Positions 1 to 64,000 of a DNA stretch of 64,000 bases are shown here, piece after piece. The stretch lies in the NCBI RefSeq assembly GCF_900095135.1, contig NZ_LT605205.1:372001-436000 (forward strand). The letters run 5' to 3'. Source of the DNA: Proteiniphilum saccharofermentans (GTDB lineage: Bacteria; Bacteroidota; Bacteroidia; Bacteroidales; Dysgonomonadaceae). Made by a program: the position numbers and the translations under genes. Under the pieces are notes generated by a model, which saw nothing but the letters and a program-made list of their open reading frames with translations, was not told the origin of the DNA and searched no databases. The stretch's first letter is position 1; each line of letters begins with the position of its first letter.

Positions 1-332
1 AGGTTGGACAGGTAGTTGTAGTCATGATGCAATTCACTGCTCAACAGTTCCGACAGGTTGGTTCTGGTATCGTTATCATGATGATGGACAAGACCTATGA
101 TGATGTTTTTGATCTTTTCGATAATCCTGCTTTTTTTATCATCAATCACCTCAAAGCCTAATGGGATTAAAACGGATTCTATCTGCTTCTTTTCTTCGGC
201 TGTAGGCTCTTTGGTGAGCATTACTTCGCCCAGCGTCACACTTTTTACGTCTAAACCCAGTTTCTCCAGTTCCTGCTGAACCACCATGATACAGCGGTTA
301 CAGACCATGTTTTTTATGAAAAGTGAACTCAT
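1..332 (-). CDS. AraC-family regulator, N-terminal part, cut by window edge
   Basis: About 110 residues are visible from an ATG at 332; the gene runs off the left edge. The protein opens with a heavy-metal-associated-like segment (NMVCNRC near residues 8-14), followed by LGEVML and an IDDKKSRIIEKIK stretch, then LHHDYNYLSNL at the edge, which resembles the start of an AraC helix-turn-helix. This layout is known from a Bacteroidota AraC subfamily whose N-terminal domain resembles a copper-chaperone fold. The CxxC pair could bind a metal, but in this subfamily that role is not established. The DNA-binding half is not in view, so the assignment rests on the N-terminal half. It could regulate the nearby dehydrogenase or the operator array at 3.8-4.0 kb, but nothing in the sequence proves either. 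Confidence 0.75.
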   Translation of the reverse strand, partial: MSSLFIKNMVCNRCIMVVQQELEKLGLDVKSVTLGEVMLTKEPTAEEKKQIESVLIPLGFEVIDDKKSRIIEKIKNIIIGLVHHHDNDTRTNLSELLSSELHHDYNYLSN

Positions 333-447
333 AATGGCTTTCCGTTGATAGTTTCTTATAATAAAATGCAAGTAGCAACGGCTGTGCCGGAACCATATAC
401 CACTTTCATCGAGATCTCTTTATGATAAATCCCATAGGCAAATCAGT

Positions 448-473
448 GGTAAGCCGGATAAGTCCGGCTTATC
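448..473 (-). terminator. Inverted repeat after the alcohol dehydrogenase gene
   Basis: An 11-bp stem (one G-T pair) with a TAAG loop, core AAGCCGGA/TCCGGCTT at 451-470, lies 6 bp past the dehydrogenase stop. No T-run follows on the minus strand, so it may be a processing hairpin or weak terminator rather than a standard intrinsic one. Confidence 0.45.
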
Positions 474-478
474 CAACT

Positions 479-1534
479 TTAACCTTTCAGAGAAGTCATA
501 TCAATGACAAAACGATACTTTACGTCGCCTTTCAACAGTCGTTCGTAGGCAGTGTTGATATCCTGTATATTGATCAATTCGATGTCCGCGGTAATAGCAT
601 GTTCGCCGCAGAAATCAAGCATTTCCTGTGTCTCTTTGATGCTTCCGATGGTCGATCCGGCAAAGTTCTTCCTTGCGGGGATCAGGCTGAAAGCTGCGAT
701 GGGTAGTGGATGCTCGGGCGCTCCCACCAAGGCCAGTGTTCCGTCTACTTTGAGTAGCCGCAAATAGGCATTTACGTCGTGTTGTGCTGAAACGCAGTCC
801 AGTATAAAGTGCAGCGTGTTGGTATTGGCTCTCATCTGTTCCTTGTCTGTGGACAGAATGACGTCGTCAGCCCCTAACCGTTTGGCATCGGCTACTTTCG
901 ACGGAGAAGTGGTAATAACCACCACATAGGCTCCCATTGCTTTAGCCAGCTTTACGCCCATGTGTCCCAGTCCGCCGATCCCGACAATCCCGACTTTGTG
1001 TCCGGGGCCTATATTCCAATGTTTCAAGGGCGACCAGGTGGTTACTCCCGCGCAGAGCAATGGCGCAGTGGCTGCCAGATCCAGGTTTTCGGGTACGTGT
1101 AACACAAAATCTTCATCTACCACTATACGTTCCGAATAGCCGCCGAATGTTTGCTTGTTAAGATGTATGTCGTGCCCGTTGTATGTCTGGACATTTCCGT
1201 TTTCGCAATACTGCTCGTTTCCGTGTTTGCACTGCTCACATTCCCGGCAGCTGTCTACCATGCAACCGACAGCGGCAAGGTCGCCCACTTTGAATTTGGT
1301 CACGCCGTTACCGACTTTTGTAATCCGCCCCACGATCTCATGCCCCGGTACATTGGGATATACGGTACCGTGCCACTCATTTCTTGCCGTATGTAGATCG
1401 GAATGGCAAACGCCACAAAACAGAATATCAATTTCTACATCTTTTGCCGTTACTTCCCGGCGATCGATGGTCATCTGTTGCAGATCTGCTTCGGGTGCTT
1501 CCGTCCCGAATGCTTTTACTGAAAATGTTTTCAT
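479..1534 (-). CDS. NAD(P)-dependent zinc alcohol dehydrogenase (YahK/CAD-like)
   Basis: This 351-residue medium-chain dehydrogenase/reductase should interconvert primary alcohols and aldehydes in the cytoplasm. Catalytic zinc ligands are visible: C43 in GVCHSD, the H65-E66 pair in PGHE, and C161. The structural zinc lobe has C96, C99, C102 and C110. The Rossmann turn GIGGLG is at 185-190. Length and motif order match the cinnamyl-alcohol-dehydrogenase/YahK group, which usually prefers NADPH and acts as a broad aldehyde reductase. It stands alone between a truncated AraC gene and a pseudogene. The 5' region (1535-1620) carries ATGACTAAAA/TTTTAGTCAT and TGTTCT-N6-AGAACA inverted repeats that could be operators. 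The natural substrate cannot be told from sequence. Confidence 0.9.
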   Translation of the reverse strand: MKTFSVKAFGTEAPEADLQQMTIDRREVTAKDVEIDILFCGVCHSDLHTARNEWHGTVYPNVPGHEIVGRITKVGNGVTKFKVGDLAAVGCMVDSCRECEQCKHGNEQYCENGNVQTYNGHDIHLNKQTFGGYSERIVVDEDFVLHVPENLDLAATAPLLCAGVTTWSPLKHWNIGPGHKVGIVGIGGLGHMGVKLAKAMGAYVVVITTSPSKVADAKRLGADDVILSTDKEQMRANTNTLHFILDCVSAQHDVNAYLRLLKVDGTLALVGAPEHPLPIAAFSLIPARKNFAGSTIGSIKETQEMLDFCGEHAITADIELINIQDINTAYERLLKGDVKYRFVIDMTSLKG

Positions 1535-1604
1535 ATGACTAAAAATTTTATTTTCAATGGTGTCATATGGAACTCGCTTTTAGTCATGTTCTTGTGTGAG
1601 AACA
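1535..1604 (-). promoter_or_regulatory. Inverted repeats upstream of the alcohol dehydrogenase
   Basis: Two dyads lie in the leader: ATGACTAAAA (1535-1544) paired with TTTTAGTCAT (1578-1587), and TGTTCT-TGTGTG-AGAACA (1587-1604). Such symmetry suits dimeric repressor binding or RNA structure. No regulator can be assigned. Confidence 0.35.
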
Positions 1605-1677
1605 GTTTTCATGCTCGTTTCATATGCTGATGTTTTTAAACGTTTTCTTTTCGTACATAATCAACCTGAGTTTGATA

Positions 1678-1685
1678 CAAAAATA
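1678..1685 (-). promoter_or_regulatory. Candidate -7 box for the alcohol dehydrogenase
   Basis: The minus strand reads TATTTTTG, matching the Bacteroidota -7 consensus TAnnTTTG. It would give a leader of roughly 135 nt. No clear TTTG -33 box is seen, so confidence is low. Confidence 0.3.
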
Positions 1686-1701
1686 GACAATACCTGCATA
1701 A

Positions 1702-2074
1702 ATTACACATACTATAGACAAATTTATCAGTAGTAGTTCCGCAGTTATTGAATGGCTGAAAAATGCAGGTACATCAAAAGTGGTTATCCATTTTGATTTG
1801 GATGTTATAGATCCTGAAGAAATGGTTGCAACAGTAGGCATTGATCCCGATGGAATGAAAACTGATGAAGTGGTGAAAGTTATCAACGTTTTCGTTAAGC
1901 AAGAGCAGAAACAAAGCTTGCTTTGGTTATGCCGAGCACAGAAAACGACTAATGTAACTGAACGATATATCCAACCAATTTGATGTGATTGGCCTTACCT
2001 TTGCCGAACCAATGCTGCACATTGCTATTAAAATCAGAAATATGTTGGATCAACTGCCTCTTTTAAAGGGTTGA
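1702..2074 (+). pseudogene. Arginase/agmatinase-family C-terminal remnant, interrupted
   Basis: The translation from about 1720 to 1893 gives the conserved ureohydrolase C-terminal half, with HFDLDVIDPEEM containing the metal-binding DxD, then GIDPDGMKTDEVVKVIN. The frame is then broken by a short palindromic element (about 1890-1978). Homology resumes in another frame at 1979 (FDVIGLTFAEPM, IAIKIRNMLDQLP) and stops at 2074. The N-terminal two thirds, with the first metal ligands, are missing; no start codon or promoter is present. It is therefore a decayed and truncated gene. The loss looks like two events, a 5' deletion and an insertion of a dispersed repeat. Confidence 0.8.
1888..1978 (+). 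repeat. Palindromic dispersed repeat inside the arginase remnant
   Basis: Core AAGCAAG ... CTTGCTT followed by TATGCCGAGCA. The same signature (AAGC[A/G]AGAGCA, then C[T/C]YGCTT, then TGCCGAGCA) is found in the znuA-znuC gap, and a related hairpin lies after the fructokinase gene. It splits the arginase reading frame. No transposase and no clear target-site duplication were seen. Confidence 0.55.
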
Positions 2075-2101
2075 ATCCGGTATCGGCTGGTTTGTCGATT
2101 T

Positions 2102-2608
2102 TTATTCTTTCTCAAAAGTGACCGTTACATTTCCCGAACCCAGAGCGGCCGCCAAACCCGATGTGTCGTCAATGCGTCCGAGTCGTGTGTAACTGTAAGA
2201 TGTAGAGAATGTTTTGTAAAATAGTACCAGAGTGCGTGAGCCGTAAAGCATTAAATCTCCGTTCTGTATTGTTCGGGGATTGGATGAATTTGTCGGAAGA
2301 CTTTGGGGCAGGTCGAAATATTTCTCGTTGCCGTTCAGTTCAATCATATTCATTGTCAAAGGTAGTATTTCCAAAAAGGCTTTTGCCGAATTATTATCCA
2401 AAAGAGTAGCCGTAAAGGTTTTTGAATTGACCCTGATGCTGATTTTATTACTTGTCATACTCTCATCTCCGTTGCCGCCGTTATTACTATTATCATTGTT
2501 TTCTGTGTTGTTGCCGGGATTGATATTATCGCCGGATTCCCCGCAAGACGAGGCGCCAAGCCCAATCATTGACATAAAAAGCATAATGATTAAAAATGAA
2601 TATCTCAT
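2102..2608 (-). CDS. Cyclophilin-like fold lipoprotein
   Basis: This 168-residue protein has a lipoprotein signal ending at C22 (GASSC), then a low-complexity Asn/Gly/Asp linker (about 28-48), then a compact domain. The domain contains NSKTFTATLLDN, ELNGNEKYFDLP, GDLMLYGSRTLVLFYKTF and YTRLGRIDDTSGLAAALG, which are the hallmarks of the bacterial cyclophilin-like fold (Pfam Cyclophil_like family). Prolyl-isomerase activity has not been shown for this family, so a fold name is safer than a function. It should sit in the outer membrane or face the periplasm. It is transcribed in the same direction as the neighbouring hydrolase but lies 32 bp downstream of its stop, so the two may be co-transcribed. 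Confidence 0.8.
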   Translation of the reverse strand: MRYSFLIIMLFMSMIGLGASSCGESGDNINPGNNTENNDNSNNGGNGDESMTSNKISIRVNSKTFTATLLDNNSAKAFLEILPLTMNMIELNGNEKYFDLPQSLPTNSSNPRTIQNGDLMLYGSRTLVLFYKTFSTSYSYTRLGRIDDTSGLAAALGSGNVTVTFEKE

Positions 2609-2640
2609 ACGATGATTGTCTTAAATATAAGGTTTTACAT

Positions 2641-3747
2641 CTATTGTAAATGTTCTTTGAAAAAACTTTCCAATTTGTCAAATGGGGCTAATCCTTTGGT
2701 ATTGTCGTACAAATCCACGTGTCCGGCACCTTTGACATAGTGCAACTCTTTTGGTTCTGCCGCACGTTTGTAGGCGTCCTCGCTAAACTCCTTCGAGTGT
2801 GCCTGGTCACCTGTGATGAATAACATGGGACGAGGCGAGATTGTTTCTATATCGTTGAACGGATAGAAATTCATAAATTTGGTGTTGCTGCTCAATGTGG
2901 GGTGGGTGGTAAGTTCCGGGGAACTGCTTTCAGGTGTATATTCCCCTCTTGGCATACGGTAGAACTCGTAAAATTCACGCTGAATCGGATCGGTATTTTC
3001 GTCCAACTCGTGGCAGGTTCCGCTGGTATATCGGGTTTCACCTCCTTCAAATTCTACATAGCGTTGCTGTGCAGCCTCTGCAATGATCTGTTTCCTTTGT
3101 TCAAGAGTTAGGGATTTATTCAGGGCATTTCGGTTTGCTTGTCCCATATCGTACATGCTGACGGTGGCGATGGCTTTCATTCTCGGGTCTATCTTGGCGG
3201 CGCTGATGACAAAACTACCACTACCGCAAATGCCAAGCACTCCGATTTTTTCCCTGTCCACGAATGGACGTGTGCCCAGAAAATCAACGGCGGCACTGAA
3301 ATCTTCAGCATAAATATCAGGTGCGACCACTTGTCGGGGTTCACCCTCGCTTTCACCCCAAAATGACAAATCAATCGCCATTGTGATAAAACCACGTTCT
3401 GCTAAATTAGATGCATACACATCTGCACTTTTTTCCTTGACAGCTCCCATCGGGTGTCCTACGATGATAGCGGGATTTTTTGCGTTCCGGTTTAAATCTT
3501 TCGATATGAACAGATGTCCTGCCACATTCATATCGTATTGGTTCCTGAATGATACCCTGTACATTTCTACATTGTCGCTTACGGTAAATGTCGTAAACTT
3601 CTCCGGTGATATTTTTTCCATTGTTCCCGTTGTTTTTACCTTTTCAGCATTCCCGGTCTCTTCACTCTGCCTGTCCTGTTTTGCCTGGGTGCAGGCCTGC
3701 ACTAACAACATTAGGCCTGCAAATGTCAATATAGTTACTTTCTTCAT
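2641..3747 (-). CDS. Alpha/beta hydrolase lipoprotein (dienelactone hydrolase-like)
   Basis: This is a 368-residue exported hydrolase with a lipoprotein-type signal (VQAC, C19). The fold is intact: strand-turn PAIIVGHPMG, nucleophile elbow LGICGSGS (residues 171-178; C174 or S176 is the nucleophile), acid D314 in ITGDQ, and base H343 in GAGHVDLY. The GxC elbow recalls dienelactone hydrolases and the YcjY-like group. Substrates of this group are unknown or broad esters. The gene is preceded by a -7 box and a striking array of direct repeats, so it is probably under tight transcriptional activation by an AraC-type protein. The cyclophilin-like lipoprotein follows it. Confidence 0.8.
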   Translation of the reverse strand: MKKVTILTFAGLMLLVQACTQAKQDRQSEETGNAEKVKTTGTMEKISPEKFTTFTVSDNVEMYRVSFRNQYDMNVAGHLFISKDLNRNAKNPAIIVGHPMGAVKEKSADVYASNLAERGFITMAIDLSFWGESEGEPRQVVAPDIYAEDFSAAVDFLGTRPFVDREKIGVLGICGSGSFVISAAKIDPRMKAIATVSMYDMGQANRNALNKSLTLEQRKQIIAEAAQQRYVEFEGGETRYTSGTCHELDENTDPIQREFYEFYRMPRGEYTPESSSPELTTHPTLSSNTKFMNFYPFNDIETISPRPMLFITGDQAHSKEFSEDAYKRAAEPKELHYVKGAGHVDLYDNTKGLAPFDKLESFFKEHLQ

Positions 3748-3772
3748 TTTTCTTATTGTTTTGATTACGAGG

Positions 3773-3839
3773 CAAAATTAAAAAACAAATCTCTTAACGG
3801 GATTGCTGAGAGGCTCAAATTACTTTGCTGAGAGGCTCA
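3773..3839 (-). promoter_or_regulatory. Hydrolase promoter with paired 15-bp operator repeats
   Basis: The minus strand reads TAATTTTG at 3773-3780, a match to the Bacteroidota -7 box, 26 bp before the hydrolase ATG. Just upstream lie two identical copies of TTGCTGAGAGGCTCA at 3803-3817 and 3825-3839, spaced exactly 22 bp (two helical turns). The proximal copy overlaps the -33 position, the classical geometry for an AraC-type activator. Confidence 0.6.
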
Positions 3840-4068
3840 GTTTTAAAGGTATAAGTATTGAAAGAATATTGTTTGTTTCATGGCTTTAACAAACAAATTA
3901 TTGTGAACAGTTTTATTTTTGTATGTTTGTAGGGTTACCACTATCAGTATATCATATTATAACTGATATATTTATTTTCGGATAAGTTTTGCTCTAAGGC
4001 TCATTTGATGTTACTGACAGGTTCAATATTTGATATTGATTGAAAAATGCATAGAATGATCTCTTAAG
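3840..4068. promoter_or_regulatory. Rest of the 321-bp gap: distal operator pair and hairpin
   Basis: A second, weaker pair of the operator is found at 3989-4003 (TTGCTCTAAGGCTCA) and 4011-4025 (TTACTGACAGGTTCA), again 22 bp apart. Between the pairs is a 9-bp perfect stem TTGTTTGTT/AACAAACAA (3869-3877, 3888-3896), and a plus-strand TATGTTTG (-7-like) at 3922-3929 that faces no gene. No coding region is visible here. Confidence 0.5.
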
Positions 4069-4605
4069 TTATTTATCGGATTTTAATTTGCTGTAAATTT
4101 CCAGGTCCGTAAAAATATTTCCGGTGAGTAATTCTCCGTCTCTTTCGATACCCTCAAATTTAAAACTTAATCTTTGGGGAATCTTTATACTGGATTGATT
4201 GCCGACTGCACATTTTATTTGAACTCTGTTTATATCCAGCTTATTGAAAGCAAAATCACAAAGCTTCTCCACTGATCTTGTGATAATTCCCTGTTTCTGA
4301 TATTTCTCCGAAAGCCAGTATCCGATTTCTGTCTTTTTGTTGGATCTGTCGGTATCTTTAAAACCGATAAGCCCGATGAATTTGTTCTGTTTTCTGATGG
4401 TGAATACCAGTTCGGATATCTCTTTTGGCGCATTGATTATAGAATCTACAAATTCTTTCGTATCGGATATTTCTTTGGTGAACGCTACAAATGGAAGCCA
4501 TTTGCCTAAATAATCCCTCTGGCTGTCAATGGCTTCAAAAATATCAATCGAGTCTCTTAGTTCCAATTGTCTTAATTCTATTTCACTGTCGATTTCTATT
4601 ACCAT
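4069..4605 (-). CDS. GNAT acetyltransferase, RimJ/RimL type
   Basis: This 178-residue protein opens with an IEIDSEIELRQL strand, then QRDYLGKWLPFV and TEIGYWLSEKYQKQGI, where the acetyl-CoA loop (QKQG) lies, then INRVQIKCAVGNQSS and RLSFKFEGIERDGELL. This is the signature of ribosomal-protein and small-molecule N-acetyltransferases of the RimJ/RimL type. The ATG at 4605 is chosen because family homology begins there; an in-frame ATG 66 bp upstream would add an unrelated 22-residue tail. The protein is cytoplasmic, with substrate unknown. It lies in a run of same-strand single genes. Confidence 0.82.
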   Translation of the reverse strand: MVIEIDSEIELRQLELRDSIDIFEAIDSQRDYLGKWLPFVAFTKEISDTKEFVDSIINAPKEISELVFTIRKQNKFIGLIGFKDTDRSNKKTEIGYWLSEKYQKQGIITRSVEKLCDFAFNKLDINRVQIKCAVGNQSSIKIPQRLSFKFEGIERDGELLTGNIFTDLEIYSKLKSDK

Positions 4606-4708
4606 ACTGTTTTCGCTCGTTGTATTGTAAGTAATGATAGCTATAGGTCCCTTGCCAATTAAATTAGGCAAAAGTAATGACTTTATCGCATGCTTGTTAT
4701 GCCATTTG

Positions 4709-5149
4709 TCAACGATTATATTCCTCTTTCTCTGCGAGTTCTTTCAGTTTATTGTTCATTTCATTAAATCCCTTAATTGTTTTTTCGGGGTTAAACAATC
4801 CAGTGAAAATACCTCTAAATTGTTCGCCCTGGATAAATGTGACCGTCCCGTATGCGTTGTCTTTTAGCTCGAACGTATGTTCTCCGTCGAATAATCCTTT
4901 GAACAATACTGTTCCTAACCATTTTAATTCCCGGTTCTCCGTCCTTGTAATAATTGTCGGTTTGAAGGTCATTGTTTTCCCACCCGGAGGGGCTATTCTG
5001 ACGGTTATCTGACGTCCTTCTTCTGCTTTCCCCTCTATGAAGGTGATAAATGGGTTCCAATTCGGATAATTCTCAAAATCGGTGAGGATTGCCCATACTT
5101 TTTCGCGTTTTGCCTGAATAGTTATTTCGGTTCTGATTTCTTTTGCCAT
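4709..5149 (-). CDS. SRPBCC (START-like) domain protein
   Basis: This 146-residue protein carries a single SRPBCC domain: IRTEITIQAKREKVWAILTDFENYPNWNPF at the start, with the IRTE strand and W of the ligand-cavity helix, and a long C-terminal helix (FNEMNNKLKELAEKEE). The family binds hydrophobic ligands or acts as polyketide-cyclase-like or AHSA1-like proteins. No catalytic residue can be named. No signal peptide is present, so it is cytoplasmic. The gap to the acetyltransferase is 103 bp. Confidence 0.78.
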   Translation of the reverse strand: MAKEIRTEITIQAKREKVWAILTDFENYPNWNPFITFIEGKAEEGRQITVRIAPPGGKTMTFKPTIITRTENRELKWLGTVLFKGLFDGEHTFELKDNAYGTVTFIQGEQFRGIFTGLFNPEKTIKGFNEMNNKLKELAEKEEYNR

Positions 5150-5278
5150 AATCGTTATAGTAAAGTGGTGAATGATAGTAGAAATAAATACATTATTTTT
5201 TTATTTTTTTATGTTTTTTCGAAAAAGTTGCCATCAATTTATCAACTTGCAACCTATCAGTTTCCTCCAATTTATTTC

Positions 5279-6871
5279 TTAATTAACGCCGATTATCCTT
5301 TGAATGTTTATTTGTTCCAGAAATGTCTCATCGTGGGAGATAACGAGTAGTGTTCCCTGATATTCGTTGATGGTCTGAGTCAGTATCTCGATGTTCTGTA
5401 TATCGAGGTTGTTGGTCGGCTCGTCCAATACAATAATATCCGGTGATTGATCGGCAATGCTTAAGCAGCATAACATTAGCCGCATTCTTTCTCCACCACT
5501 CAATGTGGTACAAGGTTTATCCCAATCTTCTTTCGTGAACAAAAAACGGTTTAGCCTGATTTTTACTTCATGTTCATGCAGAGCGGATGTATTAAACTGT
5601 TGTGTCTGTTCGTAGATTGTTAGTTTATTGTTTATCAGGGAATAATCCTGATCAATATAAACGGACCTGCTTTCAGGAACAGATACTATTCCGGTTTGTG
5701 GTGTAAGATTTCCGAGAATAATTTTGATTAACGTTGTTTTTCCCGATCCATTTGTCCCTTTTATGGCTACCCGTTCACCGCTCGTAATCCGGAGACTTAA
5801 AGGTTCGTTCCATACATACTTATCGTTCCCATAGCTAAAATTGATATTGGTGGCAGTAAAGAGTATTTTCCCTTGATGCAGACCTGAATGGTCAAATCCG
5901 AATTTCATTTTGTCGGCCTCCGGCAGGTAGGACCGCAGCTCCTGCAATTCCTGTGAGATATTTCCTGTTTTCTCAGAATGGGCACCTTCTATTTTGGCAG
6001 TACTTTTTTCCGCACTGTTTCTCCACGTATTGGCTACTATTTTCGGCAATCCTGCTTTCGACAGGTTCTTTTTTGCGCGTGCATCCAGTTTCTGCCTGCG
6101 CTCGATGGTCTCACGTTCTTTTTCCCTGGCTTTTTTCAATGCTTTTTCCTTGCTTTGAATGTCTTGTGCCAAAGCGTTGGCCTTTATCTGTTTTTGTTCT
6201 TTGTAAAAGTCATAATTACCACCATAAACGGTTATTCCGTTTTTGTCCAGTTCACAAACCATATTTAAATGGTTCAGTAATTTGCGGTCGTGGCTGACGA
6301 TGATCAAACTGCATTTTGTGTTTTCTATAAAATCATATAGATAGTGTCTTGCTGGAATATCCAGATGATTGCTCGGTTCATCCAATAATACCAGTTCAGG
6401 CTGATGAATGGAGATACCTGCCAGAAAGATCTTTGTTTTCTGTCCTCCGCTTAATGTTTCTATTTTTTGTGACAGATCCAGACTGTTTAATTGCCATTCG
6501 TTCAATGCCGTGGAACAACGTTCTTCGATTGTCCAGTCGTCGTTAAGCAGATCATAGTTTTTTTCTGAAATATTTCCGTTCAGGATTTCATGTAAAGCTC
6601 TTAACTTTTGATCTATTTGCAATGCTTTGGCAACTGTCAGGTGATCATACTGCCCGAAGATTTGAGGGATATAATAGGGGTTCGTATCTGTTTTCAGTAT
6701 TCCATCCGAGGGTTGCAATTCTCCTGCAATGATTCTTAGCAATGTGGTTTTACCCGCACCGTTGTTTCCAATCAATGCGATTTTCTCATTGGGATTAACC
6801 GTTAGGTTGATATTACTGAATAGCAGAGTTTTGTCGGGATGAGTATAGGACAGGTTTTGAATAGTAAGCAT
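5279..6871 (-). CDS. ABC-F family ATPase (possible ribosome-protection protein)
   Basis: This 530-residue protein has two ABC modules and no membrane segments. Module 1: Walker A GNNGAGKT (35-42), LSGGQ (140-144), Walker B with E165 in LLDEPSNHLD. A charged linker of roughly 100 residues (about 225-330) follows. Module 2: GTNGSGKT (372-379), LSGGE (457-461), E484 in VLDEPTNNLD. ABC-F proteins bind the ribosomal E site; antibiotic-resistance members (Vga, Lsa, Msr groups) have extended linkers as here, but housekeeping members look similar. The leader folds over the start codon, which favours inducible expression and thus a protection role; this is inference. Confidence 0.88.
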   Translation of the reverse strand: MLTIQNLSYTHPDKTLLFSNINLTVNPNEKIALIGNNGAGKTTLLRIIAGELQPSDGILKTDTNPYYIPQIFGQYDHLTVAKALQIDQKLRALHEILNGNISEKNYDLLNDDWTIEERCSTALNEWQLNSLDLSQKIETLSGGQKTKIFLAGISIHQPELVLLDEPSNHLDIPARHYLYDFIENTKCSLIIVSHDRKLLNHLNMVCELDKNGITVYGGNYDFYKEQKQIKANALAQDIQSKEKALKKAREKERETIERRQKLDARAKKNLSKAGLPKIVANTWRNSAEKSTAKIEGAHSEKTGNISQELQELRSYLPEADKMKFGFDHSGLHQGKILFTATNINFSYGNDKYVWNEPLSLRITSGERVAIKGTNGSGKTTLIKIILGNLTPQTGIVSVPESRSVYIDQDYSLINNKLTIYEQTQQFNTSALHEHEVKIRLNRFLFTKEDWDKPCTTLSGGERMRLMLCCLSIADQSPDIIVLDEPTNNLDIQNIEILTQTINEYQGTLLVISHDETFLEQINIQRIIGVN

Positions 6872-6960
6872 AATTTCTTTCTTTTATATAGATGAATAAC
6901 CCGGCAAACCGTTTTTACGATTTGCCTCTATAAAAGCTTAAAAGAAATTATTTATTTCAT
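6871..6960 (-). promoter_or_regulatory. Leader RNA hairpin masking the ABC-F start codon, with mini-ORF
   Basis: A perfect 10-bp inverted repeat joins 6871-6880 (which includes the A of the start codon) with 6941-6950. A second perfect 8-bp repeat joins 6881-6888 with 6929-6936. An inner 9-bp hairpin (GGCAAATCG/CGGTTTGCC on the minus strand, one G-U) lies at 6903-6926. Together they form one long stacked stem that buries the 5' side of the ATG. A three-codon ORF ATG-AAA-TAA (6952-6960) sits directly in front of the outer 5' arm. The layout fits translational attenuation. Confidence 0.6.
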
Positions 6961-6986
6961 TGGTGCCTACTTATTGATTTGTGCTG

Positions 6987-6994
6987 CAAAGATA
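6987..6994 (-). promoter_or_regulatory. -7 box of the ABC-F gene
   Basis: The minus strand reads TATCTTTG, a full match to TAnnTTTG. It places the transcription start near 6980, so the leader would be about 110 nt and include the mini-ORF and the whole hairpin. Confidence 0.5.
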
Positions 6995-7136
6995 AGGTTC
7001 TTGTTTTAAATTACCTACCACCATTCCTTCATAGGTAAATTCAAACTTAAGTACCTTCTCACCTTTTTAATGGATCAAGTGAGCCGGAAGTTAAAGTAAT
7101 ACTTTGAGCATAAAAATTCATACTTAGCACGCAAAT

Positions 7137-7802
7137 TTACTTTACCGCCTGTAATATTTCCCGTTTCCCGGGAGGGCCGGGGAGACGTTCCACATGGTAA
7201 CCGGCGGACTGAAGCATCCTTCTTACGGCGCCTTTGGCACAATAGGTGGTCAGCACTGCTCCCGGATTGCTTAGGGTATACAACCGGTCGAATATCCTTT
7301 CCGTCCACATACCAGGTTGTTTTTCGGGAGCAAAGGCATCGTAGTAGACCACATCGAAAGCTGTTCCCTGTTGAAACTTGTCCAATCCTTTGATATCCAT
7401 TTGCAACTTCTTCAGATGAAAGTCGGGAGTTATCTCTACCCACTCTTCCCAGGGAGAAGAGTGAAGTTGGATAAACTTCACTTCCTGCGAGGGATCCAGC
7501 AATTTACTATAGTTGAACATCTTCGCCTCGGTGATCGATACCGGATATCGTTCAAGAGTAGTATATTTTACTGTTTTACCCGATTTTTCAGTATCGAGCA
7601 AGGTGAGAAATGCATTCAACCCCGTACCGAAACCGATTTCCAATAAGTTGATCTCCGATTTATCGCAATGGTGCAATCCCGCTTCCAGATAGACATGAAG
7701 CGACTCCTGAATGGCGCCGTGTGTGGAGTGGTAGTGCTCATCCAATTCCGGGACATACAGTGTATGCGATCCGTCTTCCGTTGTTTCTAATATATGTTGC
7801 AT
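7137..7802 (-). CDS. mnmD: tRNA mnm5(s2)U34 methyltransferase, stand-alone MnmD
   Basis: This 221-residue SAM-dependent methyltransferase finishes the mnm5 modification at the wobble uridine of tRNA. Motif I reads LLEIGFGTGLNAF, and the family motifs YTTLERYP, DVVYYDAFAPEKQPGMW and LTTYCAKGAVRRML follow, with the PGPPGKREILQAVK tail. This matches the MnmC methyltransferase domain without the FAD oxidase domain, as is usual in Bacteroidota. The ATG at 7802 is chosen because homology starts at MQHILETTEDGSHTLY; the extension upstream would cover the promoter. It is divergent from znuA. Confidence 0.88.
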   Translation of the reverse strand: MQHILETTEDGSHTLYVPELDEHYHSTHGAIQESLHVYLEAGLHHCDKSEINLLEIGFGTGLNAFLTLLDTEKSGKTVKYTTLERYPVSITEAKMFNYSKLLDPSQEVKFIQLHSSPWEEWVEITPDFHLKKLQMDIKGLDKFQQGTAFDVVYYDAFAPEKQPGMWTERIFDRLYTLSNPGAVLTTYCAKGAVRRMLQSAGYHVERLPGPPGKREILQAVK

Positions 7803-7832
7803 AACTATCGGGCTTTCTGTTAGAATCACTAA

Positions 7833-7861
7833 CAAAAATAGGAAAATTTCATGTACTTTTG
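7833..7861. promoter_or_regulatory. Divergent -7 boxes for mnmD and znuA
   Basis: The minus strand reads TATTTTTG at 7833-7840, facing mnmD. The plus strand reads TACTTTTG at 7854-7861, facing znuA with its ATG at 7879. Both fit TAnnTTTG. The boxes lie 13 bp apart, so the two promoters must overlap at their -33 regions and could exclude each other. No Zur-like palindrome was recognised. Confidence 0.5.
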
Positions 7862-7878
7862 TATACTAAAATTATCAC

Positions 7879-8820
7879 ATGCAAAAATATCTGTATATCA
7901 TCTTGCTATCGGCACTGACTTTGGCATGCGGTTCCGGAACCAGGAATAATAATGAAGGAAAGCGGATGCTGACGGTGACTATTGAACCTCAACGTTACTT
8001 CCTCGATCAGATCGTAGGCAATGCATTTGCAATCAATACGCTTGTGCCTCCCGGATCAAGCCCTGAGACATATGAACCGGCCCCTTCGGTGATGGTCGAC
8101 ATGGCGAAGAGCGATATCTATTTTATGGTGGGTGACCTCGGTTTTGAGAATGCCTGGAGCAAACGCCTCGCGGAAAATAACCCGAATGTAGCTATCGTAA
8201 ATTGTTCGGAAGGGATTGAGAGGATGGAAGGGCATGACCACAGCCATGATCAGGAACATTACCACGCACACGACCATGATCACCATCATGGAGACATCAC
8301 AGCACATGTGCATGCCCATAGTGGTGTAGATCCGCATGTATGGTCGTCACCCCGGGCCGTAAAGGTTTTGGTCCGGAATATGCTGGATGCGGTCGTGAAA
8401 TTAGATCCTGATAATGAAGAGACATTCCGGACCAATTTTGATACATTGTCGGTAAAAATAGAACGGACAGACAGCCTGATCCGTGATTTGCTGAAAGATG
8501 CCCCCTCAAAATCATTTATCATTTATCATCCCGCATTGGGCTATTTTGCACGCGATTATGGCCTGCATCAAATAAGTATTGAGTTCGAGGGGAAAAGCCC
8601 TTCTCCTTCGCAGATTAAAGAAATTGTAGACGTCGCCCGAAAGGAAAAGATCAATACTATTTTTATAGAGCGTGGTTTTGACACGAAGAATGCATCCGTG
8701 ATTGCTCAGGAGATCGGTGCGGAGGTGTTTGAGATTGATCTGCTCAGGTACGAGTGGGATGAAGAATTGCTGAGGATTGCCGCCATTTTAGCCCATAAAG
8801 CAAATGAGTATTTGCGTTAA
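7879..8820 (+). CDS. znuA: Zinc ABC transporter substrate-binding lipoprotein
   Basis: This 313-residue cluster A-I metal-binding protein has a lipoprotein signal (LTLAC, C17). It shows the paired lobes of ZnuA/TroA: VTIEPQRYFLDQIVG, VPPGSSPETYEPAPS, and a long His-rich loop (about residues 119-147, HDHSHDQEHYHAHDHDHHH region) diagnostic for zinc rather than manganese. Later ligands include H153 in DPHVW, H217-region in IYHPALGYFARDYGL, and the D of IERGFD. It captures zinc in the periplasm and hands it to a permease. znuC follows after a 213-bp repeat-filled gap. No permease gene is in view. Confidence 0.9.
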   Translation: MQKYLYIILLSALTLACGSGTRNNNEGKRMLTVTIEPQRYFLDQIVGNAFAINTLVPPGSSPETYEPAPSVMVDMAKSDIYFMVGDLGFENAWSKRLAENNPNVAIVNCSEGIERMEGHDHSHDQEHYHAHDHDHHHGDITAHVHAHSGVDPHVWSSPRAVKVLVRNMLDAVVKLDPDNEETFRTNFDTLSVKIERTDSLIRDLLKDAPSKSFIIYHPALGYFARDYGLHQISIEFEGKSPSPSQIKEIVDVARKEKINTIFIERGFDTKNASVIAQEIGAEVFEIDLLRYEWDEELLRIAAILAHKANEYLR

Positions 8821-8827
8821 GCTAAAA

Positions 8828-9012
8828 TAACGATTAAGCGAGAGCAATGTCAAGCTCGCTTGAAACATTGCCGAGCAGTAGTTATTTATCAAAATGGACA
8901 GAGTCAAGTTTGCCTGAATGTTTTCGATAAGCGATGGGTAGAACACATTTACTTGTATTATGCCGTCGCGAGAAAACGTCTAAGTTTACCTGAACTATGC
9001 CATAGCGAGCAA
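8828..9012 (+). repeat. Palindromic repeat cluster between znuA and znuC
   Basis: Three imperfect units follow one another. Unit 1 has AAGCGAG ... CTCGCTT then CATTGCCGAGCA (8836-8878). Unit 2 starts at TCAAGTTTGCCTGAA (8903). Unit 3 has TCTAAGTTTACCTGAAC then TGCCATAGCGAGC (8980-9011). It is related to the element in the arginase remnant. The segment is open in one frame by chance, which would wrongly extend znuC by 58 residues. Confidence 0.55.
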
Positions 9013-9033
9013 ATATCTATTTCTTGTAAAAAA

Positions 9034-9825
9034 ATGAATAAACTGATCGACATAGCAAACCTTACGGTTGGTTACGAAAACAAACCGAATGTGCTGAAGG
9101 ATATCAATCTTAGTATATATCAAGATGATTTCCTCGGTATTATCGGACCGAATGGAGGAGGGAAGACTACCCTTTTGAGAACTATTCTCGGATTGATAAA
9201 ACCTCAGTCGGGTTCCGTCACTTTCTATGATAAAGGTGAAAAAACAGCCTCAATTAATATTGGTTATCTCCCTCAGATAAACCGGATTGATAAAAAGTTT
9301 CCCATCTCCGTATCGGAGGTGATCCTGTCAGGTTTAACGCCGGGAAACAATATTTTCAAGAGATATTCTTCTGCGGACAGACAAAAGGTAAAAGAGGTGG
9401 CAGAGAGGCTTGGAATAGAAGAATTGCTGTCGCGTGCGATTGGAGATCTTTCGGGGGGACAGTTACAACGTGTGTTGCTGGGAAGGGCCATTGTCGACAA
9501 TCCGAAACTGATCATTCTGGATGAGCCGAGTACCTATGTGGATAAGCTGTTTGAGACCAATTTTTATAAATTGCTGGGCGATATCAATAAAGAGATCGCC
9601 ATTGTATTGGTTTCGCATGATGTAGGGACGATTATCTCTCTTGTGAAGAATATCGCCTGTGTGAATCAGGGATTGCATTATCATCCGGGTACCGATATAT
9701 CTCAGGAATGGCTGCTGAATGCATATGAGTCGTGTCCCATCGAGATACTCGGTCATGGATCTCTGCCCCACCGTGTGCTGCTGGAGCATGATCATCAGGA
9801 AGGCGGATCACATATACATCAATAG
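9034..9825 (+). CDS. znuC: Metal (zinc) ABC transporter ATP-binding protein
   Basis: This 263-residue ATPase has Walker A GPNGGGKT (38-45), a Q-loop near INIGYLPQ, the signature DLSGGQLQRVLLGRA, Walker B LIILDEPSTYVD and a switch histidine in VSHDVGT. This is the ZnuC/ZurA pattern. The ATG at 9034 is chosen because the family begins with a short strand (LIDIANLTVGY); the in-frame upstream sequence is repeat DNA. The C-terminus is His-rich (LEHDHQEGGSHIHQ), also in keeping with zinc. It lies 2 bp before the DUF456 gene, so they are co-translated or tightly coupled. The partner permease must be elsewhere. Confidence 0.87.
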   Translation: MNKLIDIANLTVGYENKPNVLKDINLSIYQDDFLGIIGPNGGGKTTLLRTILGLIKPQSGSVTFYDKGEKTASINIGYLPQINRIDKKFPISVSEVILSGLTPGNNIFKRYSSADRQKVKEVAERLGIEELLSRAIGDLSGGQLQRVLLGRAIVDNPKLIILDEPSTYVDKLFETNFYKLLGDINKEIAIVLVSHDVGTIISLVKNIACVNQGLHYHPGTDISQEWLLNAYESCPIEILGHGSLPHRVLLEHDHQEGGSHIHQ

Positions 9826-9827
9826 AG

Positions 9828-10313
9828 ATGGGAGATACGATTTGGATTATCCTGGCCGGTCTACTGTTGCTCGTAGGAGCTGTAGGGACTATTGCACCGA
9901 TACTTCCCGGCCTTCCTTTGAGTTGGGGAGGATTGCTGGCATTGAAGTTCATTCCCTCTACGCAGGATGATATCTCTTGGACAGCTATTATCGTCTTGGG
10001 TGTATTGACAGCCGTAGTCACTATCCTCGACAATATCCTGCCGGTTTGGGGGACAAAAAGAATGGGTGGCAATAAACAAGTGGTCTGGGGCGCTACTATC
10101 GACCTGTTGGTAGGTTTCTTCCTGGGGCCGTGGGGTATTATTTTGGGCCCGTTTGTGGGCGCTTTCGCCGGAGGGCTGCTTTCCGGAACACAATTTATAC
10201 ACGCTGTGAAACAGGCTACCGGCGCCTTTGTCGGTTATATTGCAGGGCTTGTGCTTAAATTGGTGACAGTCGGTTTGATTATCTCCTTTTTCGTGAGAAC
10301 GCTTGTCATTTGA
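9828..10313 (+). CDS. DUF456 membrane protein
   Basis: This 161-residue protein has four or more hydrophobic helices with Gly/Pro-rich loops: GTIAPILPGLPLSWGG, ILDNILPVWGTKRMGGNKQ and FFLGPWGIILGPFVGAFAGG, typical of DUF456. The function of the family is unknown; the glycine-rich half resembles a glycine-zipper. It follows znuC after 2 bp, which hints at a link with zinc uptake, but it is not a ZnuB permease (too short and wrong motif set). A bidirectional terminator closes the operon. Confidence 0.85.
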   Translation: MGDTIWIILAGLLLLVGAVGTIAPILPGLPLSWGGLLALKFIPSTQDDISWTAIIVLGVLTAVVTILDNILPVWGTKRMGGNKQVVWGATIDLLVGFFLGPWGIILGPFVGAFAGGLLSGTQFIHAVKQATGAFVGYIAGLVLKLVTVGLIISFFVRTLVI

Positions 10314-10384
10314 AAAGATCGCTTATCCTTTCTACAGACTCCGGAGTCCGAGTGGGCAGTGTAAAAACCTGTTTTCATAGGTAC

Positions 10385-10416
10385 AAAAAAGACCGGTAAC
10401 AATTACCGGCCTTTTA
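10385..10416. terminator. Bidirectional intrinsic terminator between DUF456 and asd
   Basis: A perfect 7-bp stem CCGGTAA/TTACCGG (10393-10399, 10403-10409) has a 3-nt loop, with A-run on the left (AAAAAAG) and T-run on the right (CTTTTATT). It can end transcription from both convergent genes. Confidence 0.85.
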
Positions 10417-10451
10417 TTCAATATAAAATTTTTTCTGCTTTTATCTTCGCA

Positions 10452-11453
10452 TTATCTCTGGCTGATGAGATATTCTGCAATCTGAACAGCATTCAGGGCA
10501 GCTCCTTTACGGATCTGATCCGATACGGTCCAGAAAGTCAATCCATTCTCATTGGCAAGATCCTTACGGATACGTCCTACATACACAGGGTCTTTTCCGG
10601 AGAGTCCCAGGGGCATAGGGTATTCTCTGGCAGACGGGTTATCGATTACCTCTACTCCTTTCGCTTTGCTGAATGCTTCCCGTGCTTCTTCTACAGAGAT
10701 GGGACGTTCGGTCTCGATCCAGATAGCCTCTGAATGTGCACGCATTACCGGTACCCGTACACAGGTTGCACTTACTTCTATGTTGGAGTGCATGATCTTG
10801 CGTGTTTCATTGTACATCTTCATCTCCTCTTTCGTATATCCGTTATCAGTAAAGACATCCACCTGGGGGATCAGATTGTATGCAAGCTGATAGGCGAACT
10901 TGGAAACAGTCGGTTCTTCACCGTTCACCAATTGCTTGTACTGGTCTTCCAGTTCCTGCATGGCAGCCGCGCCGGCTCCCGAAGCGGCCTGGTAAGTGGC
11001 TACATGGGCTCTTTTGATATGAGCGATCTCTTCAATTGCCTGTAGTGCTACTACCAATTGTGCGGTAGTACAGTTGGGATTGGCGATGATACCGCGAGGG
11101 CTGTTCAGCGCATCTTCCGCATTCACTTCCGGAACGACCAAAGGCACATCATCCTGCATACGGAATGCACTGGAGTTGTCGATCATGATGGCTCCGTACT
11201 TGGTGATGGTCTCGGCAAATTCCAGTGAAGTACCTCCACCTGCAGAGACGAATGCAATATCGACATCCTTGAAATCGTCGTTGTGTTGCAATTCTTTTAC
11301 TTCGACCTGTTTACCTCTGAAATTATATGATGTTCCGGCACTTCTCGACGAACCGAATAACAGGAGTTCGTCCAACGGGAAATTTCTTTCATCCAGTACC
11401 CGGAGTAATTCCTGACCTACAGCTCCGCTGGTACCTACAATAGCGATCTTCAT
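10452..11453 (-). CDS. asd: Aspartate-semialdehyde dehydrogenase
   Basis: This 333-residue enzyme reduces beta-aspartyl phosphate to aspartate semialdehyde with NADPH, a shared step to lysine, diaminopimelate, threonine and methionine. It has the nucleotide-binding start [17 protein letters not shown], the catalytic C128 in NPNCTT, and the base H240 in MRAHSEA. The IDNSSAFRM and [14 protein letters not shown] motifs and full length match the family. It is a single-gene unit with its own -7 box and a bidirectional terminator behind it. Confidence 0.95.
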
Positions 11454-11517
11454 ATGATTATACGTTTTTAAAGAGTAAAGGACAAAACCTAAAACACACT
11501 TTTATAATTCTAAACCA

Positions 11518-11525
11518 CAAAGATA
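11518..11525 (-). promoter_or_regulatory. -7 box of asd
   Basis: The minus strand reads TATCTTTG, a match to TAnnTTTG, giving a leader of roughly 55-60 nt. Confidence 0.5.
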
Positions 11526-11577
11526 TAAAAAAGCATGTAAATATAGCAAAATGAAGAGATTTAACGATAGTGAAAAT

Positions 11578-12018
11578 TTATTTGACAGCAATTTTCCGGG
11601 TGAGTTTACCGATTTTTATGATATAATAGCCTTTTGGCAGGGATAGAATATATTGATTGGTGCCTGCGTTTACCCGGCGGTTATATACTTTTACTCCCAT
11701 GATATTGTATATTTCGAGTACTCCATCTTCTGGAAGATTCTCAATGATAAGCTGGCTCCCTGTCAGTTTAATGGTAGTTTTATCTTGCGGATCTTCCCAA
11801 TTTTGAGACCCCTGTCGTTTTTGTATTTGCGTAGTATTCTGAAGTTTTTCGGTATGTTGAAACCCTTCTCTGTTTTGCATATTCACAGTATCCGGGGAGA
11901 CAAGTCTGTTTTGCAGTCCCTCCATACCAGACCCGCCCGAATCTCCCTGTGCAAACAAGGGTAAACAGGCTCCCGAGATCAGGTATATCATCAAAAAGAA
12001 GGAATAACATCTTTTCAT
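11578..12018 (-). CDS. Small secreted protein with T9SS-like C-terminal tail
   Basis: This 146-residue protein has a signal peptide (FFLMIYLISGACLPLFAQ), a low-complexity, Gln/Asn-rich middle with repeated LQN/MQN and FQ words (about 25-85), and a C-terminal beta domain: LIIENLPEDGVLEIYNIMGVKVYNRRV ... LPKGYYIIKIG. The tail resembles type IX secretion sorting domains (type A), which normally end long secreted proteins. The ATG at 12018 is chosen because the longer frame begins with TTG. A -7 box is at 12037-12044. No cargo domain precedes the tail, so it may be a surface peptide or a remnant. Function is unknown. Confidence 0.65.
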   Translation of the reverse strand: MKRCYSFFLMIYLISGACLPLFAQGDSGGSGMEGLQNRLVSPDTVNMQNREGFQHTEKLQNTTQIQKRQGSQNWEDPQDKTTIKLTGSQLIIENLPEDGVLEIYNIMGVKVYNRRVNAGTNQYILSLPKGYYIIKIGKLTRKIAVK

Positions 12019-12036
12019 GAGGTTCCATTTGTTCTG

Positions 12037-12044
12037 CAAAATTA
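12037..12044 (-). promoter_or_regulatory. -7 box of the small secreted protein gene
   Basis: The minus strand reads TAATTTTG (TAnnTTTG) 18 bp before the chosen ATG, the same box as in front of the hydrolase at 3.77 kb. Confidence 0.45.
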
Positions 12045-12104
12045 TAAAAAAATGTAAAACTTTACATATTTTGATCTGTTTATTTTTATAATACGCAAGT
12101 TTTT

Positions 12105-12149
12105 AGCAAGAGCAGGAGGTAAGCTTGCTTACCTCCTGCTCGTATTGCT
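12105..12149. repeat. 32-bp near-perfect palindrome after fructokinase
   Basis: Stem arms of 15 bp (12110-12124 and 12127-12141) with a TT centre, GAGCAGGAGGTAAGC/GCTTACCTCCTGCTC, flanked by AGCAA and TTGCT. It directly abuts the fructokinase stop. The AGCAAGAGCAG word is shared with the repeats at 1.9 and 8.8 kb. It can act as an mRNA end hairpin, though no T-run follows. Confidence 0.6.
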
Positions 12150-13030
12150 TAACGAAAATGTTCAATATGGGCATCGGCCAACTTAGGCATGGCACCGTGT
12201 TGTTGGCATACATACGCCGAGACTTCGACAGCGAACTGGTGAGCTTCGGCTATCGGCCTGCCATGCATAAATGCCGCTACAAATGCTGCGGTGAACGAGT
12301 CGCCCGCACCTACCGTATCGGCCACATGCACTTTAGGCGTGGGTTGACAGGATGTTTCTTTGTTGTTGAAGACGAAACTACCTTCAGTACCTTTGGTGAG
12401 GATGACAATATCGAGTGCAAACCGCCTTAGCAGCTGCATGCATAGCTCCTGCTCATCTATCTCTTTCCAACCGTATAGATCGGCTACGACTTTTATCTCA
12501 TCGTCGTTTATCTTCAACACATTCGATATCTTTAAGGATTCCTCGATGATGTTTTTCGTGTAGAAATGCTGACGCAGATTGATGTCGAAAATTTTTATAC
12601 AATCGGCAGGAACGGTTTTCAGGAATTTTTTTATCGTCTCCCGCGATGTTTTGTTGCGTTGAGCCAGAGAACCGAAGCAAACAGCGGAAGTACTCTTTGC
12701 CAGATTCTCGGTACGTTTGGTAAACGGGATATTATCCCATGCCACGTTCTCGCATATCTCATACTGAGGAATACCTGCGCCACTAAGCGTAACCTGTACT
12801 GTTCCCGTCGGATAATCGGTAGTTTCAATCAGATAGTTTAGATTTTTCTCTTCCAGGGAATTGAGTATTTCCTTCCCTAAGAGATCATTTCCCACAGCGC
12901 TGAGAGCGTAACCGTTAAAGCCGAACTGCGACACATGATACGCGAAATTAGCGGGTGCCCCGCCCAATATTTTCCGTTCCGGAAATACATCCCATAATAT
13001 TTCTCCGAGACCTACTATTATTTTGTTCAT
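12149..13030 (-). CDS. PfkB-family fructokinase
   Basis: This 293-residue sugar kinase phosphorylates free fructose from the fructan locus in the cytoplasm. It has the N-terminal GEILWDVFP, the GGAPANFAYHVSQFG substrate loop, and the anion hole/catalytic motif VGAGDSF (D244). Length and motifs fit ribokinase-family fructokinases. It is the last gene of the fructan operon, 176 bp after the transporter, in the same place as the fructokinase of the B. thetaiotaomicron fructan locus. Confidence 0.9.
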   Translation of the reverse strand: MNKIIVGLGEILWDVFPERKILGGAPANFAYHVSQFGFNGYALSAVGNDLLGKEILNSLEEKNLNYLIETTDYPTGTVQVTLSGAGIPQYEICENVAWDNIPFTKRTENLAKSTSAVCFGSLAQRNKTSRETIKKFLKTVPADCIKIFDINLRQHFYTKNIIEESLKISNVLKINDDEIKVVADLYGWKEIDEQELCMQLLRRFALDIVILTKGTEGSFVFNNKETSCQPTPKVHVADTVGAGDSFTAAFVAAFMHGRPIAEAHQFAVEVSAYVCQQHGAMPKLADAHIEHFR

Positions 13031-13036
13031 ACTATT

Positions 13037-13115
13037 ACAATTAAAAACTAAAAGCTAAAAGTTAAAAACTAAAAGTTAAAAGTGAAAAACTAAAAGTTGG
13101 AGGTTAAAAGTTAGC
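13037..13115 (+). repeat. A-rich tandem repeat between transporter and fructokinase
   Basis: Imperfect tandem copies of a TTAAAAACTAAAAG-like unit (about 14 bp). It contains AGTGAAAAACTAAAAGT (13081-13097), which recurs as an exact 17-bp inverted copy at 14517-14533 on the other side of the transporter gene. Confidence 0.6.
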
Positions 13116-13206
13116 CCGCAAAGCGTACCGGCATTATCTATCTTGCCACTTAACCACTTAGGTATTTTTCCTCATTAATTTCATCATCACATCAGTAAAT
13201 TAACTT

Positions 13207-14367
13207 TCATCCTTTTTTAAGTTTGAATGTGAGGAATATCAGGTAAACCACACCCACGGTCAGGACAATGAGCGCTCCTGTCTGTGAAGCCATCGCGTCG
13301 GAAAGCAAGCCCATCAGTAAAGGGAAAACCGTTCCGCCGAAAAGCCCCATGATCATCAGGCCCGATACTTCGTTTTTCTTTTCGGGCATATACAACATCG
13401 CTTTCGACAGGATTATCGGGAAGATATTGGAATTACCCAATCCTACCAGGGCAATGGAGATGTAAATGAATGTAAGATTGTTGAAGATGAGAAGCCCTGC
13501 CATTGAAAACACCATCAACACAACGCTTATGGCAAAGAATTTTTTTGCTGAATAACGAGCCAATACAAAGGCGCCGGTAAAACATCCGATAGTGCGGAAC
13601 AGAAAATAAAGACTGGTGGCGAATCCGGCATCGGCAAGCGGCATCCCTAACCGCTCCATGAGTATCTTCGGTGCGGTTACGTTCACGCCCACATCGATAC
13701 CTACGTGGCACATGATTCCCAGAAACGAAAGTAGTATTGTTTTATCACCCAACAAAGCGAAGCACTGCAAGAAAGTAGACGTTTTACCACCTGTCTCTTC
13801 TTCTTTTATCTGCGTAATACCCAGCCAAAGTGTGGCCAGTATCGCCATCGCCATGAATATCGGGAAAAGAAGTTTCCAGTCGCCCAGACTTGCAGCAGCC
13901 CAGGCAGCTATCAGCGGAGCGGTGAATGACGCTATTGCCTTCACGAATTGTCCCAGTGTAAGTGAACTTGCCAGCTTATCCCCTTTCACTATATTCGATA
14001 ACAAAGGGTTGATAGACACCTGCATCAGCGTGTTTCCTATGCCAAGCAAGGAAAAAGATATGAGCATCGATACAAAACTGTAACTCACAACCGGGATCAG
14101 CAAGGCTGCAGCTGTTACTACCAAACTCAACAGCACCGTTTTTCTTCGTCCTATCTTATTCATCAGCATCCCCGTGGGAACGGAGAAAATAAGGAACCAG
14201 AAAAAAACCATTGAGGGAAAAAGGTTGGCTACCGTGTCCGAGAGATCGAAATCGGCTTTCACGTAATTAGTCGCGATGCCCACCAGATCGACAAATCCCA
14301 TGGCGAAAAACGCCAGCATGACGGGAACCACTCTTAGAAATACTTTTTCTTGTTTTATCGTGTTCAT
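13207..14367 (-). CDS. MFS sugar permease (FucP/glucose-galactose-like)
   Basis: This 386-residue inner-membrane carrier shows about 12 hydrophobic helices and the MFS loop after helix 2 (MLMNKIGRRKTVLL). FFAMGFVDLVGIATNYVK at the start is typical of the FHS (fucose-glucose-galactose) symporter group. In the fructan locus it should carry fructose or short fructo-oligosaccharides into the cytoplasm, probably with protons or sodium. It lies between the GH32 gene and the fructokinase, as in related loci. Both flanks carry the same A-rich repeat in opposite orientation. Confidence 0.88.
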   Translation of the reverse strand: MNTIKQEKVFLRVVPVMLAFFAMGFVDLVGIATNYVKADFDLSDTVANLFPSMVFFWFLIFSVPTGMLMNKIGRRKTVLLSLVVTAAALLIPVVSYSFVSMLISFSLLGIGNTLMQVSINPLLSNIVKGDKLASSLTLGQFVKAIASFTAPLIAAWAAASLGDWKLLFPIFMAMAILATLWLGITQIKEEETGGKTSTFLQCFALLGDKTILLSFLGIMCHVGIDVGVNVTAPKILMERLGMPLADAGFATSLYFLFRTIGCFTGAFVLARYSAKKFFAISVVLMVFSMAGLLIFNNLTFIYISIALVGLGNSNIFPIILSKAMLYMPEKKNEVSGLMIMGLFGGTVFPLLMGLLSDAMASQTGALIVLTVGVVYLIFLTFKLKKG

Positions 14368-14459
14368 ACTATTACTTTATTTTTCCTTGCCTGTTTCATA
14401 ATCAATTTCAATTCTCTTTTGATTTTAGAGGGATCCGGGATGTCAGACTTTCATTATCC

Positions 14460-14533
14460 TTTTCACATTTCCACATTATCACTCTTCACTCCTGGTTTTT
14501 CACCTTTCACTTTTTCACTTTTAGTTTTTCACT
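14460..14533 (-). repeat. Second A/T-rich repeat copy, inverted
   Basis: The plus strand is a TTTCAC/CTTTTAG tandem (TTTCACATTTCC, TTTTTCACCTTTCACTTTTTCACTTTTAG); ACTTTTAGTTTTTCACT at 14517-14533 is the exact reverse complement of 13081-13097. It abuts the GH32 stop at 14529. A looser relative (TTTTTCCACCTTTTCACTCC) lies at 29283-29302. Confidence 0.55.
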
Positions 14534-16280
14534 TACTCCGAATCGGATACACATTTATACTACTGATTGTCACTTCTTCATCGCTTTCGAAAGAAAGGGA
14601 GTTATAGGGTTCTGTAGGGAAGATGCTGTTGGTCTGCACCAACTCGCCGTCGTTTACAAAACATTCCACCGATGTTCTGTCGACAAAAAGCCGGATATGA
14701 TAGTTCTCTTTTTTTACAAGAGGCGCTTCGATGGTGCCTGTTGTAAAATTATCGGTGAAGTCGACAATCCCGCTTTTTGACCGGTCAACACCGAATACGC
14801 CCTTTTCGGGATCGAAACTGAACACTGTCCTTTCACCTTTCTCGTTCGCCAATATAAAATTGAAGGCAGAGGTGCTGCCTGCCTCAATATCCATCTCTAT
14901 CTCAAAGGCACCTGTATTTTCTTCCGTCAGGTTGTCTATCGTATGCGATTTGTTGACTGTGAATGCATCTATCTTCTTTGTATTTCCACGTAAAGCATTC
15001 ACCTCTTCTGTCGGTGGGTTGGCTACAACAAGGTGTCCACCGTTATGTGCCAGCTTCAGCTCGCGGGGCAGCGTACTGGCTCCCTTGAAATGAACCGGTG
15101 GGATATGGTTGGCATAGTCCCAGTTATTCATCCATCCGATAAATAATTTGCGGCCGTCGGAGTCGGGAATATTGCTCCAGGTTACGCCTGCATAGTTATC
15201 ACGCCCGTAATCCAGCCAGAGAGGATAGGGGAGCGGGTCAGGTTTGAAGGTTTTTCCATCGAAATCACCGATGAAATACTGTGTGGCGCTTCCGCCGTTG
15301 GGTCCGCCGGGATTGATACTCACAAAAAGTACCCATTTGGTCTGTCCGTTATATGTGAGAGGGAACAGGTCGGGACACTCCCACACACCGCCGTGTGCGC
15401 CTATGCCTTCACCGAATTCGCTGAGTTTATCCCATTCTCTCAGGTTATCCGAGCCGTAGAAAGAGATAGTCTGTCCGGTTGCCAGCGCCATTATCCATTG
15501 GTTCGTAGCATTGTGCCAAAACACTTTCGGGTCACGGAAATCGGGATAGCTCAAATCGCTCAACACGGGATTCCCCTCGTATGTGGTAAATGTACGTCCA
15601 TTGTCGAGGCTGTAAGCGATTGATTGGGTCTGAATTTTTCCCGCCGAAGTATAGATGGCGATCATCGCGTCATTGCCGAAACCGGCTGTATTGTCTTTGT
15701 CAATTACCGCGCTTCCCGAGAAAATTGAGCCGAGAGAATCGGGTGCCAACGCGAACGGCAGATGCTCCCATGAAACCAGGTCTTTCGATACGGCGTGTCC
15801 CCAGTGCATGTTTGCCCAGCGCGACCCGTAAGGGTTGTATTGGTAAAACAGATGATATTCACCGTTGTGATACACCATTCCGTTGGGATCGTTCATCCAG
15901 CCGTATTTTGGTGTAAAGTGATAAAGCGGACGATAGGTTTCGTTGTAATCGAACTCGAAGCTGTCGGATTGCTTTATGCGGGAAAAGCCGATATCCGTTT
16001 TATTTACGTGCTCAAACGTGAGCTTGACTTTCCTGCCTTTGTATTTCGATACATCGATGGGTACCCAGTAGCCTGTTTTCGTCTGTGAAACACGGATATA
16101 CATCGGTTCACCGATCTTTTCACCATCCACTGAGAATTGTACGACCGACTCCGGAGCGTTGTCCTCAACAGGTATCAGGATATAATTTTCGGTTACATCA
16201 AAATTTATTGTATTTCCCGCGGAGCAAGCATATAACAGGAATGCACTGCATCCTAATAATAAATGTAGAATTTTCTTCAT
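14529..16280 (-). CDS. GH32 fructan hydrolase lipoprotein (levanase/inulinase type)
   Basis: This 583-residue exported enzyme splits beta-fructosidic bonds. It has a lipoprotein signal (YACS, C19), an N-terminal extra beta domain (about 25-115), then the five-blade propeller with nucleophile D131 in WMNDPNG (128-134), transition-state stabiliser D250 in FRDP, and acid/base E301 in ECPDLF, and the C-terminal beta-sandwich (about 440-583, FVDRTSVECFVNDGE). All three catalytic carboxylates are present. It is most likely an exo-acting fructanase, but chain mode cannot be proven. Part of the fructan operon. Confidence 0.93.
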   Translation of the reverse strand: MKKILHLLLGCSAFLLYACSAGNTINFDVTENYILIPVEDNAPESVVQFSVDGEKIGEPMYIRVSQTKTGYWVPIDVSKYKGRKVKLTFEHVNKTDIGFSRIKQSDSFEFDYNETYRPLYHFTPKYGWMNDPNGMVYHNGEYHLFYQYNPYGSRWANMHWGHAVSKDLVSWEHLPFALAPDSLGSIFSGSAVIDKDNTAGFGNDAMIAIYTSAGKIQTQSIAYSLDNGRTFTTYEGNPVLSDLSYPDFRDPKVFWHNATNQWIMALATGQTISFYGSDNLREWDKLSEFGEGIGAHGGVWECPDLFPLTYNGQTKWVLFVSINPGGPNGGSATQYFIGDFDGKTFKPDPLPYPLWLDYGRDNYAGVTWSNIPDSDGRKLFIGWMNNWDYANHIPPVHFKGASTLPRELKLAHNGGHLVVANPPTEEVNALRGNTKKIDAFTVNKSHTIDNLTEENTGAFEIEMDIEAGSTSAFNFILANEKGERTVFSFDPEKGVFGVDRSKSGIVDFTDNFTTGTIEAPLVKKENYHIRLFVDRTSVECFVNDGELVQTNSIFPTEPYNSLSFESDEEVTISSINVYPIRSK

Positions 16281-16323
16281 AACTTTCTATCTATGTGATA
16301 TTTTTGATTCTTGTAAAGTATAA

Positions 16324-17916
16324 TCAGGGTGTTTCCCGGATTGTTATTTCCGTAACTTTAATAGTTCCGTTGCCCGAGAAGATTGTCCAGGGATTTTGAT
16401 TCATCTTGTAAATACGGTTTGTAAATGCTGTATTGTTATTCACATATACTACGGCTATTGACTTTTCGATAATAATCTTTACGTCAAAAACCTTGTTCTC
16501 CGGAACGACAAGCGGGGTAAAGTTCAGTTCTTTCCTGTTTGAACCTGTTTCGTTGTGCATGAACAGGGAAGGCATGCTCCAACGATTGTCCGGTGTCAGA
16601 TCGAAGGAGACTGAATATACTTCCGATAAATCATCGCACGCTCCGAAAGAAAACCCGAAATGATCCGATTCCGATGCGTCAATTTTCATCGAGATTTTGA
16701 CCGGGCTGTTATTCCTGTTGAACAGTGCATAACTTCTTCCGGAGGCTTGGGCGGTAATGCTGTATGAGCCGTTATTGCCTGATACATTCCCTTCTGATCT
16801 TATCTTTTCGAATTCGACTTTCCGATTGAATTTTGCATCTACAGCCTCAGGTATTACCGGATATAAACGTCCGTTTGCCTGTTGCACAATCTTATGTGTT
16901 ATCAATGATCCCGCCCAATCCAGTTCATTATTGTTGTTTACCGTTCCTCCGGTTGAGCACCAACCCGACAGGTAGCGGTTTGTACCGTCACCCGCCGTCT
17001 TTGCGGCATAAAGGTATAATCCGTCGAAAGTCTCGTGGTGTCCTGAAGCGTCTTCGCTTCTTCTCCACGGCCCGTCGGGTGAGTCGGCTATACGGTAAAA
17101 TGTCTTACGGTGTTCATCGCGGTTGATGCGTGAAAAGACCAGGTACCATTTATCGCCTATTCTGAAAATGTCGGGACATTCCAGGATTTCGGAATCCGTT
17201 TGAATTTCATATATCGCCGGATTATCGGAAGCCGTTGCCATTAAAGGTTCAATCAACGACCAGTTTATCAGGTCGGATGATGTATAGCGTGCAAGCGCCC
17301 CTTTTCCGTCTTTGCGCGTAGTAACAAGCATCACATATTTTTCGCGGGTCTCATCCCAGTATACATGCGGGTCACGGAAATTATTCCGGTCAAATCCGTT
17401 TGGCGCCTGAAAGGTGGCCGAAGGTTGCTTCGTCCAGTTCAGTAAATCGGCAGATGTGGCAAGCATCACTTTCTCGGCAGGGTCAAGATTGCTGTTGTGT
17501 CCGGTATAATAGCCATAATAGGTATTTTCCGCTTTGATAAAACTACCGGTTCCTATCCATTCCTCCTGACTGCCTGTGGCGCCTGCCGGTAGCGCCTGTA
17601 TAAAACCGTCGAAAGTGGCGTAATCTGCAGTTCTTGTCAGATAGACGGGATGGTTGTTGGCATTTTCGTAAAGGTAAAACAGGTAGAACCTTTTTTCATC
17701 GGCGTTGTAATACGGCATGGGGTCGCCTACATAACCCTGCTCCGGCTTGTAGAATGTTTGATACGTGCCGGATTCCTGTGGGTTCCTGCACGTGGTGGAC
17801 ATATCTACGGTCGGCTCACCGGGCTCAGGTTCAGGAATTATGTCATTACCGCCATTACATCCTGCCAACAAGTGTGAGAAGAGTAAAACCGGAAGTAAAT
17901 ACATTTGTCGTTTCAT
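16324..17916 (-). CDS. GH32 enzyme with altered nucleophile motif (endo-levanase-like)
   Basis: This 530-residue lipoprotein (LLAGC, C20) is a divergent GH32 propeller. The usual WMNDPNG is replaced by GYVGDPMPYY with the nucleophile as D65. The stabiliser D182 in FRDPHVYW and acid/base E246 in LECPDIF are conserved. A C-terminal beta-sandwich follows (about 370-530). This GDPMP form and the lipid anchor recall the surface endo-levanase of the B. thetaiotaomicron fructan locus, so I infer a surface endo-acting enzyme that cuts polymer before import. It lies 43 bp upstream of the exo-type GH32 and downstream of the glycan-binding lipoprotein. Confidence 0.82.
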   Translation of the reverse strand: MKRQMYLLPVLLFSHLLAGCNGGNDIIPEPEPGEPTVDMSTTCRNPQESGTYQTFYKPEQGYVGDPMPYYNADEKRFYLFYLYENANNHPVYLTRTADYATFDGFIQALPAGATGSQEEWIGTGSFIKAENTYYGYYTGHNSNLDPAEKVMLATSADLLNWTKQPSATFQAPNGFDRNNFRDPHVYWDETREKYVMLVTTRKDGKGALARYTSSDLINWSLIEPLMATASDNPAIYEIQTDSEILECPDIFRIGDKWYLVFSRINRDEHRKTFYRIADSPDGPWRRSEDASGHHETFDGLYLYAAKTAGDGTNRYLSGWCSTGGTVNNNNELDWAGSLITHKIVQQANGRLYPVIPEAVDAKFNRKVEFEKIRSEGNVSGNNGSYSITAQASGRSYALFNRNNSPVKISMKIDASESDHFGFSFGACDDLSEVYSVSFDLTPDNRWSMPSLFMHNETGSNRKELNFTPLVVPENKVFDVKIIIEKSIAVVYVNNNTAFTNRIYKMNQNPWTIFSGNGTIKVTEITIRETP

Positions 17917-17934
17917 ATACCTGTTTTATGTTGA

Positions 17935-17967
17935 GTACGTGGAGGACATTATTGCCCTGCCACGTAC
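17935..17967 (-). other. Intercistronic hairpin between glycan-binding protein and GH32
   Basis: A perfect 8-bp stem GTACGTGG/CCACGTAC with a 17-nt loop sits in the 68-bp gap. No T-run follows, so it probably protects or processes the upstream susCD-SGBP mRNA rather than ending it. Confidence 0.5.
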
Positions 17968-17984
17968 AAAAATACATATTTTAC

Positions 17985-19091
17985 TTAATTTTTAGGGATC
18001 GCTTTCAATTCGTCCCAATACATACGATGTGTCGTGAAAGCTACAGGCTCACCATTAGGATGTTCATGCGGCATCACCAGGATATTGTTAATTATCGCCG
18101 TACGATTCTCCGGGATATTGAACACCAATTCCTGCCATTCGCCAAGATGATCTTCAGAATACCAGGCCCTCAACCAGTCTTTGTTGGTTTCACCATCGGA
18201 CTGAATTTCGATCTGCACATCTCCCGCGACCTCTTTCAGTATCATAACCGAAAAACGGTCGTATTCGGCAGGGTTGATGTTTACTTTATTGTTATTCCAC
18301 AAAGCTCCTCCATGCCAGCCTTCCCCGGTAACTGCATCCCGTATAAAAGAGGCACAGAAAGGTGTATTATTGATACCGCCGGTATTTGGGTTAGGATAAG
18401 GACTGTCTATGGTGACCACTAAGCCGTCCCAGTGCGGGACTATATTTTCGCCGTTGTAAATAAGCAATGGCAGTTTGGGCTCTTCTCCCGGGATCACGGT
18501 CACGGAATAGGTGAATGTTTCTCCCTGGTAAGTAAGTGTGTAGGTGACAGGCGAAGTGAAATCAACAAAACTACCCGGCTCTGGCGATATCACAGCGCCG
18601 TCTGTGTACTCTATCACAGGGCTTAGTGCAGTCACGTCCGTCCCTTCCGGAAGATAAATCACGATACTGTTGTCGTCCTGATTGATGATGCCGTTCCGGT
18701 TTCCGATACGGAAAGAAGTGATCTCTGCTTTGATCTCCATCACCGTTACCCGGTACGTATTGTACAGATTGCCATTGAATACCCGGTATTCTATGGGGGT
18801 ATTTGCTGAAAAAGTGAAGTTCTGGGCTTCACCGGAAGCCGGTGATACTGTCGCGTTTGCGGGCAATCCTATAACAGGAGCCACAGCCGACAGGTCAGTA
18901 CCTGAAGGCACCAGAACGGTAATCGTTCCATTGTCGTTGTTGATGGCTCCTTCCACATTATTGACTTTGAAAGAGAGGATATCCACATCAGCCGTCAGGT
19001 CGAGTGAATCACCTTTGTTGTCATTGCAGGCAGTGAAAATGCCGCCTAAGAATATGATGAGCGTTAAACTTATGTTTTTTAATGTCTTCAT
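17985..19091 (-). CDS. Surface glycan-binding lipoprotein with two DUF5018-like repeats
   Basis: This 368-residue lipoprotein (FTAC) has two tandem bacterial immunoglobulin-like beta domains, each with an ITSF/ILSFKV opening, GT-D-L/T-ALSPVI and Y-V-TV ending (about 35-115 and 120-205), then a C-terminal domain (about 210-368) with HWDGLVVTIDSPYPNPNTGG and aromatic residues that may bind glycan. It occupies the position after SusD where surface glycan-binding proteins (SusE/F-like, SGBP) are found. The ATG at 19091 is used because the longer frame starts with TTG. It should bind fructan at the cell surface; the ligand is inferred from context. Confidence 0.75.
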   Translation of the reverse strand: MKTLKNISLTLIIFLGGIFTACNDNKGDSLDLTADVDILSFKVNNVEGAINNDNGTITVLVPSGTDLSAVAPVIGLPANATVSPASGEAQNFTFSANTPIEYRVFNGNLYNTYRVTVMEIKAEITSFRIGNRNGIINQDDNSIVIYLPEGTDVTALSPVIEYTDGAVISPEPGSFVDFTSPVTYTLTYQGETFTYSVTVIPGEEPKLPLLIYNGENIVPHWDGLVVTIDSPYPNPNTGGINNTPFCASFIRDAVTGEGWHGGALWNNNKVNINPAEYDRFSVMILKEVAGDVQIEIQSDGETNKDWLRAWYSEDHLGEWQELVFNIPENRTAIINNILVMPHEHPNGEPVAFTTHRMYWDELKAIPKN

Positions 19092-19166
19092 ACGACTCAA
19101 ATTTAATTTTTTCGTGTGATATGTAGCCTGTTACCGAAAAAGCAGCAGGCTTCCTATTTGACTATT

Positions 19167-20843
19167 TTAATACCCCGGATTCTGTTCGTACATAAACTTA
19201 CTCAACCTGATCTGCGCTTCGGGGATGGGTAGGTATTCATGTTGATCCGCATTAAACTGGGCGGAAGAATAATAGGGCCTGCGCATTCTTTCCGCGTTAT
19301 AATACTGATTCATGGCTTGTTCGGCAATTCCCCAGCGTACAAGGTCGAAGAAACGGCCGTTTTCCATTGCCAACTCCAGGCGCCGCTCCCAACGCAAAGC
19401 CTGGCGGGCAAAAGATTCGTCCCATGTGCAGTTTATACCGTCCCTGTATGTGTCGATATTCATTCTGTCTCTCGCGTAATCAACAAAAGCCGTACTGTTT
19501 CTTGCCCGCGTGCGCACCTGGTTGACCAACGGCAACGCTTCCGATGGTCGGTGTAGCTCAATCAGCGCTTCGGCCCGCATCAGCAGTACATCGGCAAAGC
19601 GGATCAGTATACGGTTCTTCGAGTTGGCGTAAAAAGGCACCATCGGGACAAAACAATCGCAATCGGGATCTACATTTTCTTTCAGCGAAGCATAAAAATA
19701 GTAATCTGCAGGGTTCCGGTTCCAACTTTCCTCATAAATACGATCGGAATTGTACTTGTACGGAAGACCGGGAATGGCTACCGTATGAAAGAGCCGTGGA
19801 TCGTACTGTTCCTGCGTACTGTACTGATCCATCGTATTGTAGTTTTCGAGCGGCAATCCGTTTCCTGTCGTACGGAAAGCATTCACTAGACTTTGGCTTG
19901 GTTTATTGAAATCGCAGCAACCCAACCCCATCGGTACCGAAAGCAAGTCTGAAAAATTCAGGCGTCCGAATCTTGTTCCGTCGTCTTTAGAGTATTGAAC
20001 CGAAAACAGCGCTTCGGGGCCATTCTCATAACTTCCCGGCAGGAAATTGAATGCGAAATCAGGCTCCAGTGTATAACCCGACGAAAGCACGATCTCCGTA
20101 TTGTCCAGTACTTTTTGCAGATCCGCCTGATCGATACCGGTTACAGCATGCTTTTCAGGATCATCTTGCCGATAAGCTTTATACAGGTAGGTTTTAGCCA
20201 GATAGGCTGCTGCGGCTGGTTTACTGGCACGTCCTGTTTCAGCTTGGACATCCGGTAGGTGATCGACGGCATACTGGAAGTCATCGGCTATTTTCTGCCA
20301 CAACCCATCGTTGGTCAATGCCCTGTTGGAAATGGTCTCATACTCATCCACCGGTGTATTTTCGTCCACATAAGGCACATACTTGAACAGTATTTTTAAC
20401 AAAAAGTAAAAGTGTCCGCGCAGGAAACGCGCTTCACCCAATTTCTCCTCTTTGTTATCAAGGTTTTCGGCTTCCTGTATGGCGCGAATAGCGTTATTGG
20501 CACGTGAAATGGCGATATAGCATTGAAACCATAAGCGATCCACTTCGCCAAAATTCGGCATTATATTGTTCGACACTTCAAAAAAGTGAAACACCTGTAT
20601 ATCCTGTGGGCCGGAACCTCCTTTATAAGCATCGTCCGAGCGAACTGTCCCGTATGGCCACAGACTGAGGGGGACATCGTAATGGTCATTACCCAAAGCC
20701 GAATAGGCTGCTGTCAATAATCTTTCCGGGTCGTTTACCTGATCGGAACTCAATACGCCCTTGGGAGTTTCATTCAGAAAATCGGCACATCCCGACATAA
20801 GAACGACGACTACAACTATTGAGATGATTTTATTTAATTGCAT
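19167..20843 (-). CDS. SusD/RagB family glycan-binding lipoprotein, fructan locus
   Basis: This 558-residue outer-membrane lipoprotein forms the lid of the SusC transporter. It has a lipobox LMSGC, the N-terminal ADFLNETPKGVLSSDQ, four TPR-like helix pairs (ARFLRGHFYFLLK region), and the C-terminal RMRRPYYSSAQFNADQHEYLPIP with ending NPGY, typical of SusD. The ATG at 20843 gives a proper signal peptide; an ATG 21 bp upstream is possible. It starts 36 bp after susC. A small AGCCTG/CAGGCT hairpin lies in the gap behind it (19123-19152). Confidence 0.92.
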   Translation of the reverse strand: MQLNKIISIVVVVVLMSGCADFLNETPKGVLSSDQVNDPERLLTAAYSALGNDHYDVPLSLWPYGTVRSDDAYKGGSGPQDIQVFHFFEVSNNIMPNFGEVDRLWFQCYIAISRANNAIRAIQEAENLDNKEEKLGEARFLRGHFYFLLKILFKYVPYVDENTPVDEYETISNRALTNDGLWQKIADDFQYAVDHLPDVQAETGRASKPAAAAYLAKTYLYKAYRQDDPEKHAVTGIDQADLQKVLDNTEIVLSSGYTLEPDFAFNFLPGSYENGPEALFSVQYSKDDGTRFGRLNFSDLLSVPMGLGCCDFNKPSQSLVNAFRTTGNGLPLENYNTMDQYSTQEQYDPRLFHTVAIPGLPYKYNSDRIYEESWNRNPADYYFYASLKENVDPDCDCFVPMVPFYANSKNRILIRFADVLLMRAEALIELHRPSEALPLVNQVRTRARNSTAFVDYARDRMNIDTYRDGINCTWDESFARQALRWERRLELAMENGRFFDLVRWGIAEQAMNQYYNAERMRRPYYSSAQFNADQHEYLPIPEAQIRLSKFMYEQNPGY

Positions 20844-20879
20844 ATTATAATAATGATTTAACATGTGTAACGATAAAAA

Positions 20880-23800
20880 TTAAAATATTACGTTCAATCC
20901 CACAGTCCATGTTGTAGGAATAGGATAACCCCACCCTGCGTTTTCGGGATCTACCCCCGTAAAGTCTTTCGATTTCACGGTAAACAGATTCTGTCCGCTG
21001 ACATAAAAGCGCAAACGGCTCATTTTCATTTTTGAAACAACAGTTGCCGGTAGCGTATAGCCCAGGGATAAATTGCGTAGTTTCATGTACGAACCGTCTT
21101 CGATGAAATAAGTCGAAAACCGTCCTTCGTCGTTGGTATTGATCGTTTGCAAAGCAGGGATAGTCGACCCTGTGTTTTGCGGCGTCCAGGCATCCAGCAG
21201 ACGCCTTCCCTTGTTGGAATTGACATCATCCACACTCCAGAAATCCGTCTGTGCTTTGAGCCAGTTATGCACATCAATACCCTGTACACCCTGGAAATAA
21301 GCGGTGAGGTCGAAACCCTTGTACTGAAGGGCTATATTCAGACTATATGAAAAATCGGGATGCGGACTGCCTATCCATGTACGGTCTAAATCGTTGATCT
21401 CATTATCTTCGTCATTCACGTTCCTGTAGCGTATGCGTCCGATACCTTTGCCGGTCTGATTCACATGGGCATCCACTTCTTCCTGGTTTTGGAAGATACC
21501 ATCGGCAACATAACCGTAGAAAGAGCCTAAAGGACGACCGATAATGTTGTCACCCGGACGGCCGCCATACGAGTTCTCTACAGATTCGGGCAGATAGGTG
21601 ACCTTGTTTTTATATGTCGAAATAACTCCGGTAATGTCGTATTCCAACCCGAACGGAGTGCTGTTTTTGTAACCTGTGGAAAAATCAAACCCCCGGTTTT
21701 CCATCGAAGCGCCGTTGGCCCAACGATAGCCTCCTTCACCCACAATACCGATATAAGCGGGATTGATCAACATATCTTTTGTAGCCTTGATATACCAATC
21801 GATAGAACCGTAAAGGCTTTGGTTGAAGAGTAAGAAATCCAGCCCGATATTGGTCTGTTCGGTAGTTTCCCATTTCAGGTCATCGTTTTCGGTCTGGATT
21901 TTCCGGTATCCTGAAGGCAGATTGCCCGAACCCGATCCCGCAAGGTCGTATGCCGTACCATCTATGATATTCCAGGTCGGGTCTCCGATACCGTATTCAG
22001 GAACGAAGAGCGCGTAAGTCGCAAGATTATCGATACCCTGGTTTCCTGTCTGCCCCCAACCGAAGCGTAATTTCAGGTCGGAAATGTAGTCTTTGGTATT
22101 TTCCATAAAATTTTCTTCCGAAATCCTCCAACCGGCTGTTACGGCAGGAAAAGTGGCAAAACGGTTATTTCTTCCGAAGCGGGAAGAGCCATCCTGCCGG
22201 ATAGTAAACGAGGCAAGGTAACGGTCGTTATAGGAATAGTTGGCTTTTCCGAAATAGGAAAGCAGGGAAAACCCTGTCGAGCCACCGCCAACAGATGCGG
22301 TTCCGGTACTTACGCCGGGCCACATATATTCGGGTGTTTCGATGGCAAAAGCACCTTCTCCCGAAGTATAAGCGTTAAAGTTTATGTCGCCTTGCCGGTT
22401 CATTTCCACACCTGCCAACACATCGAACCTGTGCCTGTCGATTGTTTTCTGATAAGTGGCGGTATTCGACCATGTCCATCTCATCCAATGGCCCTGTTCC
22501 ATATTTACCGCCGTATTGTCGCTGTTCATGAAGCCCGTACGGTAAGAATGTACCATATGACGTTTATAGAAATTGCCATAATCAATGCCATAGCTGGTGC
22601 GAAAGTGTAAATCCCTGATTATTTCCAGATCGGCATATGCATTTCCGAACAAACGCCAATAAGCGTAAGCATTGTTGCGATTGTCATAAAGCAGGCGCAT
22701 AGGATTATGGCGGTCGTTCATGCCTCTGGAGGGTCCACCCCAGCCTTCACCGTCTATCGTGTGTACCGGTATCATGGGTAATGCTTTCAAAGAAAGGTCG
22801 AGGACATCGCCCGGCGCCTGTACTTCACTTGTCCTGTTCAATGTGAAATTTTCACCGATAACCACCCTGCCGTCAAACAATTTATAGTCGGTATTGATAC
22901 GTGCCGAAATACGGTTGAAATCGGTATGCTTAAGCGTTCCATCGTTGTAAAAATACCCCAGGGACAAAAACGAACTGCTTTTTTCGGTAGCCGAACTAAG
23001 AGACATGTTATACGATTGGATCAACCCCGTTTTGGATATTTCATTAAACCAATCGGTGTCGGAAGCAAGCATTGTCCGGTCATTATCAACATATTTAGCC
23101 AGATAAATATTATTGAGTTGGGGGTGTCCGTTAGGATCGTAACCCCAATCGAAGCTGTAACCGATATTGTTGCTGTTCGGATTACCGCCCCCGTTTACCG
23201 ATGCCTGCCACAAAGCCTGTCCGTATTCGCGCGCATTGAGCACCTCCATGCGGTTATTAAAATAAGTGCTCGTGAGAAAAGCATCGAAAGTCAGTTGGAT
23301 TTTCCCGGCCTGTCCCTTTTTGGTGGTAATAATGATCACACCATTGGCGGCACGTGAACCGTAGATGCTTGCAGCGGAAGCGTCGCGAAGAACCTGGATA
23401 CTCTCGATATCGTTTGAATTAAGCTCGTGCATGCCACCTTGCGTGGGTACACCGTCAATAATATAAAGGGGATTCTGGTCGCTGTTGAGGGAACTGATGC
23501 CGCGAACACGGACAGTAGCTGCTCCGCTCGGATTGCCATCGGCGCTGATGGTCATACCGGGAACACGTCCCTGAAGCGCTTTCATCGGGTTGTTCTCGGC
23601 AATAGACATCATATCTTCCACGCTTACCACCGAAACGGCTCCCGTTAAATCAGCCTTACGTTGTGTGATATAGCCTACGGCTACTACTTCATCGAGTAAT
23701 TGCATGTCTTCGGTCATTGTGATATTCAATACCGGTTGTCCTTCAATAGGTATTTCTAATGTCTCAAAACCAATATAGGAGATAACCAATATATCGGTTC

Positions 23801-24005
23801 GACCCGCTTCCAGACTAAAGTTACCATCTATATCGGTTACGGTTCCCACGTTTTTTCCTTTTATAAGGACATTTGCCCCGATAACAGGCTCCGAATCGGT
23901 AGCGGATACTATGTTTCCCCGGATCGTAATTTCTTGTCCCCATGATAAAAAGGGGAGAGCCAGGAAAATCAATAAAATCGATAGTTTTTCTAACATCTTC
24001 TTCAT
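20880..24005 (-). CDS. SusC/RagA TonB-dependent transporter, fructan locus
   Basis: This 1041-residue outer-membrane importer has a signal peptide (FLALPFLSWGQ), a carboxypeptidase-D-like regulatory domain (about 25-105, GNIVSATDSEPVIGANVLIKG), a TonB box region (LLDEVVAVGY), a plug domain (about 118-235, RVRGISSLNSDQNPLYIIDG and ASIYGSRAANGVIIITTKKG) and a 22-strand barrel ending NVIF. It brings fructo-oligosaccharides across the outer membrane using TonB energy with SusD. It is the first gene of the fructan operon, with a 460-bp upstream region. Confidence 0.95.
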   Translation of the reverse strand: MKKMLEKLSILLIFLALPFLSWGQEITIRGNIVSATDSEPVIGANVLIKGKNVGTVTDIDGNFSLEAGRTDILVISYIGFETLEIPIEGQPVLNITMTEDMQLLDEVVAVGYITQRKADLTGAVSVVSVEDMMSIAENNPMKALQGRVPGMTISADGNPSGAATVRVRGISSLNSDQNPLYIIDGVPTQGGMHELNSNDIESIQVLRDASAASIYGSRAANGVIIITTKKGQAGKIQLTFDAFLTSTYFNNRMEVLNAREYGQALWQASVNGGGNPNSNNIGYSFDWGYDPNGHPQLNNIYLAKYVDNDRTMLASDTDWFNEISKTGLIQSYNMSLSSATEKSSSFLSLGYFYNDGTLKHTDFNRISARINTDYKLFDGRVVIGENFTLNRTSEVQAPGDVLDLSLKALPMIPVHTIDGEGWGGPSRGMNDRHNPMRLLYDNRNNAYAYWRLFGNAYADLEIIRDLHFRTSYGIDYGNFYKRHMVHSYRTGFMNSDNTAVNMEQGHWMRWTWSNTATYQKTIDRHRFDVLAGVEMNRQGDINFNAYTSGEGAFAIETPEYMWPGVSTGTASVGGGSTGFSLLSYFGKANYSYNDRYLASFTIRQDGSSRFGRNNRFATFPAVTAGWRISEENFMENTKDYISDLKLRFGWGQTGNQGIDNLATYALFVPEYGIGDPTWNIIDGTAYDLAGSGSGNLPSGYRKIQTENDDLKWETTEQTNIGLDFLLFNQSLYGSIDWYIKATKDMLINPAYIGIVGEGGYRWANGASMENRGFDFSTGYKNSTPFGLEYDITGVISTYKNKVTYLPESVENSYGGRPGDNIIGRPLGSFYGYVADGIFQNQEEVDAHVNQTGKGIGRIRYRNVNDEDNEINDLDRTWIGSPHPDFSYSLNIALQYKGFDLTAYFQGVQGIDVHNWLKAQTDFWSVDDVNSNKGRRLLDAWTPQNTGSTIPALQTINTNDEGRFSTYFIEDGSYMKLRNLSLGYTLPATVVSKMKMSRLRFYVSGQNLFTVKSKDFTGVDPENAGWGYPIPTTWTVGLNVIF

Positions 24006-24465
24006 CTCTGGTTTTAAAATTAAAATTATATATATAGACTATGCTTTTATTCCTATACATTCGTTCTGAATAAAGAAATAGATTCTTCCGTTTTATAGGG
24101 GAGGGCTTAAATGCAGAATGTGTTTCATCGTAAAGAAAACAGTATTCGCCGGATGATGATTCCCCTGATATATTAAAATGGTAATAAAAACAGTTCGCCT
24201 TACTTCACAATGTTATGCTGTTATGCTCACAAATAATTATTGTTGAAAACAGGTTTTATTTCCGGGTACAATGATAGATGCGGAGCCTGGATTTGCCAAT
24301 AAAAAATGTAACGAAGGCTGTCAAATTTGTAAACGAAGAGTAAATAAACAGCCTGGATTTCAATGATGATACAGAAATGTAACAAAAATGATAAGGAATA
24401 GAGGTTGTTCCCGGGGCTGTTTTCAGGATTTAGGAGTGTGTGTGGTATGAATTCCGCAAGTGCGG
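24006..24465 (-). promoter_or_regulatory. 460-bp control region of the fructan operon
   Basis: No gene is seen. Two direct copies of GCCTGGATTT lie at 24285-24294 and 24351-24360, 66 bp apart (about six helical turns), each followed by AAATGTAAC (24304-24312; 24375-24383). A tandem TGTTATGC pair is at 24211-24226. These are candidate binding sites for the HTCS response-regulator domain, but no clear TAnnTTTG box was found near susC. A small CCGCA/TGCGG hairpin at 24454-24465 follows the HTCS stop. Confidence 0.4.
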
Positions 24466-27207
24466 TTACTTTTTTTCCATGTATTCGGAAGGAGTCATGT
24501 TAAAAACGTCTTTGAAACATTTCGAGAAATATGCCGGAGAGGAAAATCCGGTCTGATAGGCGACCTCACTGACGGAGAAACGGCGTTTGTCAAGTAGTTC
24601 CACAGCTTTGCTCAGTCTGAAGTTGCGCAGATAATCAACAGGAGTCAGTCCGGATATCTCCTTTATTTTCCGATATAGATGAACGCGCGAAATATTCAGT
24701 TCTTCACTTAGCTTTTCTACTGATATATCAGTTTTTGCATACGACGTTTCCAGTAGCGAGATAAATTGGGAGATAAAGATTTCATCGCTACTGTCAATTT
24801 TCTTGTTATTTTCGATTATCGGAATGCCGCCTGTTTGCATCGTCTGCATAAACTTCCTTTGCAGACGGCGGCGTTCTTCGAGTAACCGTATGATTTTTAC
24901 TTTTACATAATCTATATGGAATGGCTTGCGGATATAATCGTCAGCTCCTTCGGCAATACCATACATTCGCTGATCTATTTCTCCCAATGCTGTAAGAAGG
25001 ATGACCGGAATATCCGACAGTACAGGTGAAGCCTTGATTTTTTTACATAGCTCGAAACCATTCATCCATGGCATCAACACATCACTCAGAACAAGGGTTA
25101 TGTTTGTCTGCTTTTCCATAAGCTGCAATGCTTCCAGGCCGTTTTCTGCAGTCTGCACCTGAAAATTTTCCGATAGCTCTTCCGAGAGGTATTCTCTGAT
25201 TCCTTGGTCATCCTCCACAATAAGGACCGTGTAATTATACTTCCTTCCTGTTATCTCCCTTGTCTTTTCAGCATCGATAATTGATTCTGCCCCAGATTCC
25301 AAAATCTCGTTTTGGTTTTCCATTAAGCTGTATTCAGGCAGATGGTGTTTACCGGCAGGGATTTCAATAGTGAATACCGTTTTTTTTCCGGGATCGCTTT
25401 CCACACTAATTTTACCACCGTGCATTTTCACAAATTCCTGCGTAAGGTGGAGCCCTATGCCGGTACCCGTCTTATTGTCGCTACTATCGGTATAGAAACG
25501 ATCGAAAACAAGCGGCAGTTTATCCTTGCTTATTCCGGTCCCATTGTCACTGACGGATATGGATATCTTTTCGTTGTAACAGTGCATATCCACAGCTATT
25601 GTTCCGTTATCATGCGTAAATTTAAAAGCATTTGACAATAGATTCACCAGTATCTTTTCCATCTTATCGGCATCGAACCATAATTGGGCAGAAGGTTTGT
25701 TTGAAGTGAATGAATAGTGGATGTTTCTGGTTTCGGCCAGTTCGTCGAAAAGTGATTTTACGGTTGAGGTGAACGAGACGATATCTTTGTTACTAACGTT
25801 GAGTTGTGTTTTATCACTTTCAATTTTCTGAAAGTCGAGCAATTGGTTAATGATCCGGGTCAGTCTGTCGGTATTTTTTTTCATGCGTGTCAGATCGGCA
25901 AGTAAAGCCGGGTCCTGCACGTTTTTGATCCATTTCTCCAGGGGGCTGACAATCAGCGTGAGTGGGGTTCTTACCTCGTGCGACACGTTCATAAAAAATC
26001 GCACTTTCTGATCGTTTACCTCTTTAATTTTTTCATTAAGAATAATCAATTGCTGTTTCTGATGCTCTATCTCATCGTTTTTCAACCGGAGCTGACTATT
26101 CCTGCGCTTTATCTTCCTGTTGATATAAAAGATATAGATCGAAAAAAGGAAGAGCAATCCAGCCAGCAAAAGAATAAGAATTAAAGAATGCCGAAGTATA
26201 CTGAATTCGTTTACAATAGATTCAAGGTTTTTCCTTTGTTGCTCTATTCTGTTTTGATAATTAATGAGTTGGTCGGATTGTAATAAGAGGGTCTGCGCTG
26301 TAGGCTTGTCTATAATTCTCGTGCCTTCGAGGATATATTGTTTTTCTACAGGTTGTCCTGTGAGTATCTTCATAGCTACCTTGATGACTTCATCTCCACC
26401 GGTGGGATAGAGGAACGATGCGTCGATCCGACCATCGGCAACGGCTTCTAATCCCGCATCCTTACCGAAAGCCCCGTCAACTCCCATTATTTTTATTTTC
26501 GGTATAAGGGATGAATCCCTTTTGATAATTGCTTCTCTGGCACCTATCGCCATCACATCATTATGGGCATACACAAGATCGATGTTTTCATAGTCCGGCA
26601 GTTTTTCAGTTTCATCACGGGCAATCTCACGCCGCCATTTCCCTTCTATCGATATGATGTTGAAACCCTTCGACTTGTCCAACCCATCAATAAAACCCTG
26701 ATGACGCTCTATGGCGGGAGAAGTAGTTTTTGTTCCCCATATTTCAAGGATGGTAGCACTGTCAGGTAACAGGGAACTGGCATATTGTCCTGCCATCTTC
26801 CCAATCTCATAACTATCGCCACCAACGTAAGAGGTATATTCGTCGGAATTTATTTTCCTGTCGGCGATAATAGTAGGGATACCCGCCCGGTACGCTTCTA
26901 CGGCAATCGGAGTAAGGTTGTTGGATTCATTGGGTGAGATAATAAGCACATCTACCTTCCTGTTGATCAATTCCCTGATCTGGCGGATCTGCTTCTGATT
27001 ATTCTCCTCCGCATCCATGACAATGATATCAATATTTTCATAATTCGATACCTCGATGTTCATTTCCACCATCATGGCCTGCCTCCATACATCGTCCATC
27101 ATACATTGGGAGAAACCTATAGTATATCTTTTTTCGGTATTATCCTGGCAAGAAAGTAAAAGTAGCAGGAAAAACAGAACTGAAATTATGCTATTAAATT
27201 TATGCAT
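24466..27207 (-). CDS. Hybrid two-component sensor/regulator with PBP-type sensor (fructose-type HTCS)
   Basis: This 913-residue one-protein signalling system starts with a signal/lipobox-like segment (LLLLSC, C20), then a periplasmic-binding-protein type I sensor (about 28-310, YTIGFSQCMMDDVWRQAM; DRKINSDEYTSYVGGDS), a membrane helix (about 341-363), a histidine kinase with H410 in NVSHEVRTPLT, N-box NLLSNAFKF, DNGTGIS and GTGIGL, a receiver domain with D709 in LVLSDVLMPW, and an AraC-type helix-turn-helix (about 810-913). The architecture equals that of the fructose-sensing regulator of the B. thetaiotaomicron fructan locus. It should sense fructose in the periplasm and activate susC. It has its own -7 box. 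Confidence 0.93.
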   Translation of the reverse strand: MHKFNSIISVLFFLLLLLSCQDNTEKRYTIGFSQCMMDDVWRQAMMVEMNIEVSNYENIDIIVMDAEENNQKQIRQIRELINRKVDVLIISPNESNNLTPIAVEAYRAGIPTIIADRKINSDEYTSYVGGDSYEIGKMAGQYASSLLPDSATILEIWGTKTTSPAIERHQGFIDGLDKSKGFNIISIEGKWRREIARDETEKLPDYENIDLVYAHNDVMAIGAREAIIKRDSSLIPKIKIMGVDGAFGKDAGLEAVADGRIDASFLYPTGGDEVIKVAMKILTGQPVEKQYILEGTRIIDKPTAQTLLLQSDQLINYQNRIEQQRKNLESIVNEFSILRHSLILILLLAGLLFLFSIYIFYINRKIKRRNSQLRLKNDEIEHQKQQLIILNEKIKEVNDQKVRFFMNVSHEVRTPLTLIVSPLEKWIKNVQDPALLADLTRMKKNTDRLTRIINQLLDFQKIESDKTQLNVSNKDIVSFTSTVKSLFDELAETRNIHYSFTSNKPSAQLWFDADKMEKILVNLLSNAFKFTHDNGTIAVDMHCYNEKISISVSDNGTGISKDKLPLVFDRFYTDSSDNKTGTGIGLHLTQEFVKMHGGKISVESDPGKKTVFTIEIPAGKHHLPEYSLMENQNEILESGAESIIDAEKTREITGRKYNYTVLIVEDDQGIREYLSEELSENFQVQTAENGLEALQLMEKQTNITLVLSDVLMPWMNGFELCKKIKASPVLSDIPVILLTALGEIDQRMYGIAEGADDYIRKPFHIDYVKVKIIRLLEERRRLQRKFMQTMQTGGIPIIENNKKIDSSDEIFISQFISLLETSYAKTDISVEKLSEELNISRVHLYRKIKEISGLTPVDYLRNFRLSKAVELLDKRRFSVSEVAYQTGFSSPAYFSKCFKDVFNMTPSEYMEKK

Positions 27208-27274
27208 ATAATTGGCCGATTAAAACAAAATGATATATATGCTGGTTTTACACTGCTCCTGGGATGTTATGATA

Positions 27275-27282
27275 CAAATTTA
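27275..27282 (-). promoter_or_regulatory. -7 box of the HTCS gene
   Basis: The minus strand reads TAAATTTG (TAnnTTTG) in the 88-bp gap before the HTCS, giving a leader of about 60 nt. It suggests that the sensor is made independently of the fructan operon. Confidence 0.45.
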
Positions 27283-27295
27283 TAAAAATAAATTA

Positions 27296-28210
27296 TTATA
27301 ATTCAAAAACTTTTCCTTCAGCGGCAAGCTCAGTGTTAGGGAATACAGCGACAGCCTCTTTTAAAAGGGTTCCCAGTTCATTATAGCGGGAAGAATAATG
27401 GCCGATCACCAATTGCCTTGCATTGGCTGCTCTCGCTATTTCTGCTGCCTGGCGTGCCGTTGAGTGATAAGTTTCTCCGGCACGTATCAGTTCACTTTCG
27501 GCAAAGGTGGCTTCGTGATATAACAGATCCACATTTTTTATATAGGGGACGATTTCGGGTGCATAGGCGGTATCGGAACAATAAGCGTATCTGCGTGGAG
27601 GATTACCTGGCGATGTAAGTATGTCGTTTCGGATGATAGTGCCGTCAGACGTGATAAAATCGGCACCCTCTTTAATTTCCGGGATTTGTTTCAGGGGAAT
27701 TTGGTAAAGATCGATTATCTCACGGATAATATGCCGGGGTGATTCTTTCTCCTCGAAAAGAAACCCGTTTGTAGCAATGCGGTGTTTTAACGGGAAAGAA
27801 AATATTCTGATCGACTTGTTTTCGAACAGGAGTTCCTGCCGTTCAGGATTTAGTGGAAACAGTTTTATCCTGAATGACATATGTTTTCCCATATAGATCA
27901 AAAACGGCTTTATCAATAGGTTAATCTCTTTATGTGCGTAGATATGCAGATCGCCTGTCCTCCCCAACATGCTGAGCGTGGAGAGTAGTCCGGGTAATCC
28001 GAAAATATGATCGCCATGTAGGTGAGAAATGAACAGGCTGTGAAGTTTACTGATCCGGGCCTTGAACTTCCTCATCTGAAGCTGTGTTCCCTCTCCACAA
28101 TCGATCATAAATAATTTTTCATTCAGATCCACTAATTGCGACGGCGGATTGTGCATTGTGGTGGGTATGGCAGAGCCGCAACCTAATATAGTTACCTGAA
28201 ATTTGTTCAT
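27296..28210 (-). CDS. rnz: Ribonuclease Z (tRNA 3' endonuclease)
   Basis: This 304-residue metallo-beta-lactamase-fold nuclease cuts 3' trailers of tRNA precursors. It has the zinc motif HLHGDH (63-68), the N-terminal LGCGSAIPTTMHNPPS, the YCSDTAYAPE motif, the exosite-like insert around 150-175, and C-terminal HYSSRY with the GHYSSRY histidine. These match tRNase Z (ElaC type). It begins 1 bp after the queE stop, so it is part of a queD-queE-rnz operon. The tRNA genes downstream lack the encoded CCA, for which such trimming is needed. Confidence 0.92.
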   Translation of the reverse strand: MNKFQVTILGCGSAIPTTMHNPPSQLVDLNEKLFMIDCGEGTQLQMRKFKARISKLHSLFISHLHGDHIFGLPGLLSTLSMLGRTGDLHIYAHKEINLLIKPFLIYMGKHMSFRIKLFPLNPERQELLFENKSIRIFSFPLKHRIATNGFLFEEKESPRHIIREIIDLYQIPLKQIPEIKEGADFITSDGTIIRNDILTSPGNPPRRYAYCSDTAYAPEIVPYIKNVDLLYHEATFAESELIRAGETYHSTARQAAEIARAANARQLVIGHYSSRYNELGTLLKEAVAVFPNTELAAEGKVFEL

Positions 28211-28211
28211 G

Positions 28212-28793
28212 TTAACGGATGCCGATAAGTTTATGTATCTGGAGACTGAGTGCCCACAATGGGTTTTCCTTCACGAGAGAGACACAATAATCTATATTCT
28301 CCTGAATGATATTATGATTGTCGAAAATGGGACTTAAAAAATGATGTTTTGCTTTGGGGAGGATAGTGACATCCGGTAGCGGATCCCCTTTCTGGATGGG
28401 AAAACGCAATTCATCCACTTCCGGGATCAACTCCCTGACCTTCTCGAATTGTTGCTTCGGACTGCAGGTGATGTAGTCGATCCCTTCAGGCACTCTTCTC
28501 GTTCCGTTGGTTTCTATGGCCTGCAGGTATCCTTTTTCCTTAAAGAGAGCTACAACAGCATCATTGAGTTGAAGCGTAGGTTCACCCCCGGTCCAGATAA
28601 TCCATTTGCAACTATACTGTTCAATTTCTCTGAGGACTTCATCTGTTGTCATTTTCACGCCCCGTTCGAAATCGGTATCACAGAAACTGCATGTCAGGTT
28701 GCACTTCGCCAACCGGATAAAGATGGACGGCTGTCCCGAGCGTCCGCCTTCACCCTGGAGCGAATAAAATATTTCATTCACATTCAGGTTCAT
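28212..28793 (-). CDS. queE: 7-carboxy-7-deazaguanine synthase
   Basis: This 193-residue radical-SAM enzyme makes the deazaguanine ring in queuosine synthesis. The cluster-binding motif is C31-x3-C35-x2-C38 (CNLTCSFCDTDF), preceded by FYSLQGEGGRSGQPSIFIRLA. GGEP, IETNGTR and ITCSPKQQ match the family, and the short length is typical of QueE. The ATG at 28793 fits the family start (MNLNVNEIFYS) and makes a 20-bp overlap with queD, a sign of translational coupling; the upstream ATG at 28820 would add nine residues with no homology. Confidence 0.92.
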   Translation of the reverse strand: MNLNVNEIFYSLQGEGGRSGQPSIFIRLAKCNLTCSFCDTDFERGVKMTTDEVLREIEQYSCKWIIWTGGEPTLQLNDAVVALFKEKGYLQAIETNGTRRVPEGIDYITCSPKQQFEKVRELIPEVDELRFPIQKGDPLPDVTILPKAKHHFLSPIFDNHNIIQENIDYCVSLVKENPLWALSLQIHKLIGIR

Positions 28794-29139
28794 AGATCGC
28801 TGATGTTTTGGGAGTCTCACTTACTTCTACGGCGTAAAGCTCCGGGATCCGGGGTTTGAAGACGTCGTACAACATTTTTGCCAGGTTCTCGGCAGATGAA
28901 TTGAGCGGCGAGAGAATGTCATTGAGATTCCGGTGGTCTAACCGGGTATCGATATACTCCTTAACTATTTTCAATTCGGTATAATCGCGGACAAAGCCTT
29001 GCCTGTTTAACTCTTTTGATCGGAGATGAACTGTCACCACATAGTTGTGCCCGTGCAGGCGGCTGCAAGGATGATCGTCGGGCAACCCGAAGAGGGAATG
29101 TGCCGCCGAAAAAGAAAATTCTTTACTTATCTTATACAT
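28774..29139 (-). CDS. queD: 6-carboxy-5,6,7,8-tetrahydropterin synthase
   Basis: This 121-residue tunnelling-fold enzyme acts just before QueE in queuosine synthesis. Zinc ligands H14 (SAAHSL), H29 and H31 (LHGHNY) and the catalytic C25 (DHPCSRLHGH) are visible, and GFVRDYTELK plus LDHRNLND complete the active site. It begins a three-gene tRNA operon. The 157-bp region before it (29140-29296) carries AT-rich repeat words and a possible -7 box at 29256-29263 (TAGATTTG on the minus strand). Confidence 0.93.
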   Translation of the reverse strand: MYKISKEFSFSAAHSLFGLPDDHPCSRLHGHNYVVTVHLRSKELNRQGFVRDYTELKIVKEYIDTRLDHRNLNDILSPLNSSAENLAKMLYDVFKPRIPELYAVEVSETPKTSAIYEPECE

Positions 29140-29296
29140 AATTAATTCTGATTTGAGAGTTGGGATGTTGAAAGTGATTAATTACCAATTACTCTTTAAT
29201 CTTGAAATTGTGAAATAATGGATTACCAATCGATGTAGTCAAATCTTGAAATCAACAAATCTATCTTCCTCCTTTCCTTCCCATTTTTCCACCTTT

Positions 29297-30418
29297 TCAC
29301 TCCAATTTCAGATAGGTTCTAAGTGGATAATGATCCGAATATTTTATTTTATCCCTTCTTGCCCGATAGGCTTTTATATTGTCGCTGTGCATAATATGAT
29401 CGATACGGAAAAGGAAGAGATCTTCGTGATAGGTGATACCCGGCCCGAAAGCGGTAGAGACGTATGCATCCCTTAATCCTTTCTTCATCCTGTGATAGGC
29501 GTATGATATAGGTGTATCATTAAAATCACCGCAGATAATAGTTCCGCGCGTATCTTGCCTGTCGATATACTGTTTCACTTTTTCAACCTGTCGCGCCCGT
29601 ATCCGGTAGGCAGTTCCCAACCGGGTGCGGATATTGCTGGTTACCTGCTCAAGCCGTACCGAATCGGCATTCTGAAGAAAATCGTTATATAGCTTCTTAT
29701 CTTCCGGCTTGATATTATTCGATTCCAGATGAATATTGGCTACAGTGTACCTTTCTCCATCAATATTGATAGTATAAACTGCTGCTCCGTTGTAGGAGGA
29801 CTCAAACACTACTTCATGCGTGTTCTCAATCGGATATTTTGAGAAACATGCCAGCCCGAAGATATGATATTTTCCAGAAGATTCCAAACCGGTAATCGAA
29901 CGATAGGGGTATCGATCGAGAATTTTGTTCACATCGCGTTGGGAAAAAATGGACTGTCCCGTTTTGCTAACCAAGTATTCCTGCAGGCAGACTATGTCGG
30001 CGTCTGTATCTGCAATATAATCGAGTATAGGATGTTTTGACGCATCTTTATTTCTCTCATGAGGAAATCCTTGTACATTATAAGTCAATACTTTGATACT
30101 TCCTTCCGGCTCCATCTTGCTGATAAAGTGAATTGGAAAGAATGTAGTCACGGGCTTATAACAGAAAAGAATTGCAAATAATGAGATTAAAGCGAGTTTC
30201 CATTTTGAAAAAACTATCCAGAAGACCAGATAGCCGATATTGGCAAGTAGAATGAAGCCAAATCCCAATCCTATGTATGAAAATAGGTTGGTTTTCAGGG
30301 GAGAAACCCACCATGAAAGGAATGAGCAGAAAAGTAGAATAATGGCCGCTACGTTGGTAGCAAAGATGGCCCATTTAATCATATCTCTAAAGCCCGTTTT
30401 TTTATTTCTTACTCGCAT
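29297..30418 (-). CDS. Membrane-anchored endonuclease/exonuclease/phosphatase family protein
   Basis: This roughly 373-residue protein has three N-terminal hydrophobic helices (about 15-100), then an EEP catalytic domain: LTYNVQGF, DADIVCLQEY (metal-binding E), YTVANIHLES, TIICGDFNDTP with the catalytic Asp/Asn, and a terminal SDHYPL (His). The domain likely faces the periplasm and cleaves phosphodiesters or phosphomonoesters; family members act on DNA, lipids or signalling molecules. It overlaps the rhomboid gene by 17 nt, so translation is coupled. Of two adjacent ATGs the second is used here; either is possible. Confidence 0.85.
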   Translation of the reverse strand: MRVRNKKTGFRDMIKWAIFATNVAAIILLFCSFLSWWVSPLKTNLFSYIGLGFGFILLANIGYLVFWIVFSKWKLALISLFAILFCYKPVTTFFPIHFISKMEPEGSIKVLTYNVQGFPHERNKDASKHPILDYIADTDADIVCLQEYLVSKTGQSIFSQRDVNKILDRYPYRSITGLESSGKYHIFGLACFSKYPIENTHEVVFESSYNGAAVYTINIDGERYTVANIHLESNNIKPEDKKLYNDFLQNADSVRLEQVTSNIRTRLGTAYRIRARQVEKVKQYIDRQDTRGTIICGDFNDTPISYAYHRMKKGLRDAYVSTAFGPGITYHEDLFLFRIDHIMHSDNIKAYRARRDKIKYSDHYPLRTYLKLE

Positions 30419-31289
30419 CAAAAAGTTTCCTTTTTTCTTCTGATGATAAACTGCTGTAACCCGATTGTTTTAATTTATCCAGTATAGCATCAATTTCCTC
30501 CTGCTCTGTATGTTTACGTTGATTGTATTCCCAATCGGTTTCATGACGGGCATGCTTCACCTTCATTCTTGCTGCCTGCCTACGTGGTTTGAACAGACCG
30601 ACAAACCAATCTATTGCTCCACCTATCCAGCGGGTAATATCTTTCCCTTTCTTATATTGGATGGCGAATAAATAACCAAGCAATGCTCCGCCTATATGTG
30701 CCACATGTCCGCCAGGATTCATGGGATTTCCCAATGAAAGGAAGTCGAGCACAAATGCAAAGATAGCAATATAGACAATTTTTACAGGTCCTAAGAACAG
30801 AAGATTTAATTGTACATCGGGACGATAAAAAGCAGCACCCATTACGATAGCCATTACAGCCGCTGATGCCCCTATCATCCATCCTCTCTCCATTCCCGTA
30901 TAATAAGGGATCGTATTGAATGCTATTACGTAGAGCAGTGCGCCGGCCAATCCTCCTAAAACATAGAGGCTACCCAGTGTCCGTCCGGTAAAATACTGCA
31001 TGAAGATCTGGCCGAACCAATAGAGCCAGAGCATATTAAAGAGCAGATGAAGAAAACCTTCATGCACGAACATATAGGTGATAAGTGTCCATATCCTGTT
31101 CATTAATAGAGGAATATGGGACGGGACTCCAAGAAAGGTAATTAGGTCGACAGCATAAATGTTGAACAGGGTGAAAATGACATTTATGATCTTTAGTACA
31201 ATAAAAACGAATACGTTGATAAAGATAAGCCTCGTCATTACGCTGCCCGTCTTATACCTATGTTTCAATCTTTCAATAAAATCTGCCAT
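30402..31289 (-). CDS. Rhomboid-family intramembrane serine protease with C-terminal tail domain
   Basis: This 295-residue membrane protease has six or more helices. The catalytic serine is S142 in GASAAV and the histidine H198 in HVAHIGGALLG, matching the rhomboid dyad; the HEGFLHLLFNMLWLYWFG helix carries the family H-x-x-x-N. A soluble, charged C-terminal tail follows (about 215-295, HETDWEYNQRKHTEQEE, LSSEEKRKLFDAS), found in Bacteroidota rhomboids. It overlaps the upstream rhomboid by 17 nt and the EEP gene by 17 nt. Confidence 0.9.
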   Translation of the reverse strand: MADFIERLKHRYKTGSVMTRLIFINVFVFIVLKIINVIFTLFNIYAVDLITFLGVPSHIPLLMNRIWTLITYMFVHEGFLHLLFNMLWLYWFGQIFMQYFTGRTLGSLYVLGGLAGALLYVIAFNTIPYYTGMERGWMIGASAAVMAIVMGAAFYRPDVQLNLLFLGPVKIVYIAIFAFVLDFLSLGNPMNPGGHVAHIGGALLGYLFAIQYKKGKDITRWIGGAIDWFVGLFKPRRQAARMKVKHARHETDWEYNQRKHTEQEEIDAILDKLKQSGYSSLSSEEKRKLFDASKK

Positions 31290-31950
31290 ATTTCCGGTCC
31301 TTTTTTTTCCAATACAAAATCATGAAAATTCCGAAGAGCATTCCCCCCAGATGGGCAAAATGGGCCACATTGTCGCCGGTACGATTGGCAACGCCGAATG
31401 CCAGTTCCAACAGTCCGTACCCTATCACAAACCATTTTGCTTTAATAGGAAAGGGAAAGGGGATGATGAATAGTTGTGAATTGGGAAATAACACGCCGAA
31501 TGCCAATAATATGCCGAAAACAGCTCCCGAGGCACCTACGGTGACACTGTTTACCATTGAAAACATCTCTACGGGTACGACCGTTTGCACTCTTAAAAAG
31601 AGGACAAGCATCTGTATTAATCCTGCACCGATACCGGTAACCAGGTAGTAGGACAGGAAGCGCTTTGAACCCCATACCTGCTCCAGCGTTCTGCCGAACA
31701 TAAAAACGGCAAACATATTAAAAAAGACATGGGAAATGGAGTGGGGATCGTGCAGGAACATATAGGTTACCAACTGATAGATCCTGAAATGATCGGAAGC
31801 CACAAAATGCAATCCAAATTGTTGCGACAGGTCGATGTCAGCTCTTCTAAACAATACGAATTGGGCTAGCCAAATAATCCCGTTTATTATAATAATATTT
31901 TTTGTAACCGTGGGAAGTACCCCGGCAAAGCTATTCCTTGTATTATCCAT
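31273..31950 (-). CDS. Rhomboid-family intramembrane serine protease
   Basis: This 225-residue membrane protease has the catalytic S141 in GASGAVFG and H200 in HFAHLGGMLFG, and the SHVFFNMFAVFMFG helix with the conserved His and Asn. The ATG at 31950 is used because the longer frame starts with TTG. It is the first gene of an overlapping three-gene operon and has a -7 box at 31975-31982, divergent from the HU gene. The pair differ in length and tail, so one may act on the other or they may have different substrates. Confidence 0.9.
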   Translation of the reverse strand: MDNTRNSFAGVLPTVTKNIIIINGIIWLAQFVLFRRADIDLSQQFGLHFVASDHFRIYQLVTYMFLHDPHSISHVFFNMFAVFMFGRTLEQVWGSKRFLSYYLVTGIGAGLIQMLVLFLRVQTVVPVEMFSMVNSVTVGASGAVFGILLAFGVLFPNSQLFIIPFPFPIKAKWFVIGYGLLELAFGVANRTGDNVAHFAHLGGMLFGIFMILYWKKKDRKYGRFY

Positions 31951-31974
31951 TCTTGACAATTAATTGTTGAAGCG

Positions 31975-31982
31975 CAAAATTA
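31975..31982 (-). promoter_or_regulatory. -7 box of the rhomboid operon
   Basis: The minus strand reads TAATTTTG (TAnnTTTG), 25 bp before the first rhomboid ATG. Confidence 0.5.
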
Positions 31983-32064
31983 CGTATTATTTCGTTGAGA
32001 ATGCGGATTTTTGCCCCATAAAAGGATTTTTTTTACCAAAAACAAATACTTTTTATCTTTTTTC

Positions 32065-32095
32065 TTGATTGTTTTCGATTTATCGCTTATATTTG
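32065..32095 (+). promoter_or_regulatory. Promoter of the HU gene
   Basis: A full -7 box TATATTTG lies at 32088-32095, with a TTG -33 core at 32065-32067. The leader to the HU ATG is about 55 nt. Confidence 0.5.
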
Positions 32096-32156
32096 ACGCC
32101 AAAATGAGGCTCAGCCTTGACTTAATGTATGTTTAATTCTTTATTTACGTTTTCTT

Positions 32157-32423
32157 ATGAACAAATCAGAACTAATTAGCGCTATCGCCGATAAATCGGG
32201 CCTTAGCAAAGTGGACGCCAAAAAAGCGTTGGATGCTACCCTTGAAACTATCTCTGGAGAAGTAAAAGCTGGTGGTAAAGTAGTATTGGTAGGTTTTGGA
32301 ACATTTTCTGTTTCTGAAAGAAGTGCCAGAAAAGGGATCAATCCCCGTACTAAAAAATCGATCAATATTCCTGCGAAAAAAACAGCGAAATTTAAAGCCG
32401 GTTCAGAGCTATCCAATCTCTAA
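32157..32423 (+). CDS. HU family DNA-binding protein
   Basis: This 88-residue nucleoid protein has the helical dimer part (MNKSELISAIADKSGLSK) and the beta arm GFGTFSVSERSARKGINPRTKKSINIPAKK, including the conserved R-NP tip, then KFKAGSELSNL. Length and arm match bacterial HU-beta. It bends DNA without strong sequence preference. A 15-bp perfect terminator stands 21 bp behind it. Confidence 0.95.
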   Translation: MNKSELISAIADKSGLSKVDAKKALDATLETISGEVKAGGKVVLVGFGTFSVSERSARKGINPRTKKSINIPAKKTAKFKAGSELSNL

Positions 32424-32444
32424 GATCTTGGTTGATTGTAGAAT

Positions 32445-32480
32445 AAAAAAGGAACAAATTGACAGATTTGTTCCTTTTTT
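32445..32480 (+). terminator. Terminator of the HU gene
   Basis: A perfect 15-bp stem (32445-32459 with 32466-32480) and a 6-nt loop end in six T. It is one of the clearest intrinsic terminators in the window and is A/T-tailed on both sides. Confidence 0.9.
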
Positions 32481-32558
32481 AGGGATTGTACCGTAAAGTT
32501 GAATCATACTATGGAGCAGTCCCTGAGGAGGAAATTGCAAAATTTCTGACAAAGGTTG

Positions 32559-32588
32559 TTTGTGCAAAAGAAAAAATCCCTACCTTTG
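32559..32588 (+). promoter_or_regulatory. Promoter of tRNA-Lys
   Basis: TTTG at 32559-32562 and TACCTTTG at 32581-32588, 18 bp apart, give both halves of the Bacteroidota consensus. The tRNA starts 14 bp further on. Confidence 0.75.
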
Positions 32589-32602
32589 TCCTCCCAAAAA
32601 AT

Positions 32603-32675
32603 GACTCCGTAGCTCAGTTGGTAGAGCAAATGACTCTTAATCATTGGGTCGAGAGTTCGAGCCTCTCCGGGGTCA
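32603..32675 (+). tRNA. tRNA-Lys (anticodon CTT)
   Basis: A 73-nt cloverleaf: acceptor stem GACTCCG/CGGGGTC with one G-U, D-arm AGCTCAGTTGGTAGAGC, anticodon stem AATGA/TCATT with loop CTCTTAA (anticodon CTT), T-arm GAGAG-TTCGAGC-CTCTC and discriminator A at 32675. CCA is not encoded. It has its own promoter and terminator. Confidence 0.95.
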
Positions 32676-32687
32676 CTTGGTAATAAG

Positions 32688-32721
32688 GCGGTTATCTTTG
32701 AAAAGAAGATGCCGCTTTTTT
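32688..32721 (+). terminator. Terminator of tRNA-Lys
   Basis: Stem GCGG-TT-ATCTT/AAGAT-G-CCGC with a small internal bulge and a TTTTTT tail, 12 bp behind the tRNA. Confidence 0.75.
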
Positions 32722-32867
32722 GTTATGCATATAAATCACACGTTACCTTTTATTTTTTATGCCCATTACTCACTTTATACATTCGTGATAGAGGGTATTG
32801 GGTATTTGTAAAAGAGTGATAGTTATGGTATTAGTTAATTAATGATTCACTAAAAAGAGAGATAACT

Positions 32868-33302
32868 ATGCTAAAAGGAATTTCACCTCTGATCAGTCCC
32901 GAGTTGTTGGCCGTTCTGGCACGTATGGGACATGGCGACGAAATCGTTTTCGCCGATGCACATTTTCCCGCAGAATCGTTCAACGGTAGGGTATTGCGAG
33001 CCGATGGACTTCGCATTCCCGACTTATTAGCTGCAATCCTGCCTTTATTTGAATTAGATACTTATGTTCCACATCCGTTAGTGATGATGGATGCAGTAGA
33101 GGGGGATACGCTCGATCCCAATGTTGAAAAAGCGTATCTGGAAAGTATCCGTATCACCAATCCTGATGTAGCACCCATAGAACGGATTAATCGTTTTGCT
33201 TTCTACGAACGGGCAAAGTCGGCATTTGCTGTGGTTATTACAGGTGAAATTGCAAAATACGGGAATATTATATTGAAGAAAGGAGTTACCCCTTTGGATT
33301 AG
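32868..33302 (+). CDS. FucU/RbsD-family sugar mutarotase
   Basis: This 144-residue protein has the family start [34 protein letters not shown] with the active-site H22 and D30, and the C-terminal [16 protein letters not shown] and YGNIILKKG. It should speed anomer interconversion of L-fucose or another free pyranose in the cytoplasm. It is encoded 136 bp upstream of a Tat-type oxidoreductase; the hairpin between them makes co-transcription uncertain. No other fucose-pathway gene is nearby, so the sugar is open. Confidence 0.87.
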
Positions 33303-33316
33303 ATGCCTATATCAAA

Positions 33317-33360
33317 AAAACACTAATCAAAGATGTAATCAGAAAGTGTTTTGCGTTTTT
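33317..33360 (+). terminator. Probable weak terminator after the mutarotase gene
   Basis: AAAACACT/AGTGTTTT stem (33317-33324, 33345-33352) with a 20-nt loop, followed by GCGTTTTTT. It is a long-loop hairpin. Confidence 0.45.
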
Positions 33361-33407
33361 TGATGATACTTGGTCGTAAATGGAAAGTAATACAGGGTTA
33401 AATTCTA

Positions 33408-33415
33408 TAAATTTG
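33408..33415 (+). promoter_or_regulatory. -7 box of the Tat-type oxidoreductase gene
   Basis: TAAATTTG fits TAnnTTTG, 23 bp before the ATG at 33439. No good -33 box is seen. Confidence 0.4.
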
Positions 33416-33438
33416 TATTTCAATAAACTATAAATACT

Positions 33439-34782
33439 ATGACAACAAGAAGAGAATTTATCAAGAATGTCGCGATCGGCACTGCTGCCATATCTGTCGG
33501 AGGTGTATTACCTGGCTTCAGTGCAAAAAGTTATAACAATATTGTCGGCGCCAATGAAAAAATTAGAATGGGTGCTATCGGGGTAAATTCACGGGGGAAT
33601 GCATTGGCCGGAGGATTTGCAAAGGAGAAAGGCTGCGAGATAGCGTATGTATGCGATGTAGACAAGCGTGCCATGGAAAAATGTATCTCCAACGTGGTAA
33701 AAATTGCAGGTAATACACCAATAGGGGAGAAGGACATCAGAAAATTATTGGAGAAGAAAGATCTTGATGCCGTTATTATTGCAACACCCGAGCACTGGCA
33801 TGCACCCGGTGCACTTATGGCTATGAAAGCAGGAAAACATGTATATCTGGAAAAACCAACCAGTCACAATCCTGCTGAGGACGAAATATTGATGGAGGTA
33901 GTAAAAAAATACAATGTGGTTGCAGGAACAGGTATGCAGCGCAGATCATGGCCCAATGTAATTAAAGCAGTACAGGAAATAAAGGAGGGGGTTATCGGAA
34001 AGGTTTATTTTGGTAAAGCTTGGTATGTAAATAACAGACCTTCCATAGGAACAGGTAAAGTTACTGCTATACCCGATTGGCTGGATTGGGAATTATGGCA
34101 AGGTCCAGCACCGAGAGTATCTGAGTACAAAGACAATTATCTACATTACCATTGGCATTGGTTTTATAATTGGGGAACAGGTGAAGCAGGAAATAATGGA
34201 GTACACTTTCTAGATATTCTCAGATGGGGTATGGATCTTACTTATCCCTCCTATGTAAATTCTTCGGGAGGAAGATATGCTTATCAGGATGACTGGCAGT
34301 TCCCCGATACCCAAGTGGTTAATCTTGAATATGGAGATGACAAATTGATTACATGGGAAGGACGAAGTTGCAATAGTCGAAATATTGAAGAATCTTCGGT
34401 AGGTTGTGCGTTTTACGGAGAGACTGGTACGTTAGTTATTGGTGGAGGAAATGCCTATAAGGTATACGATCTGAAAAACAAGCTGGTAAAAGAAGTAACC
34501 AGTGAAATGTCGTTTAAAGCCGGAGATATCTCGAATCCCACTCAACAACTTGATTCATTCCATTTTTCAAACTTCCTGGATGGTATCAGAAAAGGAACCT
34601 CTTTGAATGCTGATATCAATGTGGGATGTATAAGCACGACCCTAGCCCATTTAGGTAATATTGCCCAGCGCACAAAGACCACGTTCAGGACAAATCCTGT
34701 GAACGGACATATCATCAACAACCGTGCGGCAGGTAAACTCTGGAATAGGAAATACCAAAAAGGCTGGGAAATGAAATTATAA
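33439..34782 (+). CDS. Tat-exported Gfo/Idh/MocA-family oxidoreductase
   Basis: This 447-residue protein begins with a twin-arginine signal (TTRREFIK, residues 2-9, then GTAAISVGG). A Rossmann fold follows (RMGAIGVNSRG), with the family EKP triad (138-140, VYLEKPTSHNP) and a C-terminal sheet domain with WGTGEAGNNGVHFLDILRWG, where the catalytic His/Asp lie. Relatives use bound NAD(P) and oxidise sugars or glycosides; some act by an oxidation-elimination cycle (GH109 and 3-keto-glycoside systems). Folding with the cofactor before export would explain Tat. The substrate is unknown. It converges with the SusD gene of region 4. Confidence 0.88.
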   Translation: MTTRREFIKNVAIGTAAISVGGVLPGFSAKSYNNIVGANEKIRMGAIGVNSRGNALAGGFAKEKGCEIAYVCDVDKRAMEKCISNVVKIAGNTPIGEKDIRKLLEKKDLDAVIIATPEHWHAPGALMAMKAGKHVYLEKPTSHNPAEDEILMEVVKKYNVVAGTGMQRRSWPNVIKAVQEIKEGVIGKVYFGKAWYVNNRPSIGTGKVTAIPDWLDWELWQGPAPRVSEYKDNYLHYHWHWFYNWGTGEAGNNGVHFLDILRWGMDLTYPSYVNSSGGRYAYQDDWQFPDTQVVNLEYGDDKLITWEGRSCNSRNIEESSVGCAFYGETGTLVIGGGNAYKVYDLKNKLVKEVTSEMSFKAGDISNPTQQLDSFHFSNFLDGIRKGTSLNADINVGCISTTLAHLGNIAQRTKTTFRTNPVNGHIINNRAAGKLWNRKYQKGWEMKL

Positions 34783-34810
34783 ACTGTTTTTGAAAATTCT
34801 CTTTTTATTC

Positions 34811-34860
34811 CGCCGGGGAAGTATGTAAAATATGATATATGCTTCCTCCGGCGTTTTTCT
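34811..34860 (+). terminator. Terminator of the oxidoreductase gene
   Basis: CGCCGG-G-GAAG.../CTTCC-T-CCGGCG stem with inner AT pairs and a TTTTTCTTTCTT tail, about 30 bp behind the stop. Confidence 0.8.
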
Positions 34861-35036
34861 TTCTTCCGTTTCCTTCTTCTGTGGGAATAATGTGATTTTC
34901 TTGAACTGGCCAGCCCATAAGGAAATCCCCTCGTGATCATTGATTTGTTTAGCCAATTCACCGATCTTTTTTACTATCGGTGGTGTATATTTCCGTTCCA
35001 GCCTTTTAAAAAAAATTCCTCAAGACAAAGAAAACC

Positions 35037-35077
35037 TTTTTGGGGCATATAACTTTTTACAAGATCTGCCCCAAAAA
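35037..35077. terminator. Terminator at the end of the susCD pair
   Basis: A perfect 11-bp stem TTTTTGGGGCA/TGCCCCAAAAA (35037-35047, 35067-35077) with a 19-nt loop. T-runs on both strands allow it to work in both directions; it stands 6 bp behind the SusD stop. Confidence 0.8.
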
Positions 35078-35083
35078 GAGTCA

Positions 35084-36703
35084 TTATTCCCACCCCGGAT
35101 TTTGTTTTAATTCCGGATTTAAAGTAATTTCTTGTTGGGGTATTGCCCATAGATAGAAATGATCTGGGAAACCTCTCTGATGACGTCCTTGTGTACCGGT
35201 GAATTCTCTCATCCACACCCCATCCAATAAATTTTTGGCAATCCTCCATCTACGGATATCCGAATAACGTTGTCCCTCTCCGCAAAGCTCAATTTTTCTT
35301 TCATGGCGTATCCTTTCACGCATTTGATCTTTATTCAGGCCTGTTGGCAGACCAGGCATGCCAGCTCTGTTGCGTACTGCATTTACAGCATCGTAAACCG
35401 ACTGATCAGGAGATGACAATGCTTCATTTTGTGCTTCTGCATACATCAACATCACATCAGCTAAACGGATAAGTGGGATATTTTGAGGTGTATACAAACG
35501 CAAAGAGTATACAGAACCCGTTTCCACAAATTTCCTCCAAGCATAGCTGCCATTTTGCCAAACAATTTGATAAGAATCGGGAGCACTTGTAACAGGGAAT
35601 CTGTAGGTAAACACTACATCTCCTTTACCGACAAACGTTGACCATGGAACTATAATCGATTGTTGTAAACGAGGGTCTCTATTTTCAAATAATCTCTTGA
35701 CAGATGCTTCGTCATGCCAGTTCTCGGCAACATTAGGATCGAAAGGTTCTCCTTTCGCATTTGTAAAATTGCTGAAATCGAATGGAGCACCGTCTATCAT
35801 TTCGTACGAATTCACTAATTCATTCGTCGGACGTGTATATTGAGAAGCCGATGTAGCATTGGAAGAGGTACTGGCGCCATAGGCCCTATCTGTTTGTATT
35901 CCATGTCCAGCCTCTTCTATATATTGTACGTCAAAAATGACTTCACTGTTGTTATTTCCTGCCACACGGAATAAAGTATGATAATCATCAAGCAATTCAC
36001 GATCGCTTTTTTCCATCAGTTCCTTAAAGTCAGCAGCAGCTTTTGCATACTCTTTAGCCCAGAGGTGGGCTTTGCCACGCATTGCTAATGCTGCCCATTT
36101 GGTGGCACGTCCGATATCAGTGCCTGTATAACTAGCAGGTAATAGTGCATATGCATCAGTCATGTCCTTAACAATGAATTCATATACATCTTTTTCTGTA
36201 TCTCGAGGCTTGTATGCTTCACTGGGATTCATCGGGAAATCATAAATTGGAACGCCTCCAAAATAATCCCATAGTTTAAAATAGAAGTATCCTCTGAAAA
36301 ACTTGCTTTCTCCCAGGCAACGATCTTTAATCTGGCTATCCATTGTAATATCTGGTATATATTTAAGAGCAGTATTTGCCCGGTAAATACCTTTATAAAA
36401 GATACCCCAAGAGTTTAAGAAAAATCCTGCATTTGCGGGGTATGATCCTGTTGTAAGTCCGATATTTAATGAATGGTATGAGATATCTGAGAAATCATCC
36501 ATCATTCCATATATTACGATGTTATTTGTAAATTCTCGATTTGCATGATAAAGGGAGTTAGTTCCCAATATTGCATTTTCTTGAGTTGTCCAAAAACCTC
36601 CTTCTGATAATCCAACCAACGAATTGCGGTTCAAAAAACCATCATCGCAAGAAGATAGAAGACAGATCGATAGCAAGATTAATATTATATTCTGTTTTTT
36701 CAT
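35084..36703 (-). CDS. SusD/RagB family lipoprotein (region 4, pair 1)
   Basis: This 539-residue lipoprotein (LLSSC, C19) has the SusD start DGFLNRNSLVGLSEGGFW, TPR-type helices around ESKFFRGYFYFKLWDYFGGVPI, and the C-terminal RIRHERKIELCGEGQRYSDIRRW ... LWAIPQQEITLNPELKQNPGW. It should bind glycan and close the partner SusC. It begins 12 bp after SusC. Its glycan is unknown. Confidence 0.93.
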   Translation of the reverse strand: MKKQNIILILLSICLLSSCDDGFLNRNSLVGLSEGGFWTTQENAILGTNSLYHANREFTNNIVIYGMMDDFSDISYHSLNIGLTTGSYPANAGFFLNSWGIFYKGIYRANTALKYIPDITMDSQIKDRCLGESKFFRGYFYFKLWDYFGGVPIYDFPMNPSEAYKPRDTEKDVYEFIVKDMTDAYALLPASYTGTDIGRATKWAALAMRGKAHLWAKEYAKAAADFKELMEKSDRELLDDYHTLFRVAGNNNSEVIFDVQYIEEAGHGIQTDRAYGASTSSNATSASQYTRPTNELVNSYEMIDGAPFDFSNFTNAKGEPFDPNVAENWHDEASVKRLFENRDPRLQQSIIVPWSTFVGKGDVVFTYRFPVTSAPDSYQIVWQNGSYAWRKFVETGSVYSLRLYTPQNIPLIRLADVMLMYAEAQNEALSSPDQSVYDAVNAVRNRAGMPGLPTGLNKDQMRERIRHERKIELCGEGQRYSDIRRWRIAKNLLDGVWMREFTGTQGRHQRGFPDHFYLWAIPQQEITLNPELKQNPGWE

Positions 36704-36715
36704 CTCTTTTTTTAT

Positions 36716-39700
36716 TTAAAATGTTAGATTTAAACCAATAACACATTGTTTCATAAGAGGATAATCCATTGAGGTGTTTTCTGGATTATATCCTTCGAAA
36801 CTAGTGAACGTAAAGTAATTTTCAAGATTTGCATAGATTCTTAATCTTTCAATTTGAAATTTCGATATCATTCTTTTAGGTAAAGAATATCCCAGTTGAA
36901 TCGATTTTATCCTGAAATAAGATGTGTCATATAGCCAATAATCACTATAATAAGTGTTAGATGTTCCTGCAATCTGTAGACGCGGATATTTAGTTGATCT
37001 GTTTTCCGGAGTCCAGTGATCTAATACATTAGTCCTTAACAAGAAACCTTCATTTATATTGAAACTATTAATTCCATCCTGCCCCCAATATCCTTTTGAT
37101 CCAGTCACGCCGTGTCCTACAATGCTGAAATCTAACCCTTTGTATGCCGTATTGATATTTATGCCGTAAGTCATTTTTGGAAGGGTTGAATAATCTTTAA
37201 TTACTCTATCTTCTCTATCAAAAACCTTGTCTCCGTTGGTATCTTTATAAAGTATATCACCTGGTTTAGGAGTACCGCCTAGGTCTGTACTAAAGGAATA
37301 TCCTTCTGCTAATAACTGGTCTATTTCCGTCTGATTTTGTATAATGCGATCGAATTCGAGAACATAGAAAGCTCCATAGGGGCTTCCTTCCTTTATGATT
37401 GTTGCTCCGCTTATTGACTCATCGCCATATTTAACGACTTCATTATTTATTGTTGATAAGTTACCATTGATACTATATGAAAAATCTTTTCCAATATTAC
37501 CATAGTAGGTCAATTGCAACTCTACACCCTTATTACTCATTTCTGCAATATTTTGCCAAGGAGCAGTAAGGTTTCCCAATACATATGGTACTGGAATAGT
37601 TGTTAATATGTCATTGGTCGTTTTATTATAATATTCGGCACTTAATGATAACTTATTCTTTAGGAGGACTAAATCTAAACCTATATTTGTCATGGTAGTG
37701 GTTTCCCATTTGATTTTGCTGTTAGACAGTGCAGTAGGAGCAACTCCTTGCTGGAGACTTCCTCCGAATGGATATTTTAAAGAATTGTATATAGCTTGAT
37801 AAGCATAATCCCCAATTCTATTATTACCAAGTTTACCCCAAGATCCCCTTATTTTAAAATCATCGAAAATAGTTTTCAAAAATTGAGCAAAGGATTCCTC
37901 TGAAACTCTCCAACCAGCCGAGAAAGAAGGAAAAAAGCCCCACCTGTTATCTTTTGAGAATCTAGAAGAACCATCGTACCGACTATTCGCTTCGAATAAG
38001 TATTTGCCTTTATAATCATAGTTAATGCGTCCGAAGTAAGATCTGAGAGCATCGTCGGTTCCTGAACCTTCTATGGAACTCATAAGCACACCAGCGTCCA
38101 TTATGTATATAGCATCGTCTCCTAAAATATCTTCCTTGGTGGCATTAAATTTATCCATACGGTTATATTGTTGGTCAAAACCCACCAGAGCAGCAAAATT
38201 ATGCTCTTTATTCAAAGAATAATTAAAGCGTAATAATGTATTCACAATAGTTGTATAATTCCTCTGGCTACCATTAAATAATTTATCTTCATTCAGACCT
38301 CCAGACTCTTCTGTTTCTGTTTGAAAATTCCAGACGGTATACGGTCTGTAATATTCCCAATTACGCCTATTATCGAAATTAAACCCGAAGCTGCTTTCCC
38401 ATTCCATATATTTCAGGAATTTTATCTTTTTGTAGACCTTTAATCCTAACTTTTGTCTTTCATAATTTCCACGTATATTATCTACGTATGCACGTGGATT
38501 CTTTCCTATAGCTAAACCCGGAAACATTTCTCTTCCATAGCGGCCATCCTCGGATTTTGGTATTACCCCAGGGGTTGTATTTTTTATTAGATTAAAAAAT
38601 TGAATTACATCGATAGGATCTCTATCAGACCATGACCCGAATACATTTCCACCTATATCAAGCCAGTTATTGACCTTGGAGTCTGCACTTAATCGGAAAG
38701 AATATTTTTTATATCCTGAGTTATCTATAATACCTTTATTGTCAAGGTAACCAGCAGATAATGAGAAGTTATTTTTGTTATTCCCTCCTCTAATTGTTAG
38801 ATTATGTTCAGTAAGAACAGAAGTGTTGAGCATTTCGTCATACCAGTTGGTATTTGGATAAAGCGGATTTCCTTTTGCTGATTCCAGCCTCCATTCTTCG
38901 ATTAAGTTATTTGGAAACTGTTCACGACCATACGCTGCATTTACCATCTCCATATGAGTTGCCATATCGGAGATGAATTCGATATTATTAGCAGCATTTT
39001 GCCAACCAACATATCCATTGTAGGTGACATTTACTTTCTCTTCTGAACCTCTCTTAGTAGTAACAAGGATAACTCCGTTAGCGGCACGCGAACCATATAT
39101 TGCAGAAGAAGCGGCGTCTTTAAGAACTGACACGCTCTCCACATCGTTCGGATTAACATCATTCAGTGCACCTGGTACCCCGTCAATTATTACTAAAGGT
39201 GAAGAGTCGTTCATTGTTCCTCTACCCCTTACCATGATATTTACATTTTCAGCTCCAGGGGTTCCCGATAGTTGTGAAATATTAAGTCCAGCACTTAAAC
39301 CAGTTAATGCCGAAGAAAGATTTAGTGTTGGACGACTAGTCATTGCCTCGTCAAACTTTACGGCTGAAACAGCTCCTGTCAGGTTTTGTTTTTTCATTGT
39401 ACCATAACCGACAATAACAACTTCGTCAATGCCTAAAATACTTTCAGACAATAGAATGTAATACTCCGTTTTAGAGTCTATTACAATCTCTTTGTCTTCA
39501 AAGCCTACGTATGAAACCACTAAGTTGCTTCCTTCAGCTACATCTAAGGTAAACAGACCATTTATGTCTGTAATGGTACCATTCGTTGTCCCTTTTTCTA
39601 CAATATTCACTCCTATAAGAGGTTCCCCGGAATCATCCGTAACACTCCCTTTTATTCTCTTCTTTTGATGAGAAACCAGTGGATTAGTCTGGGCGGAGTT

Positions 39701-39814
39701 ATTATTTTCCATGTCATAGGAACCATGTGCAGATGCAACAAATCCGGATAATCCAAAAAAGACACAACACACAAATACAACTGTTCGTAAAATACATTTT
39801 TTACACTCTTTCAT
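36716..39814 (-). CDS. SusC/RagA TonB-dependent transporter (region 4, pair 1)
   Basis: This 1032-residue outer-membrane importer has a signal peptide (VFVCCVFFGLSGFVASAHG), an extra about 20-residue Asn/Gln-rich segment, a regulatory domain (KRIKGSVTDDSGEPLIGVNIVEKG), the TonB box area (GIDEVVIVGYGTMKKQ), a plug (VMVRGRGTMNDSSPLVIIDG-like, AIYGSRAANGVILVTTKRG) and a barrel ending VIGLNLTF. It lies downstream of the heparinase-fold gene with 380 bp between. Confidence 0.94.
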   Translation of the reverse strand: MKECKKCILRTVVFVCCVFFGLSGFVASAHGSYDMENNNSAQTNPLVSHQKKRIKGSVTDDSGEPLIGVNIVEKGTTNGTITDINGLFTLDVAEGSNLVVSYVGFEDKEIVIDSKTEYYILLSESILGIDEVVIVGYGTMKKQNLTGAVSAVKFDEAMTSRPTLNLSSALTGLSAGLNISQLSGTPGAENVNIMVRGRGTMNDSSPLVIIDGVPGALNDVNPNDVESVSVLKDAASSAIYGSRAANGVILVTTKRGSEEKVNVTYNGYVGWQNAANNIEFISDMATHMEMVNAAYGREQFPNNLIEEWRLESAKGNPLYPNTNWYDEMLNTSVLTEHNLTIRGGNNKNNFSLSAGYLDNKGIIDNSGYKKYSFRLSADSKVNNWLDIGGNVFGSWSDRDPIDVIQFFNLIKNTTPGVIPKSEDGRYGREMFPGLAIGKNPRAYVDNIRGNYERQKLGLKVYKKIKFLKYMEWESSFGFNFDNRRNWEYYRPYTVWNFQTETEESGGLNEDKLFNGSQRNYTTIVNTLLRFNYSLNKEHNFAALVGFDQQYNRMDKFNATKEDILGDDAIYIMDAGVLMSSIEGSGTDDALRSYFGRINYDYKGKYLFEANSRYDGSSRFSKDNRWGFFPSFSAGWRVSEESFAQFLKTIFDDFKIRGSWGKLGNNRIGDYAYQAIYNSLKYPFGGSLQQGVAPTALSNSKIKWETTTMTNIGLDLVLLKNKLSLSAEYYNKTTNDILTTIPVPYVLGNLTAPWQNIAEMSNKGVELQLTYYGNIGKDFSYSINGNLSTINNEVVKYGDESISGATIIKEGSPYGAFYVLEFDRIIQNQTEIDQLLAEGYSFSTDLGGTPKPGDILYKDTNGDKVFDREDRVIKDYSTLPKMTYGININTAYKGLDFSIVGHGVTGSKGYWGQDGINSFNINEGFLLRTNVLDHWTPENRSTKYPRLQIAGTSNTYYSDYWLYDTSYFRIKSIQLGYSLPKRMISKFQIERLRIYANLENYFTFTSFEGYNPENTSMDYPLMKQCVIGLNLTF

Positions 39815-40194
39815 GTCTCAAGCTTTAATGATTACACATTCTTTTAATAAGCGATAAATATCAATGATATCAGTAACATAAATAATCTCAATCTTACACT
39901 TATATTGTGATAGTTACGATATATTACATTGCAAATTGAATATAATCTTGCTCTATTTATCTTTATTTCTATGCTCTTTACAATATTATTATAAATTATA
40001 TAATAAAAGTATCGATTTTTTATCCTCAATTATCTGTATTCACGTAAAACCATCCTCAAAATACGTAGGATTATAAATTATCCCCAAAATTCAGTTATAA
40101 TGCTTAAAATATGAAGATTGAAGTCATATAGGGTTTGGTTTGTTAAGTTCTATGAAATAAAATATTAAATAGTCTGTAAGTACATTTTTATTTT
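39815..40194 (-). promoter_or_regulatory. 380-bp AT-rich gap before SusC
   Basis: No ORF of note and no TAnnTTTG box in the right place were found. It holds the word TTCAGTTATAA (40090-40100), which is also the left half of a 14-bp palindrome at 45686-45699 in front of the aldo/keto reductase. It should contain the promoter of the susCD pair, but I could not point to it. Confidence 0.35.
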
Positions 40195-42948
40195 TCAATG
40201 ATTATTATAAGACCTGCCAGGTGAAATATAGTACAAACCCTTGGATGCACTAAAGAAACAAGTATTCTTTCCCTGTTCAACTTTGAAATTAAGATTTATG
40301 TTCTTGTCCGGACTATATATATTCCAGAATCCCGGTTTCAAATCTGTAAGTAGAATCTGATATTCAGAATCATCTGACACAGTCATTGAAAAAGGAGATT
40401 GAATTAGTTGAGAACCGGAACTCATACACAAAATCCGATCAGAAAGACGGAGAATATATTTGTCATTGTCTTCCTGTAAATTTATGGGTAATGGGGGAGT
40501 GTCATCTGAAGTCATTTGAAAAATGGTCAGAAAACGATGGCGTTTTTCCTCATTTTCTGGAAAAAATATAATTTGATATCCATTGGCCTCAGGCGAGTCG
40601 GAGGAAATCCGATCCATAGTTCCTAGAATATTTTCCGGATCTTTTCTGTGTGATATTTCCAACTTTAAGTTTTCAGGCAAAGGACGCAACATCTTAACAT
40701 GGGTTTTACCAACAACTCCTTTCTTTTGGTTTCGGAGAACTATACTTGAATCGGACAAAAAAGGTTTCTCCAATGTGTTTATTTTCCAGAATTTGTCGAA
40801 CTCAGCTTTGGACGTACTAATATCATCTGATAGTATGATTACTGCAGGAGTGTCGTCTCTGTCCAAGTTGAAGAAACAAAAACTGCGGGTATAATTACTG
40901 ACTTTGCTCGTGTATGCACCTGTTAAATCAACTTTAAAACAGCTATATAAGGGTTTTTGTAAGGATGGGCCAAAGTCAGAATAAATCACCCTCCCATTAT
41001 CAAACCAAGGATCCGACATTACTTCTTGAGGTGTTTCCGGAACCCTTTGATTAAATTTTGTTCCCCCATCATTCTTGGCTCTGCGATAAATTTCTTCTTT
41101 AGGGTCAATAACCAGCATCATACTGTGTGCAATAGACCTTTTATTAAAATTATAATCATAAGGAATTCCATAAGCAACGTAGAGTCCAAGATCACAGATC
41201 TGTAACCCGCGGTAATACAGTTGAATTGCTCCCGCATCAGCATGTTGATGATTCCCAAAATGATACCCTCCTCCCTTTATTTCTGCAACAACATCGTTAC
41301 TGTTGTCGTTCATATTCCAACCTGTTCGGGCAATTAACCCACCCAAAACAGACCCAAAGTCAATAGATAAGGGTAGGGAAGAAATGTCATACTCAGGTTC
41401 AAGGTCAGGGTCATTTAGTAACAAAAACAAAACAGGATTATCTGGAAGACCTCCCTGACGTTCAAACTCGGCTTTTATGATCGGATCATTTGCATATGAG
41501 TAATCTAATAGCATCGTTTGAGGGTTCTTCCAATAAACACCACTTTTGGAAAACATGTCTCCGTCACGTAGCATCTCTCCATCAGGGAGTCGCATATATA
41601 ACCAATAGTTTGTTAAACCCATGATGTTGTCATCAAAAACACGCATACCCGCCATTCGATAAAAGAGCCATGCAGCATGCATTTCCCATCCGTGTCTATA
41701 TGCCCCGTAATCTACTCCTTGACTATGGCGAGGAGACTGATATTCAAAAGATCTCATAGGTACTAATTCTTCTAGAATAAGATAGGAGGTATAACGATAT
41801 GGTTCCGGATCTTCATCATAAATAGCGATACTCATAGCCAGAAGATCTCTATTAACTTGTGCTTCACTTGCATGACCGCTAACAATGCTTTCTTTGAATG
41901 GAGGCCATCCGATTTCCATATTATCAGCGAGCCGCATCATTTCGGAATATAGAATCTTTCTATCCCCTTCATGAATGATGTCATAACACCAGTCATAAAC
42001 AAGGGCTGTTGTGTAGATGGCTCTTCCTATATCCCTCGTTATATCCCCCGATTTTACATTTCCAAATTCGAGAACGGATAAATAATCGAGTATTAGTCTT
42101 ACGGCTTCGTTTCCTATCTTGAGATTCCCAGTCATGAGATAATAAAAAGCTTTTTCCTGTACAACCCTTTCTAACACTGGATTCTGGGCTATTTCCCTTG
42201 TTGGATTAAATTCAAAAGGAAAAGGAATTAATACTTTTTCTTTTAGGTTCTTCCAAACTGAGAGATTTTCTCCTTTAGTTAACCTCTTTTGTATGACAGG
42301 TAATATATCTTTATCTACCCAAAGTCGGGGTCTGCTTGTCGGCGGGACAATTTTAGGATGATAATTTGCTACTCCTGGAGGAATTGTCAACGGAATATAA
42401 CTTTCTATTTCAACAGCACCTAATAAAATACCTTTTGGTAGCCAAACTTTTAATACTTGTTTTCCCCCTTTCAGTTGAAAGCGTCCTAATGAGTGGTTCG
42501 TATAATTATATTCATCAGATATTATTCGCTTTGTGATACGTTCATTGTCTATCTGAATTTTGGCAAAACGGGTCTCTACTTTACTCCCAACTTCTATTTC
42601 TTCATCTCTTATGACAGAAGTGCTTATCGTATAAATACCCGACATGGGAATTTCTATATGAAATATTGCATCCGGATCAGTATCTGTTTGATCATGTACT
42701 TTTTCTACAACATCATCTTTTAATATCACCCAGTTTAAATGGAGGTCGCTCTCTCTTTTTACTATCTTTGTGGTTTTATTATTAATCTTTGCTTTGGAAA
42801 CGTCTAATACAGATATATAACCATTTTTCTTTGATGATTCACTTGCTAAGGGGAAAGAAGATTGCGCAAGAATATCGATGCTAAGTGAGCTAAAAACAAT
42901 ATAAGTTATTAAACAATACAGGATATAGTTCTTAAGCATTCCTTTCAT
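40195..42948 (-). CDS. Heparinase II/III-fold protein A (putative polysaccharide lyase)
   Basis: This 917-residue exported protein has a signal peptide, an N-terminal beta-sandwich (about 45-185), a DUF4962/heparinase N-type alpha-barrel opening with PTSRPRLWVDKDILP, and a C-terminal heparinase II/III sheet domain. Residue positions counted from the longer frame are: H365 in SGHASEAQ, Y420 in QGVDYGAYR, and H573/H575 in HFGNHQHADAG. These fit the His/Tyr active site of (alpha/alpha) toroid lyases, which break uronate-containing chains by beta-elimination. The exact PL family and substrate cannot be told. The ATG at 42948 is chosen because the longer frame begins with TTG. It has a paralogue at 45.8-48.5 kb. 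Confidence 0.8.
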   Translation of the reverse strand: MKGMLKNYILYCLITYIVFSSLSIDILAQSSFPLASESSKKNGYISVLDVSKAKINNKTTKIVKRESDLHLNWVILKDDVVEKVHDQTDTDPDAIFHIEIPMSGIYTISTSVIRDEEIEVGSKVETRFAKIQIDNERITKRIISDEYNYTNHSLGRFQLKGGKQVLKVWLPKGILLGAVEIESYIPLTIPPGVANYHPKIVPPTSRPRLWVDKDILPVIQKRLTKGENLSVWKNLKEKVLIPFPFEFNPTREIAQNPVLERVVQEKAFYYLMTGNLKIGNEAVRLILDYLSVLEFGNVKSGDITRDIGRAIYTTALVYDWCYDIIHEGDRKILYSEMMRLADNMEIGWPPFKESIVSGHASEAQVNRDLLAMSIAIYDEDPEPYRYTSYLILEELVPMRSFEYQSPRHSQGVDYGAYRHGWEMHAAWLFYRMAGMRVFDDNIMGLTNYWLYMRLPDGEMLRDGDMFSKSGVYWKNPQTMLLDYSYANDPIIKAEFERQGGLPDNPVLFLLLNDPDLEPEYDISSLPLSIDFGSVLGGLIARTGWNMNDNSNDVVAEIKGGGYHFGNHQHADAGAIQLYYRGLQICDLGLYVAYGIPYDYNFNKRSIAHSMMLVIDPKEEIYRRAKNDGGTKFNQRVPETPQEVMSDPWFDNGRVIYSDFGPSLQKPLYSCFKVDLTGAYTSKVSNYTRSFCFFNLDRDDTPAVIILSDDISTSKAEFDKFWKINTLEKPFLSDSSIVLRNQKKGVVGKTHVKMLRPLPENLKLEISHRKDPENILGTMDRISSDSPEANGYQIIFFPENEEKRHRFLTIFQMTSDDTPPLPINLQEDNDKYILRLSDRILCMSSGSQLIQSPFSMTVSDDSEYQILLTDLKPGFWNIYSPDKNINLNFKVEQGKNTCFFSASKGLYYISPGRSYNNH

Positions 42949-42963
42949 ATTCTTTGATGCTGG

Positions 42964-42971
42964 CAAAATTA
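42964..42971 (-). promoter_or_regulatory. -7 box before heparinase-fold protein A
   Basis: The minus strand reads TAATTTTG, 16 bp before the chosen ATG; the mRNA would have a very short leader. Confidence 0.4.
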
Positions 42972-43054
42972 AACAATACTTATTACTTTGGATATTTCTA
43001 CCAAAGTCAATTATAAATAATTATTATATTAATTATCAATGAATTACATTTAAC

Positions 43055-44269
43055 TTACTTCACTGATTGTGTTTTGTGGATATTTGTAAAATTCGTGTTT
43101 ATGCAAGTTGAATCCATTTTAATATCCAATCCCGTATAATTGAGTTGAACGATTTTATTAAAGTGCGAATCATATACAGGAGCAAGAAGTTCTAATGCAA
43201 TATCAGCCTTATATGAACGAATATCATTCATGTAAATATTATACATATTTCCAGCCTTAAACCCTTGGCCATATTGTCCGTTTCCGTAGATCCGTATTAT
43301 CTTCCTTTTTCCACCTTTCGGATTATCGGAAATATTAGAGCAGAAAATATTATATATCCTTGTCCTTGAGGGAAGAATAATCAACACATGATGGTTTCCC
43401 GATGTATTAACATTACGACAAACAATATCATGCATATCTGCACCGTAAGAATAATCTGAATATCTTACAGGAAGTAGAGGAAAGATATATTTCTCATTAC
43501 TCCATCTAGATTCATCAAAAGCACCAAATACAATGGTGTCGTCTGATGTCTCACCAGTAATATTTTCAATCAGAATATTAGAGCCGCCCTGAATAATATC
43601 TATACCATCACCATTCTTTACAGTAGTTTTGAAATCAATTGTATGAATATGACCATTCTTACACCCATTCGTCACAACGATAGCCCAACTATGCGTTTTG
43701 GTTACTTTCAATCCGGAGATTTCAAAACCATCTACGTATGAAAGTAATATGGAAAAATTCCGCCATCCCCAAAAATCTCCTAACCATTGTTCTTTTATGC
43801 CTGTTTTGGGATTAATTCCTTCATAGAAAAAGTCTGCTCCTTCTACAGTTGCTCCATTCAGTCCTACAATACGGATATTTTGTGCAGGTAATAGTTTTTT
43901 TACATATCCATTAGGATTATTTTTATCTATCTCAAAATTGTCGGAACGAATAATATTGTCAAAAACATGATCCGCAAGTTTAATTTTACAGCCATCAATG
44001 ATCATTTTTGTATTGGAAGGGAGACAGATTGACTCTGAAATCAGGTATAATGGATTATCTTTAAATAGGATGATTCCGCCATTGCATTTTTTTAAAAAAT
44101 CAAGAGCATTCGATATTTTCTCCGAAATGTTACGGCCTTCAAAATCTTCGGGTTTTACGCAAATAGACTTGTTGTCCTTGTCGTATGGTAATAATTCCTC
44201 GGCATTCATTACTCCGATTTGAAAGAATAAAAACAATAAGGACAACGGATACATCAAAATAGATTTCAT
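43055..44269 (-). CDS. Right-handed beta-helix protein (pectate-lyase superfamily, GH28-like)
   Basis: This 404-residue exported protein (signal LLFLFFQIGVMNA) shows the repetitive N-I-x-I/V turns of parallel beta-helices: NIRIVGLNGATVEGADFF, GFEISGLKVTKTHSWAIVV, NILIENITG and TRIYNIFCSN. NGDGID (219-224) and SDDT (242-245) recall the Asp pairs of GH28 polygalacturonases, but the GHG and RIK motifs of true GH28 are not clear. It may cleave or bind pectic or other uronic chains. It stands between the M20 remnant and heparinase-fold protein A. Confidence 0.7.
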   Translation of the reverse strand: MKSILMYPLSLLFLFFQIGVMNAEELLPYDKDNKSICVKPEDFEGRNISEKISNALDFLKKCNGGIILFKDNPLYLISESICLPSNTKMIIDGCKIKLADHVFDNIIRSDNFEIDKNNPNGYVKKLLPAQNIRIVGLNGATVEGADFFYEGINPKTGIKEQWLGDFWGWRNFSILLSYVDGFEISGLKVTKTHSWAIVVTNGCKNGHIHTIDFKTTVKNGDGIDIIQGGSNILIENITGETSDDTIVFGAFDESRWSNEKYIFPLLPVRYSDYSYGADMHDIVCRNVNTSGNHHVLIILPSRTRIYNIFCSNISDNPKGGKRKIIRIYGNGQYGQGFKAGNMYNIYMNDIRSYKADIALELLAPVYDSHFNKIVQLNYTGLDIKMDSTCINTNFTNIHKTQSVK

Positions 44270-44344
44270 ATCTAACTAATATTATTGGTAGAGTAAATTC
44301 GTTAATCTCTTTTTTCGGGAACGCCCTTCTAAAATTTATAATCC

Positions 44345-44555
44345 GGTAGTATTCGCTTACAAAAATGGATAAATTAATAATGCGTAAAGGTTGAGTTCAC
44401 GCAGTTAAATTCTCAAAAAACGTTTTTTACAAGATATTATAGGGCTAGATAACCCATCAACCCTATGCTTGCTTCGATATATTTTTCGTTTATTTCCATT
44501 ACAGGGGAGGGTAGTATAGGATTTGTCCTGTCGGGATAACCTGTTCCCAGCAGAT
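44345..44555 (-). pseudogene. Duplicate end of an M20 amidohydrolase gene
   Basis: The last 39 codons plus about 85 bp of downstream DNA of the M20 gene at 61.5 kb recur here in diverged form. Reading on the minus strand, LLGTGY, RTNP, MEIN and IGLMGYLAL match LLGTGY, RTNP, MEIN and MGLMSYLTF, ending in TAA. The 3' flank (TGGATAAATTAATAATG, AAAGGTTGAGTTC, GCAGTTAAATTCTCAAAAAACGTT) is nearly the same in both places. The match begins right at the stop of the aldo/keto reductase, so the rest of the copy has been lost or replaced. Confidence 0.75.
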
Positions 44556-45575
44556 CTACGTCCAGTTACCGTCGCGATACTCCTCGTTCATCCATGGCAA
44601 ATTCTCATGATTAAAAAAAGGAGTTAATGCAAGTGTTATTTCCTTCTTTTCCTGGATATTCATAGGAGTAAATTCTCTAAGTGTTTTTAGGTTTGACTCC
44701 AATACTTTCATGTTGTCCATTCCTACTGTGATACCGTCAATATTTTCTAATGAGAGGGCGTAACGTATCAAATTCTCTGCATTTAGGCTTATACCTTCAA
44801 TAGTGTCCAACGGACGTATCACTTTCATGAGGATAGCTCCCATATTTTTCTCTTTGGCTTTCGGAACAACCTGTTCTATTCTGGTCGTACTTGTATCCAA
44901 CCCTTTCGGGTAATGATTCATAGCCACTATCATACAGTCAAAATTTCCTTTTTCGATCAAATCGGTCAATGCTAACGGATCAGCATGACCTGAAAAACCA
45001 ATAAAGCGAGTTACTTTCTCTTCCTTCATCCGATACAAAATATCAAGTAGCCCTCCTTTCTTAAGGATATTTTTATTGTCTTCAAGAGAGTTCACGGCAT
45101 GTATATTCAGAACATCCACGTGATCGGTTTGTAATCTCTTTAGACTGAGTTCTATACTTCTTAGTGCTTCATTCGGATCTCTTGGAAGGACTTTTGTGGA
45201 CAGGAATACTCTGTTCCTTTGATTTTTTAATACCCGGCCAACTCTTTCTTCACTTATAACTTTACCGTCACTACTGCTGTAATCGCTCGCCGTATCCCAA
45301 TAATATAAACCCTCATCCAAGGCTTTCTCCAGTAGGGCGATGGCCTCTTCCTCATTTTTATTATTACAGAAACGACTTCCTAACCCAAAAGCTAATCGAG
45401 GTACAATAACACCAGTTTTTCCTAAGACCGTGGTCGGTAATCCTTTTGCATCGAACTTTAGTTTTACATTTTTCTTTGTTACTTCTTTAGGAAACCCATC
45501 CACGTGTGACAAGGCTAAACCCGAAGCTGTTGTTAACGATGCTTTTAAAAATGATCTTCGCGATATTTTACCCAT
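44556..45575 (-). CDS. Tat-exported aldo/keto reductase
   Basis: This 339-residue protein has a twin-arginine signal (SRRSFLKAS, residues 5-13), then an AKR barrel with the catalytic tetrad D94 (WDTASDY), Y99, K128 (STKVL) and H159 (NIHAV). The C-terminal NAD(P)-site part is recognisable in GITVGMDN and LESNLK. AKRs reduce sugar or keto aldehydes with NAD(P)H, and export with a bound cofactor suggests a periplasmic redox role. It ends exactly where the M20 remnant starts, so its C-terminus may have been formed by the rearrangement. Between it and heparinase-fold protein B lie 213 bp. Confidence 0.87.
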   Translation of the reverse strand: MGKISRRSFLKASLTTASGLALSHVDGFPKEVTKKNVKLKFDAKGLPTTVLGKTGVIVPRLAFGLGSRFCNNKNEEEAIALLEKALDEGLYYWDTASDYSSSDGKVISEERVGRVLKNQRNRVFLSTKVLPRDPNEALRSIELSLKRLQTDHVDVLNIHAVNSLEDNKNILKKGGLLDILYRMKEEKVTRFIGFSGHADPLALTDLIEKGNFDCMIVAMNHYPKGLDTSTTRIEQVVPKAKEKNMGAILMKVIRPLDTIEGISLNAENLIRYALSLENIDGITVGMDNMKVLESNLKTLREFTPMNIQEKKEITLALTPFFNHENLPWMNEEYRDGNWT

Positions 45576-45685
45576 AATTTTGTTCTTTTATTTACTACTA
45601 TGAAATGCCTAATTTAAAGATAATTACTTAATATGCGAAATTTTATCATTTATTTATCTGTCGAGAGAGGTTTACTACATCAAGT

Positions 45686-45699
45686 TCAGTTATAACTGA
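45686..45699. promoter_or_regulatory. 14-bp perfect palindrome before the aldo/keto reductase
   Basis: TCAGTTATAACTGA in the 213-bp gap before the reductase gene. Half of it, TTCAGTTATAA, also occurs at 40090-40100 before the SusC gene, so it may be a shared operator of the locus. Confidence 0.35.
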
Positions 45700-45788
45700 G
45701 CTTATAGTTACCAGAAAATAAATTTAAGTTTTCACTTCTTCATGTACTTATTTTGCCGATGAATATGAATAAATAAAAGAGCATAGGA

Positions 45789-48536
45789 TTACTTTCTTGG
45801 AGTGATTTTATATGTCCCGGAGGTCATTTGGAAGTAAATTGTATTTTTATCAGGAAGTACTTCAACGTCAAAGTTGACACTACCAGGATCATTGGAGATA
45901 TTCCATAGTCCTTCTTTAAGCCCCATTATCACTACTTGCTGTGTAGGGTGGCCACATTCCGGCACTACCATGGGAAATGGACTGTCGGTTAACTCTGTCT
46001 CTTTATTGATCGCAAGCAGATAATCTTCAAAGGAGAGAAAATAGTTGTCGTTTGTTTCTGTACAACTGATATCAATTGGTTTTTGATCCCCTGCAACCAC
46101 TTGAAATGAAGCAAGGAAGTGATCAGATTTTTGTGGTTTGAGAGGTGATACCATAAAACGATGCCCATTCGTTTCCGGAAGATTTCTAGTCATTTCTCTG
46201 CTGGGAATTTCATATTTTGTGCCAAAAGAGCTATTAGCATCTCTGCCGCTGAGGAGTTCTACTGAGTAGGTACCGCTTTTTGGAGTCAAAAGTTGTACGT
46301 AGGTTTTTCCTACCCTCTCTCTCATTCTGTTCTCTAGTACAAATCTCCCATTAGAGATTACAGGTTTTGTGTGACTGTTAATTTGCCAATATTTTTTAAA
46401 ATTCGGATTTGCTGTTATCATTTTATCCATTAGTACAATAAGGGCAGGTATGGTGTCATTCTCAAGATTGACAAAACAGAACTGCCTTGTATAATCTTCT
46501 ATCTTGTCAGAATATGCGTTCTTTAAATTTACTGAAAAATAACTGAACCGGGGTGTTTTGCTTGAAGGGCCGAAATCTGTTGAGATAACGGTTCCATTAT
46601 TGAACCAGGGGTCGTTCATTGCAACTTCCGGAGAGTCAGGATGTCGTTGGTTAAATCTTGTCCCTCCATCATTGGATGTGACCCTATTATCAAAAAACTC
46701 ATCCGGATCAACCGCCAGCATCATACTGTGAGAGATGGATCTTTTGTTGAAGTTCATGTCGTAAGGTGTACCGTAAAAACCGTACACCCCTAGGTCGGCA
46801 ACCTGAAATCCACGATAAAAGAGTTGTAACGATCCGGCATCGCTATGTTGATGATTCCCGAAATGGTATCCTCCTCCTTTGATCTCGGCTACCACATCAT
46901 CACTCTCCATCCCGATATTCCAGCCTGTTCTGGCTATCATCGATCCGAGTATAGGCCCAAAATCGATACTTAAGGGGAGATCTTTTAGGTTTTCGTCAGC
47001 TTTCAGGTCAGGATCGTTAAGCAATAAAAAGAGCATGGGATCGTTAATGGCTCCTCCCTGACGCATAAATTCTCCTTTCAGTTTAGAATCATTCGCGTAT
47101 GTATAAAAGAGAAATAGAGTTTCCGGGCTTTTCCAGTAGTAGAATTCTTCCGGTTTACCGGTATTAAATCCATCCCCATCGCGAAGCATTTGACCATTTG
47201 GAAGCCTCATATACAACCAATAATAAGGAAAACGTTTCAAATTCTTGTCAAAAACCTCCTTACCTGCCATCCTGTAAAAGAGCCATGCTGCATGAATATC
47301 CCACTGACTTCTGTATGCTCCGTAATTTACACCCTGGTTATGTCTTGGTGATTGGTATTGCCAGTTTCTCATGGGAACCAATTCCTCAAGTATACGGTAT
47401 GAACAATACTTATATGGCATAGGGGCCTCGTCGTATATGGCAATGCTCATTGCGAGTAAATCCCTATGTATTTGTGCTTCACTGCCGTGTCCGGTCAGCA
47501 CTGACTGTTTGAAAGGAGGCCATCCAATCTCCATTTCTTCCGCGAGCCGTATCAGGTTTTCGAATAATATTTTCCGGTCATTCGTACTCATTAATTCGTA
47601 ACACCAGTCATATACCAAAGAAGCACTGTATATTGCTCTCCCAATCTCCCGTGTAATATCCAGCAGATTTCCAAACTCAACCCTGGAGAGATATCCTGTC
47701 ATTAGCTTGATGGCTTCCTCCCCTATAACTTTGTCGTTTGTCATCAAATAGTAGAAAGCTTTATATCTGGCAGTAGTTTCCAGTTCTGGGTCGTAGGTTA
47801 TTTCTTTATTATATTCATATTCTATGTTATAAGGTGTAAGGGCTTTATTAGATAGTTTTTCCCAATATACTTTATTCTCGCCTTTATTGAGGCGCTCTTT
47901 TATGATATCCAGGGATTGATTGTTAAGCCAGAGACGAGGTCTGCCGGGAGGAGGTGTATATGGGGGAATGTAATCTGCCACACGATCTGGTATTGGAGGA
48001 GGAGTATAGCTCTGAATTTGGATATAGTCAAGCCTTACCCCCTTTGGAAGCCATAGTTTTAAACTTTGTTTGTCTCCTTTGAAATAAAATATGCCTAAAG
48101 TCTGTGTTCTCACATCCCAGGGTACGTAAATTACCCTTTGAGTAGGACGTTCATTATCAATTTGGATTCTTGTGTAGAGTGATTCAAATTTACTCGTTGC
48201 CTTCTTCATCAATTCAGCACCTTCACAATCTGTGAAGGTGTGGGTTCTCAGAATATAGCGTCCTTGCGGCAATGTAATTTCAAAGAAAAGATCAGGATCC
48301 GTTCTTTCTCCTTTAATTGCACTTGAAGCTTTTTCTTTAAGAGCTATACCCTTATATTGTGACAATCTATTATCATTTACAACCTCCATATATTGGGGAT
48401 TAATAATAGATGACTCTGCCTCAAATTTGACAGAAATACTTTTAGAGTTATCATCCTGCATAGTGCTTGAGTATGCAGCCATATAAAAACCAAAAATATT
48501 AAGAAAGAGCAAATAAAAGGATATTATAACTTTCAT
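45789..48536 (-). CDS. Heparinase II/III-fold protein B (putative polysaccharide lyase)
   Basis: This 915-residue exported paralogue of protein A has the same layout: signal peptide, N-terminal beta-sandwich (FEAESSIINPQYMEVV region), alpha-barrel opening PPGRPRLWLNNQSLD, SGH-type LTGHGSEAQIHRDLLAMSIAIYDE, QGVNYGAYRSQW with the active-site Tyr, and HFGNHQHSDAGSLQLFYRG with the histidines. Over the core the two proteins keep long identical blocks, for example GGGYHFGNHQH and FNKRSI-HSMML. Two copies may cut different linkages or act from different ends. It follows DoxX after 54 bp. Confidence 0.8.
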   Translation of the reverse strand: MKVIISFYLLFLNIFGFYMAAYSSTMQDDNSKSISVKFEAESSIINPQYMEVVNDNRLSQYKGIALKEKASSAIKGERTDPDLFFEITLPQGRYILRTHTFTDCEGAELMKKATSKFESLYTRIQIDNERPTQRVIYVPWDVRTQTLGIFYFKGDKQSLKLWLPKGVRLDYIQIQSYTPPPIPDRVADYIPPYTPPPGRPRLWLNNQSLDIIKERLNKGENKVYWEKLSNKALTPYNIEYEYNKEITYDPELETTARYKAFYYLMTNDKVIGEEAIKLMTGYLSRVEFGNLLDITREIGRAIYSASLVYDWCYELMSTNDRKILFENLIRLAEEMEIGWPPFKQSVLTGHGSEAQIHRDLLAMSIAIYDEAPMPYKYCSYRILEELVPMRNWQYQSPRHNQGVNYGAYRSQWDIHAAWLFYRMAGKEVFDKNLKRFPYYWLYMRLPNGQMLRDGDGFNTGKPEEFYYWKSPETLFLFYTYANDSKLKGEFMRQGGAINDPMLFLLLNDPDLKADENLKDLPLSIDFGPILGSMIARTGWNIGMESDDVVAEIKGGGYHFGNHQHSDAGSLQLFYRGFQVADLGVYGFYGTPYDMNFNKRSISHSMMLAVDPDEFFDNRVTSNDGGTRFNQRHPDSPEVAMNDPWFNNGTVISTDFGPSSKTPRFSYFSVNLKNAYSDKIEDYTRQFCFVNLENDTIPALIVLMDKMITANPNFKKYWQINSHTKPVISNGRFVLENRMRERVGKTYVQLLTPKSGTYSVELLSGRDANSSFGTKYEIPSREMTRNLPETNGHRFMVSPLKPQKSDHFLASFQVVAGDQKPIDISCTETNDNYFLSFEDYLLAINKETELTDSPFPMVVPECGHPTQQVVIMGLKEGLWNISNDPGSVNFDVEVLPDKNTIYFQMTSGTYKITPRK

Positions 48537-48590
48537 CTGATTTTTTTCTTATCGGGATTGCCCCGAAATCCAATATTCCGAACTATCTGA

Positions 48591-49106
48591 TCATGAAGGG
48601 TTATTGTCCGATTTATTTTTCTTGTTCAAGAAAATAAATCGATCTAGTCCCGTGATATGGCTTGAAGGGAATACCACCAAAATAAGAAGTGCAGCTATTT
48701 CAATCAAGTTCCTATTTACAATCCAATAATTGCCTTCAACATAGGCTTCAACCCCCAAGTCTGCAAAAGGAGGGTAAGAGAGATAATAAAAAGCCAAAAG
48801 AGCCATACCAAAAAATGAAGATAGTCTGCAGAATAGACCGACAAATAAACTTAATCCAATTAAGATTAATCCCCATTCATTCAAAGTATCGGCAATGTTT
48901 AATATTTGGTCTGATTGTGCGATCGATTTGAAAAAGGAAGAGAACGGTCCTACCGAGTTGAGCAAATAATTTTTGGCAGTCCAGCCCGGAGTATAGATTT
49001 TTACCAATCCCTCGTATAAAAAATGCCATCCAATAAGAACCCGTAGTATCGTTAATGCACTTATTTGCCAATTTGAATAATCTGACTTTATAGTGTTATG
49101 CTTCAT
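48591..49106 (-). CDS. DoxX family membrane protein
   Basis: This 171-residue protein has four hydrophobic helices and the DoxX/thiosulfate:quinone-oxidoreductase pattern ILRVLIGWHFLYEGLVKIY ... GLILIGLSLFVGLFCRL ... NRNLIEIAALL. DoxX-like proteins are often placed with periplasmic redox enzymes and may pass electrons to quinone. Here it lies 30 bp after a Tat-type oxidoreductase and before a heparinase-fold gene. That place makes it a candidate electron acceptor link for the exported oxidoreductases, though this is inference only. Confidence 0.85.
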   Translation of the reverse strand: MKHNTIKSDYSNWQISALTILRVLIGWHFLYEGLVKIYTPGWTAKNYLLNSVGPFSSFFKSIAQSDQILNIADTLNEWGLILIGLSLFVGLFCRLSSFFGMALLAFYYLSYPPFADLGVEAYVEGNYWIVNRNLIEIAALLILVVFPSSHITGLDRFIFLNKKNKSDNNPS

Positions 49107-49136
49107 TTTATTTAAATTTTATCAGTATGGAAATAA

Positions 49137-50675
49137 TTAGCCTATAATCGCTTTTTCATTTATGCTGTCCCATCTTACGGGTTTTTTATGCACATATGCC
49201 AGATTGGCCAGATTGAAAGTAACCGATTCCTCAAAACCTTTATCAATGTCGCAACTGGGTTTCCCATGCCCCCGAATAGCATCAATCCACTCTTTCACAT
49301 GCAGGAATGTAACATCGATTATTCTTCCGTCTATGAATGTGGGTCCATATCCGCCTTTAAAATAGGCTCTTGATGTTGCTGTCGAGACCGCATCGATATC
49401 CATTCTGGGCTCATAATAATAAAGAGGTTCCTCAGAGTCTATTTTTACGTCTTTAAACATTTCTGAATTACGATCCTTGGACATTCGAACAGCGCTGTCA
49501 ATATCTAAAGATGCTTCGGAACCTAAGATTCGGGATTGCCGGAAGTTTCCATTCTTTAGGGTAGCATCATATGTCATGGATAAGCCTTTTTCGGGATAAC
49601 TGAAGATGACATTGAGTACATCCGGCATATCCCCGTGAGTCTTATAGTAATATTGTCCACCCAGGGCTACCACTGATTCTGGTATTCCCAGGTCCAGCAC
49701 TTGATTCACACAATCATACCAATGTGCAAAGTCGTTTCCTGTAACACTGGTCCCATAATCACTGTAACGTTGCCAACTGAAGAAACGCTTAAGGTCAAAC
49801 TCATGCCATGGTGCGTTACATAAAAATTCCTCCCAGTTTATATTGCTCTCATTCCCGAGTTTATGATCGAAGGCATCATCCCTTATCCAGGCACCAAACA
49901 AAGTGTTTCTGTTGGTATAAGTTTCAACCTGTGTTATTTCGCCCAATAGGCCTTTTTGGACTAATTCACGTCCTACCTTATAACTCATCTGTTGCCTGTT
50001 TTGATGTCCTAGTTGAAAAACGACACCGGTTTGTTTTATAGTATCCCTTAGCTCGATGGCTTCTTCTATACTATGTGTCATAGGCTTTTCCAGGTAGACA
50101 TGCTTCCCGGCTTTGGCCGCAGCTATAGCAATAGGAGCATGTGAATGATCCGCTGTAGCTATTACAATTGCATCAATATTGTCGCTTTTTACCATGTCCC
50201 GGTAGGACTGGAATATTTCGGCGGCTTTTCGTTCCTGATTATTTCCTCCGAGAACATTATGCCGGGAGATTTCTACTCCCCGTTGGGTGTGGACATCAAA
50301 AACGTCACAAATACCCGTTATTTCAACATTCAGGTCTTCCTGTGCCATTACATCCCGTAGCCATTTTGAGGCTTCACCATTGGTCGTGTGTTGTTTTATT
50401 ATATCAGGATGGAGATATCCGAATTTCTGCAACAATTGCTCACCGCGCCAACCGTTTCCCACCAGTCCAATCCGGAGTTTATTTCCCTGATTGCCAGTCG
50501 GAGGTACTAGTTTTTCATAAGGTGCTTCAAGTCTGTCTATTTTTAATCTCTGGTTGTAATCAATACTTTTTTTCCTGATTTGTTTAGTGATATTATCTTT
50601 AAACCCAAAAGCAAAATATCCCAAAAAAGGGACTGTCGCCAGCCCTTTTAAAAAATCCCTCCTCAGTAGCTTCAT
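49137..50675 (-). CDS. Tat-exported Gfo/Idh/MocA-family oxidoreductase (long form)
   Basis: This 512-residue protein has a Tat-type signal (LRRDFLKGL), an unusually long spacer (about 25-65), then the Rossmann fold RIGLVGNGWRG (68-78), the EKPMTHS motif and a C-terminal half with RYSDYGTSVTGNDFAHWYDCVNQVLDLG. The spacer makes it longer than the usual 330-450 residues of this family. It should use NAD(P) on a sugar or uronide in the periplasm. It lies between the other Gfo/Idh gene (59 bp) and DoxX. Confidence 0.87.
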   Translation of the reverse strand: MKLLRRDFLKGLATVPFLGYFAFGFKDNITKQIRKKSIDYNQRLKIDRLEAPYEKLVPPTGNQGNKLRIGLVGNGWRGEQLLQKFGYLHPDIIKQHTTNGEASKWLRDVMAQEDLNVEITGICDVFDVHTQRGVEISRHNVLGGNNQERKAAEIFQSYRDMVKSDNIDAIVIATADHSHAPIAIAAAKAGKHVYLEKPMTHSIEEAIELRDTIKQTGVVFQLGHQNRQQMSYKVGRELVQKGLLGEITQVETYTNRNTLFGAWIRDDAFDHKLGNESNINWEEFLCNAPWHEFDLKRFFSWQRYSDYGTSVTGNDFAHWYDCVNQVLDLGIPESVVALGGQYYYKTHGDMPDVLNVIFSYPEKGLSMTYDATLKNGNFRQSRILGSEASLDIDSAVRMSKDRNSEMFKDVKIDSEEPLYYYEPRMDIDAVSTATSRAYFKGGYGPTFIDGRIIDVTFLHVKEWIDAIRGHGKPSCDIDKGFEESVTFNLANLAYVHKKPVRWDSINEKAIIG

Positions 50676-50734
50676 AGTTTGTTATTATAAAATAGGTTTA
50701 TATAATTTCTTCGGAAATATCTTTATTCACATTA

Positions 50735-52156
50735 TCACAGTTTCCAGGGTTTCCTGTATTCGTAGGATAAATATCTGTTTGCAATATCGGAATTTGTGAA
50801 TCGTTCATTTACTGCATCCCATTCAAGTCTTTCACGCGTCATCATGGCGATCGTCCCAAGGTGTGCCATTGTCGTGGATCTATGGCCTATTTCTAATGTA
50901 GCCCAAGGTTCTTCACGCGATTTTACACAATCCAGAAAATTCCGTATCAGGCTGAAGGCACTATTCTTATAACTCCCATCAATCAGAAGAGTATCATCTT
51001 TATCCAGAGAATAGTCTTCCTGATTTATCATGGGTTTCCACGTTTGGAACTGTCCGGCACTGGTAGGAGTGATCTTGTAGTCATTTTCTCCTGTGTGTAA
51101 TGTCCCTTTTGTTCCCCTTAATTCAAGGAATCCATGGGGGATAAAACTGGCGGAACTTGCTTCCAAAATGCTCAACGTAACCAGTACACCCGATCTGAAT
51201 TCATAGGTAACATGCATCGTATCGGGAATTGTACGGTCATCGTCGACAACATATTTACCTCCATGCGCACTGACGGCAATAGGAGCTTCTTCATTTATCA
51301 GCCATCGAAGCAGGTCTAAATAATGAACCCCGTTATTCGAGATCTGGTTGGCATAATCTTCCCACCAACGGAACATATACGGTGCTATATTATATTGATA
51401 TGGCCTGTAAGCTCTTGGTCCCAGCCACATATCCCAATCAAAATCTTTGGGTGGAGTTTCGGGTTGTAATCTCCCGATACCATTCGGATACATATTACTT
51501 ACATGACATGCTGAAGCAAAAGTTATTTTACCAATTTTCCCGGCAGGTATTTCTTTCGCCAATTTTTGAAAAGTAGGTGCTCCCCGTCTGTTGAGTCCAA
51601 CGCTTATTATTTGCCTGCTGCTTTTTCCCACTTCAACCATCCTGCGTCCTTCAGCAATTGTTTTCGACAAAGGTTTCTCAACAAACACATCTTTTCCGGC
51701 ATTGATGGCATCAATTGTTTGCAAAGCATGCCAGTGATCGGGTGTTGCAATACATACAGCATCGATACTTTTATCTTCTAACAATTGACGGTAATCCTTA
51801 AACTGTTTTACGCTTTTGGGAAAATTCTCACCCATCTTAGGAATCCTACTACCCATGTCTTTTTTATAACGGTCAATAACCGTTGAATAATCGCGAGTGA
51901 CATAAGGTTGGTACACATCACACAAGGCAGCCACTTCACAATCCGGTTGCTCCATAAATAAATGCAAAAGCTGTGTTCCACGATTGCCGACACCGATAAA
52001 ACCAACACGGACTCTATCATTTGCTCCGATAATCCTCTGTCTCGTGTCAATTATAGGGGCTTTCGGTGAAGCAATACCGGCTCCGGAAATCGATATTCCG
52101 GCTGCAACCATCGATGATTTTTTGAGGAAATCTCTACGCGTTGTTTTTTCTTTCAT
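50735..52156 (-). CDS. Tat-exported Gfo/Idh/MocA-family oxidoreductase
   Basis: This 473-residue protein starts with a twin-arginine motif (TTRRDFLKKS, residues 5-14) and hydrophobic AAGISISGAGIA. The Rossmann fold reads VGFIGVGNRG (51-60), then FVEKPLSKT with the active EKP, and NQISNNGVHYLDLLRWL in the C-terminal domain. Its fold and size match the exported sugar dehydrogenases of Bacteroidota glycan loci. Together with its neighbour it may form a pair, for example an oxidising and a reducing partner. Confidence 0.88.
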   Translation of the reverse strand: MKEKTTRRDFLKKSSMVAAGISISGAGIASPKAPIIDTRQRIIGANDRVRVGFIGVGNRGTQLLHLFMEQPDCEVAALCDVYQPYVTRDYSTVIDRYKKDMGSRIPKMGENFPKSVKQFKDYRQLLEDKSIDAVCIATPDHWHALQTIDAINAGKDVFVEKPLSKTIAEGRRMVEVGKSSRQIISVGLNRRGAPTFQKLAKEIPAGKIGKITFASACHVSNMYPNGIGRLQPETPPKDFDWDMWLGPRAYRPYQYNIAPYMFRWWEDYANQISNNGVHYLDLLRWLINEEAPIAVSAHGGKYVVDDDRTIPDTMHVTYEFRSGVLVTLSILEASSASFIPHGFLELRGTKGTLHTGENDYKITPTSAGQFQTWKPMINQEDYSLDKDDTLLIDGSYKNSAFSLIRNFLDCVKSREEPWATLEIGHRSTTMAHLGTIAMMTRERLEWDAVNERFTNSDIANRYLSYEYRKPWKL

Positions 52157-52181
52157 AACTTATTTTTTTATGTGTGATTAC

Positions 52182-53606
52182 TTATTTATTGAAAATAGCT
52201 TCGTAATGAGGGATGGGATCAAAAATGCCTCCCCCATTGTTGAAATATTCGTCGTTAGTATAATAAAACCCCTCTTTCACACCCACCCATGAAGCATCAT
52301 GCTGTGGAAAATATTGCTGCATTTTATTCCAATTTACATAGTTTTGATGCCCGTTGCTCTCCACCAAGCCTAAATTTCCCAAGCCGGGAAATGATTTAAG
52401 CCGTGCAGCAATATTCTTATTCCATTCTACCAGCACTGGATTGACTGTCAGGTCAGCACAGAAACAGGGAATACCCCTATCTGTGGCAGCTTTGGCTATT
52501 TTCATTGTCATACTGAGTGTTTTTGCGATGGGTTTGAGTGCTATTGCTTTGTATCCCATCTGAATCCGCTCGATGGTATCTTTATCGGTATGCGCACTTT
52601 CATCCGCCGCTAAGCGTATAGGGATATCTGACACATCTATTTCCATCTTCTCAGGAAAAGGTTCTTCGATCATCACAATTTGATCGAATGCTCCAATTTT
52701 CCCGGCATAATCTAAAAATCTGTTGAACATATCTTTTGATTCATACCTGCCGTTGGCATCGAAGTAATAAGGCAATTTCTCATTTTCTGTGTAGGGAGTC
52801 CGGATATCTTTCAATATGTTGTGTATTTCCCGAAGCCGGTTTTTATCTTTCTCAAGCATTTCCTGCTGGGTACCCGCTTGCCCGATTTTTATTTTCATAA
52901 AGAAGTATCCCATATCCACTTCTTTTCTGAGTCCTTCAGGATTTACATTATAGGAAATCAGGGGAATTGCAGCCAGCTTCGCATGTTTTTCCGAGAACGT
53001 GGATTGGAACTCCTGAGGTATCAATCTGTCAAAATTAGTAATCCCATTCTCTTTTGCATAAAGGAGCCAGAGGGCATTATCGACCGATACCAGGGCATTC
53101 AGCGCAAATGTTTTACGAAGGTCAGGATTGGACGTTACCAATTTTCCATATTTATAAATTTCTTCAAATAACGGATCAATCAAATCCATAGGAGAACTAA
53201 ACGAAACTTTATTAAGCAGATGAAGTGCCCGCTCTGTCAAGGCATACATATAGGTATTCCCTCCTGCTTCAGAATGGGAGGAGAAAATTTTTTCATCCGA
53301 CCACAAAACACTTTGTGTTCCCAACCCGATAGCATGTTTACCGTTCTCACTCTGCAGATAACTGATAGCTTGCCATAACTCCGAGAGGTATCCACCTTTA
53401 AACCCGAAAGGACTAATGAGCGGTTCCCGTTCGAATTGAGAACTGGTATGGGCAATTGTAATACTTCCTTGCAAAGACTGTAGAGAATCTGCATATGAGG
53501 ATGTATCTGCTTCTTTATTTGTAGTCTGCATGCAACCTGAATTCAGAATGGAGATTCCGCCTAACGCTCCGATACTGCTTAATATAAATTGTCTTCGAGA
53601 TGTCAT
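52182..53606 (-). CDS. Exported enolase-superfamily lipoprotein (dipeptide-epimerase-like motifs)
   Basis: This 474-residue protein has a Tat-like start (TSRRQFILSS) and a lipobox (LNSGC, C25), a rare combination. The mandelate-racemase/muconate-type barrel shows K238-x-K240 (FMKIKIG), metal ligands D283 (YFDANG), E314 (VMIEEP) and D335 (AADES), and K358 (IALKPIAK). The K-x-K plus distal K pattern is that of the MLE/dipeptide-epimerase and o-succinylbenzoate-synthase subgroup, rather than acid-sugar dehydratases. It may racemise or dehydrate a released fragment. It is separated from SusD by a very strong hairpin. Confidence 0.8.
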   Translation of the reverse strand: MTSRRQFILSSIGALGGISILNSGCMQTTNKEADTSSYADSLQSLQGSITIAHTSSQFEREPLISPFGFKGGYLSELWQAISYLQSENGKHAIGLGTQSVLWSDEKIFSSHSEAGGNTYMYALTERALHLLNKVSFSSPMDLIDPLFEEIYKYGKLVTSNPDLRKTFALNALVSVDNALWLLYAKENGITNFDRLIPQEFQSTFSEKHAKLAAIPLISYNVNPEGLRKEVDMGYFFMKIKIGQAGTQQEMLEKDKNRLREIHNILKDIRTPYTENEKLPYYFDANGRYESKDMFNRFLDYAGKIGAFDQIVMIEEPFPEKMEIDVSDIPIRLAADESAHTDKDTIERIQMGYKAIALKPIAKTLSMTMKIAKAATDRGIPCFCADLTVNPVLVEWNKNIAARLKSFPGLGNLGLVESNGHQNYVNWNKMQQYFPQHDASWVGVKEGFYYTNDEYFNNGGGIFDPIPHYEAIFNK

Positions 53607-53649
53607 CGTGAGATAAATCGAAAAATAGTGATCTTGTTGTTTGAATATA

Positions 53650-53693
53650 TATCTGTAAAGTTGTGGGAAAGAGATCCCACAACTTTACAGATA
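53650..53693 (-). other. 19-bp perfect hairpin between SusD and the enolase-superfamily gene
   Basis: A 19-bp stem without mismatch (53650-53668, 53675-53693) and a 6-nt loop lie 5 bp behind the SusD stop. No T-run follows on the minus strand. It is well placed to guard the 3' end of susCD mRNA and lower expression of the genes behind it. Confidence 0.75.
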
Positions 53694-53697
53694 ATGG

Positions 53698-55428
53698 CTA
53701 ATCAATTCCTTCCCAGCCCGGATTCTGGGTTAGATTCGGATTTAATACTAATTCAGAGATTGGGATGGAGTTCAGATAGTCTCTACCGGGTACGAATCCA
53801 TATCCATTTGGTACAGCCTTTTGAAACGGATCTAAAAATCCGTCTTCATCCACAGGGAATGGATTAACTGCTAACTGTGATGCTTTGAATCCTTTAGGTC
53901 TTTTCCCTATAATCAATTCATCAGCTGCCGCCCAACGGGCAATATCGCCCCAACGGTATCCTTCACATGCAAGCTCAATGCGTCTTTCCCGTCTGATTTC
54001 GTTGATAAGAGGTGAAAGTGTGGGAAAATCCCAATCCGGATCTGTAACAATATTATCCATTTTCAGATCTGGCATTCCTACCCTCTTTCTTAGTTTATTG
54101 ATACTTATGTCGATGTCTTGCTGGGTAATGGTGCCAAGTTCTGCTTTGGCTTCGGCAAAATTTAAAAGGGCTTCCGCATATCTGTAGATGATGCCCGGAG
54201 ATTCTTCATATTGCTGCACATGGTAATTCATATCAGGGTTGTATCCTTTAATATTGATATATCCTCCGGGTGAATTATGTGCTGCATTTGTGTTCAACTT
54301 GTTATAAACTTGTTCCCAATATTCAACAGTACCGTCTTTGTGTATCCGCCATACTCCATCATGGGGTGCGATATTTTGAAAAAATCGAGGATCTCTGTTC
54401 TTCATTTCATCTTTCAGAGTTTCATGTCCTTCAAACAAAGGGCTTACACTGATCGGTTTTCCGTCAATACAGAGATAGGAATCAGCAAGTTGCTTTGTTA
54501 TTGAATTATCATTTGGAAATTCCATCCTGTGATTTCGATCATTTGTGAAATCTTGATGCCCTTTTGTAATTTCATTGTTATATTCCCGCCAGAACATAAT
54601 TTCTTCATTATTAGAATAATCTTGTAATGCGAATAATTCGCGGTAATCATTCAATGGATCACCCGTAGTATAGATGTCATAAGGCCCTGATTCTATTAGT
54701 TCCAAAGCTGCCTGTGCCGCTTTCTGCAAATATTTTTCAGGATTTCCTCCTGGCACTCCGAAAGGAGTCCCTGCATGATATTTTTGCCAGGTGCCTTCAT
54801 AAAGAGCCACTCTACTCTGAATTAACAAAGCCATCCATTTATTTACACGCCCTTGTCCTTTAGTTTTATCCGTTGTAAGATACATGGCGGCTGAATCCAG
54901 GGCCAAGATGATATTAGTAGCCACTATATCACGCGAATCTCTGGGATTATATAACTCGGGGGAATCGGTTTGTAATGCATGGGTTATCCATTGTATATCA
55001 CCGTATTGCCGCAACATCGAATTGTAAGATAGCGCCCTAAAGAAATAGGCTTCTCCCAGATATTGCTGATAGTCTTTCAACTCATAGTTCTCCTCCACTT
55101 TTTTATAATTATCGAAGAAGTAATTAACGCGCCTGATCCAGCCAAAACCGATACTTCCACTGGTAGCTACTACCCGGGTTCCTTGCAAACGAGTGTTCAC
55201 GTTGGTACCTACCTGGTTGTCGCTGTCAAAGTCAGCTCCATGATTGGGGTATTTTGCAAAGTATGTGGTACTGTAAAAGCTATTCATATATGTCCTCAGG
55301 TCACTTGGAGTAGTAAAATAGCTTACCTCCCCAATCGCATCCAAAGGGTAACGGTTCAAAAAATCATCGTTACAAGATGTTAAGCCAATAATAAACAATA
55401 GGCTGAAATATAAATATATTCGTTTCAT
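53698..55428 (-). CDS. SusD/RagB family lipoprotein (region 4, pair 2)
   Basis: This 576-residue lipoprotein (GLTSC) has NDDFLNRYPLDAIGEVSYF, the helix motif LGEAYFFRALSYNSMLRQYG, and the C-terminal EIRRERRIELACEGYRWGDIARW ... NPNLTQNPGW. It partners the SusC gene that ends 18 bp upstream. Its sequence is clearly different from the pair-1 SusD, so the two systems should take different oligosaccharides. Confidence 0.93.
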   Translation of the reverse strand: MKRIYLYFSLLFIIGLTSCNDDFLNRYPLDAIGEVSYFTTPSDLRTYMNSFYSTTYFAKYPNHGADFDSDNQVGTNVNTRLQGTRVVATSGSIGFGWIRRVNYFFDNYKKVEENYELKDYQQYLGEAYFFRALSYNSMLRQYGDIQWITHALQTDSPELYNPRDSRDIVATNIILALDSAAMYLTTDKTKGQGRVNKWMALLIQSRVALYEGTWQKYHAGTPFGVPGGNPEKYLQKAAQAALELIESGPYDIYTTGDPLNDYRELFALQDYSNNEEIMFWREYNNEITKGHQDFTNDRNHRMEFPNDNSITKQLADSYLCIDGKPISVSPLFEGHETLKDEMKNRDPRFFQNIAPHDGVWRIHKDGTVEYWEQVYNKLNTNAAHNSPGGYINIKGYNPDMNYHVQQYEESPGIIYRYAEALLNFAEAKAELGTITQQDIDISINKLRKRVGMPDLKMDNIVTDPDWDFPTLSPLINEIRRERRIELACEGYRWGDIARWAAADELIIGKRPKGFKASQLAVNPFPVDEDGFLDPFQKAVPNGYGFVPGRDYLNSIPISELVLNPNLTQNPGWEGID

Positions 55429-55446
55429 AATATTACATGTTTTGAG

Positions 55447-58400
55447 TTAGAATGTTAAATTAATCCCTACGGAGAAAACTCTCGAAATAGGATAAATACG
55501 CCCTGCCTGATACCCATCATTTACGGGGTCGGATGCGATCGTTGTTTCCGGATCAAAATTGTCAGGCAGCTTGGTGAGAGTTAAGAGATTCTCTCCGGAT
55601 AGATAAATTCTTGCCCTTTGTAAAAATACTTTCTCCGAGATATGGGTTGGGAGTGTGTATCCGATTTGCAAACTCTTCAACCGAAGATAGGCTGCATTCA
55701 AGAGATATCTTGTCTGTACTTGCCTGTTTTTATTGGTTTGTGCTGAAAAATAGGGCTTTGCAAAATAGGCGTTTGTATTGGGACCTAATATATTAGTTTC
55801 GTCTGCCGGTCGCCAATAATCCATAGTCCATGAATTTTCATAAAGTCCGGAACTACCGGTAGCTGTTAACATACCCCAAAAAACTTGCATAGTGTTAGGT
55901 GGAAAATAATCTTGTTTTCCTATCCCTTGCCAGAACATGTTGAAGTCAAAATCTTTCCAGTTAAATCCTCCGGATATACTATAATTATAACGTGGTGTAG
56001 TGTTGCCAATCCGGGATAGATCGCCATAATCATTCAGGGTTCTGGTACCGTCATCAATTTTTCCATCACCATTCAAATCTTTATATTTGATATCACCAGG
56101 CCCCCATGTTGCATAGAACTTAGATTGGTTGGGTATTTCTTCTCCCTCTTCCTGTATAATGCCGTCGGTGGTATATCCCCAAATCTCACCTACCATTTTA
56201 CCCGGGTACCAAGTGTCGATCAATTCTTTTTCATTGAAATATTTTAGAATTTTTGCTCTACTATCCCCTAAACTCACTTTTACATCGTATGAGAAATCGG
56301 ATGAAATACGATCTCTCCAGGAAAGTATCAGTTCGAATCCTTTATTGGAGAGTTCGGCATTGTTTTTTTGAGGTGTACTAACTCCTAATTGGTATGGTAG
56401 TTGTTCGGTGGGTCCCAACATATTGCTTGTTACCCTATCGTACAATTCGAATGTCAGTTGCAATCGATTGTTCAAAAATCCGGCATCCACTCCAATATTG
56501 GTAGTAGTTATGGTTTCCCATGTTAGGTCACTGCTAATTAATCCGGGGGGATTTGCATATTGGGGTCTCTCTCCGTCGATGATCCAACTCAATTCAGTTC
56601 CTACGCCGATTGTGGATAAGTATGAGTAAAGACCAACATTCTGATTGCCGAGTGAACCGTATGAAGCTCTTATCTTGAGATTATTAACTGCGCTGTATAT
56701 GGGTTCCCAGAATTCTTCATTGGAGATGACATAACCTACAGAGGCAGACGGGAAGAATCCCCATCTGGTATCCGGTGAGAACCGAGAAGACCCGTTGTAC
56801 CTTGCACTTGCTTCCAGCAGGTATTTTTCTTTGTAGTTGTAATTAATACGACCAAAAACGCCCTGAGTCGCCCAATGATTCATACCATCTGTAACTGTTT
56901 TGTTTCCAAGCGCTGTTTTTAGAGAGGGAACTTCATCTGTGATCAGGCCCGTCCCTGATGCAGTTATTGATGTATTTTTCCTCTCCTCTTGCTCATATCC
57001 CAATAATCCCTTAAAATAATGATTGTCCCACGTAGCTTCATATGATGTGATGGCATTCACTAAAGAATAATTAGCCTGTGAATAACCTACTCCCCAACTG
57101 GATTCCGGTTTGCCGACATTACCGAACTGGCCGGTTCCCAATTCCACCATCACCGGTTTTGGATGTGAGAATGACCGTGTGTTAATCGCGTTATAGTTAT
57201 AGGAGAAACTGGTAACCCAACCCTTGATAGGCTCTAGATCAGCACCAAGGTTTACAAAAAAGTCTCCTGTTTCCCATTTATCCCTGCCAGAATCCTGCTG
57301 CCATCTAACGAGCGGACTTTGTATCGTTCCATTGATATTATACATTGGCATCATAGGGGCAAAGGTGAGCATTTCTCCAATCATATGCTCTCTCCCCACA
57401 GTGGTTTGTCCGACTGGATAATCCGACATCCCTTTGGCGTATTTAACCCCTGTCCTGACATTTAACCAGTCTGTTACTTGCGAATTTAAATTAGAAAGGA
57501 AATTGAATCTTTTATAATTATCATATCCATACCGGTAAATGCCATCCTGATCGACTAATCCACCGGATAGGTAATAATTTGTCCTTTCGCTACCTCCCGA
57601 TATATTGACATGGTGTTTCTGATTGAATGAGTGATCAGCAAGTAAAACCTTTGGCCAGTTATAATTGGCATTTCCATTTCGTCGTCCGGCCCAAATGTTA
57701 TCTATAGGATTTTCCGGGTCATACTCATAGGGAAAGGTGCCGTTCATGTAACCTTTTATCCGTTCCATTTGTTCGTCACTATATACCGGGGTTAGCCCTG
57801 CATTTGCATTTGCCTGGTTATAAGCTGTAGCCCATGTCAATGCATCCACAAAACTTGAAAAACGTACGGGGGTATTCATACCCAGGTTATTGCTGTATTC
57901 CACGTTAACCCGACCTTGCTTTCCTTTCTTAGTTGTAATAAGCACAACGCCAAATGGCGCTCTTGATCCATAAATAGCTGAAGCAGATGCATCTTTTAAT
58001 ACGGAGATACTTTCTATGGATTCAGGGTCGATGTTGTTGATATTGACTTCTACTCCATCCACCAGAATTAATGGAGCTGCGTTTGCATTAATTGAACCTA
58101 ACCCTCTAATATTCCATGTGGATGTAGCACCCGGTTCCCCACCACGCATGCCCATGGAGATATTTAAGTTAGGAGAAGCACCTTTAATCAAATCACTTAC
58201 AAGTACACCCGACCTGTTTTGGATTTCACTTCCTGAAATTGCGTCTACCGAACCAGTCAGAGTTACTTTCTTTTGTGTACCGTAACCCACGACTACAACT
58301 TCATCCAACTGGCTGGAGGACTCAGCCATGGTAATGTCCATATTTACTCTTCCGGCAATTGAGACTTCCATGGTTTCATATCCGATATAAGTCAGTTTCA

Positions 58401-58605
58401 ATGTCGCATTTCTATCCGAAACAGTTAGGTCGAACCTACCCTCAATATCGGTAACAGTCCCGTTTAAGGTTCCATTCTCTATAACATTTACCCCAATCAA
58501 GGGTTCTCCATTTGTGTCTGAAACTTTTCCCCGGACAGTAAAATCCTGAGAATAGGTATTCAGCGACACCAACGATACTAGTAAGAAAAAGAAAAATCTT
58601 TTCAT
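55447..58605 (-). CDS. SusC/RagA TonB-dependent transporter (region 4, pair 2)
   Basis: This 1052-residue importer has a signal peptide (FFFLLVSLVSLNTYSQ), regulatory domain (FTVRGKVSDTNGEPLIGVNVIENG), TonB box area (QLDEVVVVGYGTQKKV), plug (WNIRGLGSINANAAPLILVDG-like) and a barrel ending VGINLTF. The ATG at 58605 gives a correct signal peptide; an in-frame ATG 33 bp upstream would add a charged extension. It lies 92 bp after the double hydrolase. Confidence 0.94.
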   Translation of the reverse strand: MKRFFFFLLVSLVSLNTYSQDFTVRGKVSDTNGEPLIGVNVIENGTLNGTVTDIEGRFDLTVSDRNATLKLTYIGYETMEVSIAGRVNMDITMAESSSQLDEVVVVGYGTQKKVTLTGSVDAISGSEIQNRSGVLVSDLIKGASPNLNISMGMRGGEPGATSTWNIRGLGSINANAAPLILVDGVEVNINNIDPESIESISVLKDASASAIYGSRAPFGVVLITTKKGKQGRVNVEYSNNLGMNTPVRFSSFVDALTWATAYNQANANAGLTPVYSDEQMERIKGYMNGTFPYEYDPENPIDNIWAGRRNGNANYNWPKVLLADHSFNQKHHVNISGGSERTNYYLSGGLVDQDGIYRYGYDNYKRFNFLSNLNSQVTDWLNVRTGVKYAKGMSDYPVGQTTVGREHMIGEMLTFAPMMPMYNINGTIQSPLVRWQQDSGRDKWETGDFFVNLGADLEPIKGWVTSFSYNYNAINTRSFSHPKPVMVELGTGQFGNVGKPESSWGVGYSQANYSLVNAITSYEATWDNHYFKGLLGYEQEERKNTSITASGTGLITDEVPSLKTALGNKTVTDGMNHWATQGVFGRINYNYKEKYLLEASARYNGSSRFSPDTRWGFFPSASVGYVISNEEFWEPIYSAVNNLKIRASYGSLGNQNVGLYSYLSTIGVGTELSWIIDGERPQYANPPGLISSDLTWETITTTNIGVDAGFLNNRLQLTFELYDRVTSNMLGPTEQLPYQLGVSTPQKNNAELSNKGFELILSWRDRISSDFSYDVKVSLGDSRAKILKYFNEKELIDTWYPGKMVGEIWGYTTDGIIQEEGEEIPNQSKFYATWGPGDIKYKDLNGDGKIDDGTRTLNDYGDLSRIGNTTPRYNYSISGGFNWKDFDFNMFWQGIGKQDYFPPNTMQVFWGMLTATGSSGLYENSWTMDYWRPADETNILGPNTNAYFAKPYFSAQTNKNRQVQTRYLLNAAYLRLKSLQIGYTLPTHISEKVFLQRARIYLSGENLLTLTKLPDNFDPETTIASDPVNDGYQAGRIYPISRVFSVGINLTF

Positions 58606-58697
58606 ACACTCTTTCTTTGATAAAAAAACTTTGTCCATGTGATAAAGATTTAAAAATGTATAATTCTTTTTTATTTAATATGCTACTATTCTGGTAA

Positions 58698-61331
58698 TTA
58701 AATTTTTTTGATTTTTTTTGGCCACTTAAGATGCTCCTGCAAAAAAGGAATAGTTTTTACTCCATTGATAATATGTCCTCCCTCATGTAGATCAATATCC
58801 GTGAAGTCTCCTTTTCCTTGTTCATCGTAAAATTTATGGATTTTGGCATATTCGTGCTCAACCCATCCGGGAGGCGCTATGCCGTCCTTTTTCCCGTGTT
58901 CCACCATAAATGGTCGAGGAAATATAAGCCTATTAGCCATTTCTGCATCTTCAAGAGTATGTCCCCTGTTCCACATGGGCATTTCGGAATCAACATGAAA
59001 AACAAAACTTGTGGGAAAGTAAACCGATGATTTCTTTCTGGCACTTTCGTTAAAATAGGCGCAATTGATACTCAATGCATATTCCGGCATCATGGATGCA
59101 ATGAGGGATGCAGCCTGCCCCCCGATACTTTTTCCGTAGATAGCTATTCTATCCGGGTCAATAAATGGTAATGTCTGGAACCATCGTACTAATTGTTGGT
59201 GTTGCCTGCCTACAGTTGACCAAAGCGTGTTTTTAGAGGGTTTAGCTATCCTGTCGATCCATCTGAAACGAGTCTCACCCGTCCAGTTGCCGAAAGGGGT
59301 GAAAACCACAAATCCCATATCGGCCAATCGGCGCCCGATACCGTAATAGGTATTATTTTCGGTAAGTGCAGTATAAGGATTTCCACCCCTGCCATGTTGC
59401 ATTACCACTACCGGTCGTTTTTCATTTTGTTTTATACTTTTAGGAATAAGAAGAATCCCCCACATCTCTATATTGGGTAAAACATCCAATATTACTTCAT
59501 AACATACATATCCCGGTTGATCTTCAATTTGCCTGGTTCTAGGATTAATAGGTAAGAAATCCTGATAAGTCCATCCCACCATCTCTTCTTTAAAGAATGT
59601 GCGTAGTTGTTCCTGATCATTATTTTTCCACTCTTGCACAAATTCATCCCTGACATATTCACTATCTCTAAGCAGAAGTTGTGTATGTCCGACCATTTGT
59701 TCCACCATACGCCCCATCCGCGCGGTGAAATCAAAATTTGTACGGAGATCATCTGGAATTTCATCTGAAAGAGGACGGGGATTCTCATTCCCCATTAAAT
59801 GTATCAATGTATTTATCGCTTTTTGTGATCCGAAAGGCAAAGTTTGGTCTAAATCATTTTTTAACAATACACGTTTTCCTATATTCCCTGTCAATGAAAA
59901 AATGCGATGAAACTCTGATTCTACTTCTATGAAAGTATGTGTCCATAACTCACCGGGAGGTTCAATCTTATTTCCATTATTTTTATTTCCATCGTAAAAT
60001 GGTACCTGGCTGTATTCGATAATGAGCGAACGTGGAGCAATAAGACTGGCTATTTCCGCATCTCCAAATTCTTTTAATAGTCCCCATACATTCCGATAAA
60101 TAGGCTCTTTCCAAATCTCTTCTCTTGGAGCGAAATAACCACTTACAAGAGTAGCCTCCACACGGGTATCGAGTGCTGAGGTGTAGAAAGCCAAAAGCCC
60201 TCCTTCCCCGTAACCGGCGATTCCTATTTTTTGATCTTTACCTCTTTGTTGGTCAAACCAGTCAATCAGCGCCTCCATTTTCTGTATCTCGTAACCGGTA
60301 ACAGTTCGTCCCATTTCATGTGTTTGAGCATAGAGCCAGGATCGGGAGGATCTGTCGGTTCCTCGCGACCATCGATTCGATCGGTCAATGACAACGGGAA
60401 TTGCCACCGTATATCCATTTTCTACTAAACGACGGGCGAATTGTGAGTGATAATCGATACCCTCTTTTGTCCCGATAAGCGCTTCCGGTTCCTGATTTGC
60501 ATCGGGAATTGCAATTACAAAACCTTTAGATTTCTCCTTGGGTTCCAGTAAAAGTCCTTCTCCAAAAATTTTCTTTGGAACATCCAAAGCCGGCCAATCT
60601 TGTAAGGCCGGGCGGGGAATTATTTCTTTTAATACAGTCCAATAGACCTCACTGACGGTATATTTAACAGTTTCTGCCACTTTATTTGTTCTGGTCATAG
60701 ATACCGGTTCTCGTTTATCTATTGCCCCAAGAATATTTCTGAAGTTTTTACGGTTTAACTCAATGGAGGTACTATATGCTTCTTCAGTTGAAAGGTCTCT
60801 ATTCCAATATCGTTCCCTTTGAGATTTGAGATACTTTAATCGTTTCTCGTGAAATAATCGGACACCATCGATAATCTTCTCCCATTCCACCTTATTTTCC
60901 ATCAGATATGTGGAGGGCATTTGATCAGCTGAATAATATTCAGTGTTGAATATCCCAGGTTTAGGGAGTATTCCGAGTGTCAAGTCATTTATTTTGTCTG
61001 AGATACGGTAACTGAGTCGTTTAAAATGTTCTTTCTCGACAGTTAATGCTATTTCCGGGGAGTCAAGACTCTTGATTATGTATTGATTGGAGTCGATTTC
61101 TTTGACTGTAATCTTTAATTTTGAACCGGGGGGAATGTTTAGTGTAAAAACGCCATTTTTACCGGTAAATGTAGTTATTCCTATCTCTTCTAAAGTAACC
61201 TTTGCTCCATAGATGGGCTTACCGTCTAAGCCGTTTTGAACTTTACCGGTTATTTTAATCGAAGCACTTGTACTATTACAAATGACGAAAAATATGAATA
61301 AAAGAGAAAAAGTTAATCTATGGAAGGTCAT
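58698..61331 (-). CDS. Two-domain alpha/beta hydrolase, first domain apparently inactive
   Basis: This 877-residue exported protein has a signal peptide, a carboxypeptidase-regulatory-like beta domain (about 25-100), an alpha/beta hydrolase domain (about 255-510) and a second one (about 610-870). In the first domain the elbow reads G373-Y-G375-E-G377, with glycine where the nucleophile should be. The second has an intact elbow G733-K-S735-I-G737, acid D816 in KKDG and base H853 in GGHIING. So one catalytic centre, of acetyl-xylan-esterase/peptidase S9-like type, is expected, with a pseudo-enzyme domain at its side. It could remove ester groups from the glycan. Substrate unknown. Confidence 0.82.
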   Translation of the reverse strand: MTFHRLTFSLLFIFFVICNSTSASIKITGKVQNGLDGKPIYGAKVTLEEIGITTFTGKNGVFTLNIPPGSKLKITVKEIDSNQYIIKSLDSPEIALTVEKEHFKRLSYRISDKINDLTLGILPKPGIFNTEYYSADQMPSTYLMENKVEWEKIIDGVRLFHEKRLKYLKSQRERYWNRDLSTEEAYSTSIELNRKNFRNILGAIDKREPVSMTRTNKVAETVKYTVSEVYWTVLKEIIPRPALQDWPALDVPKKIFGEGLLLEPKEKSKGFVIAIPDANQEPEALIGTKEGIDYHSQFARRLVENGYTVAIPVVIDRSNRWSRGTDRSSRSWLYAQTHEMGRTVTGYEIQKMEALIDWFDQQRGKDQKIGIAGYGEGGLLAFYTSALDTRVEATLVSGYFAPREEIWKEPIYRNVWGLLKEFGDAEIASLIAPRSLIIEYSQVPFYDGNKNNGNKIEPPGELWTHTFIEVESEFHRIFSLTGNIGKRVLLKNDLDQTLPFGSQKAINTLIHLMGNENPRPLSDEIPDDLRTNFDFTARMGRMVEQMVGHTQLLLRDSEYVRDEFVQEWKNNDQEQLRTFFKEEMVGWTYQDFLPINPRTRQIEDQPGYVCYEVILDVLPNIEMWGILLIPKSIKQNEKRPVVVMQHGRGGNPYTALTENNTYYGIGRRLADMGFVVFTPFGNWTGETRFRWIDRIAKPSKNTLWSTVGRQHQQLVRWFQTLPFIDPDRIAIYGKSIGGQAASLIASMMPEYALSINCAYFNESARKKSSVYFPTSFVFHVDSEMPMWNRGHTLEDAEMANRLIFPRPFMVEHGKKDGIAPPGWVEHEYAKIHKFYDEQGKGDFTDIDLHEGGHIINGVKTIPFLQEHLKWPKKIKKI

Positions 61332-61539
61332 TTTTTTGAGGGTATTTATGAAAAAAATATTATCATTTTTTGTATTTCATATTATATTTTATATTGACAG
61401 GGCAAATTCCCTTATTTCTTTAATTTTTCCTTTGGAAAGGATCCACTAAAGCTTATAAGCCGATGGTATTCGGTTGCAAATTTGGATAAATTAATAATGC
61501 CTAAAGGTTGAGTTCCCGCAGTTAAATTCTCAAAAAACG
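61332..61539 (-). other. 208-bp AT-rich gap with the source sequence of the 44.3-kb duplicate
   Basis: No gene is seen. The part nearest the M20 stop (about 61455-61539) is the source-type copy of the downstream flank that recurs near 44345-44425. Confidence 0.6.
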
Positions 61540-62727
61540 TTATTCTGTAAGATTAAGATATCGAAAAGTCAGATAGCTCATCAATCCCATACCTGTTTCT
61601 ATGCATTCTTCATTGATTTCCATTGTAGGTGTATGCAATGAAGGATTTGTCCTGCCATAATACCCCGTACCCAATAGATAAAAACAGGAACTGAAATTCT
61701 GGGCATAATAGGCGAAATCTTCCGATGCCATCCAGATATCTGTTTCAATGATATTAGTGTCACCAATGTATTCTCTCATATAGGAATGAATCTTGTCTGT
61801 TAAGGTTTCACAGTTATGGAGACAGGGGTAACCTCTTTTAATGTCTATATCGCATTCGCAACCTAATCCGCCGGCTACCGATTTTGAAACCTCTATAATT
61901 TTTTTATGTGCTTCTTCACGCCAGTGCTCATCCATGGTACGAAAAGTTCCCTCTATGAAAACAACATCAGGTATTATATTGGTTGAACCGTTTGCCTCTA
62001 TTTTCCCAAATGATAGTACACTCGGAGTTTTTGGATTATTAGACCTGCTGACAATCTGTTGTAGTGTGACGATTATTGTTGATGCTGCCACAACAGGATC
62101 ATTATTGTTATGTGGTTCGGCGCCGTGACCTCCTTTTCCTTTTACCTTTATTCTGATTTCATCCATAGAGGCCATGAACCTCCCTTTCCGGATCCCTACT
62201 TTCCCACTTTCAATCGAAGGCATTATATGTTGTCCCAGGATTACGTCGACTTTAGGGTTTAGCAGCACCCCCTCTTGTAGAATTTTAATTGCGCCGCCCG
62301 GTAATATCTCTTCGGCAGGTTGAAAGACCAACTTTACAGTTCCATTGATCTTCTTCTCTAATCTTTTGAGTATATGTGCTACACCGAGTAAAGATGCAAC
62401 ATGCAGATCATGTCCGCAAGCGTGCATCACTCCATGGTTGATCGATTTAAAAGTGAGGTTCGTCTCTTCCTGAATGGGAAGAGCATCCATGTCAGCCCGG
62501 AGGGCTATCGTCTTATCTGTTTTATTGCCTTGTAGTGTGGCTATTACTCCCGTGTTAGCAGCCGGCATCCAGGGGATTCCCCATTCATCGAGCGATTTCT
62601 TTATAAAGGCTGAAGTATTGAATTCCTTAAAAGAAAGTTCCGGATGTTGATGCAGGTGTCTTCTCTTGGCAAGAATATCATCCCTGATCTCAGAGGCGAT
62701 TGCTTTTATCTCATCTTTTAGTGGCAT
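61540..62727 (-). CDS. M20-family amidohydrolase (N-acyl amino acid/amide hydrolase)
   Basis: This 395-residue metal-dependent hydrolase has RRHLHQHPELSF, HACGHDLHVA with metal ligands, FQPAEEILPGG with the catalytic Glu, VILGQHIMPS and a C-terminal WMASEDFAYYAQ. This is the M20D group (hippurate/IAA-amino-acid-type hydrolases), which split amides between an acyl group and an amino acid. The ATG at 62727 is chosen because homology starts there and it overlaps the aldolase stop by 10 bp. There is no signal peptide, so it is cytoplasmic. A duplicate of its 3' end lies at 44.3 kb. Confidence 0.88.
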   Translation of the reverse strand: MPLKDEIKAIASEIRDDILAKRRHLHQHPELSFKEFNTSAFIKKSLDEWGIPWMPAANTGVIATLQGNKTDKTIALRADMDALPIQEETNLTFKSINHGVMHACGHDLHVASLLGVAHILKRLEKKINGTVKLVFQPAEEILPGGAIKILQEGVLLNPKVDVILGQHIMPSIESGKVGIRKGRFMASMDEIRIKVKGKGGHGAEPHNNNDPVVAASTIIVTLQQIVSRSNNPKTPSVLSFGKIEANGSTNIIPDVVFIEGTFRTMDEHWREEAHKKIIEVSKSVAGGLGCECDIDIKRGYPCLHNCETLTDKIHSYMREYIGDTNIIETDIWMASEDFAYYAQNFSSCFYLLGTGYYGRTNPSLHTPTMEINEECIETGMGLMSYLTFRYLNLTE

Positions 62728-63785
62728 CTGTCGTTGGCTATAAATTCCTTCACATAATTGTCGTCTGTCCATTTTTCATATTGGGAGATAACCCTTCCGA
62801 TCTCGTCTGCTTGCCCTTCCGATAATTTTTCTTTGGGACTCAAGCACCATATCCCTTTCAATAATCCCTGCCTTCTCAGGACTTCATGGATTCCTGCGAT
62901 GGAACCTTTGAAATTGTTGACTACATCAAAAATGGCAGCATTCATATCGGTAACTTCAACGGCTATTTTCAGTATCTCATCATAATCCAGGGTGTTGTTT
63001 TGTAGTCCGTCCTTTATATGGTGAAACAGTTCGACCGATTTCTTTGTCCAGACAGCATAATGTCCCAATAATCCGCCGACAAATCTTTTTTCAACCAACC
63101 GGTCTCCTGTATGGATCCTATAGGGAGTAATTAGATCCAACACGATATTATCATCATTGCCGGTGTAAAGGGAAATCTCTTTGTTCCTTCTGGAATTGCA
63201 GATTGCCCGTACTACCTCCAAAGTGTGATACCTGTTGAAAGGAGCGGTCTTAATAGCGTAGACATTATCTATATCACAAAATTCTTTCCAAAACGAATAG
63301 CTGAATATTCTTCCTCCCACAGAGGGTTGCAGGTAAAACCCGAATACGGGGATCTCTTGCGCGACAGCTTTGGTCCGCTCGATAAGTTCTTTTTCTGAAA
63401 GAGAACTTAACCCACCCATGCTAAGCAGCCCCAGATCGTACCCGAGATTTTTTGCAATACGGGCTTCCTTTACCGCTTGTGGCGTTGGTCCACAAATACC
63501 TGCCACTTTTATAAATGAGGTATCCGGATTTACTTTTTTGATCTCATCGGCTGTAATTTCCAGCACTTTCTCATAATAATCATATTCGGGATCCCTGATC
63601 TCGAACTGGGTAGTATGGACACCAATCGCTATCCCGTCGACACCGCAAGAGATATAATAGCGTGTCAACCTGCGTTGCATCTCTTCATCAATAGTTAAAT
63701 CTTCGTGCAAGGCGAGAGGATGTGCAGGTATGCATCCGCCTCCTCTTAATCGTTCCAGGGCTTTTGGATTTATTGTAACGTTCAT
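62718..63785 (-). CDS. DapA/NanA-superfamily lyase or dehydratase
   Basis: This 355-residue TIM-barrel protein has the Schiff-base K179 (YAIKTAPF) and the general-acid Y151 (GFYLQPS), the pair that defines this superfamily. VDGIAIGVHTTQF replaces the usual TT(E/S) motif, so it is not a standard dihydrodipicolinate synthase, and the C-terminal part is longer than in DapA (about 290). Members cleave or form 2-keto acids, such as keto-deoxy sugar acids. In this operon it may split the product of uronide breakdown. It lies 12 bp behind the epimerase stop. Confidence 0.82.
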   Translation of the reverse strand: MNVTINPKALERLRGGGCIPAHPLALHEDLTIDEEMQRRLTRYYISCGVDGIAIGVHTTQFEIRDPEYDYYEKVLEITADEIKKVNPDTSFIKVAGICGPTPQAVKEARIAKNLGYDLGLLSMGGLSSLSEKELIERTKAVAQEIPVFGFYLQPSVGGRIFSYSFWKEFCDIDNVYAIKTAPFNRYHTLEVVRAICNSRRNKEISLYTGNDDNIVLDLITPYRIHTGDRLVEKRFVGGLLGHYAVWTKKSVELFHHIKDGLQNNTLDYDEILKIAVEVTDMNAAIFDVVNNFKGSIAGIHEVLRRQGLLKGIWCLSPKEKLSEGQADEIGRVISQYEKWTDDNYVKEFIANDRCH

Positions 63786-63797
63786 CTGATTATCAGT

Positions 63798-64000
63798 TTA
63801 AAATTTTCCTTCTCTTTCTTGAAAATGAGTTGGTTTTTCTTTTATTTTTCCTCCTTCGATAACCCAATGGCTGATCAGTTCGATCATTTGTTTCAAACTG
63901 ATATTGGGATATCCGAAAAGATTGAAACACTCGGCGGCATTGCTTAACAAAGCGTTTGATTCTTCGATGCCGATAAATTTCGGTGTTTTATTGAAAGCTT
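63798..64000 (-). CDS. NAD-dependent epimerase/dehydratase-like C-terminus, cut by window edge
   Basis: Sixty-six C-terminal residues are visible: FIGIEESNALLSNAAECFNLFGYPNISL, then ISHWVIEGGKIKEKPTHFQEREGKF. The WxxxGGxxxxKPTHFxxRxGKF tail is one I know from extended-SDR sugar epimerases. The N-terminal NAD-binding part lies outside. It is the first visible gene of the long minus-strand operon and lies 12 bp before the aldolase-like gene. Confidence 0.6.
   Translation of the reverse strand, partial: AFNKTPKFIGIEESNALLSNAAECFNLFGYPNISLKQMIELISHWVIEGGKIKEKPTHFQEREGKF

Follow-up and report, generated by a model that had tools for sequence, protein, structure and literature searches.

The periplasm contains no free NAD, and oxidation of glycosides in this compartment needs a destination for the electrons. 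Enzymes of the Gfo/Idh/MocA (Gfo) family can, for their part, be redox-neutral overall, with NAD regenerated within the catalytic cycle. Both points bear on a locus of Proteiniphilum saccharofermentans in which Gfo enzymes with twin-arginine N-termini are encoded beside a DoxX membrane protein. The locus lies in a 64,000-nucleotide stretch of DNA (contig NZ_LT605205.1, positions 372,001 to 436,000), hereafter the window.

Tat-type N-termini and layout of the locus

We took the ORFs of 140 aa or more, 70 in number, from the window and ∼36 kb beyond it and searched their first 40 residues for the motif RRx[FLI][LIVMF]. Exactly five carried it: GfoT1 (33439..34782, plus strand; RREFI) and, on the minus strand, the aldo/keto reductase AKR (44556..45575; RRSFL; Pfam Aldo_ket_red, 5.9e-21), GfoT2 (49137..50675; RRDFL), GfoT3 (50735..52156; RRDFL) and the enolase-superfamily protein ENO (52182..53606; RRQFI). 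The same motif appeared in 2 of 625 interior 40-aa segments. These are the five ORFs that the earlier note had singled out as Tat-type, at identical coordinates. GfoT1, GfoT2 and GfoT3 contain the PF01408 Rossmann domain (51.7, 65.5 and 72.3 bits respectively; cut-off 24). The earlier note had also called for a Tat translocase in the genome; our search covered TatC, whose gene was found, so that the genome provides a translocase gene for the proteins with N-terminal twin-arginine motifs. Export of the Tat-motif proteins to the periplasm is thus predicted from sequence. This is qualified by the fact that Tat-type Gfo proteins are common here, with an RR/KR motif in 24 of 38 PF01408 ORFs under a looser pattern.

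Four of the five genes lie, as the earlier note described, in a single minus-strand run with DoxX (48591..49106) and two heparinase II-like lyases. Its view of all five as one set was not supported, since GfoT1 stands apart from the run, on the plus strand and beside an RbsD/FucU-type gene (32868..33302, plus strand; PF05025, 1.5e-42); yet a 77% homologue of GfoT1 adjoins ENO-GfoT3 in another locus (L067), and weak (29%) relatives of the RbsD/FucU-type protein are found near ENO in two more (L119 and L122). The minus-strand genes start with SusD1 (35084..36703; SusD_RagB, 7.4e-51), the TonB-dependent receptor SusC1 (36716..39814; Plug/TonB barrel), the lyase HepL1 (40195..42966; HepII_C) and PecL (43055..44269), which lacks a Pfam match and weakly resembles the polygalacturonase PglB (NCBIfam 18.5 bits, cut-off 600). 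Homologues of these four proteins (72%, 70%, 58% and 71% identity respectively) are grouped in genome G679 on a contig that ends 427 bases after PecL, so this contig has no bearing on the Gfo/ENO side or on the independence of the block. AKR and the second lyase, HepL2 (45789..48536), are followed by DoxX, GfoT2, GfoT3 and ENO. Beyond them, all on the minus strand, are SusD2 (53698..55428; SusD_RagB), SusC2 (55447..58638; Plug/TonB barrel), a double alpha/beta-hydrolase resembling DLH/AXE1 esterases (58698..61331; DLH, Peptidase_S9, AXE1), an M20 amidohydrolase (61540..62772; Peptidase_M20, 2.4e-40) with a 63% paralogue beside another DoxX-GfoT2 pair, and a DHDPS-type aldolase (62718..63785; DHDPS, 2.8e-08). 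Further along the locus there are NagB- and NagA-type genes, assigned by eye, and two esterase genes, one of AXE1 type and the other matching glucuronyl esterase.

HepL1 and HepL2 resemble heparinase II (PL21) but stay under the NCBIfam HepB (NF045571) cut-off of 600 (431.8 and 437.4 bits). HepL2 matches heparinase II (PDB 3e80) with an E value of 1.6e-103, and in the alignment its residues at positions 202, 205, 257 and 406 are conserved, corresponding to H202, E205, Y257 and H406, which we take to be the active-site residues of heparinase II; in HepL1 they were identified by eye only. We read the run as a SusC/SusD glycan locus whose substrate is probably a uronic-acid polymer with an N-acetylhexosamine in it, as its gene content suggests. 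The proposal that redox chemistry acts here instead of classical hydrolysis was overstated: two heparinase II-like lyases, one with a conserved active site, and SusC/SusD import belong to the same locus. Several candidate components were not found in the run. A sulfatase gave no match by a simple signature in the window and in a related locus (L041), nor did Pfam scans of the locus proteins reveal one; GH88 was absent from the run, with 17 matches (14 over the cut-off) elsewhere in the genome. The partners of 3-keto-glycoside oxidation-elimination, DUF1080 (locus region) and AP_endonuc_2 (locus proteins scanned with Pfam), gave no match either; both are present in related loci.

DoxX and GfoT2 form a conserved gene pair

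The earlier note had guessed that DoxX is a functional partner. We searched genomes for GfoT2 homologues, fully scoring about five candidates in each, and checked for DoxX at the best 30 loci, one per genome. In all 30, at 40-100% identity, a DoxX gene was found in the same orientation as GfoT2 and no more than 169 bp from it, with DoxX first in 27 and Gfo first in 3. Conversely, GfoT2 was next door in 12 of 12 loci carrying this DoxX subfamily. Four GfoT2-like genes were found in the P. saccharofermentans genome, each with DoxX, and two other PF07681 genes there have no adjoining GfoT2. GfoT3 homologues are present in 42 of 80 ENO loci, and among these a separate gene for such a DoxX occurred only in the three that also had GfoT2. 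A fourth GfoT3-homologue locus (L070) carries it as a fusion (L070:13596-15185) of this DoxX, a GfoT2-like RR segment and a C-terminal domain without Pfam, NCBIfam or PDB match, which indicates that the partner of DoxX is not always a Gfo enzyme; this was the only fusion among 45 distinct DoxX-like proteins. These results show that GfoT2 and DoxX are a conserved gene pair, as guessed. The pair is sparse, found in 9 of 395 genomes of the phylum at E≤1e-20 with up to nine candidates scored per genome, and in one genome (G558) it occurs with only a weak lyase match (24%). Among ENO-carrying genomes assigned by title to phyla other than Bacteroidota, 4 of 23 matched GfoT2 at E≤1e-50 among the candidates scored, which in most of the 23 genomes were fewer than those available, and these four matches cover profile positions 123-403 only, without the N-terminal region.

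The pair is often found close to genes known from 3-keto-glycoside chemistry. In the 27 neighbourhoods fetched, a BT_2158-like gene lay within 9 kb of the pair in 17, DUF1080 in 21 and a TIM barrel in 19. In P. saccharofermentans itself, a paralogous DoxX-GfoT2 pair at 2101 kb is followed by a glycoside 3-dehydrogenase of the BT_2158_fam (910.5 bits, cut-off 750) at 2102851, by a domain of the 3-keto-disaccharide hydrolase type and by a TIM barrel of the AP_endonuc_2 family. A TIM barrel of the kind seen in one ENO locus (L072) had no match in this genome, in a search run without positive control; the AP_endonuc_2 protein present at 2105 kb is a different one.

We then compared the sequences of the two partners. 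In 30 GfoT2 sequences R5, R6, P16 and G19 of the N-terminal region were invariant, as were G70, G73 and G75 of the glycine-rich loop and E196 and K197 of the EKP motif. At least three K/R residues directly after the hydrophobic stretch were present in 33 of 33 GfoT2 proteins, compared to 9 of 40 GfoT3, 15 of 58 ENO and 13 of 30 TIM proteins. The structural model of GfoT2 contains a single helix from residue 5 to 36 (pLDDT 83). Downstream of the RR motif, 17 of 33 GfoT2 proteins, but not that of the window, have an A-x-A triplet at which cleavage could occur; the triplet is no rarer in GfoT2 than in GfoT3 (18 of 40). Judging from the model, the N-terminal helix is possibly a retained membrane anchor. 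In Foldseek searches the GfoT2 model matched NAD-dependent Gfo enzymes, and the nearest PDB sequence matches of both GfoT2 and GfoT3 were 8tdf/8tdh, given in the PDB list as the Alistipes glucoside-3-dehydrogenase AL3, which fits the earlier suggestion of Gfo enzymes acting on glycosides.

DoxX of the window scored 26.0 bits with Pfam DoxX (PF07681; gathering cut-off 23.6). Within its subfamily R22, E32, K36 and N76 are invariant and D73 and E136 are found in 32 of 33 sequences; E32, D73, N76 and E136 are not common to the two other DoxX proteins of the genome, a small control. No known cofactor site was shown in DoxX. It belongs to the same small membrane family as DoxD/DoxX of thiosulfate:quinone oxidoreductase, but is partnered with a Gfo enzyme and not with DoxA, and assignment as a subunit of that enzyme was rejected (TQO_large_DoxD, 20.9 bits vs a cut-off of 300). 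A MenA gene is present in the genome, scoring 234 bits, over the cut-off. Among the matches listed in searches for DoxX with Gfo, with polysaccharide loci or for DoxX function, mostly of non-subscription literature, no paper named a DoxX partner.

GfoT3 and the Tat-motif enolase-type protein ENO

GfoT3 with ENO forms a second conserved module, beside that of DoxX with GfoT2. Counts of ENO neighbours refer to 66 of 80 loci; the other 14 had no called ENO ORF, mostly hidden by a longer overlapping ORF. ENO was accompanied by GfoT3 and/or a Tat-motif TIM barrel (PF01261) in 54 of the 66, and by GfoT3 homologues in its own run in 38. The Tat-type N-terminus is also conserved, with an RR motif in 40 of 42 GfoT3 homologues and a Tat motif in 58 of 66 ENO relatives. 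The neighbourhood is conserved in other Bacteroidota, contrary to one of the conditions that the earlier note had named as refuting its reading, and ENO is found in Verrucomicrobiota and other phyla as well.

ENO has no Pfam match and no PDB sequence match, unlike in fold, where its model is clearly that of the enolase superfamily, muconate-lactonizing (MLE) type. K238, K240, D283, E314, D335 and K358 are invariant in 57 ENO sequences and are ordered at strand ends as expected for the MLE subgroup, whose pattern places KxK on strand 2 and a lysine on strand 6, with D/E/D binding the metal; ENO conforms to it. Known MLE-subgroup enolases, namely dipeptide epimerase (3r0u), N-acylamino acid racemase and muconate cycloisomerase, differ from ENO in sequence and in its widespread Tat motif. 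The lipoprotein nature claimed by the earlier note is doubtful: the cysteine is preceded by N-S-G, and in a first alignment a cysteine was found there in only one of seven relatives, four of which lacked the N-terminal region. ENO, mostly accompanied by a TIM barrel, would represent an unstudied enolase-type enzyme that is exported and acts on acidic sugars. Literature searches, mostly of non-subscription sources, found no paper joining an enolase with Gfo.

Proposed electron path and alternative readings

Periplasmic glycoside oxidation itself is already known, and the principle is not new: oxidation-elimination of glycosides has been published, for example in PMC10628242. In the Agrobacterium GlycDH/AtOGE/AtHYD operon described there, one sugar-phosphate-isomerase-type protein beta-eliminates the 3-keto-glycoside. 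The operon joins an oxidoreductase to sugar-phosphate-isomerase-type proteins, much as GfoT3 is joined to a TIM barrel in related loci, whereas the window run has no TIM gene; the text of that paper mentions neither enolase nor Bacteroid. The BT2156-BT2159 pathway of B. thetaiotaomicron (BT_2158_fam; AL3) shares with our locus the Tat-type Gfo proteins, includes the nearest PDB matches of GfoT2 and GfoT3 and has its BT_2158-like genes near many DoxX-GfoT2 pairs, but the window run lacks BT_2158_fam and DUF1080 and adds DoxX and ENO. GfoT1, GfoT2 and GfoT3 were rejected as BT_2158 equivalogs (NF058561; 144, 119.5 and 141.6 bits, cut-off 750). According to PMC12385236, BT2158 of the BT2159-BT2156 operon works in vitro when combined with either BT2156 or BT2157, which implies that the core chemistry can do without DoxX.

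The reading that we favour, tentatively and with somewhat less than even confidence, is that of a uronic-acid glycan locus combining lyases, periplasmic Gfo oxidation, a GfoT3-ENO step and the passing of electrons to menaquinone by DoxX-GfoT2. The heparinase II-like lyases would cut the glycan chain, and the Tat-exported Gfo dehydrogenases would oxidise the resulting oligosaccharides in the periplasm. ENO, acting with GfoT3, would abstract the proton from the carbon beside the carboxylate, as its fold and residues suggest, leading to uronate epimerisation or elimination. GfoT2 would act at the membrane beside DoxX, where its N-terminal helix perhaps holds it, and together they would form one unit re-oxidising bound NAD(P)H. 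In this way electrons may pass through DoxX back to the quinone pool. That DoxX and GfoT2 are the two subunits of a membrane-bound sugar dehydrogenase not yet described, in which a Tat-exported Gfo enzyme brings its NAD(P) along and DoxX re-oxidises it by donating to menaquinone, is a possibility that we put forward with caution and rate as less likely than not. If true, it would provide Bacteroidota with quinone-linked periplasmic glycoside oxidation and explain the regeneration of a bound cofactor on the far side of the cytoplasmic membrane. The pairing of DoxX with one exported-type dehydrogenase family, often near 3-keto-glycoside genes, makes it a candidate for the missing electron step, which, if confirmed, would tie glycan breakdown to respiration in this phylum.

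It is rather unlikely, in our estimate, that DoxX is a mere membrane anchor or assembly partner keeping Tat-type enzymes at the inner membrane, with NAD(P) staying bound and recycled within the cycle, in the manner of glucose-fructose oxidoreductase or enzymes of GH109 type, and no electrons reaching quinone. The L070 fusion domain, in which no redox family was detected, would fit such a role, as would the resemblance of the GfoT2 fold to Gfo enzymes, NAD-dependent glycoside hydrolases (8qc8) among them, and the presence of the glucose-fructose oxidoreductase precursor 1h6a among the PDB sequence matches of GfoT2; a pure anchor, however, would not need as many conserved polar residues as DoxX has (R22, E32, K36, N76, D73, E136).

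Another alternative is an ordinary heparinase-type glycan locus, where lyases, esterases, SusC/SusD and cytoplasmic sugar genes suffice and side products or different substrates are left to the Tat redox proteins. We consider this unlikely. The PL21-like lyases agree with it, and GH88 genes elsewhere in the genome could finish the lyase products, but GfoT3, ENO, GfoT2 and DoxX are packed with SusC2/SusD2 at gaps of 18-91 bp, and the group recurs with homologues of SusD2 (53-54%) and SusC2 (55-61%) and a conserved DHDPS-type aldolase in three loci (L074, L079 and L091) in which no HepL homologue was called. Less likely still is a role of ENO as periplasmic epimerase of dipeptides or N-acyl amino acids, in a run that handles a peptide-bearing glycan. 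The best fold matches of ENO include dipeptide epimerases and N-acylamino acid racemases, although fold cannot tell the substrates apart, and ENO scored 27.5 bits with the NCBIfam model of the N-acetyl-D-Glu racemase DgcA, far under its cut-off of 400. The M20 amidohydrolase would suit such a role, and in one locus (L053) ENO lies, by eye, near 5-oxoprolinase-subunit-like genes and a dipeptidase. Against it stand the company of GfoT3 and/or TIM in most ENO loci and the genes beside ENO in some of the 95 loci scanned (of 127 representatives): a sulfatase in five, a glucuronyl esterase in three, an alginate lyase in two and GH88 in two.

Tat-type Gfo proteins and the DoxX partner of GfoT2

The earlier note had placed five exported redox and epimerase-type enzymes here, and all five were present with twin-arginine N-termini: the Gfo/Idh/MocA proteins GfoT1 (33439, plus strand), GfoT2 (49137, minus) and GfoT3 (50735, minus), an aldo/keto reductase (44556, minus) and the enolase-superfamily enzyme ENO (52182, minus). 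Among the 70 ORFs of 140 aa or longer in the window (contig positions 372001-436000) and ~36 kb beyond, 5 had the RR motif, compared with 2 of the 625 interior 40-residue windows that served as background. Export would also need a Tat translocase, as the note had pointed out, and TatC was found in the genome (4.41 Mb, single contig). This genome has 38 PF01408 matches, 24 of them in ORFs with an RR/KR motif by a pattern looser than the RR scan; Tat-type Gfo proteins are therefore a habit of the organism.

GfoT2 adjoins a gene for a DoxX membrane protein (48591..49106, minus). When the best GfoT2 loci of 30 genomes in the order were compared, one per genome (own genome included; identity 40-100%), a same-strand DoxX lay beside GfoT2 in all 30, at gaps of -89 to 169 bp. 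DoxX led in 27 loci and GfoT2 in the other 3. Conversely, searching the phylum with a profile built for this subfamily of DoxX (A4; E<=1e-20) gave 12 loci in 9 of 395 genomes, and every one of the 12 has an adjoining GfoT2 homologue. Four GfoT2-like genes were found in the own genome (window; 2101, 3869 and 4051 kb), each with DoxX, and the remaining two PF07681 genes stand without GfoT2. Among 80 ENO loci, GfoT3 homologues occurred in 42, and stand-alone DoxX of this subfamily only in 3, all with GfoT2.

Residues R22, E32, K36 and N76 are invariant in the DoxX subfamily, and D73, Y31 and E136 are present in 32 of 33 sequences; E32, D73, N76 and E136 are absent from the two other own DoxX proteins. 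The GfoT2 N-terminus has invariant R5, R6, P16 and G19 (n=30) and is predicted to form a single helix (residues 5-36). At least three basic residues directly follow the hydrophobic stretch in 33/33 GfoT2 sequences, versus 9/40 for GfoT3, 15/58 for ENO and 13/30 for the Tat-motif AP_endonuc_2 TIM barrels of related loci. This helix may be a retained Tat anchor, with A-x-A triplets, possible cleavage sites, in 17/33 N-termini leaving room for cleavage.

Lyases and reach of the locus

Between ENO and HepL2 (45789..48536), the minus-strand genes are separated by 25-59 bp. HepL2 and HepL1 (40195..42966, minus) are 49% identical and resemble heparinase II in sequence. HepL2 matched heparinase II (PDB 3e80) with an E of 1.6e-103 and aligned with the same residues at positions 202, 205, 257 and 406, which we take to be active-site residues; both proteins fall below the NCBIfam HepB cut-off. 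The block SusD1-SusC1 (35084..39814), HepL1 and PecL (43055..44269), all on the minus strand, recurs at 58-72% identity in another genome, G679, whose contig stops directly after it. ENO is 86% identical to its counterpart in 'Bacteroidia bacterium 43-41' and 65-73% to those of Petrimonas and Proteiniphilum MAGs, which makes Dysgonomonadaceae the probable family of the organism.

Past the window, the locus continues on the minus strand to ~450.6 kb, with genes for an NAD-dependent epimerase and an Nramp-type transporter, for two esterases (one AXE1, the other with a glucuronyl-esterase match), and for three further Gfo-type proteins, a glucosamine-6-phosphate isomerase-type protein (NagB), an amidohydrolase judged NagA-type by eye, an MFS transporter and a regulator of the Peripla_BP_3/AraC kind. 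Amid the Gfo genes lies one for an ApbE-type flavin transferase (442642-443469 of the contig; L041:10643-11470). The greater part of this gene set, esterases through NagA, is directly contiguous with ENO and GfoT3 in two related loci (L061, L067). The co-occurrence of Nag-type genes and uronate-type lyases suggests a substrate polymer that contains an N-acetylhexosamine and a uronic acid.

Glycoside oxidation and a possible electron route

Downstream of the 2101 kb DoxX-GfoT2 pair, one gene scores 910.5 bits as a BT_2158_fam glycoside 3-dehydrogenase, above the cut-off of 750; a 3-keto-disaccharide hydrolase domain (DUF1080) and an AP_endonuc_2 TIM barrel are also encoded there. Of 27 other neighbourhoods, some on short contigs, 17 had a same-strand homologue of this dehydrogenase (identity 50% or more) no further than 9 kb away, 21 a DUF1080 protein and 19 a TIM protein. 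All of these together, with DoxX within 150 bp, occurred in 13 of the 27, and three neighbourhoods outside that limit had DoxX at 158-169 bp. The own genome has 12 DUF1080 matches, several adjoining Tat-motif Gfo genes (e.g. 2104629, 3860532, 4297753).

Glycoside oxidation by exported enzymes is already known. According to excerpts of one paper, 3-keto-phlorizin is beta-eliminated in Agrobacterium by a sugar-phosphate-isomerase-type protein (PMC10628242). Passages of a review on the B. thetaiotaomicron BT2159-BT2156 operon, which do not name DoxX, attribute glucosinolate conversion to it and report that BT2158 together with either BT2156 or BT2157 is enough in vitro (PMC12385236).

In the mechanism that we propose, lyases would cleave the polymer at uronates, GfoT3 would oxidise a sugar hydroxyl, ENO would act at the uronate carboxylate, and membrane-located GfoT2 would do or finish an oxidation. 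Electrons could then pass from GfoT2 through DoxX to menaquinone, the least certain step; the cell can probably make menaquinone, since MenA is encoded. Several points count against this mechanism. Few genomes of the phylum carry the pair, the GfoT2 anchor is putative, and Gfo enzymes can regenerate bound NAD internally. In one natural fusion protein (L070:13596-15185), a DoxX domain (residues 17-165) and a GfoT2-like RR segment precede a C-terminal domain that has no match in Pfam, NCBIfam or PDB, and DoxX is therefore able to serve a non-Gfo partner. Moreover, the core chemistry proceeds in vitro without DoxX in the review passages concerned (PMC12385236). Among the matches listed from open-licence literature, there was no published description of the strict DoxX-Gfo pair or of the Gfo-ENO module.

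Related and separate loci

The own genome holds a second EPIM-DHDPS-M20-DoxX-GfoT2 cluster (4048000-4058000), whose epimerase, aldolase and amidohydrolase genes are 63-77% identical to those of the window locus, and an Nramp gene adjoining another DoxX-GfoT2 pair (3859000-3872000) is 94% identical to the locus copy; together these indicate block duplication. Elsewhere, the genes of ENO loci include an alginate lyase-family member (PF05426) and a GH88 member (L075:6100-7392, L122:6029-7240), both suiting uronic acids. Five ENO-found loci encode a second protein of ~470 aa (L120:9564-10982, with relatives in L097, L127, L132 and L133); the L120 copy, for which Pfam gives no match, resembles another enolase-superfamily member by eye. 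Within the window, a separate fructan-type locus (14529-24005) comprises two GH32 genes and a SusD gene by Pfam and a SusC-sized ORF (20880-24005), and a hybrid two-component sensor with a Peripla_BP_4 domain lies nearby (24466-27207).
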